Shown piece after piece: positions 1 to 64,000 of a stretch of 64,000 bases of DNA. The DNA is from Elusimicrobia bacterium GWB2_63_16 (GTDB lineage Bacteria > Elusimicrobiota > Elusimicrobia > Elusimicrobiales > UBA9959). Both the position numbers and the translations under genes were made by a program. The notes under the pieces are model-generated. The model ran no database searches. It saw nothing but the letters and a program-made list of their open reading frames with translations, and had not been told where the DNA came from. Numbering within the stretch: position 1 is the first letter of the stretch; each line of letters starts with the position of its first letter. The stretch is taken from contig MGTZ01000020.1 of NCBI GenBank assembly GCA_001799715.1, positions 1 through 64,000 of the forward strand, read 5' to 3'.

Positions 1-30
1 CAGGAGCTGATCCCAGCCGCAAAAAAAGAA

Positions 31-63
31 ACGCCCGGCCAGAACCGGGCGTTTTCTTTTTTT
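31..63. terminator. Rho-independent terminator, probably bidirectional
   Basis: A perfect 8-bp stem ACGCCCGG / CCGGGCGT with a 6-base loop is followed by a T-rich run on the plus strand and preceded by an A-rich run, so it can act in both directions. It lies just past the stop codon of the leftward GH57 gene and probably ends that transcript and one entering from the left edge. Confidence 0.85.
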
Positions 64-76
64 GTCTATGTCCCGC

Positions 77-2521
77 TCAGTTCTGGGCGGCCAGCGCTTC
101 GAGCCGGCTGTTGAACCTTTCTATTATTATCCCCGACAGAGAATACAGTTCCTTTACCGCCGCGGCCGCCTCCGGGGGGAGATGCTTCTTCTCCGCGGCC
201 GCGAACAGGTCCATCAGGTAGTTCTGCAGGTGGAAGGTCAGGTCATGGGCGCCCAGGTCCCTGGCCGCCTTCATCAGGCTCAGCAGGGGGGCCAGCGCGG
301 CCTCGTCCTGGGCGGCCAGCGCCGCCGCGCCTACCCGGTTAGCCAGCGCCGCCGAAGCTTCTGGCGACGGGTCGAAGCCGGCCTCCAGGCCGGCGTCCTT
401 CAGGCGTCCGGCCAGGTGGGCCAGTTTGTCTATATCGCCGGGGGCGGCGGAGCGCAGGGCCCGGGTGAACACCACCTCGGCCGCCTGCCTGGCGTAGGCC
501 GCGGCCTGCGAGCGCAGCGGGGCCCAGGAAGAGGAAGTGCGGCCCGGCAGGCGGGACAGCAGGTAGAGGTAATCCTCGAGGATCTTGAAGATGGAGCCGG
601 CGTGGCTGTGCCGCGCGGCGTCGGCCAGGATCCAGGCGTAGAGGGTTTTCTCGTCCCAGGAGAAATCGTCGAAAGAGACCCGCGCGAAGCCGGGCTCTTT
701 CTCCAGGGCCGCGCGCATGTCCTCGGGGGAGGGGGAGGCGAAGAGCTCCTTCATGCGGGCGGTGGCCGAGGGCCGGGTAAAAAACATCGTCGGGAACTCG
801 GCGCCGCGGCGCAGGTAGCAGAAGGCCAGCGGGGAGTCGCCGTCGGGCCCGGGGGCGGCCACTTCGCCGCGCAGGTACAGCACGCCGTCGCGGCTCATGC
901 GTTCGTGCACGGTGACGGCCTCGAGCGAACCGGTCTCCTCCACGCCCAGCATCGCGTCGGCGATGATCAGCGCGGCCGCCTTCTGGCGCGCCAGGGCGTT
1001 CTCGCCTAGCAGCTCGCCGTAGATCTTCAGGCCGTCGCCGGCGTCCTGGAAATTGGAATGGGCCAGCTCCAGCAGCGACAGGAAAGGGCGGTCGGCGTTC
1101 TCGAAGCCCAGGTCGCGCAGCGTCTCGGCCACGCGGGCGGCATAGCGCAGGTTCTGCACGGCCTCTATGCGCGAGATGTCGGCGAAGAACCAGCCGCAGC
1201 TGGTGAACATGAACATCGCGTGCTTCTGCATCTCCAGCAGCTCCAGCGCGCGGGCCCGCTCGGCCTTGTTGAGCTCCCGCGAGGCGTGCTTTTGGAAAAA
1301 GGCCGCGGCGGCCTCCGGCGAGCGGTCCAGCAGCAGGCCGGCGTAAGCGTTGCGGGCCTCCCAGGGGGCGCGGAAGAACTTGGAGGCTTCGGAGGCGTAG
1401 ACGCCGGCGGCGGCGTCGCGCAGCGCGTTGAGCGCGGCCCTGAAAGGCAGGCGCCAGTTGAGGGAGCCGCCTTCGCCGCCGCAGTCGCAGCCGCCCTTCC
1501 AGCGGCGCACGCCGTGGGCGCAGCTCCAGGCCGTCCCTTCGCCGTCGGGGCCGGTCTTGATCATCACCTCGTCCGCGGGCGGGTTGCCTCGCAGGTATTC
1601 GCCGAAATTAACCACGCGGATGCCCCGGTTCCTGAGCTCGTGCAGGAAGGCGTGGGCCAGCGTCATGTCCGAGAACTTGTGATGGTGGCCGAAGGTCTCG
1701 CCGTCCACGGCCATACTGACGAGCTGCGGCCCCGCCTTGTTGGGCTTGAAGCAGGCCTCCACCCGGTCGGCGAAAACGCCGGAATCGCGCGTGAGGCCCT
1801 CGAAGGCGGCAGCTTTGGACAGCGGGCCGTCGTAGAAGAAGATTGCGATGGAACGGTCTTTGGCCGCGCCGGGTTGGGCGTCGCGCCACAGGTAGGGGCG
1901 CGTGGTGTCCAGGTCGCCGCGTGAGGCGTCGACCCACTCGCCGCCGGCGGGCCGCACCTTGTCGGCCTGGTAGGGTGAGAGGATCACGTACTTCATGCCG
2001 AGGTCGACGAGCAGGCGCAGCGTATCGTCGGAGGCCGCCGTCTCGGGCAGCCACATCGCCTCGGGCTTGAAGCCGAAGCGGTGCTCGAAATCCTTGATGC
2101 CCCACAGCGCCTGCGTCAACTGGTCCTGGAAAGAGGCCAGCGGCATGATCATGTGGTTGTAGCCCTGCGCTATGGCGTTGGAATGGCCGGTGCGCTCGCG
2201 CGAGTCGCGGGCGGCCCGCACGATCCTGGCGTAGTAAAAGGGGTAGTTCTTCTCCAGCCAGCCGAACAGCGTGGGGCCGAAGTTGAAGTTCATGTGCAGA
2301 TAATTGTTGGTCAGCTCCAGCACCCGGCCCCGGGCGTCGTTGACGCGGGCGCAGGCGTTGGGCAGGTAGCATTCGCGGGCGATGCGGGAATTCCAGTCGT
2401 GGAAGGGCCAGGCGGAGGGCTGCGAGTCTATGCGGCCGGTCCAGGGATTCTCGCGGGGAGGCTGGTAGAAATGGGCGTGCAGCGCGAAGTATTTTTCGTG
2501 TTTCCCGTGGGGCTTATCCAT
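77..2521 (-). CDS. GH57-family glycoside hydrolase (DUF3536 type)
   Basis: An 814-residue protein of glycoside hydrolase family 57, which acts on alpha-glucans (amylase, 4-alpha-glucanotransferase or branching-type reactions). The N-terminal HAHFYQPPRENPW is the GH57 region-1 signature, MWLPE near residue 157 fits the conserved region holding a glutamate, and AVDGETFGHHHKF fits the DGE/FGHH region. The C-terminal half, about residues 330-814, is helical and matches the layout of DUF3536-type GH57 proteins. There is no signal peptide, so it should be cytoplasmic and work on glycogen or imported maltodextrin. The start ATG is the only sensible one: no Shine-Dalgarno site precedes it, but TATAAT lies exactly 6 bases upstream. 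The precise reaction cannot be read from sequence. A secreted pullulanase at 49.5 kb is a plausible functional partner. Confidence 0.9.
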   Translation of the reverse strand: MDKPHGKHEKYFALHAHFYQPPRENPWTGRIDSQPSAWPFHDWNSRIARECYLPNACARVNDARGRVLELTNNYLHMNFNFGPTLFGWLEKNYPFYYARIVRAARDSRERTGHSNAIAQGYNHMIMPLASFQDQLTQALWGIKDFEHRFGFKPEAMWLPETAASDDTLRLLVDLGMKYVILSPYQADKVRPAGGEWVDASRGDLDTTRPYLWRDAQPGAAKDRSIAIFFYDGPLSKAAAFEGLTRDSGVFADRVEACFKPNKAGPQLVSMAVDGETFGHHHKFSDMTLAHAFLHELRNRGIRVVNFGEYLRGNPPADEVMIKTGPDGEGTAWSCAHGVRRWKGGCDCGGEGGSLNWRLPFRAALNALRDAAAGVYASEASKFFRAPWEARNAYAGLLLDRSPEAAAAFFQKHASRELNKAERARALELLEMQKHAMFMFTSCGWFFADISRIEAVQNLRYAARVAETLRDLGFENADRPFLSLLELAHSNFQDAGDGLKIYGELLGENALARQKAAALIIADAMLGVEETGSLEAVTVHERMSRDGVLYLRGEVAAPGPDGDSPLAFCYLRRGAEFPTMFFTRPSATARMKELFASPSPEDMRAALEKEPGFARVSFDDFSWDEKTLYAWILADAARHSHAGSIFKILEDYLYLLSRLPGRTSSSWAPLRSQAAAYARQAAEVVFTRALRSAAPGDIDKLAHLAGRLKDAGLEAGFDPSPEASAALANRVGAAALAAQDEAALAPLLSLMKAARDLGAHDLTFHLQNYLMDLFAAAEKKHLPPEAAAAVKELYSLSGIIIERFNSRLEALAAQN

Positions 2522-2527
2522 TGATAA

Positions 2528-2533
2528 ATTATA
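2528..2533 (-). promoter_or_regulatory. -10 box of a predicted leaderless promoter (GH57 gene)
   Basis: TATAAT on the minus strand is separated from the ATG by exactly six bases, which would put the transcription start on the A of the start codon. No ribosome binding site is visible and the -35 region is poor. Confidence 0.6.
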
Positions 2534-2576
2534 GTAAAGTGAAGCCGGTTCTAGAAGCGCAAAAGCCAGCCGCCGC

Positions 2577-3320
2577 TCAGGCGGCCGCGGCGAGCAGCAG
2601 CCTGGTCAGGGCCTCGTCGCAGGCCTCGGCGCCGCCGTAGCGCAGCGGGCCCAGGGGGCGGCCGGCCAGCAGGGCGGCCAGGCAGGCGCTGCCGGCGGCC
2701 GTGAAGGAGCGCGCGGCAACCTCGCCCAGCAGCTTGCGGAAATTCGCCTCGGAGGAGGGGGAAAGTTCCTTGCCCAGCGGAGAGAAATCCAGGTCTTCCG
2801 GCCTGAGCCGCAGGCGCAGCGGTCCCGGCCCGCCGATGATGTCGGCCAGCAAACGGGTTTCGCTCTCCGGGGCCGGGGACGGCGGCAGCGGGCGGCCGGC
2901 CAGCGCGTATAATCTTGAGAACAGCCCCGCCTTGAGGGCGGACAGGGTGGCTGGCTCGACAGGGCCCTCGTAGACCGCCGCCGCGATGACGGTCACCGAG
3001 GCGTAGGGAATGAAGAGGCGGCTGCCGGCCGCCGAGGCGTAAAAACCGTCGTCGGCGATCTCTATCTTTTCGGGGAATACGGCGGGAGGGAAAACCGGCA
3101 GGCCGGCCTCGGCCGCTATAATAACCGGAAAGCCGGCCGCCGCGGCGGCCTCGGCCAGCGCCCGGGCGTCGGCCAGCGGCAGGCGCCTGCCGAGGAAACC
3201 GGGGTTCGCGCGCAGGAAGGTTGCGGTTTCGTCCGCCGGCTTGCCGGCGGCGGTCAGCACCGGGGCGGCAGCCAGCGTGGGGGCCTGGATGGCCCTGAGG
3301 GCGACGGCGTACAGGCTCAC
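2577..3320 (-). CDS. Conserved hypothetical protein, coupled to cyuA
   Basis: A 247-residue Ala/Leu-rich protein starting with GTG, whose first four bases GTGA overlap the TGA of the cyuA gene, so it should be translationally coupled. The ORF track shows it only as the tail of a 655-residue ORF whose N-terminal half is an antisense-like shadow frame running through cyuA; the coupled GTG is the credible start. The sequence has an alpha/beta look: about residues 30-75 resemble a small domain that scores a residue range and a FPVIIAAEAG strand, followed by a beta segment with IPYASVTVIAAAVY. This pattern is reminiscent of uncharacterised bacterial proteins of unknown role. I do not recognise the family and assign no function. 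No signal peptide or membrane span is seen. Confidence 0.7.
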   Translation of the reverse strand: MSLYAVALRAIQAPTLAAAPVLTAAGKPADETATFLRANPGFLGRRLPLADARALAEAAAAAGFPVIIAAEAGLPVFPPAVFPEKIEIADDGFYASAAGSRLFIPYASVTVIAAAVYEGPVEPATLSALKAGLFSRLYALAGRPLPPSPAPESETRLLADIIGGPGPLRLRLRPEDLDFSPLGKELSPSSEANFRKLLGEVAARSFTAAGSACLAALLAGRPLGPLRYGGAEACDEALTRLLLAAAA

Positions 3321-4597
3321 GGCCGCTTGCGGGACATGATGTCGAGGATGATGCTGTCCACTTTCTCCATGCCCAGGCTGGAGATGCGCGAGATGTTCTT
3401 GATCGTTGCCTCGGCGCAGTTCCCGACGAAGCCTTCCGCGTCGGTGATGCCCTCGCCGTTGGAGGCCATCCAGGCGGCGCGGATGGCGGAGTCGGCCGAG
3501 GAGGCCACCTTGAGGGCGCAGCCGCTCTTGGCGCCGTCGCAGATCATGCCGCCGATGTCGCTGATCACCGTGTTGACGGCCAGCGCGGTCTTTTTGGCGT
3601 CTGCTCCGGAGCGCTGCCAGACTATGGCCACGGAGGCGCCCACGCCGGCGGCCACCGCGCAGCCGCAGATGGGCGCGAGCTCGCCGGTGAAGACCTTGAT
3701 ATAGGAATTTACCAGGTGGGACAGCGCTATGCTCCTGAGGATACGTTTTTCCGGCACGCCGAAGGCCTTGCCCACCAGCCAGGGCACCAGCACGGCCACC
3801 ACGCCCTGATTGCCGGACTCGCCGCTGGACATGACAGGAACGGACAAGCCGGCCATGCGCGCGTCGGCCGCGGCGGCGGCGGTGATCTTGGCGTCGGAGA
3901 GGATGTCGCGCTTGAGGTAGCCTTTCTTGATAAGGTCCTCTATGTAGTAGCCGACCTTCCTGAGTTTGAGCCCCTCGCGGGAGGCCGCGAGGTTCATGTC
4001 CACGCCGCGCCGTATATAGGTCAGCTCGGCGGGCTTGATCTTCTCTACGGCGCGGAACAGGTCGCGGAAAGTCGCTTTGCGCAGGGCCTGTTTGTAGGGC
4101 AGGGCGGCCTTTTTGCCGGGGCCGCCGGTTTTGATTATCGTGCGGCCGTTGAGTTTGAGCAGCGAGACCCGGTTGTGGCTGCCTTCGAGCACGCAAAGGG
4201 CCTTGTCCCGGCCGGCCGCCACCTCGGCGGCTATGTAGATGCCGCGTTTCTTGTAATCCACTTTTATGCCGGCCTTGCCGCTCTTGAGGAGGGCGGAAGC
4301 CTCCTTGAGCCGCGCCGGGGGGAGGCCTTTGAAGAGCTCCGCGCCGAGTTCGGGCTTGCGCGCCACGGCTCCTACGGCCGCGGCGAGCAAGTTGCCTTTC
4401 TGGCCGCTGGTGTTGGGGATGGCCACGGCCAGGCCGTTCTTGTAGGTGCCGGGGTCGGTGCGGACCAGCACCGAGGTGGTTTTGCCTTTCAGCAGCTTGC
4501 CGGCGGTGGCGGCGGCGAAAGCGACCGCTACGGGTTCGGTACACCCCATGGCGGGATACACTTCGTGTTTAAGGACTTCGGAAAGTAAATTTTTCAT
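3317..4597 (-). CDS. cyuA: L-cysteine desulfidase / UPF0597 family (CyuA/YhaM-like)
   Basis: A 426-residue member of the UPF0597 (serine dehydratase alpha-chain-like) family, whose characterised members are oxygen-sensitive Fe-S enzymes that break L-cysteine into pyruvate, ammonia and sulfide. The N-terminus carries the diagnostic MGCTEPVAVAFA, and further cysteines expected to hold the cluster occur in APICGCAVA and MICDGAKSGCALK. The length matches the family. The ORF in the track extends 68 codons further upstream, but that extension reads through a palindromic repeat; the ATG at MKNLLSEVL is the family start and has a weak purine-rich site (AAAGAGACGAG) before it. The gene overlaps a downstream unknown ORF by GTGA. 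The repeat lies in its leader, so it may influence expression. Cysteine breakdown rather than serine dehydration is inferred from family membership. Confidence 0.88.
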   Translation of the reverse strand: MKNLLSEVLKHEVYPAMGCTEPVAVAFAAATAGKLLKGKTTSVLVRTDPGTYKNGLAVAIPNTSGQKGNLLAAAVGAVARKPELGAELFKGLPPARLKEASALLKSGKAGIKVDYKKRGIYIAAEVAAGRDKALCVLEGSHNRVSLLKLNGRTIIKTGGPGKKAALPYKQALRKATFRDLFRAVEKIKPAELTYIRRGVDMNLAASREGLKLRKVGYYIEDLIKKGYLKRDILSDAKITAAAAADARMAGLSVPVMSSGESGNQGVVAVLVPWLVGKAFGVPEKRILRSIALSHLVNSYIKVFTGELAPICGCAVAAGVGASVAIVWQRSGADAKKTALAVNTVISDIGGMICDGAKSGCALKVASSADSAIRAAWMASNGEGITDAEGFVGNCAEATIKNISRISSLGMEKVDSIILDIMSRKRP

Positions 4598-4620
4598 AGT
4601 AGTGCTCGTCTCTTTATCGT

Positions 4621-4767
4621 GCCGACGGGGGCATGCCCTCTCCGGGTACGCCGGGCCACACCGTGGCCCGGCTCTTTCACACTGCGGTGTCGCTTCGCTC
4701 CACCCGGGCTCGGCGCTGCGCAAGCCTCGCCCTCGCGAGGCCCCTGCGAGGGCATACCCCCGCCGGC
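4621..4767 (+). repeat. Dispersed palindromic repeat, copy A
   Basis: A 147-bp element bounded by 20-bp inverted arms (GCCGACGGGGGCATGCCCTC and its near-complement) with two mismatches. Inside it are two smaller hairpins: GGGCCAC-ACC-GTGGCCC and GCCTCGC-CCTC-GCGAGGC. The core CTCGGCGCTGCGCAAGCCTCG recurs almost unchanged in copies B and C near 24.1-24.3 kb. It lies upstream of cyuA, in its presumed leader or promoter region. Confidence 0.85.
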
Positions 4768-4826
4768 GCTTAGTGACTTGAGGCGATATTGAAATCTGCA
4801 CCCGGGTCCGTGGTCGTGCGTGCCCT

Positions 4827-4852
4827 GTTTTAGGGATACACCTCGCTAAAAC
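4827..4852. repeat. Small AT-rich inverted repeat between cyuA and the MFS gene
   Basis: GTTTTAG and CTAAAAC form a perfect 7-bp inverted repeat with a 12-base spacer, just past the stop of the iron operon's MFS gene. There is no T-tract, so it could be a weak terminator for the iron operon or an operator in front of cyuA. The sequence does not decide between these. Confidence 0.4.
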
Positions 4853-4870
4853 AATACTAGATTACAATTT

Positions 4871-6067
4871 TTAGAAGGAGAATTTCCTGCTCCTCGTCCA
4901 GAGGAGGAGGGCGGCGGCGGAGAGCATTGCGCCGGCCGCGCCGGCCACGAAGGGGGCGGCGGGGGAGACCCGGTCCCAGAGGAAGCCGGCGGCGGCGCTG
5001 GAGGCGAAGGTGAGGAAGCCGAGCGTGCCCTGGAAGTAGCCCATGGCCGAGGCCCTGTTCTCGTCGGCGCTCAGATGCGAAACTACCGCTTTGGCTATGC
5101 CCTCGCTGAAGGCGCCGTAGAAACCGTACAGGGCGAACAGCAGCCAGACCTGCCACGGCCTGTCGGCCAGCGCGAAGCCCAGGTAGACGGCCGCGAAGAC
5201 GGCCAGGCCGAAGGTCATGGTCTTAAGTTTCCCCAGCCGGTCAGAGAGCCAGCCGGCCGGGGAGGCCAGCGCGGCGTAGACCAGATTATAGCCGGTATAG
5301 GCCAGGATGACGTGCGTGAGCGTGAACCCCATGGTCTTGGCCTTCATTATGAGGAAGACGTCGCTGGAATTGCCCAGCGCGAAGAGCGCGTAGATGGCGA
5401 GAAAGGCCTTGAAGTCTGCGGACATCGGCGCGGCCGGCGGGGCGCCCGCTCCGGCCGGGCGCGCGGCGGCCGCTTCCTTCACAAAATAGACCAGCACGCC
5501 GACGCCCAGCAGGGCGGGAACGAAAGCCGCCATGAAGATGAACCTGTAGTCAGGTTTTTCGGCGCCGAGGAAATGTATCAGGGCCAGCGCGGCCAGCGGG
5601 CCCAGTGCCGCGCCCAGGGTGTCCATCGCGCGGTGGAAGCCGAAGGCCTTGCCCCAGTGGGCCCTGTCCACCGAACCGGCTATCAGCGCGTCGCGAGCCG
5701 AGGTGCGCAGGCCCTTGCCGACGCGGTCGACGAAGCGCGAGAACAGCACGAACTGCCAGCCGCCCGCCAGGGCGAGCAGCGGCTTGGACACGGCCGAAAG
5801 GGAGTAGCCGGCGACGACAAAAGGTTTGCGCGCGCCATACCTGTCGGACAGGCGGCCGCCTATGATCTTGACGAAACTGGCCGTGGCCTCGGCCACGCCC
5901 TCTATGAGGCCCACCACCTGCATCGGCGCGCCGAGCACGGAGGTCAGGAAGACCGGCACGATGGGGTAGAGCATCTCGCTGGAGATGTCGGTGAGGCCGC
6001 TCACCACTCCCAGCAGGGTTACGTTGCGGGTCAGGCCCGCCCTCATGTCGCGAAAGAAGTTCTTCAT
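4871..6067 (-). CDS. MFS permease in the Feo operon
   Basis: A 398-residue major facilitator with about 12 hydrophobic segments. GGRLSDRYGARKP is the typical loop 2-3 motif and DRVGKGLRTSARDALIAGS matches a subfamily of bacterial MFS proteins often annotated as of unknown specificity. The ATG at MKNFFRDM overlaps the feoB stop as ATGA, so it is the third cistron of the dtxR-feoAB operon; the longer ORF in the track reads into feoB in another frame. Its place suggests a role in metal or metal-chelate traffic, possibly efflux, but the substrate cannot be told from sequence. Confidence 0.88.
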   Translation of the reverse strand: MKNFFRDMRAGLTRNVTLLGVVSGLTDISSEMLYPIVPVFLTSVLGAPMQVVGLIEGVAEATASFVKIIGGRLSDRYGARKPFVVAGYSLSAVSKPLLALAGGWQFVLFSRFVDRVGKGLRTSARDALIAGSVDRAHWGKAFGFHRAMDTLGAALGPLAALALIHFLGAEKPDYRFIFMAAFVPALLGVGVLVYFVKEAAAARPAGAGAPPAAPMSADFKAFLAIYALFALGNSSDVFLIMKAKTMGFTLTHVILAYTGYNLVYAALASPAGWLSDRLGKLKTMTFGLAVFAAVYLGFALADRPWQVWLLFALYGFYGAFSEGIAKAVVSHLSADENRASAMGYFQGTLGFLTFASSAAAGFLWDRVSPAAPFVAGAAGAMLSAAALLLWTRSRKFSF

Positions 6068-8031
6068 AGGAATTTTACCGCCAGGTTCAGGCCCGAGGCG
6101 AAGACCAGGGCGGCGGCCAGGTTCATCGCTATGACCTTGGCGGCGTTCTTTAAGCCGAGCTCGCGCACGGTGACCATGCAGCTGGCCATGCAGGGCAGGT
6201 AGAGGGACAGGAAGACGCTGGCCACCACTATGGAGGCGGGCGGCAGGCCGAAGGGTACCAGCATGGCTATCGAGACGTCCTTGCGCAGGAAGCCCAGCGT
6301 CATCACCGAGACGGTCTCCGCGGGCAGGCCAAGCAGGCCGGTGACGGCCGGCTTGAAGAATTCGGAGATGCCGGCCAGCAGGCCGCTGACGTCGAGCAGC
6401 GCCACCAGCAGCACGCCGACTATGATCATCGGCACGGCCTCGAACAGGAAATCCTTGACGCGGAAGTACAGCTTGCGGGCCAGCATGGGGCAGCACGGGG
6501 CCTGGTAGGGGGGGATCTCCAGGAACAGCTCCGGCGTCTCGCCTTTGAGCAGGCGGCTGAGCAGCAGCGAGCTTACGATGCCCGCCGCGGCTATGGCGCC
6601 GAAGACGGCCAGCGTGTACTTGATGTGGAAGGGGGCCAGCAGGCTCAGTATCATCGCGGTCTGCGGCATGCAGGGCGCCAGGCCCAGGGTCAGCGCGGTG
6701 GCTATCACGCGCTCGCGCGGAGTTTCCAGTACGCGCGCGGCGAGTATGGCCGGCACCTTGCAGCCCATGCCCAGCATCAGCGGTATAGTGCCGTAGCCGT
6801 GCAGGCCCAGGCGGTGCATGGAACTGTCGAGCATGACGGCCAGGCGCGGCAGGTAGCCGATGTCCTCGAGGAGGCCCAGCGCGGCGTAGAAGGAAACTAT
6901 ATAAGGCAGCACGGTGACGAACGGGATATAGAGGCCGGTGGTCAGCAAACCGAAGGATTCCATCGGCGCCGGGGTGGTGCCCAGCAGCAGCACCTTCAGG
7001 AAACCGCCGTCCTGCAGGCCGCCGAGGGCCGCCGTGACCAGCGGCATCCAGGCCGCCTGGAAAAGCGGGTCCAGCACGTGGCTTATCAGGCCCTCGCCGA
7101 CGAAGCGGATGAGCCAGAACACGGCGAGCATGACCGCGGCGGCGAAGGGCAGGCCGGTGCCGGGGCGCGAGGTGATGTCCTCGAGCTTCTCCAGCAGTGT
7201 CGCGTGTTTATGGGTGATCTTCTGGCATTCGGCCGAGATGCGGCCTATCAGTTTCCATTTCTCGTCGGGATCGGTGGGATGGCAGCCCGGCGCGGGCAGC
7301 CGGCCGGCGTTGAAATCCTCCACGGCGGTCTTGAGGCCGGAGAGGCCCTCGCCCGTGGTGGCCACGAAAGGCACCACGCGCACGCCGAGCTGGCGGCCGA
7401 GGGCCTCCGGATCTATCTCCACGCCCCGGCGGCGCGCGATATCCCATTTGTTCAGCAGAATGACCATCGGGGTGCAGAGGGAGGCCAGCTCCAGCGTGTA
7501 ATAGAGATTGCGTTCGAGGTTGGTGGCGTCCACTACGTCGAGGATGAGCGCCTTGTCGGGCTGGGCCAGGATCTCCCGGGCCACCTCCTCGGCCTTGTTG
7601 GTGGCTGCGTGGCTGTAGGCGCCGGGCACGTCCACCACGGAGAAGCGCTCGCCGGCGAGCACGGTATGCCCGGCGGTGTACTCCACGGTGGTGCCGGGGT
7701 AATTGGAAGAAATGACCTCCAGGCCGGTCAGGCGCGAGAAGACTACGCTCTTGCCGACATTGGGGTTGCCGGCCAGCAGCACGCGGCGGGACTTCACCTT
7801 TACCTCGATCTTGGCGGCCATGCCGCGGCCGAGCGCCACCCTGGTCCCCATCACCTCCACTACGACCGGCCCGCCGGAATTTTCGCCGGAACGTTTGGTG
7901 ATATGTCTGCCGGTATAGAGGCCCATGGCGCGCAGTTTGGCCTGGAAATCGGCGCCGCCGCCGACCTCGGCTATGTAGCCGGTCTCGTTCTCCCGCATGG
8001 CGGTCAGGGTGACAGGGGGGGAGGGTTTCAT
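6064..8031 (-). CDS. feoB: Ferrous iron transporter, FeoA-FeoB fusion
   Basis: A 655-residue inner-membrane Fe2+ transporter. Residues about 1-78 form a FeoA-like SH3 domain (LRAMGLYTGRHI, VEVMGTRVALGRGMA). A G domain follows with P-loop GNPNVGKSV, SSNYPGTTVE as switch I, DVPGAYS as G3 and NKWD as G4. The rest holds the two Gate segments of FeoB, including a conserved cysteine motif GMGCKVPAILAARVL. The fusion is compact compared with separate FeoA plus FeoB. The start has a strong GGGAGGAAAGC site located inside the preceding regulator gene and overlaps its stop (ATGA). GTP hydrolysis gates Fe2+ import. The upstream DtxR-type gene probably represses it when iron is plentiful. Confidence 0.96.
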   Translation of the reverse strand: MKPSPPVTLTAMRENETGYIAEVGGGADFQAKLRAMGLYTGRHITKRSGENSGGPVVVEVMGTRVALGRGMAAKIEVKVKSRRVLLAGNPNVGKSVVFSRLTGLEVISSNYPGTTVEYTAGHTVLAGERFSVVDVPGAYSHAATNKAEEVAREILAQPDKALILDVVDATNLERNLYYTLELASLCTPMVILLNKWDIARRRGVEIDPEALGRQLGVRVVPFVATTGEGLSGLKTAVEDFNAGRLPAPGCHPTDPDEKWKLIGRISAECQKITHKHATLLEKLEDITSRPGTGLPFAAAVMLAVFWLIRFVGEGLISHVLDPLFQAAWMPLVTAALGGLQDGGFLKVLLLGTTPAPMESFGLLTTGLYIPFVTVLPYIVSFYAALGLLEDIGYLPRLAVMLDSSMHRLGLHGYGTIPLMLGMGCKVPAILAARVLETPRERVIATALTLGLAPCMPQTAMILSLLAPFHIKYTLAVFGAIAAAGIVSSLLLSRLLKGETPELFLEIPPYQAPCCPMLARKLYFRVKDFLFEAVPMIIVGVLLVALLDVSGLLAGISEFFKPAVTGLLGLPAETVSVMTLGFLRKDVSIAMLVPFGLPPASIVVASVFLSLYLPCMASCMVTVRELGLKNAAKVIAMNLAAALVFASGLNLAVKFL

Positions 8032-8465
8032 GCTTTCCTCCCGGAGAGGGCCCGCTTGACGGCCTGCAGCGCCGCGCGGCGGGCCGGGGACTTGAGGAAC
8101 AGCGTCAGCGCGCCCACGCGCCGCAGGGCCTCTGGGCTGAGCGCGTGCTCGGCCTTGCAGGCGTCGCGTTCCGCCTGGGCGGCGGGCAGGTCCAGCACCT
8201 CTATGAAAAAATCCTTCAGGGTGGCGTGGCGGCCGGTGATCTCGGCGCCGGCCCGCAGGCCATCGGGGGAAAGGCGTATGGCCCCGTAGCGCTCCTGGCT
8301 GAGCAGGCCGCGCGCGGCCAGCGTCTTGACGGCGGAGTTGACCGAGGGTTTGGAGACTTTGAGCAGGCGGCTGATGTCGCAGGCCCGGGCGCTGCCGTCC
8401 CTGAGGCTGAGCGCGTAGGCGGCTTCGAGGTAGTCTTCCAGGCTGGGGGAGAGGGTTTTGTGCAT
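8028..8465 (-). CDS. DtxR/MntR-family metal-dependent repressor
   Basis: A 145-residue regulator with an N-terminal winged helix (LEDYLEAAYAL, then ISRLLKVSKPSVNSAVKTLAARGLL) and a dimerisation/metal-binding part with the family residues ERDACKAEHALSPE and GRHATLKDFF. It is short and lacks the SH3-like third domain, like MntR. It heads the feoAB-MFS operon and overlaps feoB by ATGA. An in-frame TAA lies just 5' of the ATG, which fixes the start; no Shine-Dalgarno site is visible. Two matching 16-bp sites sit between 3 and 37 bases before the ATG and are likely its autoregulatory operators. Iron rather than manganese as effector is inferred from the feoB linkage. Confidence 0.93.
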   Translation of the reverse strand: MHKTLSPSLEDYLEAAYALSLRDGSARACDISRLLKVSKPSVNSAVKTLAARGLLSQERYGAIRLSPDGLRAGAEITGRHATLKDFFIEVLDLPAAQAERDACKAEHALSPEALRRVGALTLFLKSPARRAALQAVKRALSGRKA

Positions 8466-8467
8466 AT

Positions 8468-8502
8468 GTTAGAGGGGCATAACAAAGTTAGTCCTCTCTA
8501 AC
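8468..8502. promoter_or_regulatory. Probable DtxR-type operator pair
   Basis: GTTAGTCCTCTCTAAC (8487-8502) is an inverted repeat, AGTTAG/CTAACT if extended by one base each side. The 8468-8483 site GTTAGAGGGGCATAAC matches the complement of the first, GTTAGAGAGGACTAAC, at 13 of 16 positions. Both lie directly in front of the regulator's ATG. Two neighbouring sites of this type before a dtxR-feo operon fit an autoregulated, metal-responsive operator. Confidence 0.65.
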
Positions 8503-8515
8503 TCTAGCAAAATAG

Positions 8516-8540
8516 AAGGCCCCGCGGCAAGCGGGGCAAG
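8516..8540 (-). terminator. Terminator after the 59-aa gene
   Basis: Read on the minus strand, GCCCCGC and GCGGGGC form a hairpin followed by CCTTCTATTTT. It lies 5-20 bases past the stop of the small membrane gene and would close the leftward rluE-dehydrogenase operon before the iron operon promoter. Confidence 0.6.
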
Positions 8541-8541
8541 G

Positions 8542-8721
8542 TTACTGGCAGCCGCCGGTGAAGCAGGGCAGGCTGAGCACGGTGGGGAACTGCACGGCGA
8601 GCAGGTAGAGGCCGCCGGCGGCGGCCGCCGCCAGGAGCAGGCCGAGGAAGAAGGCTATGAAGCGGTGCTTCTTGGTGAAATCCCAGGTCGACAGGATTAC
8701 CGCGGCTAAGATCTTGCGCAT
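8542..8721 (-). CDS. Small membrane protein (59 aa), not in ORF track
   Basis: A 59-codon ORF beginning MRKILAAVILS, with a hydrophobic segment of about 25 residues (IAFFLGLLLAAAAAGGLYLL) and ending LPCFTGGCQ with two cysteines. An ACGGAGAAC ribosome site precedes the ATG, and the gene starts 10 bases after the stop of the dehydrogenase gene, so it is probably the third cistron of the rluE-dehydrogenase operon. A hairpin terminator follows directly. The charged N-terminal stretch TKKHR predicts one membrane span with the Cys-containing tail on the far side. I do not recognise a family; the paired cysteines could be redox-active or metal-binding, but this is a guess. Confidence 0.72.
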   Translation of the reverse strand: MRKILAAVILSTWDFTKKHRFIAFFLGLLLAAAAAGGLYLLAVQFPTVLSLPCFTGGCQ

Positions 8722-8731
8722 ATGTTCTCCG

Positions 8732-9613
8732 TCAGAGCGGTTCGGCGAGGGTATCCAGCACCACGCTGAGGTCCTTGTCGCCGTAGCCGCTATTATACGA
8801 TTTAGTCATCAGGCGTTCCACCGCCGCGGTGACCGGCAGTTCCAGTCTCTTCTTGGCCGCCTCGGCCAGCATGAAGCGGGCGTCCTTGAGCATGTGCTTG
8901 AGCGGGAAGGCCGGGGGGAATTCTTTCTTCAGGATATTCTCCCTCTTGAGCGAGAAGTAGCCGCAGTTCATGGCGGGATTGTGCGCGAGCGTCTCGAAGA
9001 TGAGGGCGGGGTCTATGCCCTGCGCCTGTGCCAGCGCCGCGGACTCGGCCAGCGCGGTGGTGAGCTGCGCCACTATCAGGTTCACGCACAGTTTGAGAGC
9101 GGTGCCGGCCGGCGGCAGGCCGGCGTGCACTATCTCCTTGCCCATGGCCCGCAGCACCGGGGCGTAGCGCTCGAGCGCGGCTTTTTCGGCGCCGGCCAGT
9201 ATGACCAGCTGCCCCTTTTCGGCCGCGGCCTTGGAGCCGGAGACCGGGCAGTCCAGGAAGACCACTCCGGCGGCGTAGCATTTTTTTCCCAGCCCGGCGG
9301 TGTAATCGGGGGAGAGGGTGCTCATGTTGATCAGGGCGTTGCCGCCCTGGAAGGCCGAGGCCGCGCCCTCCGGGCCCTCCATCACGCCGTCCATGGCGGC
9401 CTGGTCGGAAACCATGGTGATGAGCGTGTCGCACATTTTGGCCAGTGCCCTGGGGGTGGAAGCCACCTGGCAGCCGAGGTCGGCGAATTCCGTGGTGCGC
9501 GAGCGCGTGCGGTTGTAGACGGAGACCTGGAAGCCGGCGCGGTGCAGGTTCAGCGCCATGGCGCGGCCCATTATGCCGAGCCCTATGAAACCTATCCTGG
9601 GGGGTATGCTCAT
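8732..9613 (-). CDS. NAD(P)-dependent beta-hydroxyacid dehydrogenase (3-hydroxyisobutyrate dehydrogenase family)
   Basis: A 293-residue protein with the N-terminal dinucleotide-binding motif GFIGLGIMGRAMALNL, the substrate-binding loop DCPVSGSKAAAEKG, and the catalytic-lysine helix in GTALKLCVNL. This is the standard layout of 3-hydroxyisobutyrate / glyoxylate-succinic semialdehyde reductases (GLYR1-like). It would reduce or oxidise a small beta-hydroxyacid or semialdehyde in the cytoplasm; the exact substrate is not clear. The ATG at MSIPPRIGF overlaps the stop of rluE as ATGA, which sets the start; the longer ORF in the track is rluE read in another frame. Confidence 0.92.
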   Translation of the reverse strand: MSIPPRIGFIGLGIMGRAMALNLHRAGFQVSVYNRTRSRTTEFADLGCQVASTPRALAKMCDTLITMVSDQAAMDGVMEGPEGAASAFQGGNALINMSTLSPDYTAGLGKKCYAAGVVFLDCPVSGSKAAAEKGQLVILAGAEKAALERYAPVLRAMGKEIVHAGLPPAGTALKLCVNLIVAQLTTALAESAALAQAQGIDPALIFETLAHNPAMNCGYFSLKRENILKKEFPPAFPLKHMLKDARFMLAEAAKKRLELPVTAAVERLMTKSYNSGYGDKDLSVVLDTLAEPL

Positions 9614-10176
9614 GATCTTTCTCCAAGCTTTATAATTTCCGCGGCGCTCAGTTCGCGCCACTGCCCCGGCTCCAGCCCTTCCAGTGTCAGCGGGCCTATG
9701 GCCCGCCGCAGCAGGCGCAGCACCGGGAAGCCGACGGCGGCCAGCATGCGCCGCACCTGCCTGTTGCGGCCTTCCTTCAGCGTGACCTCGGCCCACGAGG
9801 TGGGCACGGTCTTGCGGTAGCGTATGGGGGGCACCCGCGCCGGCAGGCCCGGATCGGACAGTACCCTGGCCCCGCATGGCAGCGTCGGGCCGTCAGCCAG
9901 CGTCAGGCCGGAGCGCAGCCGCGCCAGCGCCTCGTCCGTCACCTCGCGCTCTACCTGGGCCCAGTAAACTTTGGCCATCTTGTGCTTCGGGTCGGCTATG
10001 CCGGCCTGCAGGTGCCCGTCCGAGGTGAGCAGCAGCAGGCCCTCGCTGTCATGGTCCAGCCGGCCGGCGGGGTAGACGCCCTTGGGGAAACCGAAGTCCG
10101 CCAGCGAGGCATGTCCGTGCTCCGGCGTGAACTGAGAAAGGACCCCGTAGGGTTTGTTGAAAATAATGGTGGTCAT
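9610..10176 (-). CDS. rluE: 23S rRNA pseudouridine synthase RluE-like
   Basis: A 188-residue RsuA/RluB/E/F-family enzyme without an N-terminal S4 domain, as in RluE. It contains FNKPYGVLSQFT, the catalytic-aspartate motif GRLDHDSEGLLLL, and the C-terminal LKEGRNRQVRRMLAAVGFP typical of the family. It isomerises one uridine of 23S rRNA; U2457 is the RluE target in E. coli. A GGAGACG ribosome site precedes the ATG. A TATAAT on the minus strand at 10212-10217 sits in the same AT island as the promoter of the divergent rnd gene. The dehydrogenase gene downstream is translationally coupled. Confidence 0.93.
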   Translation of the reverse strand: MTTIIFNKPYGVLSQFTPEHGHASLADFGFPKGVYPAGRLDHDSEGLLLLTSDGHLQAGIADPKHKMAKVYWAQVEREVTDEALARLRSGLTLADGPTLPCGARVLSDPGLPARVPPIRYRKTVPTSWAEVTLKEGRNRQVRRMLAAVGFPVLRLLRRAIGPLTLEGLEPGQWRELSAAEIIKLGERS

Positions 10177-10211
10177 CGTCTCCGGCTTGCCCGAAACGGC
10201 CGGCTAAATGT

Positions 10212-10217
10212 TATTAT
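10212..10217 (+). promoter_or_regulatory. -10 box of predicted leaderless promoter (rnd), shared AT island
   Basis: TGt-TATTAT is followed by exactly six bases and then the rnd ATG, with no ribosome site, predicting a leaderless message. The complementary strand reads ATAATA/TATAAT here and can serve as the -10 region for divergent rluE. Confidence 0.6.
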
Positions 10218-10223
10218 ATATTA

Positions 10224-11363
10224 ATGAGTTATACCTTCATCGACAAACAGAAAGATTTCAATGAGCTGTGCGCGAAGCTCGCCACCCATAAGTACCTCTC
10301 CATAGACACCGAGTCCAACAGCCTTTACGCCTACAAAGAAAAGTTCTGCCTGATGCAGCTGTCCAGCGAGCATATCAACGCCGTGGTGGACCCGCTCGCC
10401 GTGGACATCAAGCCGATACTCCCCATTTTCGCCGACCCCGGCATAGAGAAGATCTTTCACTCGGCCGATTCCGATATCCGCGTTTTTAAGGCCGCGCTCA
10501 AGTGCACCTTCGTCAATATCTTCGACGTGATGGTGGCCGCCAAGTACCTGGGCATCATCAAGTGCGGCCTGGACAGCATGGTGGGAGAATACTTCGGCCT
10601 GGAGATGAATAAGAAGTTCCAGAAGGCCGACTGGGGCCGGCGCCCGCTCACGAAAGAGATGCTGGACTACGCCAGCTCCGACACCATCCACCTCAAGAAG
10701 CTGCGCGACATTCTTGGCGCCGAACTGGAGAAGAAGGGCCGCCTGGAAGAGGCGCTGGGGCAGTTCGCCCAGATCTGCAAGATCGAGCCCAACCCCATGC
10801 GCTTCGACGAGTCGGGGTTCCTTACGCTCAAGGGCGCGCGCCAGCTCAACGGCCGCGGCTTGGCGGTACTGCGCGAGCTGTACATCGGGCGCGAGGTGGC
10901 GGCGATCAAGAAGGACGCGCCGCCTTTCAAGGTTATCAGCGAGGACCTGATGCTGCGCCTTTCGGTGGCGCCGCGCGAGGGTCTGCACAACCTCTCTATT
11001 TTTAAGGGCGTCAGCGGCTACGTGCTGGCCAATCACGGCGCGTGGATACGCGAGGCGCTGGCCAAGGGGCTCAAGGCCCCGGAGTACCAGGTGCCCCGCC
11101 GCGAGATCTCGCGAGAGAAGCGCGCCTATTTCGAGACCGTCAAGAACCGCTTCAAGACGCTGCGCCTGTGGCGCAAAGAGACAGCCGCCCGCCGCAACAT
11201 GCTGCCCGAGGCCATCTTGGGCAACGACGTGCTGGAGCGCCTGGCCATGGCGCAGCTGCACAAAATAGAGGACCTGCACGCCATCAAGGGCCTGGGCGCG
11301 GAAAAGGCTTCCCTCTACGGCGCCGAAATAATGGAATTCCTGAAAAAACACCACGGCAAATAA
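10224..11363 (+). CDS. rnd: Ribonuclease D
   Basis: A 379-residue 3'-5' exoribonuclease of the DEDDy class, acting in tRNA 3'-end maturation. The exonuclease domain (about residues 1-165) has SIDTESNSL (Exo I), FHSADSDIRVF (Exo II) and YASSDTIHL (Exo III). Two HRDC-like helical domains follow, about residues 195-275 and 300-375, ending in a helix-hairpin-like IKGLGAEKASLYG. The length is normal for RNase D. The stop TAA abuts the left repeat of the RAYT element, which therefore sits directly in its 3' end. A 377-residue antisense ORF covers nearly the whole gene and is a codon-bias shadow. Confidence 0.95.
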   Translation: MSYTFIDKQKDFNELCAKLATHKYLSIDTESNSLYAYKEKFCLMQLSSEHINAVVDPLAVDIKPILPIFADPGIEKIFHSADSDIRVFKAALKCTFVNIFDVMVAAKYLGIIKCGLDSMVGEYFGLEMNKKFQKADWGRRPLTKEMLDYASSDTIHLKKLRDILGAELEKKGRLEEALGQFAQICKIEPNPMRFDESGFLTLKGARQLNGRGLAVLRELYIGREVAAIKKDAPPFKVISEDLMLRLSVAPREGLHNLSIFKGVSGYVLANHGAWIREALAKGLKAPEYQVPRREISREKRAYFETVKNRFKTLRLWRKETAARRNMLPEAILGNDVLERLAMAQLHKIEDLHAIKGLGAEKASLYGAEIMEFLKKHHGK

Positions 11364-11389
11364 ACTAGGGACAGCGCCCTATTTATTTT
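11364..11389 (+). repeat. Left REP-like repeat of the RAYT element
   Basis: ACTAGGGACAGCGCCCTATTTATTTT, containing the 5-bp hairpin TAGGG/CCCTA. It begins one base after the rnd stop codon. Confidence 0.8.
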
Positions 11390-11404
11390 CCGCTTTTTCC
11401 GGTC

Positions 11405-11430
11405 GACCCCGACATGCAGTTGTCGGGGTC
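11405..11430. repeat. Perfect hairpin in front of the RAYT gene
   Basis: GACCCCGACA and TGTCGGGGTC form a perfect 10-bp stem around TGCAGT. No T-tract follows. It may be an rnd 3' hairpin, a second REP-type structure recognised by the transposase, or part of the element's leader. Confidence 0.55.
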
Positions 11431-11488
11431 GTCTGTTATATTCATAGTGAGGGGGACGTGCTTCAGGCGCGTTCTGTAAGGGGGGAAT

Positions 11489-12205
11489 ATGCCAAGGCTT
11501 GCAAGAGTTGTGGGGGTGGGATTGCCGCATCATATTGTGCAGCGCGGAAATTGCCGGCAAAGGGTCTTTGAAAGCGAATACGACAGGGAATACTATCTGC
11601 GTCTGATCTCCGAATGCTCGAGCCGGGCGGGCCTTTCAATATTGGCCTACTGCCTTATGACGAATCATGTGCATTTTATAGCTATTCCGAAGAAGAAGGA
11701 TTCCATGGCCCGCACATTCAATAGCGCTCATATGCGCTATTCTCAATACTTCAATTACAAACATAAACTGATAGGACACTTATGGCAGGGGCGGTATTTC
11801 TCCTGTGTTCTCGACGAAAAGCATCTCATAGCGGCTGCCAGGTACGTGGAGCGTAATCCGCTGCGTGCGGCGCTGGTCGGCTCGGCTGAAAATTGGAAAT
11901 GGTCGAGCGCCGCGGTTCATTGCGTGAGAGCAGGCGATCCGTTCGGCTTTTCTCTGGATAGCCTGCTGGAAATACTGGGGTTGAGCGGTAGAGGCTGGAG
12001 GGAACTGCTGGATGAGGCGCAGGCTGAAACGGAAATTTCTGAAATACGCGCACATACCAGCGTAGGGCGCCCGCTGGGGAATAAGAGCTTCCTCGCGGGT
12101 ATCGAAAAGAGATTAGGGAGGAGGGTTGGGGCTATGCCCCCGGGGCGCCCCAAAGGGACCAAACAGGGCGCTGTCCCTAGTTATAAAATAGGGCGCTGTC
12201 CCTAG
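11489..12205 (+). CDS. REP-associated tyrosine transposase (Y1_Tnp / IS200-like)
   Basis: A 238-residue single-strand-DNA transposase. MPRLARVVGVGLPHHIVQRG is the classic N-terminus, CLMTNHVHFIAIP contains the HUH metal site, and YVERNPLRAALV with the downstream W..S..V block is typical of RAYT proteins. The expected catalytic tyrosine lies in the region around ARYVERNP. The last 13 codons read straight through the first right-hand repeat and stop within the second, so the original C-terminus may have been shorter or the repeats arrived later. Codon use and GC differ from neighbours, pointing to acquisition. These proteins move or copy REP elements and are usually single-copy and domesticated. 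Confidence 0.93.
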   Translation: MPRLARVVGVGLPHHIVQRGNCRQRVFESEYDREYYLRLISECSSRAGLSILAYCLMTNHVHFIAIPKKKDSMARTFNSAHMRYSQYFNYKHKLIGHLWQGRYFSCVLDEKHLIAAARYVERNPLRAALVGSAENWKWSSAAVHCVRAGDPFGFSLDSLLEILGLSGRGWRELLDEAQAETEISEIRAHTSVGRPLGNKSFLAGIEKRLGRRVGAMPPGRPKGTKQGAVPSYKIGRCP

Positions 12206-12207
12206 TT
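12165..12207 (+). repeat. Right-hand pair of REP-like repeats of the RAYT element
   Basis: Two tandem copies of GGGCGCTGTCCCTAGTT separated by TATAAAATA-type bases, both in inverted orientation to the left repeat. The RAYT stop codon (CCC TAG) is supplied by the second copy. Confidence 0.8.
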
Positions 12208-12226
12208 TTTACGGCAAGTAGGCCGG

Positions 12227-13996
12227 CTATTTAAGCAGCTTTTTCGCCAGGTCCGGGCGCTTGATCTCGCGCAGGGCCTGCAGGACGAGGGAGCGGTTTT
12301 CGGGTTTGTAATACTGAAGGAGCGCGCGCTGCAGGCGCCGCTCCGTTTCTTTTTTGGGGACGTAGACGGGCTCGAGGGTGAAGGGGTCGAGGCCGGTGAA
12401 GTAGATGGAGGTCGCCAGTTCCATCGGCGCGGGCAGGAAGTCGTTGATCTGCTGCGGGCGGATGTTGCGCTCCTTCAGGAACACGGCCAGGTCGGCCATG
12501 TCGGCCAGCGTGGAGCCGGGGTGGGCCGAGATGAAATAGAGCACCAGGTACTGCTCCTTGCCGGCTTTCTTCGACTCGGCGAGGAACTTGTCGGCGAACT
12601 CCTTGAACACTTCCACGGCGGGCTTCTTCATCACCGACAGCACCTTGGGAGAGATATGCTCGGGGGCGACCTTGAGCAGCCCGCCGGTGTGAAAACGCGC
12701 AATTTCCGAAATATACTCGCCGCATTTCAGCGCCAGGTCCATCCTGATGCCGCTGGCCACGAAAGCTTTCTTCAGACCCTTGATCGCCCGCACGCGGCGC
12801 ATCAGCGCCAGCAGCGGCTTATGGTCGGTATTGAGGTTGGGGCAGATGACGGGGTGGACGCAGGAAAGCTTTTTGCAGGCCCTGCAGACCGCCATATCCT
12901 TGCCGCCCATGGCGTACATGTTGGCCGACGGGGCGCCCAGGTCCGAGATATTGCCGGGGTGGCGCGGCGTCTTCAACAGGGCCGCGGCTTCCTTCTCCAC
13001 CGACTCCGCCGAGCGCGTCTGTATGAACCGGCCCTGGTGCAGCGTCAGCGAGCAGAAGGCGCAGCCGCCGAAGCAGCCGCGGTGTATGACTATCGAATCC
13101 TTTATGGTCTCCAGAGCGGGAATTGGTTCTTTATACGACGGGTGGGCGCGCTTGGCGAAGGGCAGGCCGTAGACGGCGTCCATCTCCGCCGTGGAGAGGG
13201 GGAGCGCGGGGGGATTCTGTACCACCGCCTTACCCTCGCTCTTCTGGACCAGGACCGCGGCGTTGTAGGGATTGGAGTTCTCGTAAATAAGCCGCGTCGC
13301 GGCGGAGAATTTTACGCGGTCGCCTGAAACTTCTCCGGCGGAGGGCAGCTCCACGGAGCCGGGCAGCGGCAGGGCGGCGGCTTCTTTGGCCCCGAGAGGG
13401 TAGGCGGTGCCGCGGACGTCGCGCAGCGCGCTTATCTTTTCGCCGGTCTTCAGCCTGGCGGCGATCTCGCGGATCTGGCGCTCGCCCATGCCGTACACCA
13501 GCAGGTCGGCCTTGGAGTCCAGCAGCACGCTGTGCCGCACCTTGTCGGACCAGTAGTCGTAATGCGCGAAGCGCCGCATGCTGGCCTCTATGCCGCCTAT
13601 GACCACCGGCGCGTCGGGATAGGCCTCGCGGCAGCGCTGCGAGTAGATGATGGTGGCGCGGTCGGGGCGCAGGCCGGCGCGCCCGCCGGGGGAGAAATCG
13701 TCGGAGGAACGCACGCGGCGGTTGTGCGTGTACTTGTTGATCATCGAGTCCATGTTCCCGGCGGAGACGCCGTAGAACAGGCGGGGTTTCCCGAATTGTC
13801 TGAAATCGGCCGGCGAATCCCAGCGCGGCTGGGCCAGGATGGCCACGCGCAGGCCCTCGGCTTCCAGCACGCGCCCTACCAGGGCCATGGCGAAAGAGGG
13901 ATGGTCGACATAGGCGTCGCCCGTGACCAGGACCACGTCCACGGCGTCCCAGCCCAGGGCTTTGACCTCTTGCGGCGTCGCGGGAAGGAAACTCAT
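12227..13996 (-). CDS. ygiQ: YgiQ-family radical SAM protein
   Basis: A 589-residue protein with an N-terminal cobalamin-binding-like fold ([20 protein letters not shown]) and a radical SAM core carrying CFGGCAFC, the CxxxCxxC motif for the 4Fe-4S cluster and SAM. Further cysteines in [17 protein letters not shown] may hold a second cluster. The C-terminal part has [20 protein letters not shown], a family hallmark. The gene is widespread but its substrate is unknown. There is no Shine-Dalgarno site; TGa-TATGAT lies six bases before the ATG, suggesting a leaderless transcript. Its 3' end faces the RAYT element. Confidence 0.95.
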
Positions 13997-14002
13997 ACTG
14001 TA

Positions 14003-14008
14003 ATCATA
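14003..14008 (-). promoter_or_regulatory. -10 box of predicted leaderless promoter (ygiQ)
   Basis: Extended -10 TGA-TATGAT on the minus strand, then exactly six bases (TACAGT) before the ATG. No ribosome binding site. Confidence 0.6.
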
Positions 14009-14053
14009 TCAAAAAGACCTCTGCCGGGACTCCCCGGCCCGGCGCTGCCGGGG

Positions 14054-14082
14054 TTCCATTTATATTTAAATTATGGGATAAT
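14054..14082 (+). promoter_or_regulatory. Putative sigma-70 promoter for the barrel gene
   Basis: TTCCAT, a 17-base spacer and GATAAT lie upstream of a 32-base leader with a strong TTAGGAGGGAAA ribosome site. The -35 match is poor. Confidence 0.4.
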
Positions 14083-14114
14083 AGTAATGCAGAACTTGGT
14101 TTTTAGGAGGGAAA

Positions 14115-14852
14115 ATGAAAAAACTTATTATTTCGCTGTGCCTGCTGCCCGTATTGACCGCCGGCGCCAGTGCCGACTCGTTTGAGGACTTCAAGACCCA
14201 GATAGCGCTGCAGGGCGAAGCCCTGCTCAAGCCTTTCGCCATGGACCTGGGCGGCGTCATCGGCGCCAACGACTTCAATTCCGGGCGCACGCTCGGCTTT
14301 CCCGGCTTCGAGGTCGGCCTGGCCGCCACCGTGCAGGCCAAGCCCAGCGACGAGAACCGCGTGCTGCGCGACGCCGACGTGAACGCCTTCGGCGTGCCGA
14401 TGGTGCACGCGGGCGTGGCCCTGCCGGCGGTGGGCGCCGACGTGATGGCGCGCGCGGTCAGCCTCTCCGGCTTCTCCATAGTCGGCGGCGGCCTGCGCAA
14501 GAGCATCATCAAGAGCGGCACGCTGACAAAGTTCATCCCGGACGTCTCGGTGTCCGCCTGGTACGACGTGATCAACTACGACTACTTCAAGGGCAGCCAC
14601 CTGTCCTTCGACGCCACCGCCTCCTTCGACATCCCGGTGATAAAGCCGTATGTCGGCGTGGGCGTGGACCGCACGACGCTCGAGATCAAGAACGTGAACG
14701 CCGCGCTCAACGGCGTGGACGCCACCATCTCCAAACCCCGCTACACCGTAGGCGTGCGCCTGTCGCCGCTGCCGCTGCTGTACGTCTACGGCGCTTACAA
14801 CATCCTGCACGGCCAGGCCGGGTATTCCCTGGGCGCCGGCGCGAAGTTCTAA
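14115..14852 (+). CDS. Predicted small outer-membrane beta-barrel protein
   Basis: A 245-residue protein with a signal peptide (MKKLIISLCLLPVLTAGASA) and alternating amphipathic strands such as LSFDATASFDIPVIKPYVGVGV and YTVGVRLSPLPLLYVYGAYN. It ends GYSLGAGAKF with a terminal aromatic residue, as outer-membrane barrels do. A strong AGGAGGG site precedes the ATG. No specific family function can be given. It resembles uncharacterised barrel proteins annotated in Bacteroidetes-like and related phyla. It stands alone, followed by a hairpin and then rocD. Confidence 0.75.
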   Translation: MKKLIISLCLLPVLTAGASADSFEDFKTQIALQGEALLKPFAMDLGGVIGANDFNSGRTLGFPGFEVGLAATVQAKPSDENRVLRDADVNAFGVPMVHAGVALPAVGADVMARAVSLSGFSIVGGGLRKSIIKSGTLTKFIPDVSVSAWYDVINYDYFKGSHLSFDATASFDIPVIKPYVGVGVDRTTLEIKNVNAALNGVDATISKPRYTVGVRLSPLPLLYVYGAYNILHGQAGYSLGAGAKF

Positions 14853-14882
14853 AAAGTTGGGAGGCTGGCAGCCTTTACCTGG

Positions 14883-14905
14883 GGGGAGCCCGCTGCGGGC
14901 TCCCC
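14883..14905 (+). terminator. GC-rich hairpin between the barrel gene and rocD
   Basis: GGGGAGCCCG-CTG-CGGGCTCCCC is a perfect 10-bp stem. Only a weak T-run follows (GCTTAAAC), so it may be a terminator or a mRNA-end stabiliser. A hairpin with the same GGGGAGC/GCTCCCC ends occurs at 39284-39307. Confidence 0.55.
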
Positions 14906-14945
14906 GCTTAAACGCAGGGCCGCTCCCTTGAAAAAGGAGACCAAC

Positions 14946-16157
<1,212 letters not shown>

Positions 16158-16168
16158 GAGGTTTCGAC

Positions 16169-16206
16169 GCCCCGCCGGCCGCACCGCGCGCCGGCGGGGC
16201 TTTTTT
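16169..16206 (+). terminator. Strong terminator after rocD
   Basis: GCCCCGCCGGC and GCCGGCGGGGC form an 11-bp stem followed by TTTTTT. The T-run ends three bases before the ATG of the next gene. Confidence 0.9.
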
Positions 16207-16209
16207 AAC

Positions 16210-17139
16210 ATGCCAGACAAAGTTCCCGGCCACGGCCGGCTCTACCTGCAGGCAGCCCTGGCCACCGCCGTGTGGGGCGCCTCATATCCCTTTACCAAGC
16301 AGCTGATGAGCGAGGTCTCGCCGCTTACCATAGTAGTCTCGCGCGCCGCGATAGGCGCGCTGCTGCTCGTGCTCCTGGGCGGCGCCAGGCTTTCGCCGCG
16401 CGATTTCCGCGGCGCTCCCCTGCTCAAGCTCTTCATCCTTTCCGTGCTGGGCGTCTCGGCCCAGCAGTATATACAGGCCTACGCCCTCAAATACACGCTG
16501 GCGTCCAACGCCGGCTGGCTGATCTGCACCATTCCCATCATGGTGGCCGGGCTGGCCGCGGCGCTGGGCGAGCGCCTGGGGCCCTTCAAACTGGCGGCTT
16601 TCGCGCTGGGCACGGCCGGCACGCTGCTCGTGGTCTTCGGCCGCGCCGGGGCGGGGGCTTTCGCCCTGCCGTCCACCACCGGCGACGTCATTTTCCTGAC
16701 CAGCTGCGTGGAATGGACCATCTACGTTTACTGCGCCCAGCGCTGGCTCACCGATTGGCCGCAGGCCAAGGTCACGGCAGCCACGATGCTCGTGGCGCTG
16801 GCCAGCGTGCTGCCCGTCTGGCTGCTCTCCGGCGGCCCGGCGGATTACGCCGCCGTCAGTCCGCGCGGCTGGGCCGGTATCGCCTACCTGGGCGTGCTCT
16901 CCTCCGCCATGGGCTACCTGTTCTGGAACCGGGCCGTGGAAGGCCTGGGCGGCGTCAAAGCCTCCTATTTCATTTACCTGCAGCCTTTTTCGTCCATGCT
17001 GGCGGCTTACCTGCTGCTGGGCGAGCGCGCCGCGCCGGCGGCCTTCGCCGGAGGGCTGCTGATACTCGCCGGCGTATATCTGGTGGGATTAAAGGAGAAA
17101 ACCCGCGCCGCCGCCGGCGGGGTCTCTGCCAATGCCTGA
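16210..17139 (+). CDS. EamA/DMT-superfamily transporter
   Basis: A 309-residue inner-membrane protein with ten predicted spans as two EamA repeats: ATAVWGASYPFTKQLM begins repeat one and YLGVLSSAMGYLFWNRAVEG lies in repeat two. The family exports amino acids, nucleotides or other metabolites; the substrate is unknown here. The ATG is only three bases past the rocD terminator T-run and has no Shine-Dalgarno site, which is unusual. Later ATGs would remove the first span. Its last eight bases overlap murB, so the two are co-translated. Confidence 0.85.
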   Translation: MPDKVPGHGRLYLQAALATAVWGASYPFTKQLMSEVSPLTIVVSRAAIGALLLVLLGGARLSPRDFRGAPLLKLFILSVLGVSAQQYIQAYALKYTLASNAGWLICTIPIMVAGLAAALGERLGPFKLAAFALGTAGTLLVVFGRAGAGAFALPSTTGDVIFLTSCVEWTIYVYCAQRWLTDWPQAKVTAATMLVALASVLPVWLLSGGPADYAAVSPRGWAGIAYLGVLSSAMGYLFWNRAVEGLGGVKASYFIYLQPFSSMLAAYLLLGERAAPAAFAGGLLILAGVYLVGLKEKTRAAAGGVSANA

Positions 17140-18028
17140 TTATTCAGCCCTTAAGCACAAGTTCGGCCCGCATTGCCTCTTCGGCGAGCCAGCCGCAAAT
17201 TTTACCACCTACCGCGCCGGCGGGGCGGCCGAAGTGCTGCTCAAGCCCGGCACCCCGGAGGAACTGGCCTGGGCCTGCGCCTGGTGCCGCGCCAACGCGG
17301 CGCCGTGGCGCGTGTTGGGCCGCGGCTCCAATGTGCTGGTCAGCGACCGGGGGCTGCCCGGCGTAACTATTCTCACCGGCCGGCTGGCCGCCGTGGAAGT
17401 AAAAGGCTCCGCGCTGGAGGCGCAGGCCGGGGCGTCCTGGGACGAGGTGGCCCGCCTCTCCGCCGGGGCCGGCCTGGCCGGGCTGGAGAAGACCTCCGGC
17501 ATCCCCGGCTCCGTGGGCGGCGCCGTGCGCATGAACGCCGGGGCTTTCGGCCAGGAGACCTTCGACCGGCTCGCCTCGGTGCTGGCCCTCGACGGCGAGG
17601 GGCGGGAGATAACGCTTTTAAAAAAGGACATCGGCCACGGGTACCGCCGGGCCGCGGGGCTGGACGGGCTGACCGTGCTCCTGGCGCGCTTCGAGTTCCA
17701 GCCGGGCGACCCGGCCGTGCTGCTGCAGGACCGTTCCTGCGTACTGGCCTCGCGCGAGGCCAAACAGCCGCTGGACTACCCGTCGGCGGGCAGCGTCTTC
17801 AAGCGGCCGCAGGGCGACTACGCCTCGCGGCTGATAGACGCGGCCGGCCTGAAGGGCCTCAGGGTGGGCGGGGCCGAGGTCTCTCCCAAGCATGCCGGCT
17901 TCATCGTGAACGCCGGCGGCGCCACGGCCGCCGACATCTACGCGCTGATCTGCCGCGTGCGCGGAGTCGTGAAGGAAAAGACCGGCGTGGAACTGCAGTT
18001 GGAACAGATACTGCTCGGCGATTTTTAA
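17132..18028 (+). CDS. murB: UDP-N-acetylenolpyruvoylglucosamine reductase
   Basis: A 298-residue FAD enzyme that reduces UDP-GlcNAc-enolpyruvate to UDP-MurNAc in peptidoglycan synthesis. It has the FAD-binding VLGRGSNVLVSDRG, GIPGSVGGAVRMNAGAFG, and PSAGSVFKRP with the catalytic serine, plus a C-terminal glutamate in GVELQLE. The short form lacking the extra loop corresponds to type II MurB. It overlaps the transporter gene upstream by eight bases and is followed after 28 bases by the alpha-2-macroglobulin gene with its own GGAGGGGG site. Confidence 0.96.
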   Translation: MPDYSALKHKFGPHCLFGEPAANFTTYRAGGAAEVLLKPGTPEELAWACAWCRANAAPWRVLGRGSNVLVSDRGLPGVTILTGRLAAVEVKGSALEAQAGASWDEVARLSAGAGLAGLEKTSGIPGSVGGAVRMNAGAFGQETFDRLASVLALDGEGREITLLKKDIGHGYRRAAGLDGLTVLLARFEFQPGDPAVLLQDRSCVLASREAKQPLDYPSAGSVFKRPQGDYASRLIDAAGLKGLRVGGAEVSPKHAGFIVNAGGATAADIYALICRVRGVVKEKTGVELQLEQILLGDF

Positions 18029-18056
18029 ACCCGGCCGTCCGGCCGGAGGGGGAACT

Positions 18057-21000
18057 ATGAAGACTCTTATCGCGCTGCTGCTGCTGCCCTGCCTGGCCTA
18101 CGGAGGGCCCACCGACGCCGCCGACCAGGCTTTCGCCAAGGGCGAATACCAGGCCGCGCTGGACGGCTACGCCGCCGCCAAAACGCCGGGAGAGCCCGGC
18201 CTTAAGGCCCTGTACCGCGCCGCCGAGAGCGAGGCCCTGCTGTCCCGGTACGGCGAGGCCGCCCAGCGCCTGTTCGGGATGAAGCTGCCGCCGGACCCGC
18301 TGTGGCAGGCCCGGTTCCTGCTGCTGCGCGCCGAGACCGGCCGCCAGTACCAGCAGCGGTACGGCTACTCGACGTCCGCCGACGAACAGAAAGGCGAGAA
18401 GGATGTGACCAAGCTGACTACCCAGCAGTGGCGCAGGCTGATAGCGGCGGATTACGACTCGCTCTGGCCGCTGAGGGGGGCCCTGGCGAAGACGGTTCTG
18501 GAGGGTGAGGCTTACTTCGTAGACTTAAAGGACGCGGAACTGCTCTATACGCCTACGCTCTGGGATTTCGCGGTGCTGCGCTGGACCAGCTGGCTGCTGG
18601 GCGAATCGGAGAACTCAGACGGGCCGCCCGCCGCCGAACCTTTCGTCGAGCTGTCCTACAAAGCGGACTACGCCGCCGGAGCACCGGCCGCCTCCAAGGC
18701 CGCCGCGCTCTACGAGGCCGCCGCGGCCGGCCCCGAAGGTTTCGTTCGCGAATACTGGCGCCTGCAGCGGCTGATGATCCCTTTCGAGCAGGCAGGCCGC
18801 GTGGCGGCTTACGACCGCGCCGCGCTGCGCCAGCGGGCGCTGAAGACGCTCAAGTACTGGGCCGCCTCTTTTAAGACGGGCCTGGGCCGGAGCTGGGCCT
18901 TCTACCGAGCCGCCGCTTTCGAGAATGAGGCGGGAGAGTTCTCCTCCGCCGTGGAATTTTGCCGCAAAGCCGAGGCCGAAGCGCCGCGCTCCATGCCCGC
19001 CTCCCACTGCGCCCGCCTGCGGGCCGGCATAGAGCTGCCGCGGCTGGAACTGTCCGCCGTCTTCGCGCCGCCCCCGGGCAAGGATATACTCACGGTCTCC
19101 GCCCGCAACCTGCCTGAGCTGTACTTCAGGGCTTACAAGACCACTCCGGAAGAGCTGGAGGCCTCCCTCGGTCACGCGCAGCAGGGCTGGGACCACGTTA
19201 AATACCTGCGCCAGGAGACGGTAAAGGAATACCTGCGCCGCCGGGCTTCAGTGGAATGGAGTCAGGCGATAAAATACGAGGCCCCTTACCGCGAGGCTTC
19301 GGCCGCGGTCGCGAATCCCCCGCTGAAGAAAGGGCTGTACGTGGTGGTGGCTTCCGGCGACGCCGGTTTCGAGGAGGGCGCCTCCCTGATGCGGGCCGTC
19401 ACCGTGAATATTACTGATATTTTCCTGCTCGGCACCTCGGGCCTGGGGGCCGATCCCGAGGCCTTCCTCTACGACCCGGCCGCTCCCTCGCGGCCGGCCT
19501 CCGCCGAGGTGTTCAGGCTCTACGCCGTTAACGCGCTGACCGGCGCGCCGCTGGCCGGGGCGAGGACCGAGACCTTCGTGCACAAGTCCCGCGCCGGGGA
19601 CTGGCAGCGGGTCCCGCTGACCGCCGGCCCCGACGGGGCGGCCATCCTGCGCCACGAATTTGAGGTGACCTACCCGGCCAACGAATATTTCTCCCTGGAC
19701 CCGCTGCTGCGGCACGGGGGGGCTTACGCCTACTGGAACTCGCAGGCTTCGGCCGGGCTGCACGTGCCGGCCCCGGTCTCCGTCTTCGTGGAGACCGACA
19801 GGCCGGTATACCGGCCCGGGCAGGAGGTCAAGTTCAAGGTGACGGCGCTGCTGCGCCAGCCCGGCGGGTACAGGGTTTACGACGGGAAGGCCGCCGTGAC
19901 CCTGACGGCCCGCGACGCCAACTGGCAGCCGGCTTATACCGCCACCCTGCCGTTCACCGGCCTCGGCAGCGCGGCCGGCTCGTTCAAGCTGCCGGAAGGG
20001 CGCATGCTGGGCCAGTATTCGCTGTCGGCCGGCGTGCGGGAGTACGGTTATAATTTCAGCGGCACCGCGCAGTTCGGGGTCGAGGAATACAAGCGGCCCG
20101 AGTTCGAGGTAAAGCTGGAGGCCGCGGACAAGCCGCTGCGCTACGGCCAGGCTGCCAAGGTGTCCGGCGAGGCGAAGTACTACTTCGGCTCCCCGGTGCC
20201 GGGCGCCAGGGTTAAGTACAGGGTGACCCGCTCGCGCTACCTGCCGCGCTACTGCTGGTACTGGGGCTGGTTCTACGGCGGCGGCGCCACCGCCGAGGCG
20301 GCGGCCGGCGAGACCGTGACCGGCGACGACGGCAAATTCAGCTTAACTTTTACTCCGGAGCCGGAGAGCGCGGAGTACGCGGGCTACCCGGCTTCCTACC
20401 AGGTGGAGGCCGAGGCGCTGGACGCCGGCGGCCGCACGATAACCGATTCGCGGGCCTACAGGGCCGGTTCCCGGGCCTGGCTTTTCGACGTCAAGCCCCA
20501 GGCGGGCTTCTTTGCGCCGGAGGGCACGGCGGCGCTGGACGCGCGGCTGATGGACCTCAACGACTCGCCGCAGGCCGGCGAGGCGCAGTACGCGCTTTAC
20601 CGGCTCGACGGCGAGCCGGCGGCCGCCGCCGGCGGCAGCGGCTGGGGCTATTTCGGCCGCAACCCGTCGCTGGAACAGGCTTTCGACAAGGTCCCCGACG
20701 GCGCGCCGGCCGGCAAGGGCAAAGTGTTCTTCGCCAAGGACCGGCCCTCGGTGATCTCTTTCAAGAACCTCGCGCCCGGCGCCTACAGGCTGCGCCTGAA
20801 GGCGAGGGACCCATGGGGGGGAGAGAGCGAGTCGCAGGTGGTCATAGTGTCAGCTTCGGCCGACGCGCGGCGCAACGCCGCGCTGCGCCTGCCGGCGGTG
20901 GCGCTGTTCGAGCGCGATTCCTACCAGTCCGGCGAGACAGCCAGGGTCCTGATAGGCGCCTCGGCCCTGAAGGGCGCCAAGTTCACCGAAGTGCTCGCCG

Positions 21001-23981
21001 GCAATTTCGTGCTGGCGCGCAGCGTCGCTGCCGGCGGCGGGCTTTCCGTATTCACGCTTAAGGTGGGCCCGGAGCACCGCGGCGGTTTCGGTCTGCGCTG
21101 GCTGGGCGCGGGCGGCTTCAAGGTTTATTCGGCCATGGCCGACGCCGAAGTGCCGGCGACGAACAAGAATATCAGCCTCTCGCTTGATTACGACAAGACC
21201 CTCGCCCCGGGGCAGCGGGCCGCGTGGAAGGTAAGGGCCAGGGACGCGGCCGGCCGGCCGGTGGCCGGCGAGGCGCTGGTAAAGGTGTTCGACCGCTCGC
21301 TGGAGTATTACGCCGGGGACGCCCCTTTCTGGGCGGACTCGCTCTATCCGCGCCGGTATTCCTCCGGAGAGGCCGTGGGGTCGCTGTTCACCCCGCGCGC
21401 CGTCAGCCTGCCCGTGCGCACCGGCATGATACAGAAAATGCTGCAGGCCTTCAGGCAGTACACCGCCGAGGAGCGCCTGGCTTCGCTGCGCATAGCCTCC
21501 ACGCGGATGCGCCGTCATATGTACGACGGCGGGGCGGTCTATTCCAAGGGGCTGGCTTACGAAGCCGCCCCCAGCGGGGCCCTGGCTGAAGCCAACTTCG
21601 CGGACTCGGACGAAGCTGAAGGCTTAGGCGGACGGGCGGAGGGCAAGTTCAGGGTCTCCATGGCCCCTTACCCTGCCTCGGCGCCCGCCGCGGCTCCCGC
21701 CGCCGCGGTGGCGGTGCGCAAGGACTTTTCCGAGACCGCCTACTACAACCCCCAGCTCAAGGTGCTGCGGGGCGAGGCGGGCTTCTCGTTCAGGATCCCC
21801 GAACGCCTGACCTCCTGGAAGATCTCGTCCTACCTGCTGACGCGCGACGCGCGGCGCGGCTCTTTCGCCGCCGAGACGGTCACGAAAAAAGACCTGATGG
21901 CGCGGCTGGATATTCCGCGCTTCTTCCGCGAGGGCGACAGGTCGCGGCTGACCGCGCTGCTCACTAACGATACCGGCGGGGAGCTGACGGGCACCGTCTC
22001 TCTTTCCGTGCTGCGCGACGGGGCCGCGGCCCACGGCGACTTCGGGCTGAAGGACCTGTCTCGGCCTTTTACGGTTAAAGCCAAGGGCACCGTCCCGGTA
22101 TACTGGGACATCACGGCGCCGCGCGCTCCGGCCGCCTACAAGGCGCGCGTGATAGCCCGCGCGGGGCAGCTGTCCGACGCTCAGGAGAACGACCTGCCGG
22201 TGCTGCCGTCGCGCGAGCGGCTGATAGCCTCCGGCATGGCCGCGCTGGACGGCAACGCCTCCAAGACCTTCCGGCTGCCGGAGCTGGAGGCCGCCGACCC
22301 GACGCGCGAGGTGGAGTCGCTGCACCTGGAGATACAGCCGCAGCTGATACTGACCGTGCTCAACAGCCTGCCTTTCCTGGTCAATTACCCTTACGAATGC
22401 ACGGAACAACTGCTCAACCGCTACGTGCCGCTGGCCATCACCAACGGCTTCTACAAGAAGTACCCGGCGCTCAGCGCCGCCGTGGCGAAGGTGCCCAAAC
22501 GCAGCACGGTGACGCCGGAGTGGGAGCGCGACAACCCGGTGCGCCTGATGAGCCTGATGGAAACCCCGTGGGAGACCCAGTCGAAGGGACAGCGCTCAGG
22601 CTGGCCCGTGACCGACATGCTGGACCCGAAGGTGGTGGCCGCTGAAAAGCAGGAAGCTCTGGATAAACTGAAAGCATACCAGGGCGCGGACGGTTCCTTC
22701 CCCTGGTTCCCCGGCGGCCGGGCGAACCTGCACATGACGCTCTACGTGCTGGAGGGACTGGCCGAGGCCTCGCGCTACGGCGTGGCGATACCGGAGGACA
22801 TGGCCCGGCGGGCGCTGTCCTACGCGCTGGGCGAGATCCCGGCGCACCTGAAGGCCGACCCCGCCGAAACCTCGCTGGTGCTTTACGCGGCTTACGTCGT
22901 GACGTCGTTCCCGGCCGCCTGGCCGGAGAGCGCCGCCGCGCGCGAGTACGCCAAGGCCTGGGCGGATTTCGCGGACAAGCACGCCAACGCCATGACCGCC
23001 TTCGGCAAGGCCTACGCGGCCTATGTCTACCACCGGCTCGGGGAGAAGGCAAAAGCCGACTCCTACCTGGCCCGCGCCATGGACGGGGCCCGCACCGACG
23101 AGATCTCCGGCACGTACTGGACGCCGGAGAAGATCTCGTGGCTGTGGTACAACGACAGCGTGGAGAAGCACGCTTTCCTGCTCCGGACCCTGCTGGCGCT
23201 GCGCCCGGCTGACCCGAAGATCCCGGGCCTGACGCGCTGGCTGCTGTTCAACCGCAAGGGCAACGAATGGAAGTCCACCAGGGCCTCGGCGGCGGCCATC
23301 TATTCGCTGCTCGACGTGATGAAGGCCAAAGGCGCGCTGGACAAGGGCGAGACTTTCTCGCTGAAATGGGGCGCCACGGCCGAGAAGCTGGAGCTGCAGC
23401 CCTTCGACTGGGCCTCCCGGCCGTTGCGCTGGTCCAAATACGGCGCGGAGATCGGCAAGAAAGACCTGGCCCCGGCGGTGGACAAGCGCGGCCCCGGCCT
23501 GGCCTTCGCCGCTTTCACCGGCATCTATACCACCGACAGGACCGCCGAGGAGTCGCCGGACGGGATGATGAACGTCTCGCGCAAGTACTTCCTGCGCGCC
23601 AAAGAGGGGGACGCCTACACGCTGACCCCGCTGGCCGACGGGGATGCCGTGGCCGTGGGCGACCAGGTGGAGGTGCACCTGACGGTGAAGACGCGCAGCC
23701 AGTTCGAGTACGTGCACATCAAAGACCCCAAGGCCGCCGGCTTCGAGGCGGAGACGCTGACGAGCGGCTGGCACTGGGACCAGCTGTCGCGCTACGAGGA
23801 GCCGCGCGACTCGCTGACGAACTTCTTCGTGGAGTGGCTGCCGCACGGCGAGTACGTGCTCAAGTACCGGGTGCGCCCGACGACGCCAGGCACGTTCAAG
23901 GCCGGCGCGGCGGTGATCCAGTCCATGTACGCCCCCGAGTTCGCCGCCCACTCCTCCGGCTTCACCCTCAAAGTGAAGTAA
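18057..23981 (+). CDS. Bacterial alpha-2-macroglobulin (thioester type)
   Basis: A 1974-residue exported protein. After a signal peptide (MKTLIALLLLPCLAYG) come about 300 residues of helical, TPR-like sequence (AFAKGEYQAALDGYAAAK), then a long run of MG beta-sandwich domains including VFVETDRPVYRPGQEVKFK, a typical MG1-2 marker. The thioester motif YPYECTEQLLNRY has Cys near residue 1448, with the alpha/alpha toroid TED domain around it, and a receptor-binding-like domain ends the protein. Such proteins trap incoming proteases in the periplasm or at the surface. The signal lacks a clear lipobox. The usual partner gene pbpC is not present in this window. Two palindromic repeats follow the stop codon. 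Confidence 0.94.
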   Translation: MKTLIALLLLPCLAYGGPTDAADQAFAKGEYQAALDGYAAAKTPGEPGLKALYRAAESEALLSRYGEAAQRLFGMKLPPDPLWQARFLLLRAETGRQYQQRYGYSTSADEQKGEKDVTKLTTQQWRRLIAADYDSLWPLRGALAKTVLEGEAYFVDLKDAELLYTPTLWDFAVLRWTSWLLGESENSDGPPAAEPFVELSYKADYAAGAPAASKAAALYEAAAAGPEGFVREYWRLQRLMIPFEQAGRVAAYDRAALRQRALKTLKYWAASFKTGLGRSWAFYRAAAFENEAGEFSSAVEFCRKAEAEAPRSMPASHCARLRAGIELPRLELSAVFAPPPGKDILTVSARNLPELYFRAYKTTPEELEASLGHAQQGWDHVKYLRQETVKEYLRRRASVEWSQAIKYEAPYREASAAVANPPLKKGLYVVVASGDAGFEEGASLMRAVTVNITDIFLLGTSGLGADPEAFLYDPAAPSRPASAEVFRLYAVNALTGAPLAGARTETFVHKSRAGDWQRVPLTAGPDGAAILRHEFEVTYPANEYFSLDPLLRHGGAYAYWNSQASAGLHVPAPVSVFVETDRPVYRPGQEVKFKVTALLRQPGGYRVYDGKAAVTLTARDANWQPAYTATLPFTGLGSAAGSFKLPEGRMLGQYSLSAGVREYGYNFSGTAQFGVEEYKRPEFEVKLEAADKPLRYGQAAKVSGEAKYYFGSPVPGARVKYRVTRSRYLPRYCWYWGWFYGGGATAEAAAGETVTGDDGKFSLTFTPEPESAEYAGYPASYQVEAEALDAGGRTITDSRAYRAGSRAWLFDVKPQAGFFAPEGTAALDARLMDLNDSPQAGEAQYALYRLDGEPAAAAGGSGWGYFGRNPSLEQAFDKVPDGAPAGKGKVFFAKDRPSVISFKNLAPGAYRLRLKARDPWGGESESQVVIVSASADARRNAALRLPAVALFERDSYQSGETARVLIGASALKGAKFTEVLAGNFVLARSVAAGGGLSVFTLKVGPEHRGGFGLRWLGAGGFKVYSAMADAEVPATNKNISLSLDYDKTLAPGQRAAWKVRARDAAGRPVAGEALVKVFDRSLEYYAGDAPFWADSLYPRRYSSGEAVGSLFTPRAVSLPVRTGMIQKMLQAFRQYTAEERLASLRIASTRMRRHMYDGGAVYSKGLAYEAAPSGALAEANFADSDEAEGLGGRAEGKFRVSMAPYPASAPAAAPAAAVAVRKDFSETAYYNPQLKVLRGEAGFSFRIPERLTSWKISSYLLTRDARRGSFAAETVTKKDLMARLDIPRFFREGDRSRLTALLTNDTGGELTGTVSLSVLRDGAAAHGDFGLKDLSRPFTVKAKGTVPVYWDITAPRAPAAYKARVIARAGQLSDAQENDLPVLPSRERLIASGMAALDGNASKTFRLPELEAADPTREVESLHLEIQPQLILTVLNSLPFLVNYPYECTEQLLNRYVPLAITNGFYKKYPALSAAVAKVPKRSTVTPEWERDNPVRLMSLMETPWETQSKGQRSGWPVTDMLDPKVVAAEKQEALDKLKAYQGADGSFPWFPGGRANLHMTLYVLEGLAEASRYGVAIPEDMARRALSYALGEIPAHLKADPAETSLVLYAAYVVTSFPAAWPESAAAREYAKAWADFADKHANAMTAFGKAYAAYVYHRLGEKAKADSYLARAMDGARTDEISGTYWTPEKISWLWYNDSVEKHAFLLRTLLALRPADPKIPGLTRWLLFNRKGNEWKSTRASAAAIYSLLDVMKAKGALDKGETFSLKWGATAEKLELQPFDWASRPLRWSKYGAEIGKKDLAPAVDKRGPGLAFAAFTGIYTTDRTAEESPDGMMNVSRKYFLRAKEGDAYTLTPLADGDAVAVGDQVEVHLTVKTRSQFEYVHIKDPKAAGFEAETLTSGWHWDQLSRYEEPRDSLTNFFVEWLPHGEYVLKYRVRPTTPGTFKAGAAVIQSMYAPEFAAHSSGFTLKVK

Positions 23982-24045
23982 CGCTTGTCTCCGCGCGGAG
24001 CGAAGCCAAGTGGTGTTCGGGGATGGGGGTTTCAGGCACGGAGAA

Positions 24046-24171
24046 GGCTGGCGAGGGTACGCCTTCTCCGGGTACGCTCGGCCACACCGTGGCCTCGCTC
24101 TTTCGCTACGGCTCGGCGCTACGCAAGCCTCGCCTACGCGAGGCCCCTCCGAAGGCATACCCTCGTCAGCC
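24046..24171 (+). repeat. Dispersed palindromic repeat, copy B
   Basis: A 126-bp element with 21-bp arms GGCTGGCGAGGGTACGCCTTC and GAAGGCATACCCTCGTCAGCC (19 of 21 pairs, plus wobble). Inside are GGCCAC-ACC-GTGGCC and GCCTCGC-CTAC-GCGAGGC hairpins. The interior CTCGGCGCTACGCAAGCCTCG is 20/21 identical to copy A. Confidence 0.87.
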
Positions 24172-24237
24172 TGCCGTTGTCCTGCAGTAGTCCGCCTCAT
24201 GTGGCCACACAAGAGCATATGTGGAGGGGCGGATTGA

Positions 24238-24354
24238 CCAGCGGATGGGTTCGGAAGGCCCTCACGGAGGCCGAGGCTTGCGAAGCGCCGAGGCCGAGTG
24301 AGGAGGGGCGAGCACGGTGTGCGAGACCCCGTGCCTGACGGGCCCATCCGTTGG
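24238..24354 (-). repeat. Dispersed palindromic repeat, copy C (inverted, diverged)
   Basis: CGAGGCTTGCGAAGCGCCGAG is the complement of the copy-B core with one change, and CACGGTGTG matches the complementary CACACCGTG hairpin. Outer arms CCAGCGGATGGG and CCCATCCGTTGG pair over 12 bases with one wobble. Arms differ in sequence from A and B but keep pairing. Confidence 0.7.
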
Positions 24355-24442
24355 GCAAGCCGCCTGCCCGTACGGTAAGCCGCCAAAAGCCAGATACGAC
24401 AAGATGGCAGCGTTCGTCGGCGGTCTTGCCGGGGAAATGATG

Positions 24443-24775
24443 TTAGAAACGGCGGAAGGTGACGGTGGGGGAGGCGCCGAGGGAGAGGAATTTGAAGAGC
24501 AGGTAGAAGACCAGGGCGCCCAGCAGCAGGAGCGGGATGCCGATGATGGCGCCGATGACGGTGGAGGTCAGCAGCGCGCCGGAGACCAGCAGGGCGAAAC
24601 CCAGCAGGGCCAGGCCGGCGGCTATCAGGGCCTTCAGCCGGGCCAGCAGGCCGGGCGGCTGCGGCGGGGGGACTGGCCCCGGCCGCGGGCCGGAAGCGCG
24701 CGGGCCCTGGCCGCCGGGGCTGACGAGCTCCGGCTCCACGCACTCTTCGCTGACCGCCAGGCGGCGTTCTTCCAT
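24443..24775 (-). CDS. Small predicted inner-membrane protein
   Basis: A 110-residue protein with a Pro-rich cytoplasmic-like N-terminal part (residues 1-45) and two adjacent hydrophobic segments, LIAAGLALLGFALLVSGALL and VIGAIIGIPLLLLGALVFYLL, forming a membrane hairpin. I do not recognise a family. It has no Shine-Dalgarno site, but TGG-TAAAAT stands six bases before the ATG, in the same geometry as four other genes here, which supports this being a real gene. It is divergent from the FN3 gene at 24846. Confidence 0.7.
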   Translation of the reverse strand: MEERRLAVSEECVEPELVSPGGQGPRASGPRPGPVPPPQPPGLLARLKALIAAGLALLGFALLVSGALLTSTVIGAIIGIPLLLLGALVFYLLFKFLSLGASPTVTFRRF

Positions 24776-24781
24776 AGATAG

Positions 24782-24787
24782 ATTTTA
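24782..24787 (-). promoter_or_regulatory. -10 box of predicted leaderless promoter (110-aa membrane gene)
   Basis: Extended -10 TGG-TAAAAT on the minus strand, six bases (CTATCT) before the ATG; no ribosome site. Confidence 0.55.
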
Positions 24788-24823
24788 CCAAAACGACGCA
24801 ACAAATCCGTCATACCACGCGTT

Positions 24824-24829
24824 TATAAT
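24824..24829 (+). promoter_or_regulatory. -10 box of the first surface cluster
   Basis: TATAAT, 16 bases before the ATG of the FN3 protein, leaving room for a short leader with GCAGGTG as ribosome site. No good -35 hexamer is seen. Confidence 0.5.
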
Positions 24830-24845
24830 GTAAGCAGGTGAAAAC

Positions 24846-25823
24846 ATGAAAATAAGGATTCCGCTCCTGTTCGCCGCCGCGCTGGCGGCCTCGTCTTTTC
24901 TCAACTCGCCGGCCCCGGCCGCCGAGGCTCCCGCCAACGCGCTGCTGGTGGTCCCTTCCGAAACGGCCTTCGACCGCAAGTTCCAGGACTACCTGGAGAA
25001 GAAGGGGGCGAAACTGCTCGAGTCGCACCCGCCCAGCGTCTTCGTGGGCCATATCCCCCAGGACCTCGACCAGGAACTGGAGAAGAAATACGGCGCCAAG
25101 GTCTACCGCCAGAAGGTGGACGACTGGGCCTCCTTCGCCCGCTACGGCGAGAACGCCGTGTTCGCCGTGAACGCCTGGAACAAGCGTTTCGTGGAGGACC
25201 CGCCCGTGGCCCCGCTGGTGGTAAGCAACCGTGTGCAGAAAGCCGGGCGGCGCGGCCTGCGCCTGGCCTGGAACGACGTCATGAAAGCCACGTCCTACCG
25301 GCTGCAGATCAGCCGCGCCGAGGATTTCTCCAAGATCTTCCTGGAGACCGGCATCGGAGACAACCAGTACCTGCTCTATCCCTCGCTGCTGGAGGACGGG
25401 ATCTATTACTGGCGCGTCGCGCCGGTGGTGCTCCTAAACACGGGGAAGTATTGGGAAATGCCCTACACCTCCGCTTACAGTTTCGCGGTCTCCAACCCCG
25501 CGGGGGGCGCCGCCGTTTCGCGGCCCGCGCCCGCGCAGGCCAAAGCGCCGCTGAACAAGGGCGCGGTGACCTGGCAGCACGCCCCAGGCGACAGGTACTT
25601 CCGGCTGCAGCTCTCCAATACCGCCGATTTCGAGGCGCCGCTGGCCGATGTTTTCACCGATACCTGCGCCTACAGGCTCTCCGGCCTGCCGGTCGCCGTA
25701 GCGCCCGGCCAGTACCTGCGCTTCATGGGTTCGGACGGACGGCGGGCCGGTGACTGGTCCGCCCCCATAGAGATAGTTCCGGGCGCCACCGGCGCCCGCA
25801 GGAAGAAAGGACGCGCCCGCTGA
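24846..25823 (+). CDS. Exported FN3-like protein of unknown function
   Basis: A 325-residue protein with signal peptide (MKIRIPLLFAAALAASSFL). Residues about 28-115 form an alpha/beta segment with LLVVPSETAFDRKF and VFVGHIPQDLDQELEKKYG. Two fibronectin-III-like sandwiches follow, marked by YRLQISRAEDFSKIF...DGIYYWRVAPV and FRLQLSNTADFEAPL. The tail is basic (GARRKKGRAR). It is the first gene of a three-gene run with the M6 protease (starting two bases after its stop) and a PorV-like barrel, so it is probably part of the same surface or secretion unit. No enzymatic motif was recognised. Confidence 0.78.
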   Translation: MKIRIPLLFAAALAASSFLNSPAPAAEAPANALLVVPSETAFDRKFQDYLEKKGAKLLESHPPSVFVGHIPQDLDQELEKKYGAKVYRQKVDDWASFARYGENAVFAVNAWNKRFVEDPPVAPLVVSNRVQKAGRRGLRLAWNDVMKATSYRLQISRAEDFSKIFLETGIGDNQYLLYPSLLEDGIYYWRVAPVVLLNTGKYWEMPYTSAYSFAVSNPAGGAAVSRPAPAQAKAPLNKGAVTWQHAPGDRYFRLQLSNTADFEAPLADVFTDTCAYRLSGLPVAVAPGQYLRFMGSDGRRAGDWSAPIEIVPGATGARRKKGRAR

Positions 25824-25825
25824 TT

Positions 25826-28800
25826 ATGACCCCGACCAAGGCCTCAACATCGAACCTGCTGCTGGCGCCCGCGCTGCTGCTGTGCCTTGCGGGCGCGGCC
25901 TACGCCGTGCCGGCCAACCCGCGCGCCGCCGCGGTGGCGCAGGCCGACGGCTCCACGGTGACGGTGCGGCTGCGCGGCGACGAGTATCATCACTGGCACG
26001 AGGACCGGGACGGCTATACAGTGCTCAAGGACAAGGCCGCCAGGACCTGGTTTTACGCGGAGAAGGCCGGCGACGGCTCGCTGCGGCCGGGCGCCCACCG
26101 CGTAGGTTCGGTAGAGCCGGATAAAGCGGGCTTTAAGAAGGGGCTGCGGGACGACAGGCGCGTCAAAGCCGGGGCCGAGCGCCGCCGGCGCGACGAAGCC
26201 GCCAGGCGCGCGCGCGCCTCCGCCTCGCCTTTAAGGGTTTCCTCGGTCCTGGGCGGGCAGGCTTCCGCTATAGCGCCGTCCGCCGCGCAGCCGGCCCGCG
26301 CGCCCATACTGACCGGCACTATGAAGAACCTGGTGATACTGGCCAGGTTCTCCGACCAGGCCGCCACGCACAGCCAGACCTCTTTCAATAACCTCTTCAA
26401 CCAGGTGGGCTACAATCTCGACGGCGCCGTCGGTTCCGTAAAAGACTATTTTCTGGAGACGTCCTACGGCAATCTGACGGTGCAGTCCGTGGTGACGGCC
26501 TGGGTGACGCTGCCGCAGAACCAGGCCTATTACGGCGCCAACGACGTGGACGGTTACGACTTGCGGCCGCGCGAGATGGTGCGCGACGCCATCAACGCGC
26601 TGGAAGCTTCCGGTTTCGACTTCAGCCAGGCGGACGGCAACGGCGACGGCGAGGTGGACGGCCTGACCGTCATCCACTCCGGCTTCGCCGAAGAGTATAC
26701 GGATAACCCGACGGATGCCATATGGTCCCACCAGTGGGAACTGATAACCCCGCTCACCTACGACGGGGTCAGGATGGAGGCCTATCATACCGAGGCGGAG
26801 ATACGCGGCTGGAGCGACACGCCCTCGTCCCAGGGCATCTCCCGCATCGGCGTCATCTGCCACGAGACCGGCCATTTTCTGGGGCTCCCCGACCTTTACG
26901 ACACCACGTACAACAGCAACGGCGTAGGCAGTTTCTGCCTGATGAGCGGCGGCTCCTGGAACGGCGCGGACGAGGACGGCGCCTCCCCGGCCCACCTGAG
27001 CGCCTGGCCCAAGAAAAACCTGGGCTGGGCCGCGGCCACGCAGCTTACGACGATAGGCACCAAGTCGCTGGGCCGCATAGCCGCGGACCCCGCCGCGCTG
27101 TACCTGCTGCGCGACGCGGCCTTCCCGGCCTCCGAATATTTCCTGATAGAGAACCGGCAGGGCTACGGCTTCGACGCCTACCTGCCCGGCTCCTCCCGCG
27201 GCCTGCTGGTGTGGCATGTCGACGAGTCGATGGCGGGTAACGACAACCCCGCCCATTACAAAGTGGACCTGGAAGAGGCCAGCGGCACGCAGCACCTTAC
27301 GGCCGCCTACAACAGCTATACGATCGGAGACGACGCCGACTATTACCGGGCGGGCAATAATACCGATTTTACGGACGCTACGGCTCCCAACAGCATAAGT
27401 TACTCCGGCCAGAACCTGAAGCTGCCCATCAGCGCGGTGTCCGCCACCGGCGCGGAGATGACTTTCTACCTGGGCACCACCGACGTCACGCCGCCGGCCG
27501 CCGTGGCCGCCGTCTACGACGGCCTGACCACCGGCAGCGACATCGCCACCACGGGCTCGCTGACGCAGCTCTCCGCCAACTGGCCGGCTTCGGCCGGCGA
27601 CCCCGAGACCGGCCTGGCCGGCTACTACTACGCCATCGGCACCGCGCCGGGCGGCACCAACGTGGCGGACTGGACCTCCAACGGCCTCTCCCTGTCCGTA
27701 ACCCGCTCCGGCCTCACGCTTACGCCGGGCCAGATCTACTATTTCAGCGTCAAGGCGATGAGCGGCGTCGGCGTGTTCTCCGCCGAAACCCGTTCCAACG
27801 GCCAGACCGTGGACACGCAGTCCCCTTCCGACGTGGCCTACGTTCACGACGGTACGGAGGGAGACATAGATTACGTGCGCTCCCTGACCACGCTCTCGGC
27901 CTACTGGCCGGAGTCGCCCTCCGAGAACATAGACCGCTACGAGTACGCCATCGGCACCACGCCGGGCGGCACGCAGACCGCGGGCTGGACCAGCGTGGGC
28001 ATGAACACCTACGTGACGCGTGCCGGCCTGGGGCTGGCGCAGGCCACCACCTATTATTTCTCGGTGCGGGCTCACAACACCGGCGGTTTCTACTCCACGC
28101 CTACCGCTTCCGACGGCCAGAAGACGGACACCATAAGCCCTTCGGCCAAGGTGGAGATCGCCACGGCGCTGCCGGCCCGGACAGGCATTTTTACGGCCAA
28201 ACTGATAGTTACCGAGGCCAACCCGCTGCCGACCGCACCGCAGTTGCGTTTCGTCACGTCCACCGGGCGCATAGTTCCGCTGACGCTTACTTTCCTGACC
28301 GGGTCCACTTGGACAGCCTCCGGGTACATAGAATCTTACCTCTCCACCGGCACGGCCTCCTTCCAGTTCGCCGCGGCCGACGCGGCGGGGAATAACGGCA
28401 CCTCAATCACTTCCGGCGTTACTTTTACGATAAACTACGCCCTGGACGGGGCCTCCGGCGGCTCGGTGTACAACAGCGACGGCTCGGGCATAACGCTGCC
28501 GGCCGGGGCCTACCTGGGGACCATCCTCCTTTCCGTTTCCACCGCGCCGGCGGCGGCGCTGGCGGGGCCCGACGCCTCTTCGCCGGACTCTTTCAAGATC
28601 TACGGCTACGACCTGGCGCGCGACTTTTCCGCCCGGACCACCGCCGGCGCGCCCGTTACGACTTTCGCCGCGCCGGTGACGATCACCCTGGGCTACCCGG
28701 ACGCCGATAACGACGGCCGGATAGACATGGACCTGATAGAGGAGTCCAAAGCCTGGATCTACTACCTGGACACCGCCGCCGGCCGCTGGACCCCGGTGCC

Positions 28801-29185
28801 CGGCGTCACGCGCGACGCCGGGGCCAACACCCTTTCCGCCCAGGTGGCGCATTTCTCGGTCTACTCGGTCAGGGCCGCCGGCGACGCCGGTCCCGGCATC
28901 GGCGAGCTGCGGGCCTACCCGAACCCCTGCGACCTGCGGACCGCCTCCTCGCTGACCATAGACGGCGTCCCCATAGACGCCGTCGGGACCAGGGCCTATA
29001 TTTTCAATTCAGCCGGCGAACTGGTGCGGGAGCTGACGCGCTCCGACGGCGTGAACGCGCTGAACGCGATTTCCTGGAACGGGCGCGACAAGAGCGGCGC
29101 CAGGGCGGCCAGCGGGCTGTATATCTACGTGGTCAAGACGGACAACAGGGGGAAGGGCAGCGGCAAGTTCTTCCTGGTCTGGTAA
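25826..29185 (+). CDS. Secreted M6-family metalloprotease with FN3 and FlgD-like C-terminal domain
   Basis: A 1119-residue exported zinc protease. The signal peptide is followed by a propeptide-like region with DEYHHWHEDRDGYTVLKD, often seen N-terminal in M6 proteases. The catalytic site VICHETGHFLGLPDLYD (first His about residue 346) is the HExxHxxGxxD-type site of the immune-inhibitor-A family. Two tandem FN3 repeats lie at about residues 555-770, each with YYYAIGTAPGGT / YEYAIGTTPGGT and YYFSV. The C-terminus (AYPNPCDLRTA ... SGLYIYVVKT) has the layout of FlgD-Ig / type-A sorting domains. It is followed three bases later by a PorV-like barrel gene, which suggests a secretion pairing. It may degrade extracellular protein. 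Confidence 0.93.
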   Translation: MTPTKASTSNLLLAPALLLCLAGAAYAVPANPRAAAVAQADGSTVTVRLRGDEYHHWHEDRDGYTVLKDKAARTWFYAEKAGDGSLRPGAHRVGSVEPDKAGFKKGLRDDRRVKAGAERRRRDEAARRARASASPLRVSSVLGGQASAIAPSAAQPARAPILTGTMKNLVILARFSDQAATHSQTSFNNLFNQVGYNLDGAVGSVKDYFLETSYGNLTVQSVVTAWVTLPQNQAYYGANDVDGYDLRPREMVRDAINALEASGFDFSQADGNGDGEVDGLTVIHSGFAEEYTDNPTDAIWSHQWELITPLTYDGVRMEAYHTEAEIRGWSDTPSSQGISRIGVICHETGHFLGLPDLYDTTYNSNGVGSFCLMSGGSWNGADEDGASPAHLSAWPKKNLGWAAATQLTTIGTKSLGRIAADPAALYLLRDAAFPASEYFLIENRQGYGFDAYLPGSSRGLLVWHVDESMAGNDNPAHYKVDLEEASGTQHLTAAYNSYTIGDDADYYRAGNNTDFTDATAPNSISYSGQNLKLPISAVSATGAEMTFYLGTTDVTPPAAVAAVYDGLTTGSDIATTGSLTQLSANWPASAGDPETGLAGYYYAIGTAPGGTNVADWTSNGLSLSVTRSGLTLTPGQIYYFSVKAMSGVGVFSAETRSNGQTVDTQSPSDVAYVHDGTEGDIDYVRSLTTLSAYWPESPSENIDRYEYAIGTTPGGTQTAGWTSVGMNTYVTRAGLGLAQATTYYFSVRAHNTGGFYSTPTASDGQKTDTISPSAKVEIATALPARTGIFTAKLIVTEANPLPTAPQLRFVTSTGRIVPLTLTFLTGSTWTASGYIESYLSTGTASFQFAAADAAGNNGTSITSGVTFTINYALDGASGGSVYNSDGSGITLPAGAYLGTILLSVSTAPAAALAGPDASSPDSFKIYGYDLARDFSARTTAGAPVTTFAAPVTITLGYPDADNDGRIDMDLIEESKAWIYYLDTAAGRWTPVPGVTRDAGANTLSAQVAHFSVYSVRAAGDAGPGIGELRAYPNPCDLRTASSLTIDGVPIDAVGTRAYIFNSAGELVRELTRSDGVNALNAISWNGRDKSGARAASGLYIYVVKTDNRGKGSGKFFLVW

Positions 29186-29188
29186 TTT

Positions 29189-30238
29189 ATGAAACTAGCG
29201 GCAGCGGTCATAATCGCTTTGTTCTCCGCCGCCCCGGCCTCGGGCGGGGCGGGAGGCGACGCGCTGCCATTTCTGAAACTGGACGCCGGGGCGCGCGGCG
29301 CCGCCATGGGCGGGGCCTACTGCGCCGCAGGCGACGACGCGCTGAGCGTGTTCTACAACCCGGCCGGCCCGGCTTTGGCCGAGCGGAAGGAAGTTTTGGT
29401 GGGGCATAACGAGTGGCTGCAGGAGATGCGCAACGAGTCCGCCGCCTATGTGCACCCGCTGGGGGCCCGGCTGACGCTGTTCGGCGGCGCGAACCTGCTG
29501 CTCTCCGGTAGCATGGATAAATACGACGCGGCCGGAGCGCGTACCGGCTCTTTCAGCGCCCTGGAGGGCGTCGTGTCGGCCGGCGCCGCTGCCGCGCTCG
29601 GGCGGGAGTTCTACGGCGGCGCCGCGTTAAAGTTCCTGACCCAGCGCGCCGACGGCCTGAGCGCCAGCGCCTGGGCCGGGGACGCCGGACTGCTGAAGGC
29701 GTTCGGCGATTGGCGCGCCGGCGTCTCCGCGGCTAATTTCGGCTCGGCCCTCAAGCTGGGCTCGCGCAGTTTCCCGCTGCCGCTGGTGCTGCGCGCGGGC
29801 ATCTCCCGGTCTTTCCTGGGCAATTTCCTGGCCGCCGCCGAGGCGGTAAAGGCCGGCGGCTCCGACGCGGCCGCGGCGCTGGGAGCGGAGGCCCGCCTTA
29901 CGGCGGGGCCGCAGGAATATTTTTACTTCAGGGGCGGCTACAAGACGGGCCGCAGCAGCTACGCCGGCACCGGCTTCTCGGCTGGCATCGGGCTCACCAA
30001 CAGGGACCTGCGCGTGGATTACGCCTTCGCGCCGTACGGCGAACTCGGGGACGCCCACCGCGTTACCGTGGCGCTGAGTTTCGGGGCGGCCCGGCCGGAC
30101 GAGGCCAGGCGCAGGCCTTTCGGCGGCCTGCCGCCGCGGGCGGTGAAAAAGGCCGCTCCGGGGCGCCAGGGCGGCACCAAAGCGCCGCCGGAGAAGAAGC
30201 GGTCCGAAGAGAAAGAGGAAGTTTACTTTATGTGGTAG
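29189..30238 (+). CDS. PorV/PorQ-family outer-membrane beta-barrel protein
   Basis: A 349-residue protein with a signal peptide and the characteristic opening FLKLDAGARGAAMGGAYCAAGDDALSVFYNPAG, split here into the GARGAAMGGAY and VFYNPAG blocks that define the family. Amphipathic strands fill the rest. The tail from about residue 295 is basic and Pro/Lys-rich, ending YFMW, an extension beyond the barrel. PorV proteins shuttle cargo with C-terminal sorting domains in type IX secretion; whether this one does is unproven. It directly follows the M6 protease with such a domain. Its 3' end overlaps the convergent glycosyltransferase gene by 11 bases. Confidence 0.85.
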   Translation: MKLAAAVIIALFSAAPASGGAGGDALPFLKLDAGARGAAMGGAYCAAGDDALSVFYNPAGPALAERKEVLVGHNEWLQEMRNESAAYVHPLGARLTLFGGANLLLSGSMDKYDAAGARTGSFSALEGVVSAGAAAALGREFYGGAALKFLTQRADGLSASAWAGDAGLLKAFGDWRAGVSAANFGSALKLGSRSFPLPLVLRAGISRSFLGNFLAAAEAVKAGGSDAAAALGAEARLTAGPQEYFYFRGGYKTGRSSYAGTGFSAGIGLTNRDLRVDYAFAPYGELGDAHRVTVALSFGAARPDEARRRPFGGLPPRAVKKAAPGRQGGTKAPPEKKRSEEKEEVYFMW

Positions 30239-31445
30239 GGCGGGGCGCCAGCAGATCCGCCCATAGCGCGGCGGTTTTCGAAAGTTCGAAATCCGCCGCT
30301 CTTCTTTTGCCCGCGGCGGCGTAGACCCTGAGCGCGGCGGGCGCGCGGAGCAGCTCTCCCAGCTCGGCCGCCCAGGCTTGTTCGGCAGCTTCGAGCGGGG
30401 CGGAGGGGCCGCGGCGGGCGCCGGAAAGGGGCGGCATCAGTATGCCGTACTCGGCCCGCTCCGGCGCCGCGGCGCGGCCTGCCGGCAGCGAGGCTGGCGC
30501 CAGCAACTCGCGGGGGCCGGAATCGCAGTCGGCGGAGATAACGGGCGCCCCGGAGGCCATGGCCTCCAGCAGGGCGTTGGGGAAACCTTCCCAGAGAGAA
30601 GTGAAAGCGAAGAGCCGGGACCGGGAGACGAACATATGCGGGTTCGGCCGGTAGCCGGCGAAATAGACGTCGGCGTCGGGCGGGGGAGCGCCGGGGCCGG
30701 CGAAAGCGCGCAGCCCCAGGCCGCGGCACAGGTCCAGCAGGTATTTCTCCAGCTCGCCCTCGCCCAGGAAGACCAGCGCCGCGCCGGGCAGGTCCTTGGA
30801 AAGTTCGCGGAATATCCTCAGCAGATGCCAGTGGCCTTTGGCCGCCGTAAGCCTGCCGCCGGTAACAATAGACGGCCGCTCAAAGACCCGGGCCCACTCC
30901 GGCGGCAGCGGGGCCGCGGCCAGGCGGGCTATGCCGGCCGTATCGCAGCCGTTGGGGACCAGCGCCAGCTTCTCTTCCGGCACGGAAAAATTCTCAAGCA
31001 GGTCGCGCCTGACGCCCAGCGAATTGGCTGCCACCAGCGCGGCGCGCGGGTAGTAGCGGCGTATCAGGGGCCGCATCAGCGCGCCGCGCAGTCCCGAGAA
31101 TTCTCCCGAGGGGCTGGTGCGCTCGCAGATCACGGCCCGGTGCCCGCTGCGGGCGGCGGCCACCACGTTGACTATGTTGGCTCGCTCCATGAACGAGAGC
31201 ACGGTGTCGCCGGGGCCGGTCTGGGCGGCCAGGCGGCGCGCGTAGAGGGGGATGCAGGCGGTCTTGAGCAGGGAGGAGGTGGCGGCCCTGTGGTCCGACA
31301 GTATGAGCGGCCGCCGCGGCAGCGGCAGCGCTACTTCGTCCTCCAGGAGGATGATGTCGTCGTGCGGGAGCAGGGCCGACAGGGCGGCGAACTGCTTTTC
31401 GGCGCCGCCGCGGAACAGCGAATTTATCAGGAGCTTCAGGCCCAT
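30228..31445 (-). CDS. GT4-type glycosyltransferase
   Basis: A 405-residue GT-B fold glycosyltransferase. The N-terminal domain begins with LLINSLFRGGAEKQ, and the C-terminal domain has IVTGGRLTAAKGHWHLL and SLWEGFPNALLEAMASGAPVI, which includes the nucleotide-sugar-binding E-x7-E motif. It probably builds lipopolysaccharide or exopolysaccharide; donor and acceptor are unknown. There is no Shine-Dalgarno site; TAGAAT lies exactly six bases before the ATG, suggesting a leaderless transcript. It is not linked to other polysaccharide genes, which is unusual. Confidence 0.9.
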   Translation of the reverse strand: MGLKLLINSLFRGGAEKQFAALSALLPHDDIILLEDEVALPLPRRPLILSDHRAATSSLLKTACIPLYARRLAAQTGPGDTVLSFMERANIVNVVAAARSGHRAVICERTSPSGEFSGLRGALMRPLIRRYYPRAALVAANSLGVRRDLLENFSVPEEKLALVPNGCDTAGIARLAAAPLPPEWARVFERPSIVTGGRLTAAKGHWHLLRIFRELSKDLPGAALVFLGEGELEKYLLDLCRGLGLRAFAGPGAPPPDADVYFAGYRPNPHMFVSRSRLFAFTSLWEGFPNALLEAMASGAPVISADCDSGPRELLAPASLPAGRAAAPERAEYGILMPPLSGARRGPSAPLEAAEQAWAAELGELLRAPAALRVYAAAGKRRAADFELSKTAALWADLLAPRPTT

Positions 31446-31451
31446 AAGCCA

Positions 31452-31457
31452 ATTCTA
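31452..31457 (-). promoter_or_regulatory. -10 box of predicted leaderless promoter (glycosyltransferase)
   Basis: TAGAAT on the minus strand, followed by TGGCTT (six bases) and the ATG. No ribosome site. Confidence 0.55.
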
Positions 31458-31477
31458 GAATATTTCGCGGCGGGCCG

Positions 31478-31506
31478 TTGCGGCCTGGGCGGGTTTTGTG
31501 TAGAAT
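31478..31506 (+). promoter_or_regulatory. Sigma-70-like promoter of the WD40 gene
   Basis: TTGCGG, a 17-base spacer and TAGAAT, then a 23-base leader with AAAGGGGGAC as ribosome site. Best-formed conventional promoter in the window. Confidence 0.65.
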
Positions 31507-31529
31507 AGTCCCGTAAAGGGGGACAGAAA

Positions 31530-32459
31530 ATGTCTTATTTATCGCTATTGCTGCTTTTCTGCGGTACGGCCTCCGCTCAGCCGCCGCTGACGCTTTTCGG
31601 CCACAGCGCGGCCGTGGAGGCCGTGGCTTTTTCGCCGGACGGGAAATACCTGGCTTCCGCCGGCCTGGACGCGGGCGTGGCCCTCTGGGTGGTGAAGACC
31701 GGCAAGGTCAAGAAGGTGATGGGCGGCCACCGGGAGGCCGTCTGGACGCTGGCCTTCTCGCCGGACGGGGATTACCTGGCTTCCTCCGACAGCAAGACCA
31801 TCGAGGTCTGGGCCGTGCCCTCCGGCAAGAGCTTTAAGAGCATAACGCCTCATACGCACGCCGTGCTGGGCGTGCGCTTCTCTCCCGGCGGCGAGTACGT
31901 CGGCGCGGCCGGCTACGGCGGCATAGGGCTGTGGACCTTCCCGGAAGGCGAGAAATACAAGGTGATGAACGGGCCGGTAGAAACAGCCAACTCCCTGGAT
32001 TTCTTTCCCGCCGTCAGCTACCTGGTCTCCGGCAACAGCAACGGCTCCGTGACGGTCTGGAACATGAACGACGGCAAGATCACCAGGACCATAGAGGCCC
32101 ACGCCGAGGCGGTCCGGGCGGTGGCCATCTCCCCGGACGGAAAACATGCCGTTTCGGCCGGCCTGGACGGCCTGGTGAAGGTCTGGCGGCTCTCCGACGG
32201 GGCGATGGTGAACTCTTTCGCGGCCCATCCCGGCGGGGCCAGGGCGGTGGCCGTTTCCCCGGACGGCAGGCGCATAGCCAGCGGCGGCATGGACGGCCTG
32301 GTCCGGGTCTGGAATTTCGCGGGCGCACAGAAGAAGCCGGCGATGGAGCTCAAGGATCACGACGGCAGCGTGGAGGCGGTGGCCTTCTCTCCCGACGGCC
32401 GTACTCTGGCCTCCGCCTCCAAGGACAAGACCGTGAAACTCTGGAAGCTTAAAAAATAA
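31530..32459 (+). CDS. Exported WD40-repeat protein
   Basis: A 309-residue protein with a signal peptide ending in TASA and then seven WD40 repeats, enough for one closed propeller. Repeats carry the pattern GHSAAVEAVAFSPDGKYLAS ... LWVV and KVWRL, KLWKL ends. The second to fifth repeats are more diverged (VRFSPGGEYVGAAGYGG). It should act as a periplasmic or surface scaffold; no partner is evident from the neighbours. It has its own promoter and a strong terminator, so it is monocistronic. Confidence 0.92.
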   Translation: MSYLSLLLLFCGTASAQPPLTLFGHSAAVEAVAFSPDGKYLASAGLDAGVALWVVKTGKVKKVMGGHREAVWTLAFSPDGDYLASSDSKTIEVWAVPSGKSFKSITPHTHAVLGVRFSPGGEYVGAAGYGGIGLWTFPEGEKYKVMNGPVETANSLDFFPAVSYLVSGNSNGSVTVWNMNDGKITRTIEAHAEAVRAVAISPDGKHAVSAGLDGLVKVWRLSDGAMVNSFAAHPGGARAVAVSPDGRRIASGGMDGLVRVWNFAGAQKKPAMELKDHDGSVEAVAFSPDGRTLASASKDKTVKLWKLKK

Positions 32460-32480
32460 GGGCGTCCGGCCAAAGAAAAA

Positions 32481-32506
32481 GGGCGGACGCTGGTCCGCCC
32501 TTTTTT
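32481..32506. terminator. Terminator between the WD40 and nucleoside-transporter genes
   Basis: GGGCGGAC-GCTG-GTCCGCCC stem followed by TTTTTT, with an A-run on the other side; it can serve both convergent genes. Confidence 0.92.
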
Positions 32507-32520
32507 ATGCCCGGCCGGGG

Positions 32521-33765
32521 TTAGAGCAGCAGCCCGGCGACGGTAGCCGACAGGAAGCCGGCCAGCGAGCTGGCCAGCAGGGCGTAGAGGCCGAGCTTGG
32601 CGAGGTCATGGCGCCGCTCGGGAGCCATCGCGCCGATGCCGCCAATCTGTATGGCGATGGACAGGATGTTCGCGAAGCCGCAGAGGGCGTAGGAGGCCAT
32701 GGCTACCGAGCGTTCGCTCATCACGCCGGGGTTGGCGTTAAGGTAGGTGGCCATGTTCAGGTAGGCCACGAACTCGTTGAGGATGGTCTTCTGGCCCATC
32801 CAGCTGGCCACCTGCTGCACCTCGTTGGAAGGCACGCCCATCACCCAGGCCAGCGGGGTAAAGATCCAGCCGAATACCTTCTCGAAAGTCAGGCCTTCGA
32901 CGCCGGCGAAGCCCGCGCCGTAGCCGAGCATGAAGTTGGCCATGGCCAGGATGGCCATGAAGGCCACCAGGCAGGCGGTCACGTTGATGGCCAGCTGCAT
33001 GCCTACGGTGGAACCGTTGGCCGCGGCGTCGATCACGTTTGCGTCGGTGATCTCGAGCTGCATCTTGACGACGCCCTTGGTCTCGGATTCCTCGGTCTCC
33101 GGCACTATGATCTTGGCCATGACCAGGCCCGCGGGGGCCGCCATGATGGAGGCCGCGAGCAGGTGGCCGGCGATGTCCGGCACCGCGTCCTTCAGCAGGC
33201 CGACGTAGGCGGCCATGATGCCGCCCGAGAGCGTGGCCATGCCGCCGGTCATGATGGCCATGAGCTCCGACTGCGTCATGCTGGCCACGTAGGGCCGCAC
33301 CACGAGCGGGGCTTCGGTCTGGCCCACGAAGACGTTGGCGCTGGCGGAGAGGGATTCGGAGCCGGAGGTGCCCATGACCTTGGCCATGACCTTGGCGAAG
33401 ACCAGCACGACTTTCTGCATGATGCCGAGGTAGTACAGCACGGACATGAGGGCGGAGACGAAGATGATGGTGGGCAGCACGCGCACCGCGAAGATGAAGC
33501 CCATCGCGGGGTTGCTGACCAGCGAGCCGAAGACGAATTCTGCGCCCTTGTCGGAGAACGAGAGCAGCTTGACGATGACGTCGTTCATCGTGGCGAAGAA
33601 GTACCGGCCTATGGGCAGCTTCAGGACGATGACGGCGAAAGTGATCTGCAGCAGCAGGCCGGCGGCGACGGTCTTATAGTTGATCGCCTTTTTATTCTTG
33701 CTGGCGAGCCAGGCTATGCCCAGCAGGACGAATACTCCGAAAAAACCGATGATCTTCGGTGACAT
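32521..33765 (-). CDS. nupC: Concentrative nucleoside transporter (NupC family)
   Basis: A 414-residue inner-membrane protein of the CNT family, which imports nucleosides with Na+ or H+. Diagnostic segments include GQTEAPLVVRPYVASMTQSELMAIMTGGMAT in pieces (VGQTEAPLVVRPY and SELMAIMTGGMAT) and QKTILNEFVAYLN, YALCGFANILSIAIQIGG. These hold the nucleoside-binding Gln/Glu and Asn/Glu residues. A clear AAAGGAG site precedes the ATG. It stands alone between a terminator and lepB. Specificity for purines or pyrimidines cannot be told. Confidence 0.95.
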   Translation of the reverse strand: MSPKIIGFFGVFVLLGIAWLASKNKKAINYKTVAAGLLLQITFAVIVLKLPIGRYFFATMNDVIVKLLSFSDKGAEFVFGSLVSNPAMGFIFAVRVLPTIIFVSALMSVLYYLGIMQKVVLVFAKVMAKVMGTSGSESLSASANVFVGQTEAPLVVRPYVASMTQSELMAIMTGGMATLSGGIMAAYVGLLKDAVPDIAGHLLAASIMAAPAGLVMAKIIVPETEESETKGVVKMQLEITDANVIDAAANGSTVGMQLAINVTACLVAFMAILAMANFMLGYGAGFAGVEGLTFEKVFGWIFTPLAWVMGVPSNEVQQVASWMGQKTILNEFVAYLNMATYLNANPGVMSERSVAMASYALCGFANILSIAIQIGGIGAMAPERRHDLAKLGLYALLASSLAGFLSATVAGLLL

Positions 33766-33819
33766 GCGCTCTCCTTTGGTAAACCGCTGTTGCGTCGCTT
33801 AATTATACAAATAAATAAA

Positions 33820-34335
33820 TTAGTAGGCCCCGCGCACCTTGCCGTTGACGGCGGAGAGGGGGAGGAAATGCAGCGGCTCGCCGGTGGAAGGGTCCTTCCA
33901 GGAGGCCGAGTCGTAGGAATTGTCGCGGTTGTCGCCCAGTACGAAGAAGTGGCCCTCCGGCACGGTAAGCGGCCCCAGGGTGTCGCCTACCAGCCTCTCG
34001 TCCGGGCGCGCGTAGTAGGCGTAACTCTCGTAGAGCGGCTCGCCGTTGAGATAGACCTTTTTCTCCCTGAGCTCCACCATGTCGCCGCCCACGGCGATCA
34101 CCCGCTTGACCATGCCGTAATCCTGCCCTTCGGGCGACTTGAACGAGATCACTTCGCCGCGGCGCGGGGCGCGGAAGCGGTAGGTGACGCGGTCGAGTAT
34201 CAGGCGGTGGCCTTTGCGCATCGTGGGGGCCATCGAGTCGCTGGCCACGTAGATGGGCGCGGCCACCCACTGGCGCACGGCCAGGCCGGCGGCCAGCGTT
34301 ACCAGGGAGATGACGAGCAGGCGGCGTAGGTTCAT
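33820..34335 (-). CDS. lepB: Signal peptidase I
   Basis: A 171-residue membrane-anchored serine protease of the S26 family. One N-terminal span (LLVISLVTLAAGLAVRQWV) is followed by ASDSMAPTM with the nucleophile serine, the lysine region MVKRVIAVGGDMVEL, and GDNRDNSYDSASW. It cleaves signal peptides from exported proteins. It is the last gene of an operon with a VWA protein and GH3 hydrolase; only one base separates it from the GH3 stop codon. The short size is typical of Gram-positive or deep-branching forms with one transmembrane span. Confidence 0.95.
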   Translation of the reverse strand: MNLRRLLVISLVTLAAGLAVRQWVAAPIYVASDSMAPTMRKGHRLILDRVTYRFRAPRRGEVISFKSPEGQDYGMVKRVIAVGGDMVELREKKVYLNGEPLYESYAYYARPDERLVGDTLGPLTVPEGHFFVLGDNRDNSYDSASWKDPSTGEPLHFLPLSAVNGKVRGAY

Positions 34336-34336
34336 A

Positions 34337-35971
34337 TTATTGAGGCAGCACCACCGGCAGGCGGCCGGACGGGACCAGGCTGCCGGTGAGTATCTCCCCC
34401 GCGGCCGCCATGGAGGGGGCGGTCATGCCGTAGAGGGCGATGGCGCCCGGCGCGCCGGGATAGGAGGCCAGGTCGTAGGGGTTCATCAGGCTCAGCAGCA
34501 CCGCCGGCTTGCCGGAGTTGATCAGCACGTTGATGGCGTCGCGCTGGCTGGCGTTCTGCGCCCCGGCCCACTGGAAACTGCCCAGCACCAGGATGTCCGC
34601 CTCGGCGGCCGCGCGGGTTATCGTCCGCAGTTCTCCCTCTTTAAGGCCTATGCCGAAGAAATACTGGCTGGTCTCGTAGCCGGCCTCGAGCAGCGTGCGG
34701 TAGAGGTGTATAGAGTTTTCGGCGAAGCGCTGCGGCGAGAAGATGATGACCGCGACCTTCTTGCCTTTGGGCAGGGGCACCAGGCCGCCGGACCTGACCA
34801 GGGTCACGGCCCGCCGCGAAAGTTCGCCGGTCACGCCGAGGTAGGCCTTGTCGAAGGGGGAGGGTGTTTCGGCCGCTTCGAACAGGCCGGCCGCGCGCTT
34901 TGCGGCCAGCACCTTGTGGTAGGCGTCGTTCAGGCGGGTCTCGTTGATCTCTCCCGAGCGCACCTGCCTGGCTATCTCGCGCACGGCCGCGCGGGGATCG
35001 CCGCGGCCGATGAGCAGCAGGTCCGCGCCGGCTTTGAGCGCGGCGGCCGCGGCCTTGCGCACCGGCAGGCGCAGGGTGATGGCGCGCATGTCCAGGCTGT
35101 CGGTGACTACCAGCCCGGCGTAACCGAGGTCCTTCTTGAGCAGGCCGGCCAGCACCGCGCGCGAGAGGGTGGCCGGCGCGGAGTCCAGCGCCGGGTAGCG
35201 GATGTGGGCGGTCATGATGGCCGGCACGCCCAGGGCGATGGCCGCCTTGAAGGGGACCAAATGCGCCGTGTGCAGTTCGGCCGTAGAGATGGAGATCTCG
35301 GGCAGGGTCTTGTGCGAGTCTTTCTCTGCCGCGCCGTGCCCCGGGAAATGCTTAGCCACGGCTATCACGCCCGCGGCCTTGAGGCCGTTGATGATGGCGC
35401 CGCCCAGCCGCGAGGCCGCCGCCGGGTCTGAACCCAGCGAGCGGATGCCGATGATGGGGTTCTTCGGGTTGGTGTTGATGTCCAGCACCGGGCCGAAGGC
35501 CATGTTGATGCCGGCGCGGCGCAGTTCCTTGCCGGCCAGGTAGAACAGGGAGGCGGTGCCGTTCTCGTCGTCGGCGGCCCCGAGCATCATGTTGGTGGGG
35601 AGTTCCAGCAGGCCCAGCGTGGTGGGCACGTACACGCTGCCGCCCTCGTAGTCCACGGCTATGAACAGCGGCGTGGCGAGCGGGGAGCGCGCCGCGGCGG
35701 CCTGCAGCGTCTCGCTGAGCTTGCGGGTCTCCTCCAGGGAGTAGGAGCCCCACTGCAGCTGTATGCCGCCCACGCCGGAGGCCGCGGCCGCGGAGGCCAC
35801 GGCGATGTCGGAGGCCTCGGTGGAGACTATCAGCAGCTGCGCCGCCTTCTGCTCTATCGTCGGCTCGGCGGCCAGGGTTGCCGGCAGCAGCAGCGCTCCC
35901 GCCAGGGCGCTTGCGAGGCGGCCCGGCCCGCGGGCGCGCCCGGCTGCGTCTGCGGCGGAGCGGGGCGTCAC
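34337..35971 (-). CDS. GH3-family beta-N-acetylhexosaminidase-like hydrolase, exported
   Basis: A 544-residue glycoside hydrolase of family 3. After a short signal-like segment (LASALAGALLLPATLAAEP) the TIM barrel shows FIAVDYEGGSVYV, VAKHFPGHGAAEKDSH (the NagZ-type KHFPGHG and His loop) and VVTDSLDM with the nucleophile aspartate. A C-terminal alpha/beta sandwich (about residues 385-544) follows, as in longer GH3 members. The likely substrate is a beta-GlcNAc linkage in peptidoglycan or chitin. The GTG start overlaps the TGA of the VWA gene (GTGA). Operon partners are the VWA protein and signal peptidase I. Confidence 0.9.
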   Translation of the reverse strand: MTPRSAADAAGRARGPGRLASALAGALLLPATLAAEPTIEQKAAQLLIVSTEASDIAVASAAAASGVGGIQLQWGSYSLEETRKLSETLQAAAARSPLATPLFIAVDYEGGSVYVPTTLGLLELPTNMMLGAADDENGTASLFYLAGKELRRAGINMAFGPVLDINTNPKNPIIGIRSLGSDPAAASRLGGAIINGLKAAGVIAVAKHFPGHGAAEKDSHKTLPEISISTAELHTAHLVPFKAAIALGVPAIMTAHIRYPALDSAPATLSRAVLAGLLKKDLGYAGLVVTDSLDMRAITLRLPVRKAAAAALKAGADLLLIGRGDPRAAVREIARQVRSGEINETRLNDAYHKVLAAKRAAGLFEAAETPSPFDKAYLGVTGELSRRAVTLVRSGGLVPLPKGKKVAVIIFSPQRFAENSIHLYRTLLEAGYETSQYFFGIGLKEGELRTITRAAAEADILVLGSFQWAGAQNASQRDAINVLINSGKPAVLLSLMNPYDLASYPGAPGAIALYGMTAPSMAAAGEILTGSLVPSGRLPVVLPQ

Positions 35972-37566
35972 TTGTCGAACTTGTAGCCGCGCGTCACGGC
36001 CTGCCTGCGTATGGAATCGATCATGGCCTTGTCCAGCGTGGAGGCGCCGGCGGCCTTCTTTTCCTCGGCCGCGATATGGGCCTTGCGCTGCGTCTGCAGG
36101 CGGGCTATCTCGGCCTGCAGCTTGCGGCGCTCGGCCAGCTTCTGGTCCAGATATTTTTCGCGCTCGGCCTTGCTCATCTTCTGCAGTTCTTCGGGCAGGC
36201 TCTCGGTCTTGAGCTGGTCCTTTTTCATTTTACCGCTCTCCAGCGCCGAGACGGCGTCCCAGGAGGAGTCGGCCTCGGCCACGGCCGGGGCCGCGTTGGA
36301 CTGGTAGGCCGCGCGCTCGGCGGCCACGGAGGCGCCGGCGCCCATCACCTTTGAGAACACGCTGCGCTTCTCTTCCATCTTGTTCCTGCCGGAGGCGCCG
36401 TAGGCCACGTAGGTGTCGTTGAGCTGGCTGCTGAGCTGCGCTATCCGGTCGTCCTGCGGGGCGGTTACGGCGTAGTCGGCCGCGCCCTGGTCTATATTGG
36501 TGAAATCGCCCTCGGCCAGGTCGGCCCCGGACTTCCACTGCGTGGCTATGCCCTGCTGGCGGGGCCCGCAGAAAATGGTGTTGACGAAGATGTTCTTGGC
36601 CTTGGCCTTGGCCACCGCGTCCTGGAACGGCACGGCGCCCTGCGTGAACGGCTCGTTGCCGGCTATGAAAATGACTTTATAGACGTCGGACTTGGGGCTC
36701 CACTTGAGCTCCTCCACGGCGGTCTTTATGGCCAGGCCGCAGTACTCGTCCCCGCCGTTGGTGGTGAGGGCGAACAGCTCCTTGGCCACGGCGTCGAGGT
36801 CGGTGGTGAAAGGCATGACCTGCCGCAGCCAGCCTTTTTCAGCGCCCAGGCCGGAGTTGCCGTACTCGTAGAGGGCCACCTCGATGCGGGGCCTGGACCC
36901 GCTCTTCTCGGCGGTGACCAGCTCGTTGACGATCTTCCAGAGCTGGGTGCGGGCCTGGTTGATCAGGCCGTCCATGGAACCGGAGGTGTCCAGCAGTACC
37001 GCCACCTGCACCAGCGGCTTGGAGCCGAAGTCCTGCGGCGGTTTTACGGTAACCGCGGCGGAGTCCTTCCAGGTGCGGCGCACGGCCAGCGAGGCCGCGG
37101 CCAGGATCTTGCCGGTCTCGGTCTCCACCGCTCGGGCGTTGACCTCGGTCTCACCGTCGGAGAGGTCGTTGAGCGTACCTGTTACCACGGCGTCCGCCCC
37201 GAGCTGCTTACCCAGCTTGCGGGCGGTCTCCTCGTCGATGGCGCCGGAGGCCTGCAGGTTGAGCTCCTCCATCACTTTCTTGAGCAGGCCGCGCTCGACC
37301 AGGACTATCTTCTTCTTCTGGGCCAGCAGGGTGGTGAGGCGCTCCTGTATGATGACCGGCCCGTCGGAGGCCTTTTCGCTGGTGTAGGGGAAAGCCAGGA
37401 CGGCCAGCTTGAGGCCGGGCCGGCTCTTAAGGCCTTTGGCCAGGCTGTCGGCGAGGTCCGAAAGTTCGCGGGTGGCGGGCGCCTGCGTTTTGGCCGGGGC
37501 CGCGGAGACTGCCGGAGACGGCGCGGCCAGGCCGAAGATGATGGAGAACGCGAGGATCTTGCTCAT
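35968..37566 (-). CDS. Exported VWA-domain protein with CsgG/FlgO-like N-terminal domain
   Basis: A 532-residue protein with a signal peptide (MSKILAFSIIFGLAAPSPAVSA). Residues about 35-165 resemble FlgO/CsgG-type domains: LKLAVLAFPYTSE, LTTLLAQKKKIVLVERGLL, LGADAVVTGTLND. A von Willebrand A domain follows (about 185-400) with the MIDAS motif LLDTSGSMDG and later threonine and aspartate positions. The C-terminus (about 440-525) is a charged helix rich in Lys, Glu and Arg, predicted coiled coil. It should sit in the periplasm or outer membrane and may bind partners in a metal-dependent way. The start follows an AAAGGGG site. It heads the operon with GH3 and lepB. Confidence 0.85.
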   Translation of the reverse strand: MSKILAFSIIFGLAAPSPAVSAAPAKTQAPATRELSDLADSLAKGLKSRPGLKLAVLAFPYTSEKASDGPVIIQERLTTLLAQKKKIVLVERGLLKKVMEELNLQASGAIDEETARKLGKQLGADAVVTGTLNDLSDGETEVNARAVETETGKILAAASLAVRRTWKDSAAVTVKPPQDFGSKPLVQVAVLLDTSGSMDGLINQARTQLWKIVNELVTAEKSGSRPRIEVALYEYGNSGLGAEKGWLRQVMPFTTDLDAVAKELFALTTNGGDEYCGLAIKTAVEELKWSPKSDVYKVIFIAGNEPFTQGAVPFQDAVAKAKAKNIFVNTIFCGPRQQGIATQWKSGADLAEGDFTNIDQGAADYAVTAPQDDRIAQLSSQLNDTYVAYGASGRNKMEEKRSVFSKVMGAGASVAAERAAYQSNAAPAVAEADSSWDAVSALESGKMKKDQLKTESLPEELQKMSKAEREKYLDQKLAERRKLQAEIARLQTQRKAHIAAEEKKAAGASTLDKAMIDSIRRQAVTRGYKFDK

Positions 37567-37711
37567 ATCTGTTACCCCTTTGGCTTTGCCGGGAACGGCC
37601 GGCTTTATGGAATTTAGAATACAAAATATCCTGCCCGGTTATACAGCGGGCTGCGGTATTGAACGCGCGCCGCTAAAAAAGGTATTTTCATTGTATGAGC
37701 AGGGGGAGACC

Positions 37712-38725
37712 ATGACCAATACTTCGCTGAGAACCGCGGCCCTGGCCGCCGCGCTGGCCCTCGCCGGCTGCGGCAAGAGCGGCCAGGACGCTTACCGGCA
37801 GACTTCGGCCATCATGAACGTGCCGGCCCAGGTGATAGTCTACGGCGCCGACGAGGCCGCCGGCAAGGCCATAGCCGACGCCGTGCTGGGGGAGTGGAAC
37901 CGCATCTCCGGCGAGTTCAGCTTCAGCGACCCCTACAGCGTGACCTCGCTGGTCAACAGGAAGGCTTACGGCGAGTGGGTGAAGGTGGACGCCGAGTTCA
38001 TGGGACTGCTGCGGCTGGCGCTGGACTATTACCGCCTGACGGACGGCGCCTTCGACATCACCTTCGCCCCGCTGTGGCCCATCTGGAAAGAGGCCGCCTC
38101 CACCAAGAAGATGCCGGCCAAAGAGGACATAGAGCGAGCGCTGGCCACCATGGGGTCCAATAACATACAGGTGGACCCGGCGCGCCTGATGGTGCGCTTC
38201 TCCAGGCCGGTGCAGATCAACCTGGGCGGCATATTGCGCGGCTACTGCTTCGTGCGGGCCGCCGAGCTGCTCAGGCAGATGGCCCCGCCGTACCCGGTGG
38301 AACTGCGCCTGGGCAGCAACATGCTCGCCTACGGCCGGCGGGACTGGGAATATTCCGTCACCGACCCCTTTAACGATGACAAATCCTTCGGCTCTTTCTC
38401 CTTCGGCGACGGCGTGCTGATGTCCTCGTCGGGTCGGGAGCATTTCGTACAGATAGAGGGCAAGCTGTACTCCCACATGCTGGACCTCAAGACCGGCTAC
38501 CCGCTGGAGGATTTCTCCAGCCTCGTCGTCTATTTTCCCAAGCTGGAGAGCGAGAGCTTCCTGGCCTCGGCCGTGCTGGCCGTGATGGGCAAGGAAAAGG
38601 CTCTGGGCATAATCGGCAAGATGAAGGGCACGGCGGCGGTCTGGATAGACGGCTCCGGCAAGGAGACCGTGCTGGTCAACGAAGGCAGCGGGGCGAAATG
38701 GAGCAAGGCGCGGCGTCTCTTCTAG
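37712..38725 (+). CDS. apbE: ApbE-family lipoprotein (FAD:protein FMN transferase-like)
   Basis: A 337-residue lipoprotein with lipobox ALAGC near residue 20. ApbE features are TDGAFDITFAPLWPIWK, INLGGILRGYCFVRAAELL and SHMLDLKTGYPLEDFSS. ApbE proteins attach FMN to threonines of Rnf/Nqr-type proteins. The usual Mg2+-binding ADALAT-type segment appears as ESFLASAV, with serine where aspartate is expected, so activity is uncertain. The ATG after an AGGGGGAGACC site is right for the lipoprotein signal; the ORF in the track starts 101 codons too early. No Rnf or Nqr genes are nearby. It is divergent from the VWA operon. Confidence 0.87.
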   Translation: MTNTSLRTAALAAALALAGCGKSGQDAYRQTSAIMNVPAQVIVYGADEAAGKAIADAVLGEWNRISGEFSFSDPYSVTSLVNRKAYGEWVKVDAEFMGLLRLALDYYRLTDGAFDITFAPLWPIWKEAASTKKMPAKEDIERALATMGSNNIQVDPARLMVRFSRPVQINLGGILRGYCFVRAAELLRQMAPPYPVELRLGSNMLAYGRRDWEYSVTDPFNDDKSFGSFSFGDGVLMSSSGREHFVQIEGKLYSHMLDLKTGYPLEDFSSLVVYFPKLESESFLASAVLAVMGKEKALGIIGKMKGTAAVWIDGSGKETVLVNEGSGAKWSKARRLF

Positions 38726-38739
38726 GCTTTCGTGGCGTG

Positions 38740-38770
38740 AAAAAACCCCGGGACCTCCCGGGGTTTTTTC
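38740..38770. terminator. Bidirectional terminator between apbE and the asparaginase gene
   Basis: AAAAAACCCCGGGA and TCCCGGGGTTTTTT form a near-perfect palindrome; both sides supply T-runs for the convergent genes. Confidence 0.92.
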
Positions 38771-38785
38771 TTTTGCGGGCCGCGG

Positions 38786-39274
38786 CTACTTCACTTCCTC
38801 GAACTCGCCCTTGGGCTTGTTCTTGCGCACGTTGTTCCAGTTGAAATACCTGCCGTTCATGGCGATGTAGACCCCCGGGGGGAGCACCTGCGCGAAGGAC
38901 AGGGCCGAGCCCAGGTTGAACATCCCGTCGGAAGAGCCGAACTTGTAGGGGATCATCGCCCCGGTGAGCACCACGGTCTTGTCCGTGATGCGCCGGCCCA
39001 GCAGGGCCGCCGTCTCCGGCATGGTGTCGGTGCCGTGCGTGATGACGATATGCTTCTCCCTGGCGGCCAGGCACTCCTTAAGGATCCTGGCGCGGTGGGC
39101 GGCCGTCATGAAGAGGCTGTCTATCATCATCAGCGTCTTCACCTTCACGGGCACGCGAGAGCGGCCCAGCGCCAGCATTTCGTGCAGGTGGGACTTGCGG
39201 AAGAAGAGCTCGCCGTTGAGCTCGTTGTACTCCTTGTCGAAGGTGCCGCCGGTGATCAGTAGTTTGATGAGCAT
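38786..39274 (-). CDS. Short asparaginase-domain protein
   Basis: A 162-residue protein equal to only the N-terminal domain of L-asparaginases. It has ITGGTFDKEY with the nucleophile Thr, ITHGTDTMPETA with the second Thr-Asp pair, and KTVVLTGAMIPYKFGSSDGMFNL, where the conserved Lys lies. The C-terminal domain, which completes the neighbouring active site in full-length tetramers, is absent. It ends in a tail KNKPKGEFEEVK and has a clean start and stop, so it looks like an intact member of the short family rather than a fragment. It follows the M18 aminopeptidase gene after a 43-base gap with a strong hairpin. Confidence 0.88.
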   Translation of the reverse strand: MLIKLLITGGTFDKEYNELNGELFFRKSHLHEMLALGRSRVPVKVKTLMMIDSLFMTAAHRARILKECLAAREKHIVITHGTDTMPETAALLGRRITDKTVVLTGAMIPYKFGSSDGMFNLGSALSFAQVLPPGVYIAMNGRYFNWNNVRKNKPKGEFEEVK

Positions 39275-39283
39275 AAATCAGCC

Positions 39284-39307
39284 GGGGAGCGCCGCGGGGC
39301 GCTCCCC
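39284..39307 (-). repeat. Perfect hairpin upstream of the asparaginase start
   Basis: GGGGAGCGCC-GCGG-GGCGCTCCCC, a 10-bp stem ending nine bases before the asparaginase ATG, within the M18-asparaginase gap. No T-tract. It occupies the place where a ribosome site would be. Confidence 0.6.
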
Positions 39308-39317
39308 GTACCCGGGG

Positions 39318-40757
39318 TTATTTCCTGCCGTCCTTGAGGAAGGCCAGGTAGCCCTTGTAGGCCATGTAGATGTCCAGCTTGCCGGCCAGCTCCATCGGCG
39401 CGTGCATGGAGAACAGGCCCACGCCGCAGTCCACCACCTGCATGCCGTAGCGGGCCATGAACTGCGCGATGGTGCCGCCGCCGCCCTGGTCCACCTTGCC
39501 CAGCTCGCCGGTCTGCCAGACCACGCCGTTCTTATCGAAGATGCGGCGTATATGGGCCATGAACTCGGCCGAGGCGTCGGAGGAACCCGACTTGCCGCGG
39601 CTGCCGGTGAACTTGGTCACGCAGACGCCGTGGTTGATGTGCGGCGTGTTGCGCTTGTCGGAGACCGAGGGGAACATGGGATCGAACAGCGCGTTGACGT
39701 CGGCCGACAGCATCCAGCTGTTGTGCAGCGCGCGCTTGAGGGTCAGCTCGCTGTAGGAGTCCGTGGTGAGGTTGAGCAGTTCCGCGGAAGCGTTCTCGAA
39801 GAGGTTGGAGGCCATGCCGGTGGCGCCGACGGAGCCTATCTCCTCCTTGTCGCAGAGCAGCACGCAGGAAGTGTATTCCGGCGTGCCCTTGAGGTCGAGG
39901 ATGGCCCGCAGGCCGGTCCAGGCGCAGACGCGGTCGTCGTGGCCGTAGCCCAGGATCATCGAGCGGTCCAGGCCGGCCTCGCGCGGCGCGGCGGCGGGTA
40001 CCAGCTCCAGCTCGGCCGAGAGGAAGTCGGCCTCGGTGACGCCGTATTTCTTGTGGAGGATGGAGAGGATGTTGTGCTTGACCTTCTCCTTCTTGTCCTT
40101 GTCGGAGGTCGGGATGGTGCCGGCCAGCACGTCCAGGCCCTCGCCGGTTATCGCTTCGCCGATGGTCTTCTTGTACTGGTCGGCCGCCAGGTGCGGCAGC
40201 AGGTCGGTGATGCAGAGCACCGGGTCGGCGGGGTCTTCGCCGATGGCGATCTTCACCTTCTTGCCGTCGGGTTTTACGAACACGCCGTGCAGCGCCAGCG
40301 GGATGGTGACCCACTGGTACTTCTTGATGCCGCCGTAATAATGGGTGTCGAACAGGGCCAGCTCGGAATTCTCGTAGAGCGGGTTCTGCTTGAGGTCGAT
40401 GCGGGGGGCGTCGGTGTGGCCGCCGACGATATGCATGCCTTCGGCGAGCGGCTTTTTGCCGACCACCACGGCCATCAGGGTCTTGCCCTCGCTGGAGCGG
40501 TAAACCTTGTCGCCGGGAACCAGCCTGGCGCCGGTCTTCTCGTACTGGCGCATGTCCTTGAAGCCGGCGGCTTCCAGCAGCAGGATGGCCTCGTCGCTGG
40601 CTTCGCGCTCGGTCTTGGCCTTGGTGATGTACTGCAGGTAGGCCTGGTTGACCTCCTCGCAGTGCTTCAGTTCGGCGGGGGAGATCTTTTCGTAGCCGTT
40701 CTTGGTGGCGTAGGTCAGCCCGGATGCGGGGGCGGTCTTCTTAGCGGTTTTTTTCAT
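39318..40757 (-). CDS. M18-family aminopeptidase
   Basis: A 479-residue cytoplasmic zinc aminopeptidase of family M18 (aspartyl aminopeptidase-like). Metal ligands are in VGGHTDAPRIDLK, LGYGHDDRVCAW, LLCDKEEIGSVGATGM with the catalytic glutamate pair, and FSMHAPMELAGKLD. It removes N-terminal residues, probably acidic or neutral ones, from peptides. The ATG at MKKTAKKTA follows a GGAGGAT site; the ORF in the track begins 47 codons earlier in a non-coding part. It is followed by the short asparaginase gene, so both may release free amino acids. The N-terminal Lys/Thr-rich segment is an extension before the core. Confidence 0.94.
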   Translation of the reverse strand: MKKTAKKTAPASGLTYATKNGYEKISPAELKHCEEVNQAYLQYITKAKTEREASDEAILLLEAAGFKDMRQYEKTGARLVPGDKVYRSSEGKTLMAVVVGKKPLAEGMHIVGGHTDAPRIDLKQNPLYENSELALFDTHYYGGIKKYQWVTIPLALHGVFVKPDGKKVKIAIGEDPADPVLCITDLLPHLAADQYKKTIGEAITGEGLDVLAGTIPTSDKDKKEKVKHNILSILHKKYGVTEADFLSAELELVPAAAPREAGLDRSMILGYGHDDRVCAWTGLRAILDLKGTPEYTSCVLLCDKEEIGSVGATGMASNLFENASAELLNLTTDSYSELTLKRALHNSWMLSADVNALFDPMFPSVSDKRNTPHINHGVCVTKFTGSRGKSGSSDASAEFMAHIRRIFDKNGVVWQTGELGKVDQGGGGTIAQFMARYGMQVVDCGVGLFSMHAPMELAGKLDIYMAYKGYLAFLKDGRK

Positions 40758-40836
40758 TTTATCCTCCAAAAGTTGCGCGGAACCGGGTTTTTGCCGGCCT
40801 TTACATATTACCATTTTGCTATCATTTAAGCCTCCG

Positions 40837-42045
40837 ATGAACGACAAAAAATACGCCAGGGGTGTGCTGCTGCTGGTTTTCGGCCTCAGCCTCTTCAATT
40901 ATATCGACCGGCAGGTGCTTTACGCGGTATTCCCGCTGATAAAGGCGGACCTGCGCCTCTCCGACGCGGAGCTGGGCTTCCTGGCCTCGTCGTTCATGAT
41001 AGTCTACATGTGCTTCGCGCCTTTCGTCGGCTATTTCGGCGACCGGGTGCGCCGGCCGCTGATCATAGGCGTCAGCGCTATCTTCTGGAGCCTCTCCACG
41101 CTGTTCAGCGGCCTGGTGAAGAACTACGGCCAGCTGATAGCCACCCGCTCCGCGGTGGGCATCGGCGAGGCGGGCTACGGCACCGTCTGCCCGTCTTTCC
41201 TGGCCGAGTGGTTCCCGCTGGAGCGCCGGGCGCGCGTCATGGCGCTGTACGCGCTGGCCATCCCCGCCGGCAGCGCCGTGGGCTACCTGCTGGGCGGTTT
41301 CCTGGGCCACCATTTCGGCTGGCGCAACGCTTTCTTCATCGTGGCCCTGCCCGGCATGCTGCTGGGCGTCATAGCGCTGTTCCTCAGGGAGACGCCCGAG
41401 AAGAACGCCCGCACCGAGCATATCGCCTTCTCCGGCTATTTCGCGCTGTTCAAGAACCGCACTTTCCTGCTGATCTGCCTGGCCCAGTCCATCGGCACCT
41501 TCTCCGTGGGCGGCCTGGCCGCCTGGATGCCCTCGTATTTCGTGCGCACCTTCGGCGTGTCGGTGGCCAAGGCGGGCTTCCTGTTCGGCGCCATCACCGT
41601 GGCGGCCGGCCTGCTGGGGAATTTCGCCGGCGGCTGGGCCGCGGACTGGCTGCACAAGCGCACCAAGCGCTCTTATTTCATAGTGGGCTATATGAGCTTC
41701 TTCCTGAGCATCCCGTTCGGCGTGGGGGCCATCATGGCCGACTCGCTGAACCTGTGCCTGGGCCTGATGTTCTGCGCCGAGTTCTTCGTCTTCGCCTACT
41801 CCGGCCCCTACCACGCCGCCATCGTGGAGGTAGTGCCGGTGACGATGCGCTCCATGGCCTTCGCCGTGGACATCTTCATCATCCACGCGCTGGGCGACGC
41901 GATCTCGCCGTTCCTGCTGGGCGTGGTCTCGGACGGCGCCGGCCTGCCGTTCGCCATGTTCCTGGCCATGATCTACCTGCTCGCGGGCGGCTTCATCTCG
42001 ATAGCCGCCGGCGAAGCTTATAAAAAGGACTTTCACGCCGCATGA
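40837..42045 (+). CDS. MFS transporter, spinster-like subfamily
   Basis: A 402-residue permease with 12 spans. FNYIDRQVLYAVFPLIKADL is the typical first-helix region of spinster/glycerophosphodiester-like MFS proteins, GYFGDRVRRPLIIG is the loop 2-3 motif, and SAVGIGEAGYGTVCPSFLAEWFP in pieces is characteristic (VGIGEAGYG). The ATG MNDKKYARG is used; no Shine-Dalgarno site is seen, while TATCAT lies 11 bases upstream. Its last four bases overlap rluA (ATGA). The substrate is unknown; the subfamily moves organic anions or lipids. Confidence 0.88.
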   Translation: MNDKKYARGVLLLVFGLSLFNYIDRQVLYAVFPLIKADLRLSDAELGFLASSFMIVYMCFAPFVGYFGDRVRRPLIIGVSAIFWSLSTLFSGLVKNYGQLIATRSAVGIGEAGYGTVCPSFLAEWFPLERRARVMALYALAIPAGSAVGYLLGGFLGHHFGWRNAFFIVALPGMLLGVIALFLRETPEKNARTEHIAFSGYFALFKNRTFLLICLAQSIGTFSVGGLAAWMPSYFVRTFGVSVAKAGFLFGAITVAAGLLGNFAGGWAADWLHKRTKRSYFIVGYMSFFLSIPFGVGAIMADSLNLCLGLMFCAEFFVFAYSGPYHAAIVEVVPVTMRSMAFAVDIFIIHALGDAISPFLLGVVSDGAGLPFAMFLAMIYLLAGGFISIAAGEAYKKDFHAA

Positions 42046-42695
42046 ACCCACTGGACCTGGAGATAGTAAGAGAGACCGCCGACCTGGTGGTGGTGAACAA
42101 GCCCTCCGGCCTGCTGACCATGCCGGCGCGCGGCGACCTGGCCAAGGCCAAGCACCTCGTAGGGCTGCTGCACCAGCGCTTCGGACGGGTCTTCGTCGTT
42201 CACCGCCTGGACCGCGACGCCAGCGGCCTGATCATGTTCGCGCGCAACGAGGCCGCGCACCGCTACTATTCGGGCCTGTTCGAGACCCGCGAGGTGGAGA
42301 AGCATTACCTCGTGGTCGCCGAAGGGAAGGTGGCGGAGAAGCGCGGCGAGATCGACAAGCCCCTCAAGGAGCGCGGCTCGGGGCGCGTCTCGGTGGCTTT
42401 CGACGGCAAGGCCTCGGTCACGCGCTACGAGGTGCTGGAGCGGCACAAGACCGCGACCATCCTCGACGTGTCCATCGCCACGGGCCGGCGCCACCAGATC
42501 AGGGCGCATCTCTATTCCATCGGCAACCCCGTGCTGGGCGACAAGCTCTACGGCGACGCCGCCAAGCAGGCCAGGTACCCGCGGCTGATGCTGCACGCCT
42601 GGCGGCTGCGGTTCAACGACATGAAGACCGGCAAGCCGGTGCGCCTGGAGGCCGACCCGCCGAGGGATTTCATGGGCGTGCTGAAGGTGATATAA
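42042..42695 (+). CDS. RluA-family pseudouridine synthase
   Basis: A 217-residue RNA pseudouridine synthase. VVNKPSGLLTMPAR opens the catalytic domain, HRLDRDASGLIMFARN holds the catalytic aspartate, and GRRHQIRAHLYSIGNPVLGDKLYG is the C-terminal hallmark. There is no N-terminal S4 domain, which fits the shorter RluA/TruC-like members. The RNA target (rRNA or tRNA) is not certain. It overlaps the MFS gene by ATGA and is followed by a terminator with a GCAA loop. Confidence 0.94.
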   Translation: MNPLDLEIVRETADLVVVNKPSGLLTMPARGDLAKAKHLVGLLHQRFGRVFVVHRLDRDASGLIMFARNEAAHRYYSGLFETREVEKHYLVVAEGKVAEKRGEIDKPLKERGSGRVSVAFDGKASVTRYEVLERHKTATILDVSIATGRRHQIRAHLYSIGNPVLGDKLYGDAAKQARYPRLMLHAWRLRFNDMKTGKPVRLEADPPRDFMGVLKVI

Positions 42696-42718
42696 TAAAG
42701 TCTGTACCTCTCACGCTT

Positions 42719-42743
42719 AAGGCATCCGCAAGGGTGCCTTTTT
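42719..42743 (+). terminator. Terminator after rluA
   Basis: AAGGCATCC-GCAA-GGGTGCCTT with TTT; one T-G wobble in the stem. Confidence 0.85.
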
Positions 42744-42817
42744 GCTTGGCGGCGGCGCGGTGAAACTTTTCCGCCCCGGGCGCATCTTATATCACCGGGG
42801 CGACAAGGAGCGAGCAT

Positions 42818-43459
42818 ATGACATTCATGGACCAGCAGACCGCGGACGAAGTCAGGAAGCGCCTGGCCGAATTGCCGGCCGAGGTGAAGATCGTTTATTT
42901 CAAGGAGGCGCTGCTCTGCCAGACCTGCGGCCCCGCCGAGGATTTTTACAAGGAACTGGTCACGCTGTCGGACAAGGTCAAGCTCGAAGTGTACAACCGG
43001 GTGACCGACACGGAGAAGGCCGCCGCCTACGGCATAACGCTCAGCCCCGCCGCGGTCATAGAGGGCCCAAAGGGCGGCCGCGTGCGCTTCTACGGCATAC
43101 CGGCGGGCTACGAGTTCGTCTCGCTGCTCGAAGCTCTTAAAAATTCCGCTTCTCCCGCCACCGACCTGCAGCCGGAGACCGTGCAGGCGCTGGCCGGCGT
43201 GGCCAAGCCCGTGAACATCAAGGTGTTCGTCACGCCCACCTGCCCCTACTGCCCTTCGGCGGTGGTGCTGGCGCACAAGTTCGCCCTGCAGTCCCCGCAG
43301 ATCACCGCCGAGATGGTGGAGGCCAGCGAGTTCCAGGAGCTGGCGGCCAAATACGAGGTGTCCGGCGTGCCGCAGGTGGTGTTCAACGAGAAGGTCAGCC
43401 TGGTCGGCGCGCAGCCGGAGTCGGCCATGCTCAAGGCCGTGCTCGAGGCGGCCGTTTAA
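42818..43459 (+). CDS. Protein disulfide oxidoreductase, two thioredoxin folds
   Basis: A 213-residue protein made of two thioredoxin-like units, like archaeal and bacterial PDO/glutaredoxin-like proteins. The N-terminal unit has LLCQTCGPAED with CQTC, and the C-terminal one VFVTPTCPYCPSAV with CPYC, the classical active site. The cis-proline sites are at LSPAAVIE and SGVPQVV. It should form or exchange disulfides in the cytoplasm. An AAGGAGCGAGC site precedes the ATG. It is followed after 14 bases by a DUF2892 membrane protein, probably in one operon. Confidence 0.92.
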   Translation: MTFMDQQTADEVRKRLAELPAEVKIVYFKEALLCQTCGPAEDFYKELVTLSDKVKLEVYNRVTDTEKAAAYGITLSPAAVIEGPKGGRVRFYGIPAGYEFVSLLEALKNSASPATDLQPETVQALAGVAKPVNIKVFVTPTCPYCPSAVVLAHKFALQSPQITAEMVEASEFQELAAKYEVSGVPQVVFNEKVSLVGAQPESAMLKAVLEAAV

Positions 43460-43473
43460 TTTCAGGAGGGAAT

Positions 43474-43680
43474 ATGATAACCAAGAACGTGGGGAATTTC
43501 GACAGGGTGGTCAGGATGGTGGCCGGCGCGTCGCTGGGTTTCGCCGCTTACAGCACGGGCGGCACGGCGGCCTATATACTGGCCGCGGCCGGCGTGATGG
43601 CCTTCGTCACCGGCCTGATAGGCTGGTGCGGCGTCTACACGCTGCTGGGCATCAATACCTGCACCGTAGACAAGCCCTAA
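43474..43680 (+). CDS. DUF2892 (YgaP-like) small membrane protein
   Basis: A 68-residue protein with the family N-terminus KNVGNFDRVVRMVAGASLG, two membrane spans, and TGLIGWCGVYTLLGINTC, which has the conserved Cys residues of this domain. Similar domains occur in rhodanese-type YgaP and are linked to sulfur or redox biology. It has an AGGAGGG ribosome site and follows the disulfide oxidoreductase gene, which supports a redox role. Its stop codon abuts the stop of the convergent M1-M28 gene, with no base between. Confidence 0.9.
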   Translation: MITKNVGNFDRVVRMVAGASLGFAAYSTGGTAAYILAAAGVMAFVTGLIGWCGVYTLLGINTCTVDKP

Positions 43681-46600
43681 CTACCGGCCCGCCAGTTCTA
43701 TCGTCACGGCCGCTTCGGCCCCGCCCGACAGATAAGTCACTCTTATCTTCTGGCCGGGGCTGAATTTTTTCAGCTCCTCTGAATACGAGCGCAGGTCCTT
43801 TACGGCCGCGCCTTCCAATTTGATTATCACGTCTCCGGGCTTCAGGCCCGCCTTGTCGAGCGGCGAGCCAGGGGTGATGTCCTGCGCCCGCACGCCCTCG
43901 CCGGGGAAAGCGAAATCCGGGACCAGTCCGGTGGACGCCTTGCGGGGCGCCGAGGGGGCGGCTGCGGAGGGCGCGGCGCCGGCCGGCCTGGTGATGAACT
44001 CGGCGTCGCCGGCCAGGTAATCGGCTATCTCACGCGCGAACTCGGCGACCTTTACCATGCCCCGGCTGTCCAGCTTGTCGCTCGTGTCGGTGCTCTTATG
44101 ATAATCCGTGTGCGGGCCGCTGAAGAACTGCAGCGCGGGCAAGCCGGCCTCTATGAAGCTGGCCTGGTCGCTGGAGTCCAGGTCGGCGGCGGGGGCGTAG
44201 TCGTGCCCGGTGACGAAACCGGCGCCTCGCAGTATGTGCACCCACTTGTCGGAGGAGCCCGACCCGAGCGCGAGGATCTTGCCCGCGCCGAGCCGGCCTA
44301 CGGTGTCGAAGTTCAGCGCGGCGTTAACCTTCTCCCTCATGCCCGGCGCCAGCGCGGCCACGAAGGCCTTGGAGCCCTGCCGGCCCGCTTCCTCGCCGTC
44401 GAAGGCGGCGAAGATCACGGAGCGGGCGGGGGGAGCGGCGGCGTAATGGCGCGCCAGCTCCAGCAGCAGCGCCACGCCCGAGGCGTTGTCGTCGGCGCCG
44501 GGGAACGTCTCGCCGCCCGCTTGCGGCAAATGGTCGTAGTGAGCGCACAGCACCACGTACTCGTCGGGCCGCGAGGTTCCCTTTATCATCCCGACTATAT
44601 TCTCCCGGCCGGGGGGGCCGGCGCGCAGGGGGGAGGCGCCAAAGGGTTTCAGCCCGGCTTTTTTAAAAGCGGCTTCGATAAAGTCCCCGGCGCGCCTGTG
44701 GCCGGGGGTGCCGGGCGAGCGCCCTCCGGGCAGGGCCGCCAGGTGCCGGGCGTCGCCGGCCATGCGCTCCGCCGAGAAGGCGGACGGCAGCCAGGCCAGG
44801 GGCGCGCGGTCCGGGTAGGCGCGGGCGGCGGGGGCCTTGCTGCCCAGCGCGGCCGACAGCGGCGATGAAGAGACGGTCCAGACTCCGGAGGCCACCGAAT
44901 TCATATCCTTGTCGAAGACCAGCCAGGAGTACTTGCCGTAATGCGGCAGCTTGGCGGCCAGCAGGCGCAGCTTGTCCGTGTCGCCGGCGACCACCAGCGC
45001 GCCCGAGCGCGCGGGGTTGGCCGGGTTATAGGCCGCGAAGACGAAGGTGTGCCCGTCCCGGGCGAAGCGGCGGCCGCCCAGCGTGACGGTGTCCAGGCCG
45101 AAGGCCGCCCCGTAGGCGGCCAGGTCCTCTTCGAAATCCCTGGTCAGCAAATTCTCCGCCCCGAAGACCCAGTAGGAGTCCCCGGCGGGCGGCGCCGTGA
45201 CCGCCAGGTCGTCGGAGACCCGGGGCAGGTTGGACTTGTCCTTGGTCCAGACTTCGGCCAGGCCGAGCCAGGGGTCGCCGGCGGGGCCGGCCGGTACTAT
45301 GATGGCGGGCCTGGAGGCCCCGAGCAGCCGCGACAAGGTGGGGGGCGTCTCCAGCGGGCTCAGCCTCCGGAACAGGTCGAACTCCGGGTCTATCTCCAGC
45401 CGCAGCGGGCGCACGGCCGACGGGTAATGATAGGTTTCCGTCTTTTTGGTCATCGGCAGGCGCTTGAGCCTGGGCTCGTCCGCCCCTTCCAGGAAGACGG
45501 CGGCCGGCACTTCCAGCTCGTAAGCGGGGCCGGGCTGCGCCTGCTCCAGCGTGAATTCCAGCTCGTAGCCTTCCAGGCCGCGGGAAAGTTTAACGTTCTT
45601 CAGGCGCAGGTCGGGGGCCCCGGCGCGGGCGGTCCACTGGTCGAAGAAGGGCTTGAGCCGGCCCGGCCCGGAGACCCGCTCGAAGGCGGCGCGCAGGTCT
45701 TCGAAAGAGGCCGTGCGGAATTTGTTGGCGGCGTAGAAATCGCGCAGGCCGCGGGCGAAGCCCTGGTCGCCGAGCGCCTGCCGCAGCATGTGGTAGACCA
45801 GCATCATCTTGCCGTAGCCGACGGCCTCGGAGGCCGAGGAGTGGCGCGAGCGGAACTCCGTCAGCGGGAAGTCGGCGCCGCCGGAGACGTAGTCGGAATA
45901 CTTCTGCAGCGCCGCCATGCGGTAGTCGCGGCCCTTGCCGCGGTTCTCGGCTATCAGGTAGTCGGCCAGGTACGCCGTCAGTCCCTCGCACCAGTTCCCC
46001 GACGGGTAATCCACGAAAACGCCGTTGCCCCACCAGTTGTGCAGGATCTCGTGCGGGTAGGAGGAATTTATAATGAACGGCAGGCGTATCACCTTGCTCC
46101 CCAGCAGCGTGAAGGAGGGCATGCCGTAGCCGGTGTCCCAGAAATTCTCCACCAGCGCGAACTTGCCGTAGGGGTAGCGGCCGAGCAGTTCGGAATAAAG
46201 CTTTATGTACTTGGCAGTGGCGTCGAGGTAGCGCCCGGCCAGCGCGGGGTCCGGCTGAAGCAGGAAGGCCGCATAGGTCAAACCGCCCTCGCGCCGTTCG
46301 TACTCGGCGTAGCGGCCGCAGACCAGGGTGATCTCGTCCTGCGGCGCGCCGCTCTCCCAGACCTCTATGTTCCGGCCGCCGCGCGCGGAGCGGCGACCCC
46401 TGTCGCCGCCGGCTACCGAGGCGTAGGGGGCCGGCAGCGAAGTCTCCAGGCGGTAGGAGACCATACGGCCGGGGAAATGCGGGTACCAGCCGGAGGCCCC
46501 GGAGAGATAGCAGCCTTCGGGCGAAATTACGCCCGGGGTCTCCGAGAAGCTGCGCGCGTACTCCTGCGCCTGCTCGCCGGGGGCGTGAGCTATGCGTCCC

Positions 46601-46926
46601 TCGTAGTTCAGCGTGAAAGAGGCCGACGGTCTGGTCAGACGCAGGAGGTAGGCGGCCTCTACGCCGCCGGAGGAGGAGTTGATGCCGTAGCGGGCCGCGG
46701 CGTCCCCCGGCAGTTCCTCTACAACGCCGCCGGGGGAGGCGGGCCGCAGGCCCCTGTGCAGGGTGAAGACGAACTCGGCGGCCGGGGCCGGGAAGGTGAC
46801 CTTGTCCGACGCCTTTAGCAGTCCGTCCGCGGGGTGGAGCTCCGCCCTGAGGTCGTGGCGGAGGGCTTCGGCCGCGCGCGCGGGCGCGGCGGCCAGGAAA
46901 AAGCAGGCGAGGAGGAAAAATTTCAT
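43681..46926 (-). CDS. Exported M1-M28-PDZ fusion aminopeptidase
   Basis: A 1081-residue exported protein joining two different zinc exopeptidases. After a signal peptide (MKFFLLACFFLAAAPARAAE) a family M1 aminopeptidase unit has YPHEILHNWWGN (first His about residue 292) and NWCEGLTAYLADY 18-19 residues later. Residues about 560-690 are a linker sandwich. A family M28 unit follows with CAHYDHLPQ (about residue 795), PGADDNASGVA, FDGEEAGRQGS, NFDTVGRLG and PHTDYHKSTDT. The C-terminal 100 residues form a PDZ domain (PGSPLDKAGLKPGDVI). It would trim peptides in the periplasm. There is no ribosome site; TATATC lies seven bases before the ATG. Confidence 0.93.
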   Translation of the reverse strand: MKFFLLACFFLAAAPARAAEALRHDLRAELHPADGLLKASDKVTFPAPAAEFVFTLHRGLRPASPGGVVEELPGDAAARYGINSSSGGVEAAYLLRLTRPSASFTLNYEGRIAHAPGEQAQEYARSFSETPGVISPEGCYLSGASGWYPHFPGRMVSYRLETSLPAPYASVAGGDRGRRSARGGRNIEVWESGAPQDEITLVCGRYAEYERREGGLTYAAFLLQPDPALAGRYLDATAKYIKLYSELLGRYPYGKFALVENFWDTGYGMPSFTLLGSKVIRLPFIINSSYPHEILHNWWGNGVFVDYPSGNWCEGLTAYLADYLIAENRGKGRDYRMAALQKYSDYVSGGADFPLTEFRSRHSSASEAVGYGKMMLVYHMLRQALGDQGFARGLRDFYAANKFRTASFEDLRAAFERVSGPGRLKPFFDQWTARAGAPDLRLKNVKLSRGLEGYELEFTLEQAQPGPAYELEVPAAVFLEGADEPRLKRLPMTKKTETYHYPSAVRPLRLEIDPEFDLFRRLSPLETPPTLSRLLGASRPAIIVPAGPAGDPWLGLAEVWTKDKSNLPRVSDDLAVTAPPAGDSYWVFGAENLLTRDFEEDLAAYGAAFGLDTVTLGGRRFARDGHTFVFAAYNPANPARSGALVVAGDTDKLRLLAAKLPHYGKYSWLVFDKDMNSVASGVWTVSSSPLSAALGSKAPAARAYPDRAPLAWLPSAFSAERMAGDARHLAALPGGRSPGTPGHRRAGDFIEAAFKKAGLKPFGASPLRAGPPGRENIVGMIKGTSRPDEYVVLCAHYDHLPQAGGETFPGADDNASGVALLLELARHYAAAPPARSVIFAAFDGEEAGRQGSKAFVAALAPGMREKVNAALNFDTVGRLGAGKILALGSGSSDKWVHILRGAGFVTGHDYAPAADLDSSDQASFIEAGLPALQFFSGPHTDYHKSTDTSDKLDSRGMVKVAEFAREIADYLAGDAEFITRPAGAAPSAAAPSAPRKASTGLVPDFAFPGEGVRAQDITPGSPLDKAGLKPGDVIIKLEGAAVKDLRSYSEELKKFSPGQKIRVTYLSGGAEAAVTIELAGR

Positions 46927-47027
46927 ATGTAAGGATATACTATAATTTTCTGGTAAGGGCGAGGAACGCCGTATGCGCCGCCCGCCCGGCCGCGCCGCCG
47001 GGAGGTAAAACAGCGCGAGGAGATAAT

Positions 47028-48251
47028 ATGAAACAACAGAAAACCGCCCTTTTGCTGGTCATCGACGCCGTGGGCCTGTCCACGCTGGAGTACCTGCTTT
47101 CCAAGTATCCCGCCAAGGTGAAGCTGCCCAACCTCAGCCGGCTCGGGCTCGGCGACATCCTGCTCCCCGAATTCAAGAAGCGCCTCGGCAAGTCCGCCGG
47201 CAAAGCCTACGCGGCCCGCGTGGAGCAGGTCTCGGCCACCGCCGACAGCCTGGTAGGCCACCGCGAGATGATGGGCGTGGTGGACCACCGCACCTACGAC
47301 CTCTTCGACGACGGCTTTGACCGCAGGTACCTGGCCGCGCTGGAGAAGCGCATCGGCCGCAAGACCTTCTTCAACAAGATGGCGGGCGGCCTGGAGGCCA
47401 TCGAACTCAACGCCGTCGAGCACGAGCGCACCGGCAAGCCGATAGCCTACGCCAGCAAATGCGACCCGCTGATACAGCTGGCCATGAACGAGGCCGTGAT
47501 CCCGGTGCACGAGCAGCACAAGATCGCCGACACCGCCTTCGCGCTCGCGATGGAGATGGGCATACCGATCACCCGCGCCATCGCCCGCTCCTATGTCCGC
47601 AACTCCGCCGGCGAGATCATCCGCACCTCCAACCGCCACGACGCGGTGCTGCCCATCGGCCAGGACACCCTGGTGGATGTGCTGCACGAAAACTGCGTCT
47701 GGACCGTGGCCGTGGGCAAGACCAGCGACCTGGTCAACACCGCCTACCACGCCAAGGTCAAGCTCAACAAGGAGGTCTACCTGGACCCCGCCCTGGGCCT
47801 GCGCTTCGTGCACCCGAAGAAGAAGGACACCAACCCGTTCTCCATCCAGGGCACGATCAACGCGCTGCGCGCCGCGCACGCCGTCTACCGCCCGAAGGGC
47901 ACCTTCATCTTCACCAACCTCGTCGACACCGACAGCGTCTACGGCCATACCCGCGAGGTGGAGGGAGCGATAAAGTCGCTCGAGGAGATAGACCGCACGC
48001 TGCCGCTCATAGAGCGGCACCTTGAGAAGGGGGACCTGCTGGGCATCACCGCCGACCACGGCATGGTGCACCGTGAGGACTACGGCTACCACAACAACGA
48101 GCCGCTGCCGTTCATAGCCTGGCGCAAGGGCAGCGACCGGAAACTGGGCGGCCTGAAGACCGGCCTGATGCCCGGCCTGACGGACATAGGCAGCGTGTTC
48201 GCGCAGTACTTCGGCCTGCACGCCGAGTATAAGAAGATCGTGAAGAAGTAG
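47028..48251 (+). CDS. Phosphopentomutase-like metalloenzyme (alkaline phosphatase superfamily)
   Basis: A 407-residue enzyme of the phosphopentomutase/phosphoglycerate-mutase branch. Metal and phosphate sites are LLVIDAVGLSTLEY, SATADSLVGHREMMG (DeoB has a DTxTGHWEMMG block here), FTNLVDTDSVYGHTREVEG and GITADHGMVHRED followed by YHNNEPLPFIAW. In DeoB the phosphorylated residue is a threonine; here serine appears in the DSLVGH block. It probably isomerises ribose or deoxyribose phosphates, but other sugar phosphates are possible. A GCGCGAGGAGATAAT site precedes the ATG, and a bidirectional terminator follows. The TATAAT at 46939-46944 may serve it. nupC for nucleoside import lies elsewhere in the window. 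Confidence 0.85.
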   Translation: MKQQKTALLLVIDAVGLSTLEYLLSKYPAKVKLPNLSRLGLGDILLPEFKKRLGKSAGKAYAARVEQVSATADSLVGHREMMGVVDHRTYDLFDDGFDRRYLAALEKRIGRKTFFNKMAGGLEAIELNAVEHERTGKPIAYASKCDPLIQLAMNEAVIPVHEQHKIADTAFALAMEMGIPITRAIARSYVRNSAGEIIRTSNRHDAVLPIGQDTLVDVLHENCVWTVAVGKTSDLVNTAYHAKVKLNKEVYLDPALGLRFVHPKKKDTNPFSIQGTINALRAAHAVYRPKGTFIFTNLVDTDSVYGHTREVEGAIKSLEEIDRTLPLIERHLEKGDLLGITADHGMVHREDYGYHNNEPLPFIAWRKGSDRKLGGLKTGLMPGLTDIGSVFAQYFGLHAEYKKIVKK

Positions 48252-48270
48252 GGGCAGCGCCGCCAATAAA

Positions 48271-48299
48271 AAAGACCGGGCCGCCCCGGTCTTTTTTTT
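48271..48299. terminator. Bidirectional terminator after the phosphopentomutase-like gene
   Basis: AAAGACCGGG-CCGC-CCCGGTCTTT with flanking A and T runs, between convergent genes. Confidence 0.92.
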
Positions 48300-48310
48300 G
48301 GGGGCCGGGT

Positions 48311-49435
48311 TTAGTGTTTGTATTCGGGGTCCACGAAGGCGCGGTAGGACTGCGGGGTCAGGGCGGCCCAGGTATACTTGTTGGCCGGGTTCCACAGCAC
48401 CCAGCTCTCGAGGTGGTTGAAGCGCGTGGCCATGATCTGCGCTCGCACCTCGGGGGCGCCGTAGGGCCAGCCCAGCGAGAAGTCCTGCAGGTAGGGGCGC
48501 AGCTTGGCGTAGTCCTTGCCCAGGCGGCCCATGGCGTCCCTGAGGCCGCGGTTGATCACCTTGAAGGGGCTGGCGTTGGGATGCTTGAGGTTGTACTCGC
48601 CGGGGTAGTAATGCGACGGGTACATCATGGGATAGACGAAGTCCGCGCCGGCCGCCAGTGTATTGATGTCCTGCCCTATTCCCATGTCGTCCTTGACCGT
48701 GGTGGTAAGGCCGAACACGTCGACGGAGATCTTGACCTTGTACGGGGCCAGCCGCTTGCGCGCGTAGGCCAGGAAATCGCGCAGGTTGTTGATGGAATTC
48801 TGCCTGTTGTGCGGCTTGGAGTAGCGGCACAGCGAGGTGTTGCCCTCGGAGGGGTAGCGGATATAATCGAACTGGATCTCCTCAAAGCCCAGCTTGGCGC
48901 AGCGCTCGGCGATGTCGAGCGTGTATTCCCAGACCTCGCGGCTGTAGGGGTCTATCCAGGTGGCGCCGTTGTTGCTGCGCCACAGGCCGCCGTTCGGGGT
49001 GCGCACGGCCAGGTCCTGGCGCGCTTTGGGCAGCACCTTGTCCTTGAACACTACTATGCGCGCCACGGTCAGCAGGCCGGCGTCCTTGAAATCCTTCAGC
49101 ATCTCCTCCGGCCTGGGGATGGCGGCCTGGTAGGAGCCGAACTTGTGCGCCTTGTCCACGCCGGGGAGGTAGACCTTGCCGTCGGTTTCCTTGACGGCGA
49201 TGACCACCGTATTGATGACCGAGGCCGAGATCTTCTTTATAAGTTCCTTCCTGAGCTTGGCCGAACCGGCGCCCCAGGAGGTAAGGTGTATGCCGCGTAC
49301 CCTGGGCTGTTCGAGCACCAGTTCGCGGATGGCGGAGGTGGAGAGCTGTACTTTGGCCGGTGCGGTGGAGACCGGCGCGGCGGCGCGAACGACAGGAGCG
49401 GACACGAGAAGCAGAGAAAGCGCTGTATAGAGCAT
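48311..49435 (-). CDS. DUF4015-family putative glycoside hydrolase, exported
   Basis: A 374-residue protein with a signal peptide (MLYTALSLLLVSAPVVRA) and a TIM-barrel like the DUF4015 putative glycosyl hydrolases. VRGIHLTSWGAGS starts the barrel, GLLTVARIVVFKDKVL and IDPYSREVWEY follow, then FEEIQFDYIRYPSEG, with the conserved DYIRYP block carrying the likely acidic catalytic residue, and ADFVYPMMYPSHY. The substrate is unknown. No ribosome site is seen; TAAAAT lies eight bases before the ATG. It is divergent from the pullulanase gene and may belong to the same glycan-use set. Confidence 0.9.
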   Translation of the reverse strand: MLYTALSLLLVSAPVVRAAAPVSTAPAKVQLSTSAIRELVLEQPRVRGIHLTSWGAGSAKLRKELIKKISASVINTVVIAVKETDGKVYLPGVDKAHKFGSYQAAIPRPEEMLKDFKDAGLLTVARIVVFKDKVLPKARQDLAVRTPNGGLWRSNNGATWIDPYSREVWEYTLDIAERCAKLGFEEIQFDYIRYPSEGNTSLCRYSKPHNRQNSINNLRDFLAYARKRLAPYKVKISVDVFGLTTTVKDDMGIGQDINTLAAGADFVYPMMYPSHYYPGEYNLKHPNASPFKVINRGLRDAMGRLGKDYAKLRPYLQDFSLGWPYGAPEVRAQIMATRFNHLESWVLWNPANKYTWAALTPQSYRAFVDPEYKH

Positions 49436-49475
49436 ATAGTTATATTTTACAATTTACGGAGATAAAGGGGACGCT

Positions 49476-51965
49476 ATGAAATATCTGAAGATTCTGCTGA
49501 CGGGGGCCCTGCTTATGCCGCAACAATTAAACGCCGCAGACAAACTGATAATACATTACAACCGCCTGGACCGCGCCTACGCCGGCTGGAACCTGTGGGT
49601 CTGGAACGACGGGGAGAAGCGGCCCGGCTTCGAGCTGGCGCCGGCCGGGGACGGCCCGTTCGGGATCTTTTTCGAGCTGGACCTGGACGCCTCGGGCCTC
49701 TCCGGCAAGCGGGCCGGCTTCCTGCCCCGCAAGGGCGACTGGGCCGACAAGGACGCCCCCGACCGCATAATGGAGCGTGCCCGCCAGGGGGAAGTGTACC
49801 TGATGGAGGGCGACGGCAAGGTGTACGACGCCCCGCCCGCGGTCTCTACCGCCGTGACCGGGGCCTGGTACGACGGCGGCAGCGCCGTGCGCGCCGCGTT
49901 CACGCGCCCTCTGGACGCGGCCTACCTGGCCGCGCAGGAGCTCTCGGTGGTCGGCGGGGGGGAGACCTATGAACCTGTTTCCGTGGAGCCCATAGGCGGC
50001 AAGTACTCGCGCGCCGCGCTGCTAAAGTTCGCGGAGTTCAAGCCGGACGCCGCGGCGCTCAACGCCGGCGGCTACGCGCTGCGCTCGAAGAGCTTCGAGC
50101 CCCGCCCGCTGCGCCTGGGCGACGCCGTCTACGGCCCGGAGTACGCCGGCGCCCTGCCGATGGGTTTGAGCGGGGACCCCGCCAAACCGGTGCTGCGCCT
50201 GTTCGCCCCGTACGCGGTAGAGGCCTCGGCGCTGATATACGAGTCCCCGAACGGCGAGCCCGCCGTGCACCCGCTGGAGCGCGGGCCCGGCGGCGTCTGG
50301 GAGAAGCGTTTCGACGCGCCGCTGACCGGCAAGTACTACCGCATCCGCGCCAGGCAGAACGGCAAAGTCTCGGAGGGCCTGGACCCTTACGCCGCGTGCG
50401 TCAACGGCGACGGCGGCAAGGCGCTGGTCCTGAGGGACGAGACCGCGGTGGCCCCCGGCCCGGCCTTTCCGCCCGAAGAGGCCGTGGTCTACGAGGTGCA
50501 CCTGCGCGACCTGACCTCGGACGAATTCTCGGGCGTCAATAAGAAGGGCAAGTACCTCGGCGCGGCCGAGGCCGGCACCCGGCATCCCAAGTTCCCGGAA
50601 CTCACCACCGCGCTTGACCACATCGCCGAGCTCGGCGTGAACGCCGTTCACATCCTGCCTTTCCAGGACTTCGAGAACAACGACGATCCGGCCTCATACA
50701 ACTGGGGCTACATGCCCGTCAACTTCAACTCGCCGGAGGGCTCCTACGCCAGCAACCCGGCGGACGGCAGCCGCGTGCGCGAGGCCAAGCTGATGATAGA
50801 CGCCTTCCACCGTAAGGGCCTGAAGGTGATCCTGGACGTGGTCTACAACCACACGGCCGAGACCCGCGCCAGCGTGTACAACTTCAACGCGGCCGCGCCG
50901 GACTATTATTACCGCCTGAACCCCGACGGGACCTACTCCAACGGCTCGGGCTGCGGCAACGAGTTCAGGACCGAGGCCCCGATGGCCAGGAAATTCCTGA
51001 TCGACAGCCTGCTGCACTGGGTGCGCGAGTACAAGGTGGACGGCTTCCGCTTCGACCTGATGGGCCTGATAGACAGGCAGGCCGCCGCCGAGGTCATGAA
51101 GGCGCTGCGGGCCGAGAAGCCCGACATCTTCGTCTACGGCGAGCCGTGGAAGGCCGGGGCGAGCCCGGTGGACGGCGTGCAGAAAGGCAGCCAGCGCGGG
51201 CTGGGCTTCGCCGTTTTTAACGACGGCTTCCGCGACGCTATCAAGGGCAGCGTGTTCTCGATCGACGACCTGGGCTACGTGCAGGCCGCGCGGCAGCGCG
51301 ACGGCGTCATGCGCGGGATGCGGGGCGCGGTGGACGACTTCACCGACGGGCCGCTGGAGACCATGAACTACGTCTCCTGTCACGACAACCACACGCTGTG
51401 GGACCGCATAGACCTTTCGGTGCCGCACGAGCCGGTGCTCAACAAGATCGCGATGGACAAGCTGGCCAACGCCATCGTGCTGACGTCTCAGGGCGTCCCG
51501 TTCCTGCACGCCGGGGAGGAATTCCTGCGCACCAAGGGCGGCGAGCACAACTCCTACAACCTGCCGGACGCCGTGAACCGGCTGGACTGGACGCGCAAGA
51601 AGGAGCATTACGGCGTCTACTCCTACTACCGGGACCTCATAGCGCTGCGCAAGGCGCACCCCGCCTTCCGGATGAAGACGCGCGGGGCCGTGCGCGAGAA
51701 CCTGCAGTTCTACGAGGAGCTCGGCCTCAAGGTGCAGGCGCCGGGCATAGCCTACGTGCTCTATGGCGACAAGGCGGGCGACTCCTGGCGGCGCATCGCG
51801 GTGCTGGTGAACCCCGAGAAGACAGAGCGCCGGTTCGCGCTGCCCGAAGGGCGCTGGCTGGAGGCTTTCGACGAGGGGGGGCTGGTGAAGACCCCCGGCA
51901 AACCGCACTCCGGGCATGTCACCGTGGAGCCGCTGTCGCTGGCCGTGCTGCGCCTCGCCGATTAA
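49476..51965 (+). CDS. pulA: Type I pullulanase-like GH13 enzyme, exported
   Basis: An 829-residue alpha-glucan debranching enzyme. A signal peptide is followed by a CBM41-like starch-binding domain (IHYNRLDRAYAGWNLWVWND), an alpha-amylase N-terminal domain at about residues 215-320, and a GH13 barrel with VYEVHLRDLTSDEFSG, YNWGYMPVNFNSPEGSYAS, DVVYNHT, DGFRFDLMG (nucleophile Asp), VYGEPW (acid Glu) and SCHDNHTLWD. The usual YNWGYDP motif has Met for Asp. An AAAGGGGACG site precedes the ATG. It should cut alpha-1,6 links in pullulan or starch at the surface or periplasm, supplying the GH57 enzyme. Confidence 0.94.
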   Translation: MKYLKILLTGALLMPQQLNAADKLIIHYNRLDRAYAGWNLWVWNDGEKRPGFELAPAGDGPFGIFFELDLDASGLSGKRAGFLPRKGDWADKDAPDRIMERARQGEVYLMEGDGKVYDAPPAVSTAVTGAWYDGGSAVRAAFTRPLDAAYLAAQELSVVGGGETYEPVSVEPIGGKYSRAALLKFAEFKPDAAALNAGGYALRSKSFEPRPLRLGDAVYGPEYAGALPMGLSGDPAKPVLRLFAPYAVEASALIYESPNGEPAVHPLERGPGGVWEKRFDAPLTGKYYRIRARQNGKVSEGLDPYAACVNGDGGKALVLRDETAVAPGPAFPPEEAVVYEVHLRDLTSDEFSGVNKKGKYLGAAEAGTRHPKFPELTTALDHIAELGVNAVHILPFQDFENNDDPASYNWGYMPVNFNSPEGSYASNPADGSRVREAKLMIDAFHRKGLKVILDVVYNHTAETRASVYNFNAAAPDYYYRLNPDGTYSNGSGCGNEFRTEAPMARKFLIDSLLHWVREYKVDGFRFDLMGLIDRQAAAEVMKALRAEKPDIFVYGEPWKAGASPVDGVQKGSQRGLGFAVFNDGFRDAIKGSVFSIDDLGYVQAARQRDGVMRGMRGAVDDFTDGPLETMNYVSCHDNHTLWDRIDLSVPHEPVLNKIAMDKLANAIVLTSQGVPFLHAGEEFLRTKGGEHNSYNLPDAVNRLDWTRKKEHYGVYSYYRDLIALRKAHPAFRMKTRGAVRENLQFYEELGLKVQAPGIAYVLYGDKAGDSWRRIAVLVNPEKTERRFALPEGRWLEAFDEGGLVKTPGKPHSGHVTVEPLSLAVLRLAD

Positions 51966-51976
51966 AGTAGGCCTTT

Positions 51977-52023
51977 GGACCCCGCCGGAGCTGGGCCTTT
52001 AGACGCTTCTCTCCGGCGGGTCC
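51977..52023 (+). terminator. Terminator-like hairpin after the pullulanase gene
   Basis: GGACCCcGCCGGAG and CTCCGGCGGGTCC pair over 13 bases with one bulge and a 20-base loop; only CGTTT follows, so strength is uncertain. Confidence 0.6.
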
Positions 52024-52029
52024 CGTTTG

Positions 52030-52035
52030 TAGAAT
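52030..52035 (+). promoter_or_regulatory. -10 box of the coiled-coil protein gene
   Basis: TAGAAT 26 bases before the ATG, followed by a leader with TTAGGAGGGTATA. The -35 region is poor. Confidence 0.5.
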
Positions 52036-52061
52036 ATAAGCGACGGTATTAGGAGGGTATA

Positions 52062-52715
52062 ATGATAAAAGTTCTCGCTCTGCTGCTCGCGGTTGCCGCT
52101 GTTTCCCCGGCTTACTCCCTGGATTTCTCCCTGGACAAGATCAAAGCCGCCGACCTCGGCGTAAAGGCCGAAGGCGTGCCCGCTCCGGGCGCGCCCGCTA
52201 AAGAAGAGGCCCAGGTGCCGCAGGACCTGGTCTATAAGTTCAGCCAGGTCCGCAACGAAGTCCGCCGCCTGGAGACCGACACCACCTGGCTGCGCAGCGA
52301 TATCAACAGGCTGGAGTCCGACGCCCGCCGCATCGAGCAGGGCGTGTCCAATCCCTTCTTCTCCAGCGACCTGCGCCGCATGTCCATGGATATGTCCCGC
52401 CGTCTCACCGACCTGCAGCGCCTGGCCGCCGACGTGAAAAATCTGCTCGGCCTCGCCGTGAAGGACGCCGCGCTCAATCAGACGGCACGCGATATAGAAT
52501 GGGACGCGCGCGACCTGGAGAACCGCTTCCAGTTCGACGTCGTCAACGCCGCGCAGAGCCTGGAGTGGACCGTGCGCCGCCTGGACCCCAAACTGGTAGG
52601 CTACGACGCGCAGTGGACCGCCTCAGACCTCTCCCGCGTCTGCCGCGACCTGCAGTGGAAGACCCGCGACCTCAGCTGGGACGCCAGGGACCTGGTCTCC
52701 AAAACGCAGCCTTAA
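52062..52715 (+). CDS. Exported helical protein with Trp-Arg-Asp-Leu repeats
   Basis: A 217-residue protein with a signal peptide (MIKVLALLLAVAAVSPAYS) and an almost wholly helical mature part. From about residue 60 it shows heptad-like repeats with Trp and Arg-Asp-Leu: TDTTWLRSDINRLESDARR, then IEWDARDLENRF, SLEWTVRRLD, LQWKTRDLSWDARDL. This looks like a coiled coil or helical bundle, perhaps peptidoglycan- or membrane-associated in the periplasm. I do not recognise a family and assign no function. It has a strong ribosome site and its own terminator, so it is monocistronic and probably abundant. Confidence 0.78.
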   Translation: MIKVLALLLAVAAVSPAYSLDFSLDKIKAADLGVKAEGVPAPGAPAKEEAQVPQDLVYKFSQVRNEVRRLETDTTWLRSDINRLESDARRIEQGVSNPFFSSDLRRMSMDMSRRLTDLQRLAADVKNLLGLAVKDAALNQTARDIEWDARDLENRFQFDVVNAAQSLEWTVRRLDPKLVGYDAQWTASDLSRVCRDLQWKTRDLSWDARDLVSKTQP

Positions 52716-52731
52716 GTCTCAGGGCACGGGG

Positions 52732-52761
52732 AAAGCGGGGCCGAGCGGCCCCGCTTTTTCC
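52732..52761 (+). terminator. Terminator after the coiled-coil gene
   Basis: AAAGCGGGGCC-GAGC-GGCCCCGCTTT followed by TTTCC; stem of 11 bp. Confidence 0.9.
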
Positions 52762-52778
52762 TTTGCTGGAATCCATCT

Positions 52779-53417
52779 ATGGAACAACATCTCCGTACCG
52801 CGAATCTGATCAGGCTGCGGACCGCCGCGGCTGCGCTGCGGGCCAACCGCTTCGCCGCCGAGGTCTGCGAGGACGGTCCCGCCGCGTCGGCCGCCCTGCT
52901 GGCCCTGGCCGGCAAGGGCCGGAAGATAGGTCTTGGCGGTTCCATGACGGTGGCGTCGCTCGGCCTGCCTGAAGCGCTGGCCGCGGCCGGCAACACCATA
53001 GTCACGCATAAGTCCGGCATGACACCCGAGGAGAAACGCCTCGTCTGGCTGGAGGCGCAGGGTTCCGACCTCTACCTGGCCTCGCCGCAGGCGGTGACCA
53101 TGGACGGGAAACTGGTTTTCCTCGACGCCAACGGCAACAGGGGCGCCGCCGTGATCTACGGCCCGCGCCGCATAGTGCTGATAGCGGGGGTAAACAAGCT
53201 GGCCCGGGACCAGGAGGAGGGGCTCTGGCGCGCCCGCAACGTGGCCGCCATCGCCAATAATATACGCCTGTCCAAGGATAATCCCTGCGTGAAGGCGGGC
53301 CGCTGCGTGGACTGCGCCGGCGCCGGCCGCATCTGCAACCAGGTCACCCTGCTCTGGAAAAAGCCCTCCGCCAGCGATATCCTTGTCCTGCTTGTTAACG
53401 AAACCTTGGGATATTGA
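52779..53417 (+). CDS. LUD-domain protein (LutC/YkgG-like)
   Basis: A 212-residue LUD (lactate utilisation) domain protein: LGGSMTVASLGLPEAL, ASPQAVTMDGKLVFLDANGNRGAA in pieces (AVTMDGKLVFLDANGN), and IVLIAGVNKLARDQEEG. The C-terminal NPCVKAGRCVDCAGAGRICN has four cysteines, as in stand-alone DUF162-type members, and may bind an Fe-S cluster or zinc. LutA and LutB partners are not adjacent. No ribosome site is visible; TGGAAT, a poor -10 match, lies six bases before the ATG. The function is likely redox or lactate-related but unproven. Confidence 0.9.
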   Translation: MEQHLRTANLIRLRTAAAALRANRFAAEVCEDGPAASAALLALAGKGRKIGLGGSMTVASLGLPEALAAAGNTIVTHKSGMTPEEKRLVWLEAQGSDLYLASPQAVTMDGKLVFLDANGNRGAAVIYGPRRIVLIAGVNKLARDQEEGLWRARNVAAIANNIRLSKDNPCVKAGRCVDCAGAGRICNQVTLLWKKPSASDILVLLVNETLGY

Positions 53418-53484
53418 CGCGCGGATATTCGCGGGCTGTCTTTGCATTTATCTGTGACTACGAGTACAAGTATCCGGAATCACC

Positions 53485-53513
53485 TTACCCCTCACGCCTT
53501 TATTATTTATAAT
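53485..53513 (+). promoter_or_regulatory. Promoter of the second surface cluster
   Basis: TTACCC, 17 bases, then TATAAT, ten bases before the ATG of the 1248-residue gene. The leader would be only a few bases long, so translation may be nearly leaderless. Confidence 0.5.
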
Positions 53514-53523
53514 ATAGGTTGGG

Positions 53524-56500
53524 ATGAAGAAACTCGCGGTATTCCTGGCTTTTTTTGCTTTTTTCAAGGGGGGGGCGCTGGCCTTGGTCCCCTCGAATGT
53601 CCATTTTGATTACAATACCTCCGATTCGGTCAGCGTTTCCTGGGATCCTTACGCCGGCCCCGGGTATTGGGCCGTCCTAAGCGACTACGAAGACTTCTCT
53701 ACGTGGATCTCGAGCGCCCCGCTAGTTACCTCGGACGTAACGCGCCTCTACACGGGCCTGAAGGCCAACACCACCTACCATTTCAAGATAAAATTCTCCG
53801 ACCAGGACGACAGCCAGTATTCCGCGCCCATTTCCACGGCGATACCCGCCGTACCGCCCTCCCAGGTCTCTTTCCCGGAAGTCTACTATTCCAGCGTCAG
53901 CGCCCAGTGGAGCACCCTCGAGAATTCGCCGTCCTCAGAGTACCAGGCCGAAGCCGCCATGGACCCGGCTTTCACGCTGAACGTCTCCTTCTCCAGCGGC
54001 GCCGTCTCCGGCGCGGTGTTAGGCGGATTTACCCCTGATACGACGGTATACCTGCACGTACGGACTTTCGGCCTGACGGGAGCGGACAGTCCGTTCTCGG
54101 CGGCGCCGTCCACCGTGACGCTGGCCTATCCGCCGGGCAGCGAGGCTTATGCCCTGGTCTCCTCCACCGGCCTGTCCGTCTTCTGGGACGGCAACGGCAA
54201 CCCCGGCTGGACCAAATATGAACTGACGGTTTCCACCGAGGAAGGCTTCGCCACGGTCAACTATTCCACCGCCCTGCCCGTCAATTATTACGAGGCGGCC
54301 GGCCTGCTGCCCAACACCACCTACTATTTCAAGGCCCTGGCCGTGAACGGTTCCGGCATACGCACCGGGTATACCGTCTTCGGGGCCACGATGACCTATG
54401 CCGCCGCCCCCGGCGCTACCGCGCCCGCTCTGGACGCCGTCACCGCCACCTCGGCGGACGCGCACTGGCTGGGCGGCGACAACCCCGGCTTCACGGAATA
54501 TTACGTGCAGGCCAGCACGGCCGCCGATTTCACCGGCCTGGATTACGGCCCCGGCACCTGGCTGGCGGGGGCCTACCGCAGCGTTACCGGGCTGGAGTCC
54601 GGCCTGACCTACCATTTCCGCGTGCGGGCCCGCGACGCCCTGGGGCGCCCCAGCCCCTGGCTGGAGCTGGGCAGCGCGGTCACGCCGGCCGGGGCCGACA
54701 CTACCCCGCCCTCGGTGACCGACCTGCAGGGCGGCGACGACGTGTGGCGCGGCGCCGCGGGCGGTTACTACATGGTGCATTTCTCCGACCTGGGCGCCGG
54801 ACTGGACCGTTTCCAGGTGAGGGTCGCCACCGGCCCGGCCGGCAGCGGCACCGTGGTCTACGACTGGACCGACGCGGTCACCGGGATAAACGCCGCCGTT
54901 TACGACCAGGACTGGCCGCTGCCGGCGGCCGTCTTCGGGGCTATAGCCGAGAACGTGACTTCTTACGTTTCCGTCAGGGTCTACGACCTGGCCTCTCCGG
55001 CCAACTTTACCGTCAAGGAGGACGCCTTCTACGTTCTGCGCGACACCACCCCGCCGACCATAACCAATGCCGCGGTTTCACCCGCGGGCTGGCTGGCGGC
55101 CGATCCGGGGGCGGTCTTCGACGTGGATTTCGCCGACTCGCTGGCCGGCCTGGCCGCGGCCAGCTACAGCGCCGGTTCCGTCCCGGGCCTCGCCGGGGGG
55201 GACATACTGGGCTGGACCGCCGTGCCCGGCTTCGCTGCGGGCCCCGCCCATACCGCGCTCTGGGGCGTGGACTTCGGCGCGCTGCGCGACGGCGGCACAA
55301 ACTATATCAGCGTGCGGGCAGTGGACGCGGCCGGCAACGCCAGCGTTCTGGCCGACGTGTTCAGGATACTCAAGAATACCGTGGGCCCGGCCGTCAGCAT
55401 CGCGGCCCCTGCCTCCGCCTACGTGTCTACGGTGACGCTGGTAACCGGAGTAGCGGCCCCCATGACCGAGACAGATCCAGTGGCCGGCGTGCAGGTGTCG
55501 CTGCAGGAACTCTCCAGCCCCAACTCCTACTATTTCGACGGGGCGGCCTTCTCCTCCGCCTCGCCGGTCTGGCTGGCCGCCGCCGGCACGCTCTCCTGGT
55601 CCTACGACGCCTCCACCGCGCCCTTCGCCGCCGGCGTGCAGTACCGGGCCGCGGCCCGCGCCAGCGATACCGACGGCCTGCTGACCGCGCCGCCCTACCC
55701 CAATGTCTCTTTCCGCCTGGACCAGGTGAACCCGACGGTCTACGTCTCCACCCCGCTCGCCGATTCCTCCGTCTACTCTCTGGATGCCGTAGAAGGCACC
55801 GCGGCCGACGCCGGCGGAGCCGGCCTGGGGGCGGTGGAGATCTACGTCAGCCGGGCTCTGGACGGGAAGTGGTGGAACTTCGTCGCCGGCTCCTGGGGCG
55901 ACGTGGCCGTGGCCAGCGCCACGCCCGCCGCCGCCTCCTGGTCCTATACCCCGGCGGCCGGCCTGCGCGGCGCGCTGGCCCACGACCAGCAGTATTTCAT
56001 AGCGGCCGTGGCCAGGGACGCCGCCGCGCCCGCCAACACTTCGGGTCTCGGCCTGGCCGGTTCCACCATAACCTGGAAGGACACGCTGGCCCCGGAGACC
56101 GTGACGGCCTTCGCGCCGTCCACGGGTTCCGCGCCGGGCCGGGTGGACCTGCGCTGGACCTTCGCCGGCGACGACGGCGGCGCGTTGGCGCTGACCTACG
56201 GGCGTTTCGCCGTGCAGTACTCCACCTACGCCGGGGCCGTGTTCAGCACCCAGACGGCCCAGGTGATGATCTCCACCGCCATGGTCCCGGCCGGGGCCCA
56301 GCTCTCCTACACGGTGGCCGGCCTGGCACCCGAGACCACCTACTATCTGCGCCTGTGGGTGCAGGACGACGCCGAGTTCTGGTCGGCCCCGTCGCCGCTG
56401 GCCTCTACCCTCTCCGGCGACCGCCTCAATGACACCATCTCCGGCTCCGTGCGCACCCCAGCGGGCGCCGGCGTCACCGGCGTTATGGTGGACGCCATCA

Positions 56501-57270
56501 CCAACCTGGGCGCCGTGGCGGCCTCCGCCTACACGCTCGACGACGGGCTGGGCTCCTTCTCGCTGACGCCGCTGCCCGACGGCATCTACCGCGTTCGCGC
56601 CACCTGGCTGCAGGACGGCTTCTCCAACTCCATCGCCAAGGACCAGATCCCGATGGGCTACGCGGACACCAATTTCCTGCTCTCGCTGGACTACGAGCTG
56701 GCCAGCGTCTCCGGCTCGCTGCCGGCCGCCGCGCCTTCCGGCCTGCGGCCGTCCGCGGCGGGGGGACAGGCGCAGTTGTGGCGCGGGGCCAGCCTGCTGG
56801 CCACCGCGGCCGCCGACGCTTCCGGGCGGTTTTTTATAGGCAATCTCATCCCCGGGCCGTACACCCTGCGCGTCAGCGCCGACGGCGCGGCCTGGAAAAC
56901 TCTGGAGATCTCCCTGGCGCCCGGCCAGGAACTGCGCCTGCAGCCGCTGGGCGCCCTGGCGGACAAGGCCGGCACCTATGTCTATCCGAACCCGTCCTCG
57001 TCGCACGTCGTCTTCCGCGTGGCCACGGCCATCTCTCCGGTCAGGTTGAAGCTCTCCATCTTCGCGCTCGACGGTACGCTGGTGAAGGCCACGGAGTACG
57101 GCGAAGCCGGCTGGACCTACACGGACGCCGCCACCGACGTCTACGAGTACCGCTGGGATTTCTCCGGCAGCCGGCCGGCCAGCGGCGTCTATTTCTGCAC
57201 GGTGAAGCTGAAGGACGAGCTCGGCGGCGGCGCCGAGACCCTGACCAGGAAATTCGCGGTCATAAGGTGA
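53524..57270 (+). CDS. Giant exported FN3-repeat protein with FlgD-like C-terminal domain
   Basis: A 1248-residue protein with signal peptide (MKKLAVFLAFFAFFKGGALA). It contains several FN3-like repeats in the first 400 residues (TYHFKIKFSDQD, TYYFKALAVNGSG, TYHFRVRARDALGRP), then long Ig-like sandwiches, another FN3 at about 865-965, and two carboxypeptidase-regulatory-like domains (ISGSVRTPAGAGVTGVMVDA and GSLPAAAPSGLRP). The C-terminus YVYPNPSSSHVVFRV ... ASGVYFCTVKLK has the type-A sorting / FlgD layout. It is a likely adhesin or scaffold at the cell surface. It is the first of five genes reading rightwards to the window edge, including a PorV-like barrel. Confidence 0.86.
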   Translation: MKKLAVFLAFFAFFKGGALALVPSNVHFDYNTSDSVSVSWDPYAGPGYWAVLSDYEDFSTWISSAPLVTSDVTRLYTGLKANTTYHFKIKFSDQDDSQYSAPISTAIPAVPPSQVSFPEVYYSSVSAQWSTLENSPSSEYQAEAAMDPAFTLNVSFSSGAVSGAVLGGFTPDTTVYLHVRTFGLTGADSPFSAAPSTVTLAYPPGSEAYALVSSTGLSVFWDGNGNPGWTKYELTVSTEEGFATVNYSTALPVNYYEAAGLLPNTTYYFKALAVNGSGIRTGYTVFGATMTYAAAPGATAPALDAVTATSADAHWLGGDNPGFTEYYVQASTAADFTGLDYGPGTWLAGAYRSVTGLESGLTYHFRVRARDALGRPSPWLELGSAVTPAGADTTPPSVTDLQGGDDVWRGAAGGYYMVHFSDLGAGLDRFQVRVATGPAGSGTVVYDWTDAVTGINAAVYDQDWPLPAAVFGAIAENVTSYVSVRVYDLASPANFTVKEDAFYVLRDTTPPTITNAAVSPAGWLAADPGAVFDVDFADSLAGLAAASYSAGSVPGLAGGDILGWTAVPGFAAGPAHTALWGVDFGALRDGGTNYISVRAVDAAGNASVLADVFRILKNTVGPAVSIAAPASAYVSTVTLVTGVAAPMTETDPVAGVQVSLQELSSPNSYYFDGAAFSSASPVWLAAAGTLSWSYDASTAPFAAGVQYRAAARASDTDGLLTAPPYPNVSFRLDQVNPTVYVSTPLADSSVYSLDAVEGTAADAGGAGLGAVEIYVSRALDGKWWNFVAGSWGDVAVASATPAAASWSYTPAAGLRGALAHDQQYFIAAVARDAAAPANTSGLGLAGSTITWKDTLAPETVTAFAPSTGSAPGRVDLRWTFAGDDGGALALTYGRFAVQYSTYAGAVFSTQTAQVMISTAMVPAGAQLSYTVAGLAPETTYYLRLWVQDDAEFWSAPSPLASTLSGDRLNDTISGSVRTPAGAGVTGVMVDAITNLGAVAASAYTLDDGLGSFSLTPLPDGIYRVRATWLQDGFSNSIAKDQIPMGYADTNFLLSLDYELASVSGSLPAAAPSGLRPSAAGGQAQLWRGASLLATAAADASGRFFIGNLIPGPYTLRVSADGAAWKTLEISLAPGQELRLQPLGALADKAGTYVYPNPSSSHVVFRVATAISPVRLKLSIFALDGTLVKATEYGEAGWTYTDAATDVYEYRWDFSGSRPASGVYFCTVKLKDELGGGAETLTRKFAVIR

Positions 57271-57277
57271 GAACGCT

Positions 57278-59017
57278 ATGAAGACAAGACTGGCCCTGAT
57301 CTGCTGCCTGCTGCTGCCCGCGGCCTCCCGCGCGGCCAACATAACCGGCACCGGCGCCTCGGTGCACGACTCCGCCGGCGCGGCGCGCAGCACCTTCTCC
57401 AACTCCGAGACCATCACGCTGCGCCAGAGCGTGAACATCGCCGAGAACAGCCCTACGAGCGACAGCGTGGATTTCACCTTCGAGATCCTAAACGCCGCCG
57501 GCGCCGCGGTATTTACCCACGCCGGCAACTCCGCGCCCGGCACGCAGGGCGGGGCGCAGACTCAGCTGGCGGGTATCTCGATCAACTCCTTCTACTCTTC
57601 CCCGGGCAACTATACCTTCCGGGCCAAGGCCACGCTGGACGCCGAGACCGTAACGCAGACGGCCGCTTTCCTGATCTCCAGCCCCAACATCACGCTGATC
57701 TACCCGCCCAACGGCGCGCGCGGCCTGTCCGACAACCCGCTCACCTTCCGCTGGACGGCCAGCGGGGCCAGCCGCTACCGCGTAACCGTGGCCGACAACG
57801 CCAGCCTCTACAACGAGCTGCACTCGGCGGTGAACGCCGGCGAGAGCTATTATTCCTATCCCGCGGATCCCTCGGAGCCCAGGGAACGGCTCGTGCCCGA
57901 GCAGGTCTACTACTGGAAGGTGGAGGGCCTGGACGCCAGCAACAACAAGATCTCGGAGAGCAACGTCTATACTTTCTCGCTCAAGGGGCAGGCTTCCTCC
58001 ACCACCCGCAACGTGGCCGTCACCCTGCTGGAGGTGACCACCCCGGCGCTGGATTTCGAGAAGCCGATCAATTTTAAGGCGGTACTCTACAACAGCGGCT
58101 CGGCTACCGAGTCCAATATCTCGGTGAAGATGTCCCTGGGCGGCCTGTCGGCCCAGGATTCGCCCAAACCGGTGATGACCATAGGCCCCGGCGAGCAGGT
58201 GGCGCTGACCTTCACCGCCTTCATGCCGCCCGGCCAGGAGCAGGGTCTGGCCGCGGCCTGCGCGGACCTGTTCGACGACAACATGCCGGACAACTGCAAG
58301 ACCAGATTGATCGGCAAGGACGCCGGCACCACTACTGCCGCGGGGGCCGGCCGCAAGCTGACCTACGACGAGATGTTCCAGGCCATCCTGCAGCGGCTCG
58401 GGCCCGAAGCGGCCAAGGCCCTGGAGGGGTACACTTTCGAGAGCCTCTCCTGCGCCAACTGCTCACAGGACGAGCTGGCGCTCATCATCGCCGCGCTGAT
58501 AAGCGGCGAGGCGCAGCTCATAGGAGCCTCCGTCACCGAGACCGGCGGCGCCGAAACCACCCTGGGCGCCAACACCTCCGCCGCGGCGGACGCCGGTTCG
58601 GACTCCGCGGGCGAGGAGGCCGTGCCCGAGGAGACCTCGCTGGACCTGTCCCCGCTGAAGAACGACATCCCCGGAGAATGGAGCGGGTACACCGAGGCGC
58701 GGGGCAAGGAAGCCTCGACTATAGTGATACGGAGCAAGAAGGAATGGCGCAAGCTGTGGCAGACGCTGTCCAACGAGGAGGAGCCGGACGTGGACTTCGG
58801 CGATTCCATGGTGATAGGAGTCATCTCCGGCGCGCTGGACCGGGCGGCCGCGGTACGCCTGCTGGGCAGCCGCAAAACGGACGACGGGATGGCCTTCGAT
58901 TATTACCAGATAGAGACCCCGCGCGGAGCCGAGGCTTCCAAGGCGGCCTATATTTTCCGTCTCTACCCGCGCTCGGACGACAAGGTTTCCTTCTCGCGGG
59001 TGGACGTCCGCAAGTGA
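57278..59017 (+). CDS. Exported multidomain protein with CARDB-like and PrcB-like domains
   Basis: A 579-residue protein with a signal peptide (MKTRLALICCLLLPAASRA). Residues 20-125 form a beta sandwich; about 130-230 are FN3/Ig-like (NPLTFRWTASGASRYRVTV ... VYYWKVEGLD); about 237-340 are CARDB-like (NVAVTLLEVTTPALDFEKP, AVLYNSGSATESNISVK). A low-complexity acidic stretch follows and the last 110 residues look like the PrcB family (TIVIRSKKEWRKLWQTL, VDFGDSMVIGVISGAL). PrcB occurs in a dentilisin protease complex of spirochaetes. It follows the giant FN3 gene after seven bases and likely acts with it on the surface. Confidence 0.82.
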   Translation: MKTRLALICCLLLPAASRAANITGTGASVHDSAGAARSTFSNSETITLRQSVNIAENSPTSDSVDFTFEILNAAGAAVFTHAGNSAPGTQGGAQTQLAGISINSFYSSPGNYTFRAKATLDAETVTQTAAFLISSPNITLIYPPNGARGLSDNPLTFRWTASGASRYRVTVADNASLYNELHSAVNAGESYYSYPADPSEPRERLVPEQVYYWKVEGLDASNNKISESNVYTFSLKGQASSTTRNVAVTLLEVTTPALDFEKPINFKAVLYNSGSATESNISVKMSLGGLSAQDSPKPVMTIGPGEQVALTFTAFMPPGQEQGLAAACADLFDDNMPDNCKTRLIGKDAGTTTAAGAGRKLTYDEMFQAILQRLGPEAAKALEGYTFESLSCANCSQDELALIIAALISGEAQLIGASVTETGGAETTLGANTSAAADAGSDSAGEEAVPEETSLDLSPLKNDIPGEWSGYTEARGKEASTIVIRSKKEWRKLWQTLSNEEEPDVDFGDSMVIGVISGALDRAAAVRLLGSRKTDDGMAFDYYQIETPRGAEASKAAYIFRLYPRSDDKVSFSRVDVRK

Positions 59018-59060
59018 CCGGAGTTCAGGATAGATCTTAAGCTAACTTAACGGAGGAGTC

Positions 59061-59789
59061 ATGACGAAAACAATGAAGATGGTAGCGGCCTTCGCCGCGG
59101 CGGGGGCGCTGGCGGCCTTCGCGCAGCCCGCCCTTTGCGCGCCCCGCGTGGCCGCGGTGGCGGTATTCATAACGGGCGACGTGCAGGTTAAGCGCACCGG
59201 TGAGTCGGCCTTCTCTGAACTGAAGGTCAACGACATGCTGTACGCCGGCGACAACATCAAGACCGCGGCCGCCAGCCGCGCCGGACTGGTCACCAAGGCC
59301 GGCGCCGAGGTGCGCCTCAACGAGAACTCCAGCTTCGAGATCTCGTCCCAGGGAAAGCTGCGCGACATGCTGAACCTGTCCGTGGGCCAGCTCTGGACCC
59401 GGATGCTGCACAAGATGGCCAAGATCAACGTGCGCACCCCGTCGGCCGTCTGCGCCGTGCGCGGCACCGAGGCCGACATCGAGCAGCGCAGCCTGCTGAC
59501 GGTGAAAGTCTACGAGGGTCATGTGGACGTGCAGAACTCGCTGGGCAAGCAGTCCCTGCGGGCCGGCCAGATGACCACGGTGTCCGGCGCAAACGCCGCG
59601 CCCGAGGCCGCCAAGAAGATGTCCGGCCAGGACGCCGGCAAGTGGCAGGAAGAGATCAAGGTGAGCGACTACAAAAAATTCATCAGCCTGCTCGAGGAGA
59701 GCGCCGCCGGCGGCAAAGACCTCAAGACGTCCGTCAAGATGCCGGACGGCTCGGTGAAGCAGATAGAAGGTTCGCTGAAGAAGAAGTAA
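59061..59789 (+). CDS. FecR-domain protein, exported
   Basis: A 242-residue protein with a signal peptide and a FecR domain: VAVFITGDVQVKR, NDMLYAGDNIKTAAASRAGLV, VRLNENSSFEIS, INVRTPSAVCAVRGTEADI and KVYEGHVDVQNSLG. The sigma factor FecI and a TonB receptor are absent nearby, so it is probably not a sigma-regulating FecR but one of the exported FecR-like proteins that sit at the outer membrane or bind peptidoglycan. The tail is Lys-rich (SVKQIEGSLKKK). A GGAGGAGTC site precedes the ATG. It lies 43 bases after the PrcB gene and 29 before the PorV-like gene. Confidence 0.9.
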   Translation: MTKTMKMVAAFAAAGALAAFAQPALCAPRVAAVAVFITGDVQVKRTGESAFSELKVNDMLYAGDNIKTAAASRAGLVTKAGAEVRLNENSSFEISSQGKLRDMLNLSVGQLWTRMLHKMAKINVRTPSAVCAVRGTEADIEQRSLLTVKVYEGHVDVQNSLGKQSLRAGQMTTVSGANAAPEAAKKMSGQDAGKWQEEIKVSDYKKFISLLEESAAGGKDLKTSVKMPDGSVKQIEGSLKKK

Positions 59790-59818
59790 GCCGGCCACGC
59801 CCGGCGGAGGAACTGTTT

Positions 59819-60745
59819 ATGAAACCTGGCATTATACTGGGAGTGCTGCTGCTGGCACAGGGGGCGCCGCTGCGCGCCGCCGGCAGCTCCGCGGCGCAGT
59901 TCCTCAGCCTGGGCTTCGGGGCCCGGGCGCTCGGCATGGGCGAGGCGTACACGGCGGTGTCCGATGACATCTCAAGCGTCTACTATAACCCGGCCGGGCT
60001 GGCCTCCGGGGGAGAGGGGCGGGAGCTCGCTTTCTCGCACGCCTTCCACCTGGAGGACACCTCGGTCTCGCAGGCCGCCTATATGCGGCGGCCCTTCGCG
60101 GCGGCGGTCACCTATTTCTCGGCCGGGGAGCTTGAGGGCCGCGACGCCACCGGCGGCCTGACCGGGGATTTCACGGCCAGGGACGTGGCGGCGCAGCTGT
60201 CCCGCGGCTTCAAGCTCGGGCCGCTCGATGCCGGTCTCACCGGCAGGGTGATCAGCCAGCGCATACGCTCCAGCGGGGCCACTTCCCTCTCGGCCGACGC
60301 CGGGCTGCTGTACCGCTTCGCGGGCACGCCCTGGTCGCTGGGGGCGGCGGTGACCAACCTGGGCACCCGGGTCAAGTTCGAAGAGGAGAGTTTTCCTCTG
60401 CCGCTCAGGTTCAAGGCCGGCGCGGCGGCGGCTTTCAAGGGCGCGCGGCTGCTGGTGGCGCTCGACGCGGAGTTGCCGGCCGACGGCCCGGCGCTGGCGC
60501 GGCTCGGGGCGGAATACACCGGGCTGGAAGGCATAGCGCTGCGCCTGGGCTGGCGCACCGCGGCCTCGGGGCAAAGGGACGCGATACTGGGCAGGGGTTT
60601 CGACGAGACGTCAGGGGCGGCAGGCCTGTACGGCTTTTTCGCCGGCGCCGGTTTCGCCTACGCCGGCTTCAGCCTGGACTACGCCCTGCTGCCGTACGGC
60701 GACCTGGGCACGGCGCACCGGTTCGCGGTAGGCATGAAGTTCTAG
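59819..60745 (+). CDS. PorV/PorQ-family outer-membrane beta-barrel protein
   Basis: A 308-residue protein with a signal peptide and the family opening FLSLGFGARALGMGEAYTAVSDDISSVYYNPAG in its two halves (GARALGMGEAYTAV, SVYYNPAGLA). Strands continue to the end, which is AVGMKF with a terminal Phe, so this is the plain barrel without the basic tail of the copy at 29189. The ATG at MKPGIILG follows a GCGGAGGAACTG site; the ORF in the track begins upstream in the FecR gene. It lies between FecR and the YadA-like gene, as part of the second surface cluster. Confidence 0.87.
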   Translation: MKPGIILGVLLLAQGAPLRAAGSSAAQFLSLGFGARALGMGEAYTAVSDDISSVYYNPAGLASGGEGRELAFSHAFHLEDTSVSQAAYMRRPFAAAVTYFSAGELEGRDATGGLTGDFTARDVAAQLSRGFKLGPLDAGLTGRVISQRIRSSGATSLSADAGLLYRFAGTPWSLGAAVTNLGTRVKFEEESFPLPLRFKAGAAAAFKGARLLVALDAELPADGPALARLGAEYTGLEGIALRLGWRTAASGQRDAILGRGFDETSGAAGLYGFFAGAGFAYAGFSLDYALLPYGDLGTAHRFAVGMKF

Positions 60746-60839
60746 CGGGGTGCCAGGGTTGAAATAAGCGCGGGGCCCGTCGGGGGGCGCCGCGGATATT
60801 TGAACCTTTGCATTGCGTGATATTCACGGAGGCAGTCTT

Positions 60840-63800
60840 ATGAAGAAACTTATACTCGCCATCGCCATTTTCCTGGGGGCCTCGCCCCTCTGGGCCGAAG
60901 TTATGACCTACCAGGGCCGCCTGAAGGAATCGGACATTCCGGTGAGCGCCAACCGCGTCTTCCTTTTCGAATTCTGCGACGCGGAGACCAGCGGGATCTG
61001 CCATACCACGCCTTCCGGCTACCAGTCCTTCGCCGCGCAGAACGGTCTGTTCAAATCCACCTTCACCATCCCCGCGGCCGACCTGTCGCAGGGGCAGTGG
61101 TACCTGCAGGTCTCGGTGGGCCCCGATATCCCCGGTATCGTGGTTCTCACGCCCCGCGAGCGCCTTACCGCCGTGCCGTACGCCGTCTTCGCGTCCTCGG
61201 CTGGCTACGCTTCATACGCCGCCGGGGCGGTGCAGAAGACCGGCGACACCATGAGCGGTCAGCTGACGCTGGCCGGCTCCACGCTGACGGTCACCGGCAG
61301 CGAGTTCTCCGTAGGCGGCAGCACCTTCACGGTGAAAGCGGGATACGTGGGCATAGGGGTTGACACCCCCAGTGTGCCGCTTACGCTGGGATACAATAAT
61401 TTCGCCGGCTGGGAATATTCCTCATCGAATCATAGCGTTGCCCACAAAATAGGCAAAACTTCCGACGGCGCCGGCCCGCTGCAGTTTGTTACCACCTTCA
61501 ACCCCGGGGAATCCGGTGAGGTTTTCCGTTTCTCCTCCATGTACCGCGGCAATCTCCTTTCCATGCTGGCCGGAGGCGGCGTGGGCATAGGCACCGATAT
61601 GCCCAGTGCGACGCTGGATATAATTTCTACCGGCACCGCGGCCGATGTGTACGCGCAGATCTGGCGCGATTCTACCGGCCTTGTCGTAGGCTCTATGAGC
61701 GCTACGGGCTTAATGCAGGCGGTAAAGTTCGTCGGCGACGGCTCCGGCCTCTCCGGCGTTACAGGGGCTACCGACGATACAAAGGTGCTCAAGACCGGCG
61801 ACACCATGACCGGCCCTCTGGCCGTCATTGTCGATACCTCCGTGGATTCGTTCGACATTCAGACTAACGGTATAAATATTTCCACGTCGGGCGCCATTAC
61901 CACGGTCGGACTCGGGCTTGGCACGGCTTCGCCAGATACGCGGGGCCAGGGCGCGGCGGATCTCCAGACCCAAAGGACCGCCGCTGACCAGATAGCCTCG
62001 GGCCAGTTCTCTTCTATCTCGGGCGGCGCCCTGAATACCGCCGCGGGAGAGTACTCCGTGGTGTCCGGCGGCTATAAGAATACCGCCGCCGGCCAGGTTT
62101 CCAACGTTTCCGGCGGCCAGTTCAACACCGTTTCAGGGATCAACTCCTCCGTTTCGGGAGGTCTGTTCAATGTCGTGGCCGGTTCTAACTCGGCGGTTTC
62201 CGGCGGCGCCTACAATACCGTGACCGGCACCTCGGCGGTGATCGCCGGCGGCGAGTATAATGTCGCGTCAGGTAAACACTCCGCGGTGGGGGGCGGTTTT
62301 CTCAACACGGCTTCTTCCTTGTATTCGGCCGTGGGCGCCGGCACGGGCAACACCGCTTCCAACACCTACTCTTACGTTGGCGGCGGCTCCGCCAACCTGG
62401 CTTCAGGCTATGTCGCCGTGGTCGCCGGCGGCGCGGCCAACCGCGCGGACGGATACCGCGCGGCGGTCGGCGGCGGTTATGATAACCGGGCTTCCGGGCA
62501 GGATTCGGTAGTCCCGGGCGGCTATAACAATACGGCGGAAGGCAATTATTCCTTCGCCGCCGGCGCGAAATCCAGCTCTACCGCGCAGGGCGCCTTTACC
62601 TGGCAGGACAGCGGCGGCACCACCATTAACCTCGTCAACGGCGTGACCGACCGCACGGTGTTCAAGAGCCGCGGCGGTTTCCTCGTGACCGGTTCCACCA
62701 ATACCTCGATGACAGGCACGCAGGACCGCGGCGTGATCATGACCGGCAACGGCCTCTTGGGCATAGCCATCGACTCGCCCCAGGCCGCGTTGGACGTGGT
62801 GTCCACCGGCACCGCTTCCGACGTCTACGCGCAGATCTGGCGCGATTCTACCGGCCTTGTTGTAGGCTCTGTGAGCGCTGCGGGCTTCATGAAGGCGGTA
62901 AAGTTCGTCGGCGACGGCTCGGGGCTTACCGGCGTGACCGGGGCTTCCGGCACGGATACTTCGAAGGTGCTCAAGGCCGGCGACACGATGACCGGAGACC
63001 TGACGATGGCGCTGGGTTCCACCATCACGGTTACCGGCAGCTCGTTCAGCGTGGGCGGCGCTACGCTGGCGGTAAGGGACGGGTTCGTGGGCATAGGAAC
63101 GGCCAGCCCCGCCGCCCCGCTGACCATCGCCGGCGTGGTGGGCAACGAGATACAGTTCCCCAGCGCCGGCGGAGACATCCAGATCTTCGGTACCGGCAGC
63201 CCGGACCAGTTCCTGATCGGCGGCGCCAACACCTTCGAGGTCAATATCGCCGGCACCTACCCGATGCGGGTAAGCAATACCGGCGTCGCCGTGGATACCG
63301 TGACCGCCAACGGGACCATCAGCGCGGCTCGCTACTATATCTCCGGCTCCCCGGCGCTGGTCTTCAGCGGCCTGGGCAATATGCTGGCCGGCAAGTCCGC
63401 CGGCGCCGTTACGACGAGCGGCGACGCCAATACCATGGCGGGCGCCTACGCCGGAGGCTCCAATACCACCGGAGGCAGCAACGCGATGGTGGGCGCTTAT
63501 TCCGGCTACAGCAATATCTCCGGCTCCTATAACGCCCTCCTGGGCAAGGACGCCGGCTACGGCTCTTCCGGTTTTTCTTTCTCGAAAGCCGCGATGGTGG
63601 GTTACCAGGCCGGTTACGCGCTGATGCAGGGGGATAACAACGTATTTCTGGGCCACCGCGCGGGCTACAGCGTAACGGTCGGGAGCTCCAACATCGTCAT
63701 CGGAGCCGACATCACTACGCCGGAAACCGACTCCGATTACACCCTGAACATAGGCGGCGTCCTCCACGGGGACCTGGCGGCCGGGACCATCGGCATCTCC

Positions 63801-64000
63801 ACGCGCGCGCCGCAGGCGGCGCTGGATATAGTGTCCACCGGCACTCTTCCTACGCAGATGGCCCAGATCTGGCGCGATTCGACCGGCCTTATCGTCGGTT
63901 CCATGAGCGTGACGGGGGCCATGCAGGCGGTGAAATTCGTGGGCAACGGCGCCGGCCTGACCGGCGTTACGGCTTTAGACGACACCAAACTGGCGCTGAC
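60840..64000 (+). CDS. YadA-like / tail-fibre-like surface protein, truncated by window edge
   Basis: Missing from the track because it has no stop before the edge. The ATG after ACGGAGGCAGTCTT gives a signal peptide (MKKLILAIAIFLGASPLWA) and a first domain (MTYQGRLKESDIPVSANRVF) of a kind common in surface fibres with a trailing LTAVPYAVFASSA. At least 1053 residues follow. Residues about 375-580 form left-handed beta-roll repeats with SGGxxNTAxGxxSxVSGG units, as in YadA heads. A block STGTxxDVYAQIWRDSTG ... GDTMTG is present three times. Several VGIGTxSP units resemble phage tail fibres. It probably forms a surface filament. Confidence 0.85.
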   Translation, partial: MKKLILAIAIFLGASPLWAEVMTYQGRLKESDIPVSANRVFLFEFCDAETSGICHTTPSGYQSFAAQNGLFKSTFTIPAADLSQGQWYLQVSVGPDIPGIVVLTPRERLTAVPYAVFASSAGYASYAAGAVQKTGDTMSGQLTLAGSTLTVTGSEFSVGGSTFTVKAGYVGIGVDTPSVPLTLGYNNFAGWEYSSSNHSVAHKIGKTSDGAGPLQFVTTFNPGESGEVFRFSSMYRGNLLSMLAGGGVGIGTDMPSATLDIISTGTAADVYAQIWRDSTGLVVGSMSATGLMQAVKFVGDGSGLSGVTGATDDTKVLKTGDTMTGPLAVIVDTSVDSFDIQTNGINISTSGAITTVGLGLGTASPDTRGQGAADLQTQRTAADQIASGQFSSISGGALNTAAGEYSVVSGGYKNTAAGQVSNVSGGQFNTVSGINSSVSGGLFNVVAGSNSAVSGGAYNTVTGTSAVIAGGEYNVASGKHSAVGGGFLNTASSLYSAVGAGTGNTASNTYSYVGGGSANLASGYVAVVAGGAANRADGYRAAVGGGYDNRASGQDSVVPGGYNNTAEGNYSFAAGAKSSSTAQGAFTWQDSGGTTINLVNGVTDRTVFKSRGGFLVTGSTNTSMTGTQDRGVIMTGNGLLGIAIDSPQAALDVVSTGTASDVYAQIWRDSTGLVVGSVSAAGFMKAVKFVGDGSGLTGVTGASGTDTSKVLKAGDTMTGDLTMALGSTITVTGSSFSVGGATLAVRDGFVGIGTASPAAPLTIAGVVGNEIQFPSAGGDIQIFGTGSPDQFLIGGANTFEVNIAGTYPMRVSNTGVAVDTVTANGTISAARYYISGSPALVFSGLGNMLAGKSAGAVTTSGDANTMAGAYAGGSNTTGGSNAMVGAYSGYSNISGSYNALLGKDAGYGSSGFSFSKAAMVGYQAGYALMQGDNNVFLGHRAGYSVTVGSSNIVIGADITTPETDSDYTLNIGGVLHGDLAAGTIGISTRAPQAALDIVSTGTLPTQMAQIWRDSTGLIVGSMSVTGAMQAVKFVGNGAGLTGVTALDDTKLAL
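61626..64000 (+). repeat. Three long repeats within the fibre gene
   Basis: About 170-195 bp units begin near 61626, 62803 and 63834 (the last cut by the edge). Each codes for a variant of DVYAQIWRDSTGLVVGS, KAVKFVGDGSGLxGVTG and KVLKxGDTMTG. Units 1 and 2 share exact runs such as GCGCAGATCTGGCGCGATTC and GCGGTAAAGTTCGTCGGCGA. Confidence 0.85.

What the first reader, a model, noticed from the sequence alone, without database searches (positions are those of the whole stretch)
2519..31457. A leaderless-mRNA promoter register shared by at least five genes
Seen directly: the GH57 gene (TATAAT), rnd (TATTAT), ygiQ (TATGAT), the glycosyltransferase (TAGAAT) and the 110-residue membrane gene (TAAAAT) each have a -10-like hexamer followed by exactly six bases and then ATG, and none has a Shine-Dalgarno site. 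Three of the five also have TGn before the hexamer. In standard sigma-70 geometry this places transcription start on the A of ATG. Weaker matches at slightly different spacing occur before the M1-M28 gene (N7) and the DUF4015 gene (N8), and TGGAAT-N6 before the LUD gene. Other genes here have strong AGGAG sites, so two start modes appear to coexist. Leaderless genes are known in some phyla; that this applies here is inference.
Basis: partly seen in the sequence, partly recalled or inferred. Interest (0 to 1): 0.78.

Follow-up and report, generated by a model that had tools for sequence, protein, structure and literature searches.

The report
Leaderless-gene promoters across an Elusimicrobiota order
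In this uncultured Elusimicrobiota bacterium and its relatives, some 7% of genes carry the promoter's -10 box exactly six bases before the ATG, so their messenger RNA most likely begins at the start codon itself; this mode is known from other bacteria, but I found no earlier report for this phylum.

Summary
In detail: all five hexamers, the N6 spacing, the lack of Shine-Dalgarno sites and three TGn are as described. The register is genome-wide. In 1.19 Mb of the same genome, 58 of 298-300 ATG genes with no SD that are not inside operons have TAnnnT ending exactly 6 bases before ATG (about 9 at other distances; 6.9±2.6 in dinucleotide shuffles; P about 4e-27). Whole genome: TAWAAT-N6-ATG 104, against N4 13 and N3 11.

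Orthologues of the five genes in same-genus relatives keep TAnnnT at N6/N7 in 34 of 51 cases, although sequence further upstream is only 25-35% identical. SD-led genes use the same promoter element but never closer than 16 bases, and tend to have a purine at the N6+1 position. That places transcription start on the A of ATG.

The host belongs to Elusimicrobiota, order Elusimicrobiales. The excess is strong in its genus and clear in another family of the order (26 of 26 genomes), weak elsewhere in the phylum.

Most likely: leaderless transcription from -35-poor, AT-block/extended -10 promoters, roughly 150-200 genes per genome, coexisting with SD initiation. The kind is known (Deinococcus, Actinobacteria); the taxon and promoter description appear new. 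No transcript data exist.

The parts
2528..2533 (-). -10 box TATAAT, N6 before ATG (2521-2519) of the GH57/DUF3536 gene 77-2521(-)
   Evidence: orthologues N6/N7 in 8 of 10
10212..10217 (+). -10 box TATTAT preceded by TGT, N6 before ATG of rnd-like gene 10224-11363(+)
   Evidence: orthologues mostly N7/N8
14003..14008 (-). -10 box TATGAT preceded by TGA, N6 before ATG of YgiQ-type radical SAM gene 12227-13996(-)
   Evidence: N6 kept in 8 of 11 orthologues
24782..24787 (-). -10 box TAAAAT preceded by TGG, N6 before ATG of the 110-aa gene 24443-24775(-)
   Evidence: N6/N7 in 9 of 9 orthologues
31452..31457 (-). -10 box TAGAAT, N6 before ATG of glycosyltransferase gene 30228-31445(-)
   Evidence: N6 in 4 of 10 orthologues
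49444..49449 (-). TAAAAT preceded by AAATTG, N8 before ATG of DUF4015 gene 48311-49435(-): same element, leader of 0-2 nt expected
   Evidence: not part of the N6 peak
52767..52772 (+). TGGAAT at N6 before ATG of LUD-domain gene 52779-53417(+), probably a degraded -10; orthologue in G009 has TAAAAT-N6

Best explanation
These are housekeeping-type promoters whose -10 hexamer lies so close to the gene that RNA polymerase starts on the A of the ATG, giving leaderless mRNAs. The element reads about A-W-W-T-(T/G)-n-TATAAT with little or no -35, followed by six bases and ATG. Such mRNAs would be translated without an SD, presumably by direct recognition of the 5'-terminal AUG by ribosomes carrying initiator tRNA. 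In the same genome other genes use the same promoter element about 16-45 bp upstream, most often about 29-36, with an SD. Shown by sequence: motif, exact register, genome-wide excess, conservation, exclusion of SD, order-wide occurrence. Inferred: the transcription start, the leaderless translation, and recognition by the housekeeping sigma factor.
For: Distance histogram: N6 58 against neighbours of about 9, in 300 ATG, non-operon, no-SD genes; 0 of 180 in SD genes; 7 of 5922 internal ATGs. Shuffles 6.9±2.6, max 15 of 200; Poisson 4e-27. Forms that are not stop codons (TATnnT) peak too, 30 against about 4, so it is not a first-start-after-a-stop artefact. Whole genome N6 104, N4 13, N3 11, reversed N6 17. 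Orthologues: 34 of 51 keep TAnnnT at N6/N7, with sequence further upstream only 25-35% identical. State agreement own against G009: both 4, one only 5 and 4, neither 54, P = 0.009. Replicated in G009, G042 and G014 and by pattern in 26 of 26 genomes of family f2. SD-led genes (n=188) have no TA[ATG]AAT closer than 16 bp and show a purine 7 bases after the hexamer in 40 of 51 (background 0.61, P = 0.007). In 28 of 63 N6 genes the hexamer is itself an in-frame stop, and downstream SD-preceded starts are not enriched (2 of 63).
Against: No RNA data. The purine signature weakens in a wider promoter set (62%; YR step 36% against 24%, P = 0.016). Starts were called by a home-made codon model. Agreement with more distant genera is not significant except G014 (P = 0.04). 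The true 5' end could lie 1-3 nt either side of the A.
Confidence: 0.88

Rival explanations
1. Very short leaders: the same promoters, but start sites scattered over 1-5 nt around the ATG, so the mRNAs have tiny 5' UTRs rather than exactly none.
For: An excess also exists at N7-N9 (+11, +4, +10 TAnnnT). Orthologues drift to N7/N8. DUF4015 is N8.
Against: The N6 excess (+55) dwarfs the others. The purine preference in SD-led promoters sits at N6+1.
Confidence: 0.08
2. AT-rich S1-binding or unstructured ribosome-landing sequence upstream of non-SD genes, not a promoter at this position.
For: Non-SD genes in many bacteria have AT-rich sequence upstream, which PMC5397173 partly attributes to S1.
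Against: A one-base register of TAnnnT, with defined bases 1, 2 and 6 and a GC-rich stretch just upstream, is not expected of S1 sites. The same element lies farther up at SD genes.
Confidence: 0.03
3. Artefact of start calling: starts picked just after in-frame stops (TAA/TAG) create TAnnnT at in-frame distances.
For: 28 of 63 N6 hexamers carry an in-frame stop.
Against: TATnnT, not a stop, peaks at N6 just as sharply. Frame-matched N3 and N9 do not peak. Whole-genome pattern counts need no gene calls.
Confidence: 0.01

Closest known systems
Deinococcus-Thermus '-10-motif adjacent to ORF' leaderless genes (PMC12340547; Zheng et al. 2011, PMC3160421)
   Same: TANNNT about 6-7 bp before the ATG, coexisting with GGAG-type SD genes in a GC-rich genome; no -35 needed in many cases
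   Different: About one third of genes in D. radiodurans, roughly 7% here. Here the hexamer is closer to TATAAT and is preceded by an AT block. Different phylum. Transcription evidence exists there, none here.
Actinobacterial leaderless transcripts (Mycobacterium, Streptomyces; PMC3898074, PMC4895711)
   Same: TAnnnT just before the start codon; leaderless and SD modes in one genome
   Different: About 20% of genes in Actinobacteria (PMC3160421); GTG starts are a minority here (6 of 64). Not experimentally mapped here.
Extended -10 promoters lacking a -35
   Same: T at -15 and partly G at -14; no consistent -35
   Different: G only 33%; the stronger feature is a 4-5 bp A/T block at -18 to -15. 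TTGA at 17 bp spacing occurs in about 7%.

Membership tests
Leaderless bacterial genes (TA-led class of Zheng et al. 2011) | TA-like -10 signal about 10 bp upstream of the start (hexamer ending 6-7 bp before it), enriched over background | tested here: met
   N6 peak 58 against about 9; shuffles 6.9; whole genome 104 against 11-13
Leaderless bacterial genes | No SD upstream of these genes | tested here: met
   SD-like sequence in 1 of 64 N6 genes, about 40% of all genes; the register partly excludes SD by position
Leaderless bacterial genes | mRNA 5' end at the start codon | not testable with these tools
   No transcriptome held; only an indirect ruler, purine at N6+1 in SD-led promoters
Leaderless bacterial genes | Start codon truly at the N6 ATG | tested here: met
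   Orthologue N-termini align from residue 1 in most cases; in-frame stop in the hexamer in 28 of 63; no excess of downstream SD starts
Extended -10 (TGn) promoters | TG one base before the hexamer | tested here: inconclusive
   T 70%, G 33% at the two positions; three of five window genes
Promoters with -35 | TTGACA-like hexamer 16-18 bp upstream | tested here: not met
   TTGA at 17 bp in 5 of 68; no general -35

The most novel reading that the evidence does not exclude
An order-wide leaderless mode in Elusimicrobiota, not previously reported for the phylum, built on promoters that lack a -35 and instead carry an A/T block directly before the -10. The distance from -10 to ATG alone would decide whether a gene is leaderless or SD-led.
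Probability: 0.7. Interest if true: 0.5.

Novelty: new member of a known kind. Interest (0 to 1): 0.42.

Why it matters
It adds a lineage, mostly known from metagenomes, to the bacteria using leaderless transcription, with an internal ruler that predicts start sites base by base. Gene annotation can use the N6 register to fix starts. The distribution (strong in Elusimicrobiales, weak elsewhere in the phylum) and the drift of orthologues between N6, N7, N8 and SD modes make gain and loss of leaderless initiation traceable. Any cultured member of the order would allow a direct test.

Tried and rejected
Secreted proteins use SD and cytosolic ones leaderless, as the window suggests: rejected, hydrophobic N-termini 30/63 against 82/188, P = 0.66. 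Stop-codon start-calling artefact: rejected. Hidden downstream SD start: rejected. A purine-at-+1 signature in all promoter-like sites: only weak, so the result from SD-led genes is given as moderate support. Rfam found nothing in the window. For low-GC genomes the N4 control is out of frame; the frame-matched N3 control was added.

Full report
What was checked. The five genes were read directly. All have a -10-like hexamer ending exactly six bases before ATG, no Shine-Dalgarno (SD) site, and TGn in three (rnd, ygiQ, 110-aa gene). Pfam confirms the names given, except that the 110-aa protein has no hit. Of the weaker cases, DUF4015 (TAAAAT-N8) and LUD (TGGAAT-N6) are as stated; the M1-M28 gene has no TAnnnT at N7.

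Host. Relatives of a window protein are Elusimicrobia metagenome-assembled genomes, the closest at 90% identity (HGW-Elusimicrobia-3). The window lies in a 2.87-Mb draft genome, 66% GC in the window. Sampled relatives in the phylum carry an intact anti-SD, CACCTCCTT; the own genome's 16S end was not found by that pattern.

Genome-wide test. I took 1.19 Mb of the same genome in stretches and called about 1000 genes with a codon model that uses no upstream signal. In 300 ATG genes without SD that are not inside operons, TAnnnT ends at N6 in 58, N7 in 18, and about 9 at other distances. Among SD genes it is 0 of 180; among internal in-frame ATGs 7 of 5922. Dinucleotide shuffles give 6.9±2.6, maximum 15 in 200, and the Poisson P against other distances is about 4e-27. 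The strict form TA[ATG]AAT gives 34 at N6 against 1.6. Whole-genome pattern counts, which need no gene calls, give TAWAAT-N6-ATG 104, N4 13, N3 11, N6 reversed 17. Summing the excess over N6-N9 gives about 80 in a sample of 966 genes (N6 alone about 55); counting N6 and N7 this is about 7% of genes and about 12-15% of genes that head a transcription unit. Scaled to the genome it is roughly 150-200 genes. Five in the window is ordinary for this genome (P = 0.22).

Promoter anatomy. The 64 N6 sites show TAtAAT preceded by A/T at -18 to -15 (T at -15 70%, G at -14 33%) and a GC-rich stretch at -21 to -27. There is no general -35; TTGA at 17 bp spacing occurs in 5 of 68. SD-led genes have the same element, never closer than 16 bp to ATG, most often 29-36. 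In those, where no ATG imposes a base, the position seven bases after the hexamer is a purine in 40 of 51 (P = 0.007). This is an independent ruler for the start site and coincides with the A of ATG at N6 genes. In a wider, noisier set the signature is weaker.

Conservation. In same-genus orthologues of the five genes, leaving out the nearly identical sister, sequence 21-60 bases upstream is 25-35% identical, near chance. Yet 34 of 51 have TAnnnT at N6 or N7, and pooled counts peak at N6 (25), N7 (9), N8 (7). ygiQ shows TATGAT, TATCAT, TATTAT, TACTAT and TACAAT, all at N6. Some relatives lack it (the GT gene in several, ygiQ in G006, G011 and G002), so the mode appears to be gained and lost. 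Reciprocal best hits with G009 give both 4, one only 5 and 4, neither 54, P = 0.009; with G014 P = 0.04; with other genera not significant.

Distribution. The gene-level N6 peak recurs in G009 (11 of 52), G042 (36% GC; 16 of 54) and G014 (another family; 10 of 47), and weakly in G040 and G057. By whole-genome pattern, N6/N4 is 6.6 in the genus, 1.66 in family f2 (26 of 26 genomes), 1.0-1.3 in most other families. Against the frame-matched N3 and its reversed control the odds are 6.7, 2.35 and 1.2-1.3. The other classes were not examined gene by gene.

Alternatives. Start-calling bias is excluded because TATnnT (not a stop) peaks at N6 (30 against about 4). A true start downstream is unlikely (2 of 63 with SD). 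S1-type AT-rich sites do not predict a one-base register. Very short rather than absent leaders remain possible for N7-N9 genes.

Known work. Zheng et al. 2011 (PMC3160421) found TA-led leaderless genes in 207 of 953 bacterial genomes and do not list Elusimicrobia (one genome is 'unclassified'). In Deinococcus the -10 motif 6-7 bp before ORFs is shown to work as a promoter (PMC12340547). A paper citing GeneMarkS-2 says 21.6% of bacterial species are predicted to use leaderless transcription (PMC9581028), so a tabulated prediction for an Elusimicrobium may exist. Searches for Elusimicrobia with leaderless, SD or promoter terms returned nothing on the point. The kind is known; the taxon and promoter description appear new.

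Verdict. Observation confirmed, interpretation supported, transcript ends still to be measured.

Noticed in passing
window 11489-12205 (+): ORF between rnd and ygiQ with low third-position GC (0.59 against about 0.88 for neighbours); its N-terminus looks like a REP-associated (Y1-type) transposase, from memory and not searched; probably acquired.
   Followed up: no
G000 C4:59206-60174 (-) and C57:20823-21767 (+): Two separate reading frames (411 and 434 aa) each with four S1-domain matches, rather than one six-domain S1; might bear on non-SD initiation.
   Followed up: no
L126 (rnd orthologue in G010): The rnd orthologue has one in-frame TGA, and its -10-like TATCAT lies at about N9.
   Followed up: no
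window 53524 (+) and 40837 (+): TATAAT at N10 and TATCAT at N11 to N13 before these genes suggest very short leaders of about 4-6 nt, a class between leaderless and SD-led.
   Followed up: partly
N6 genes genome-wide: The two bases after the hexamer are T-rich in N6 genes (T 54%) but less so in SD-led promoters (T 37%, P = 0.008), perhaps helping to fix the start on the A.
   Followed up: partly
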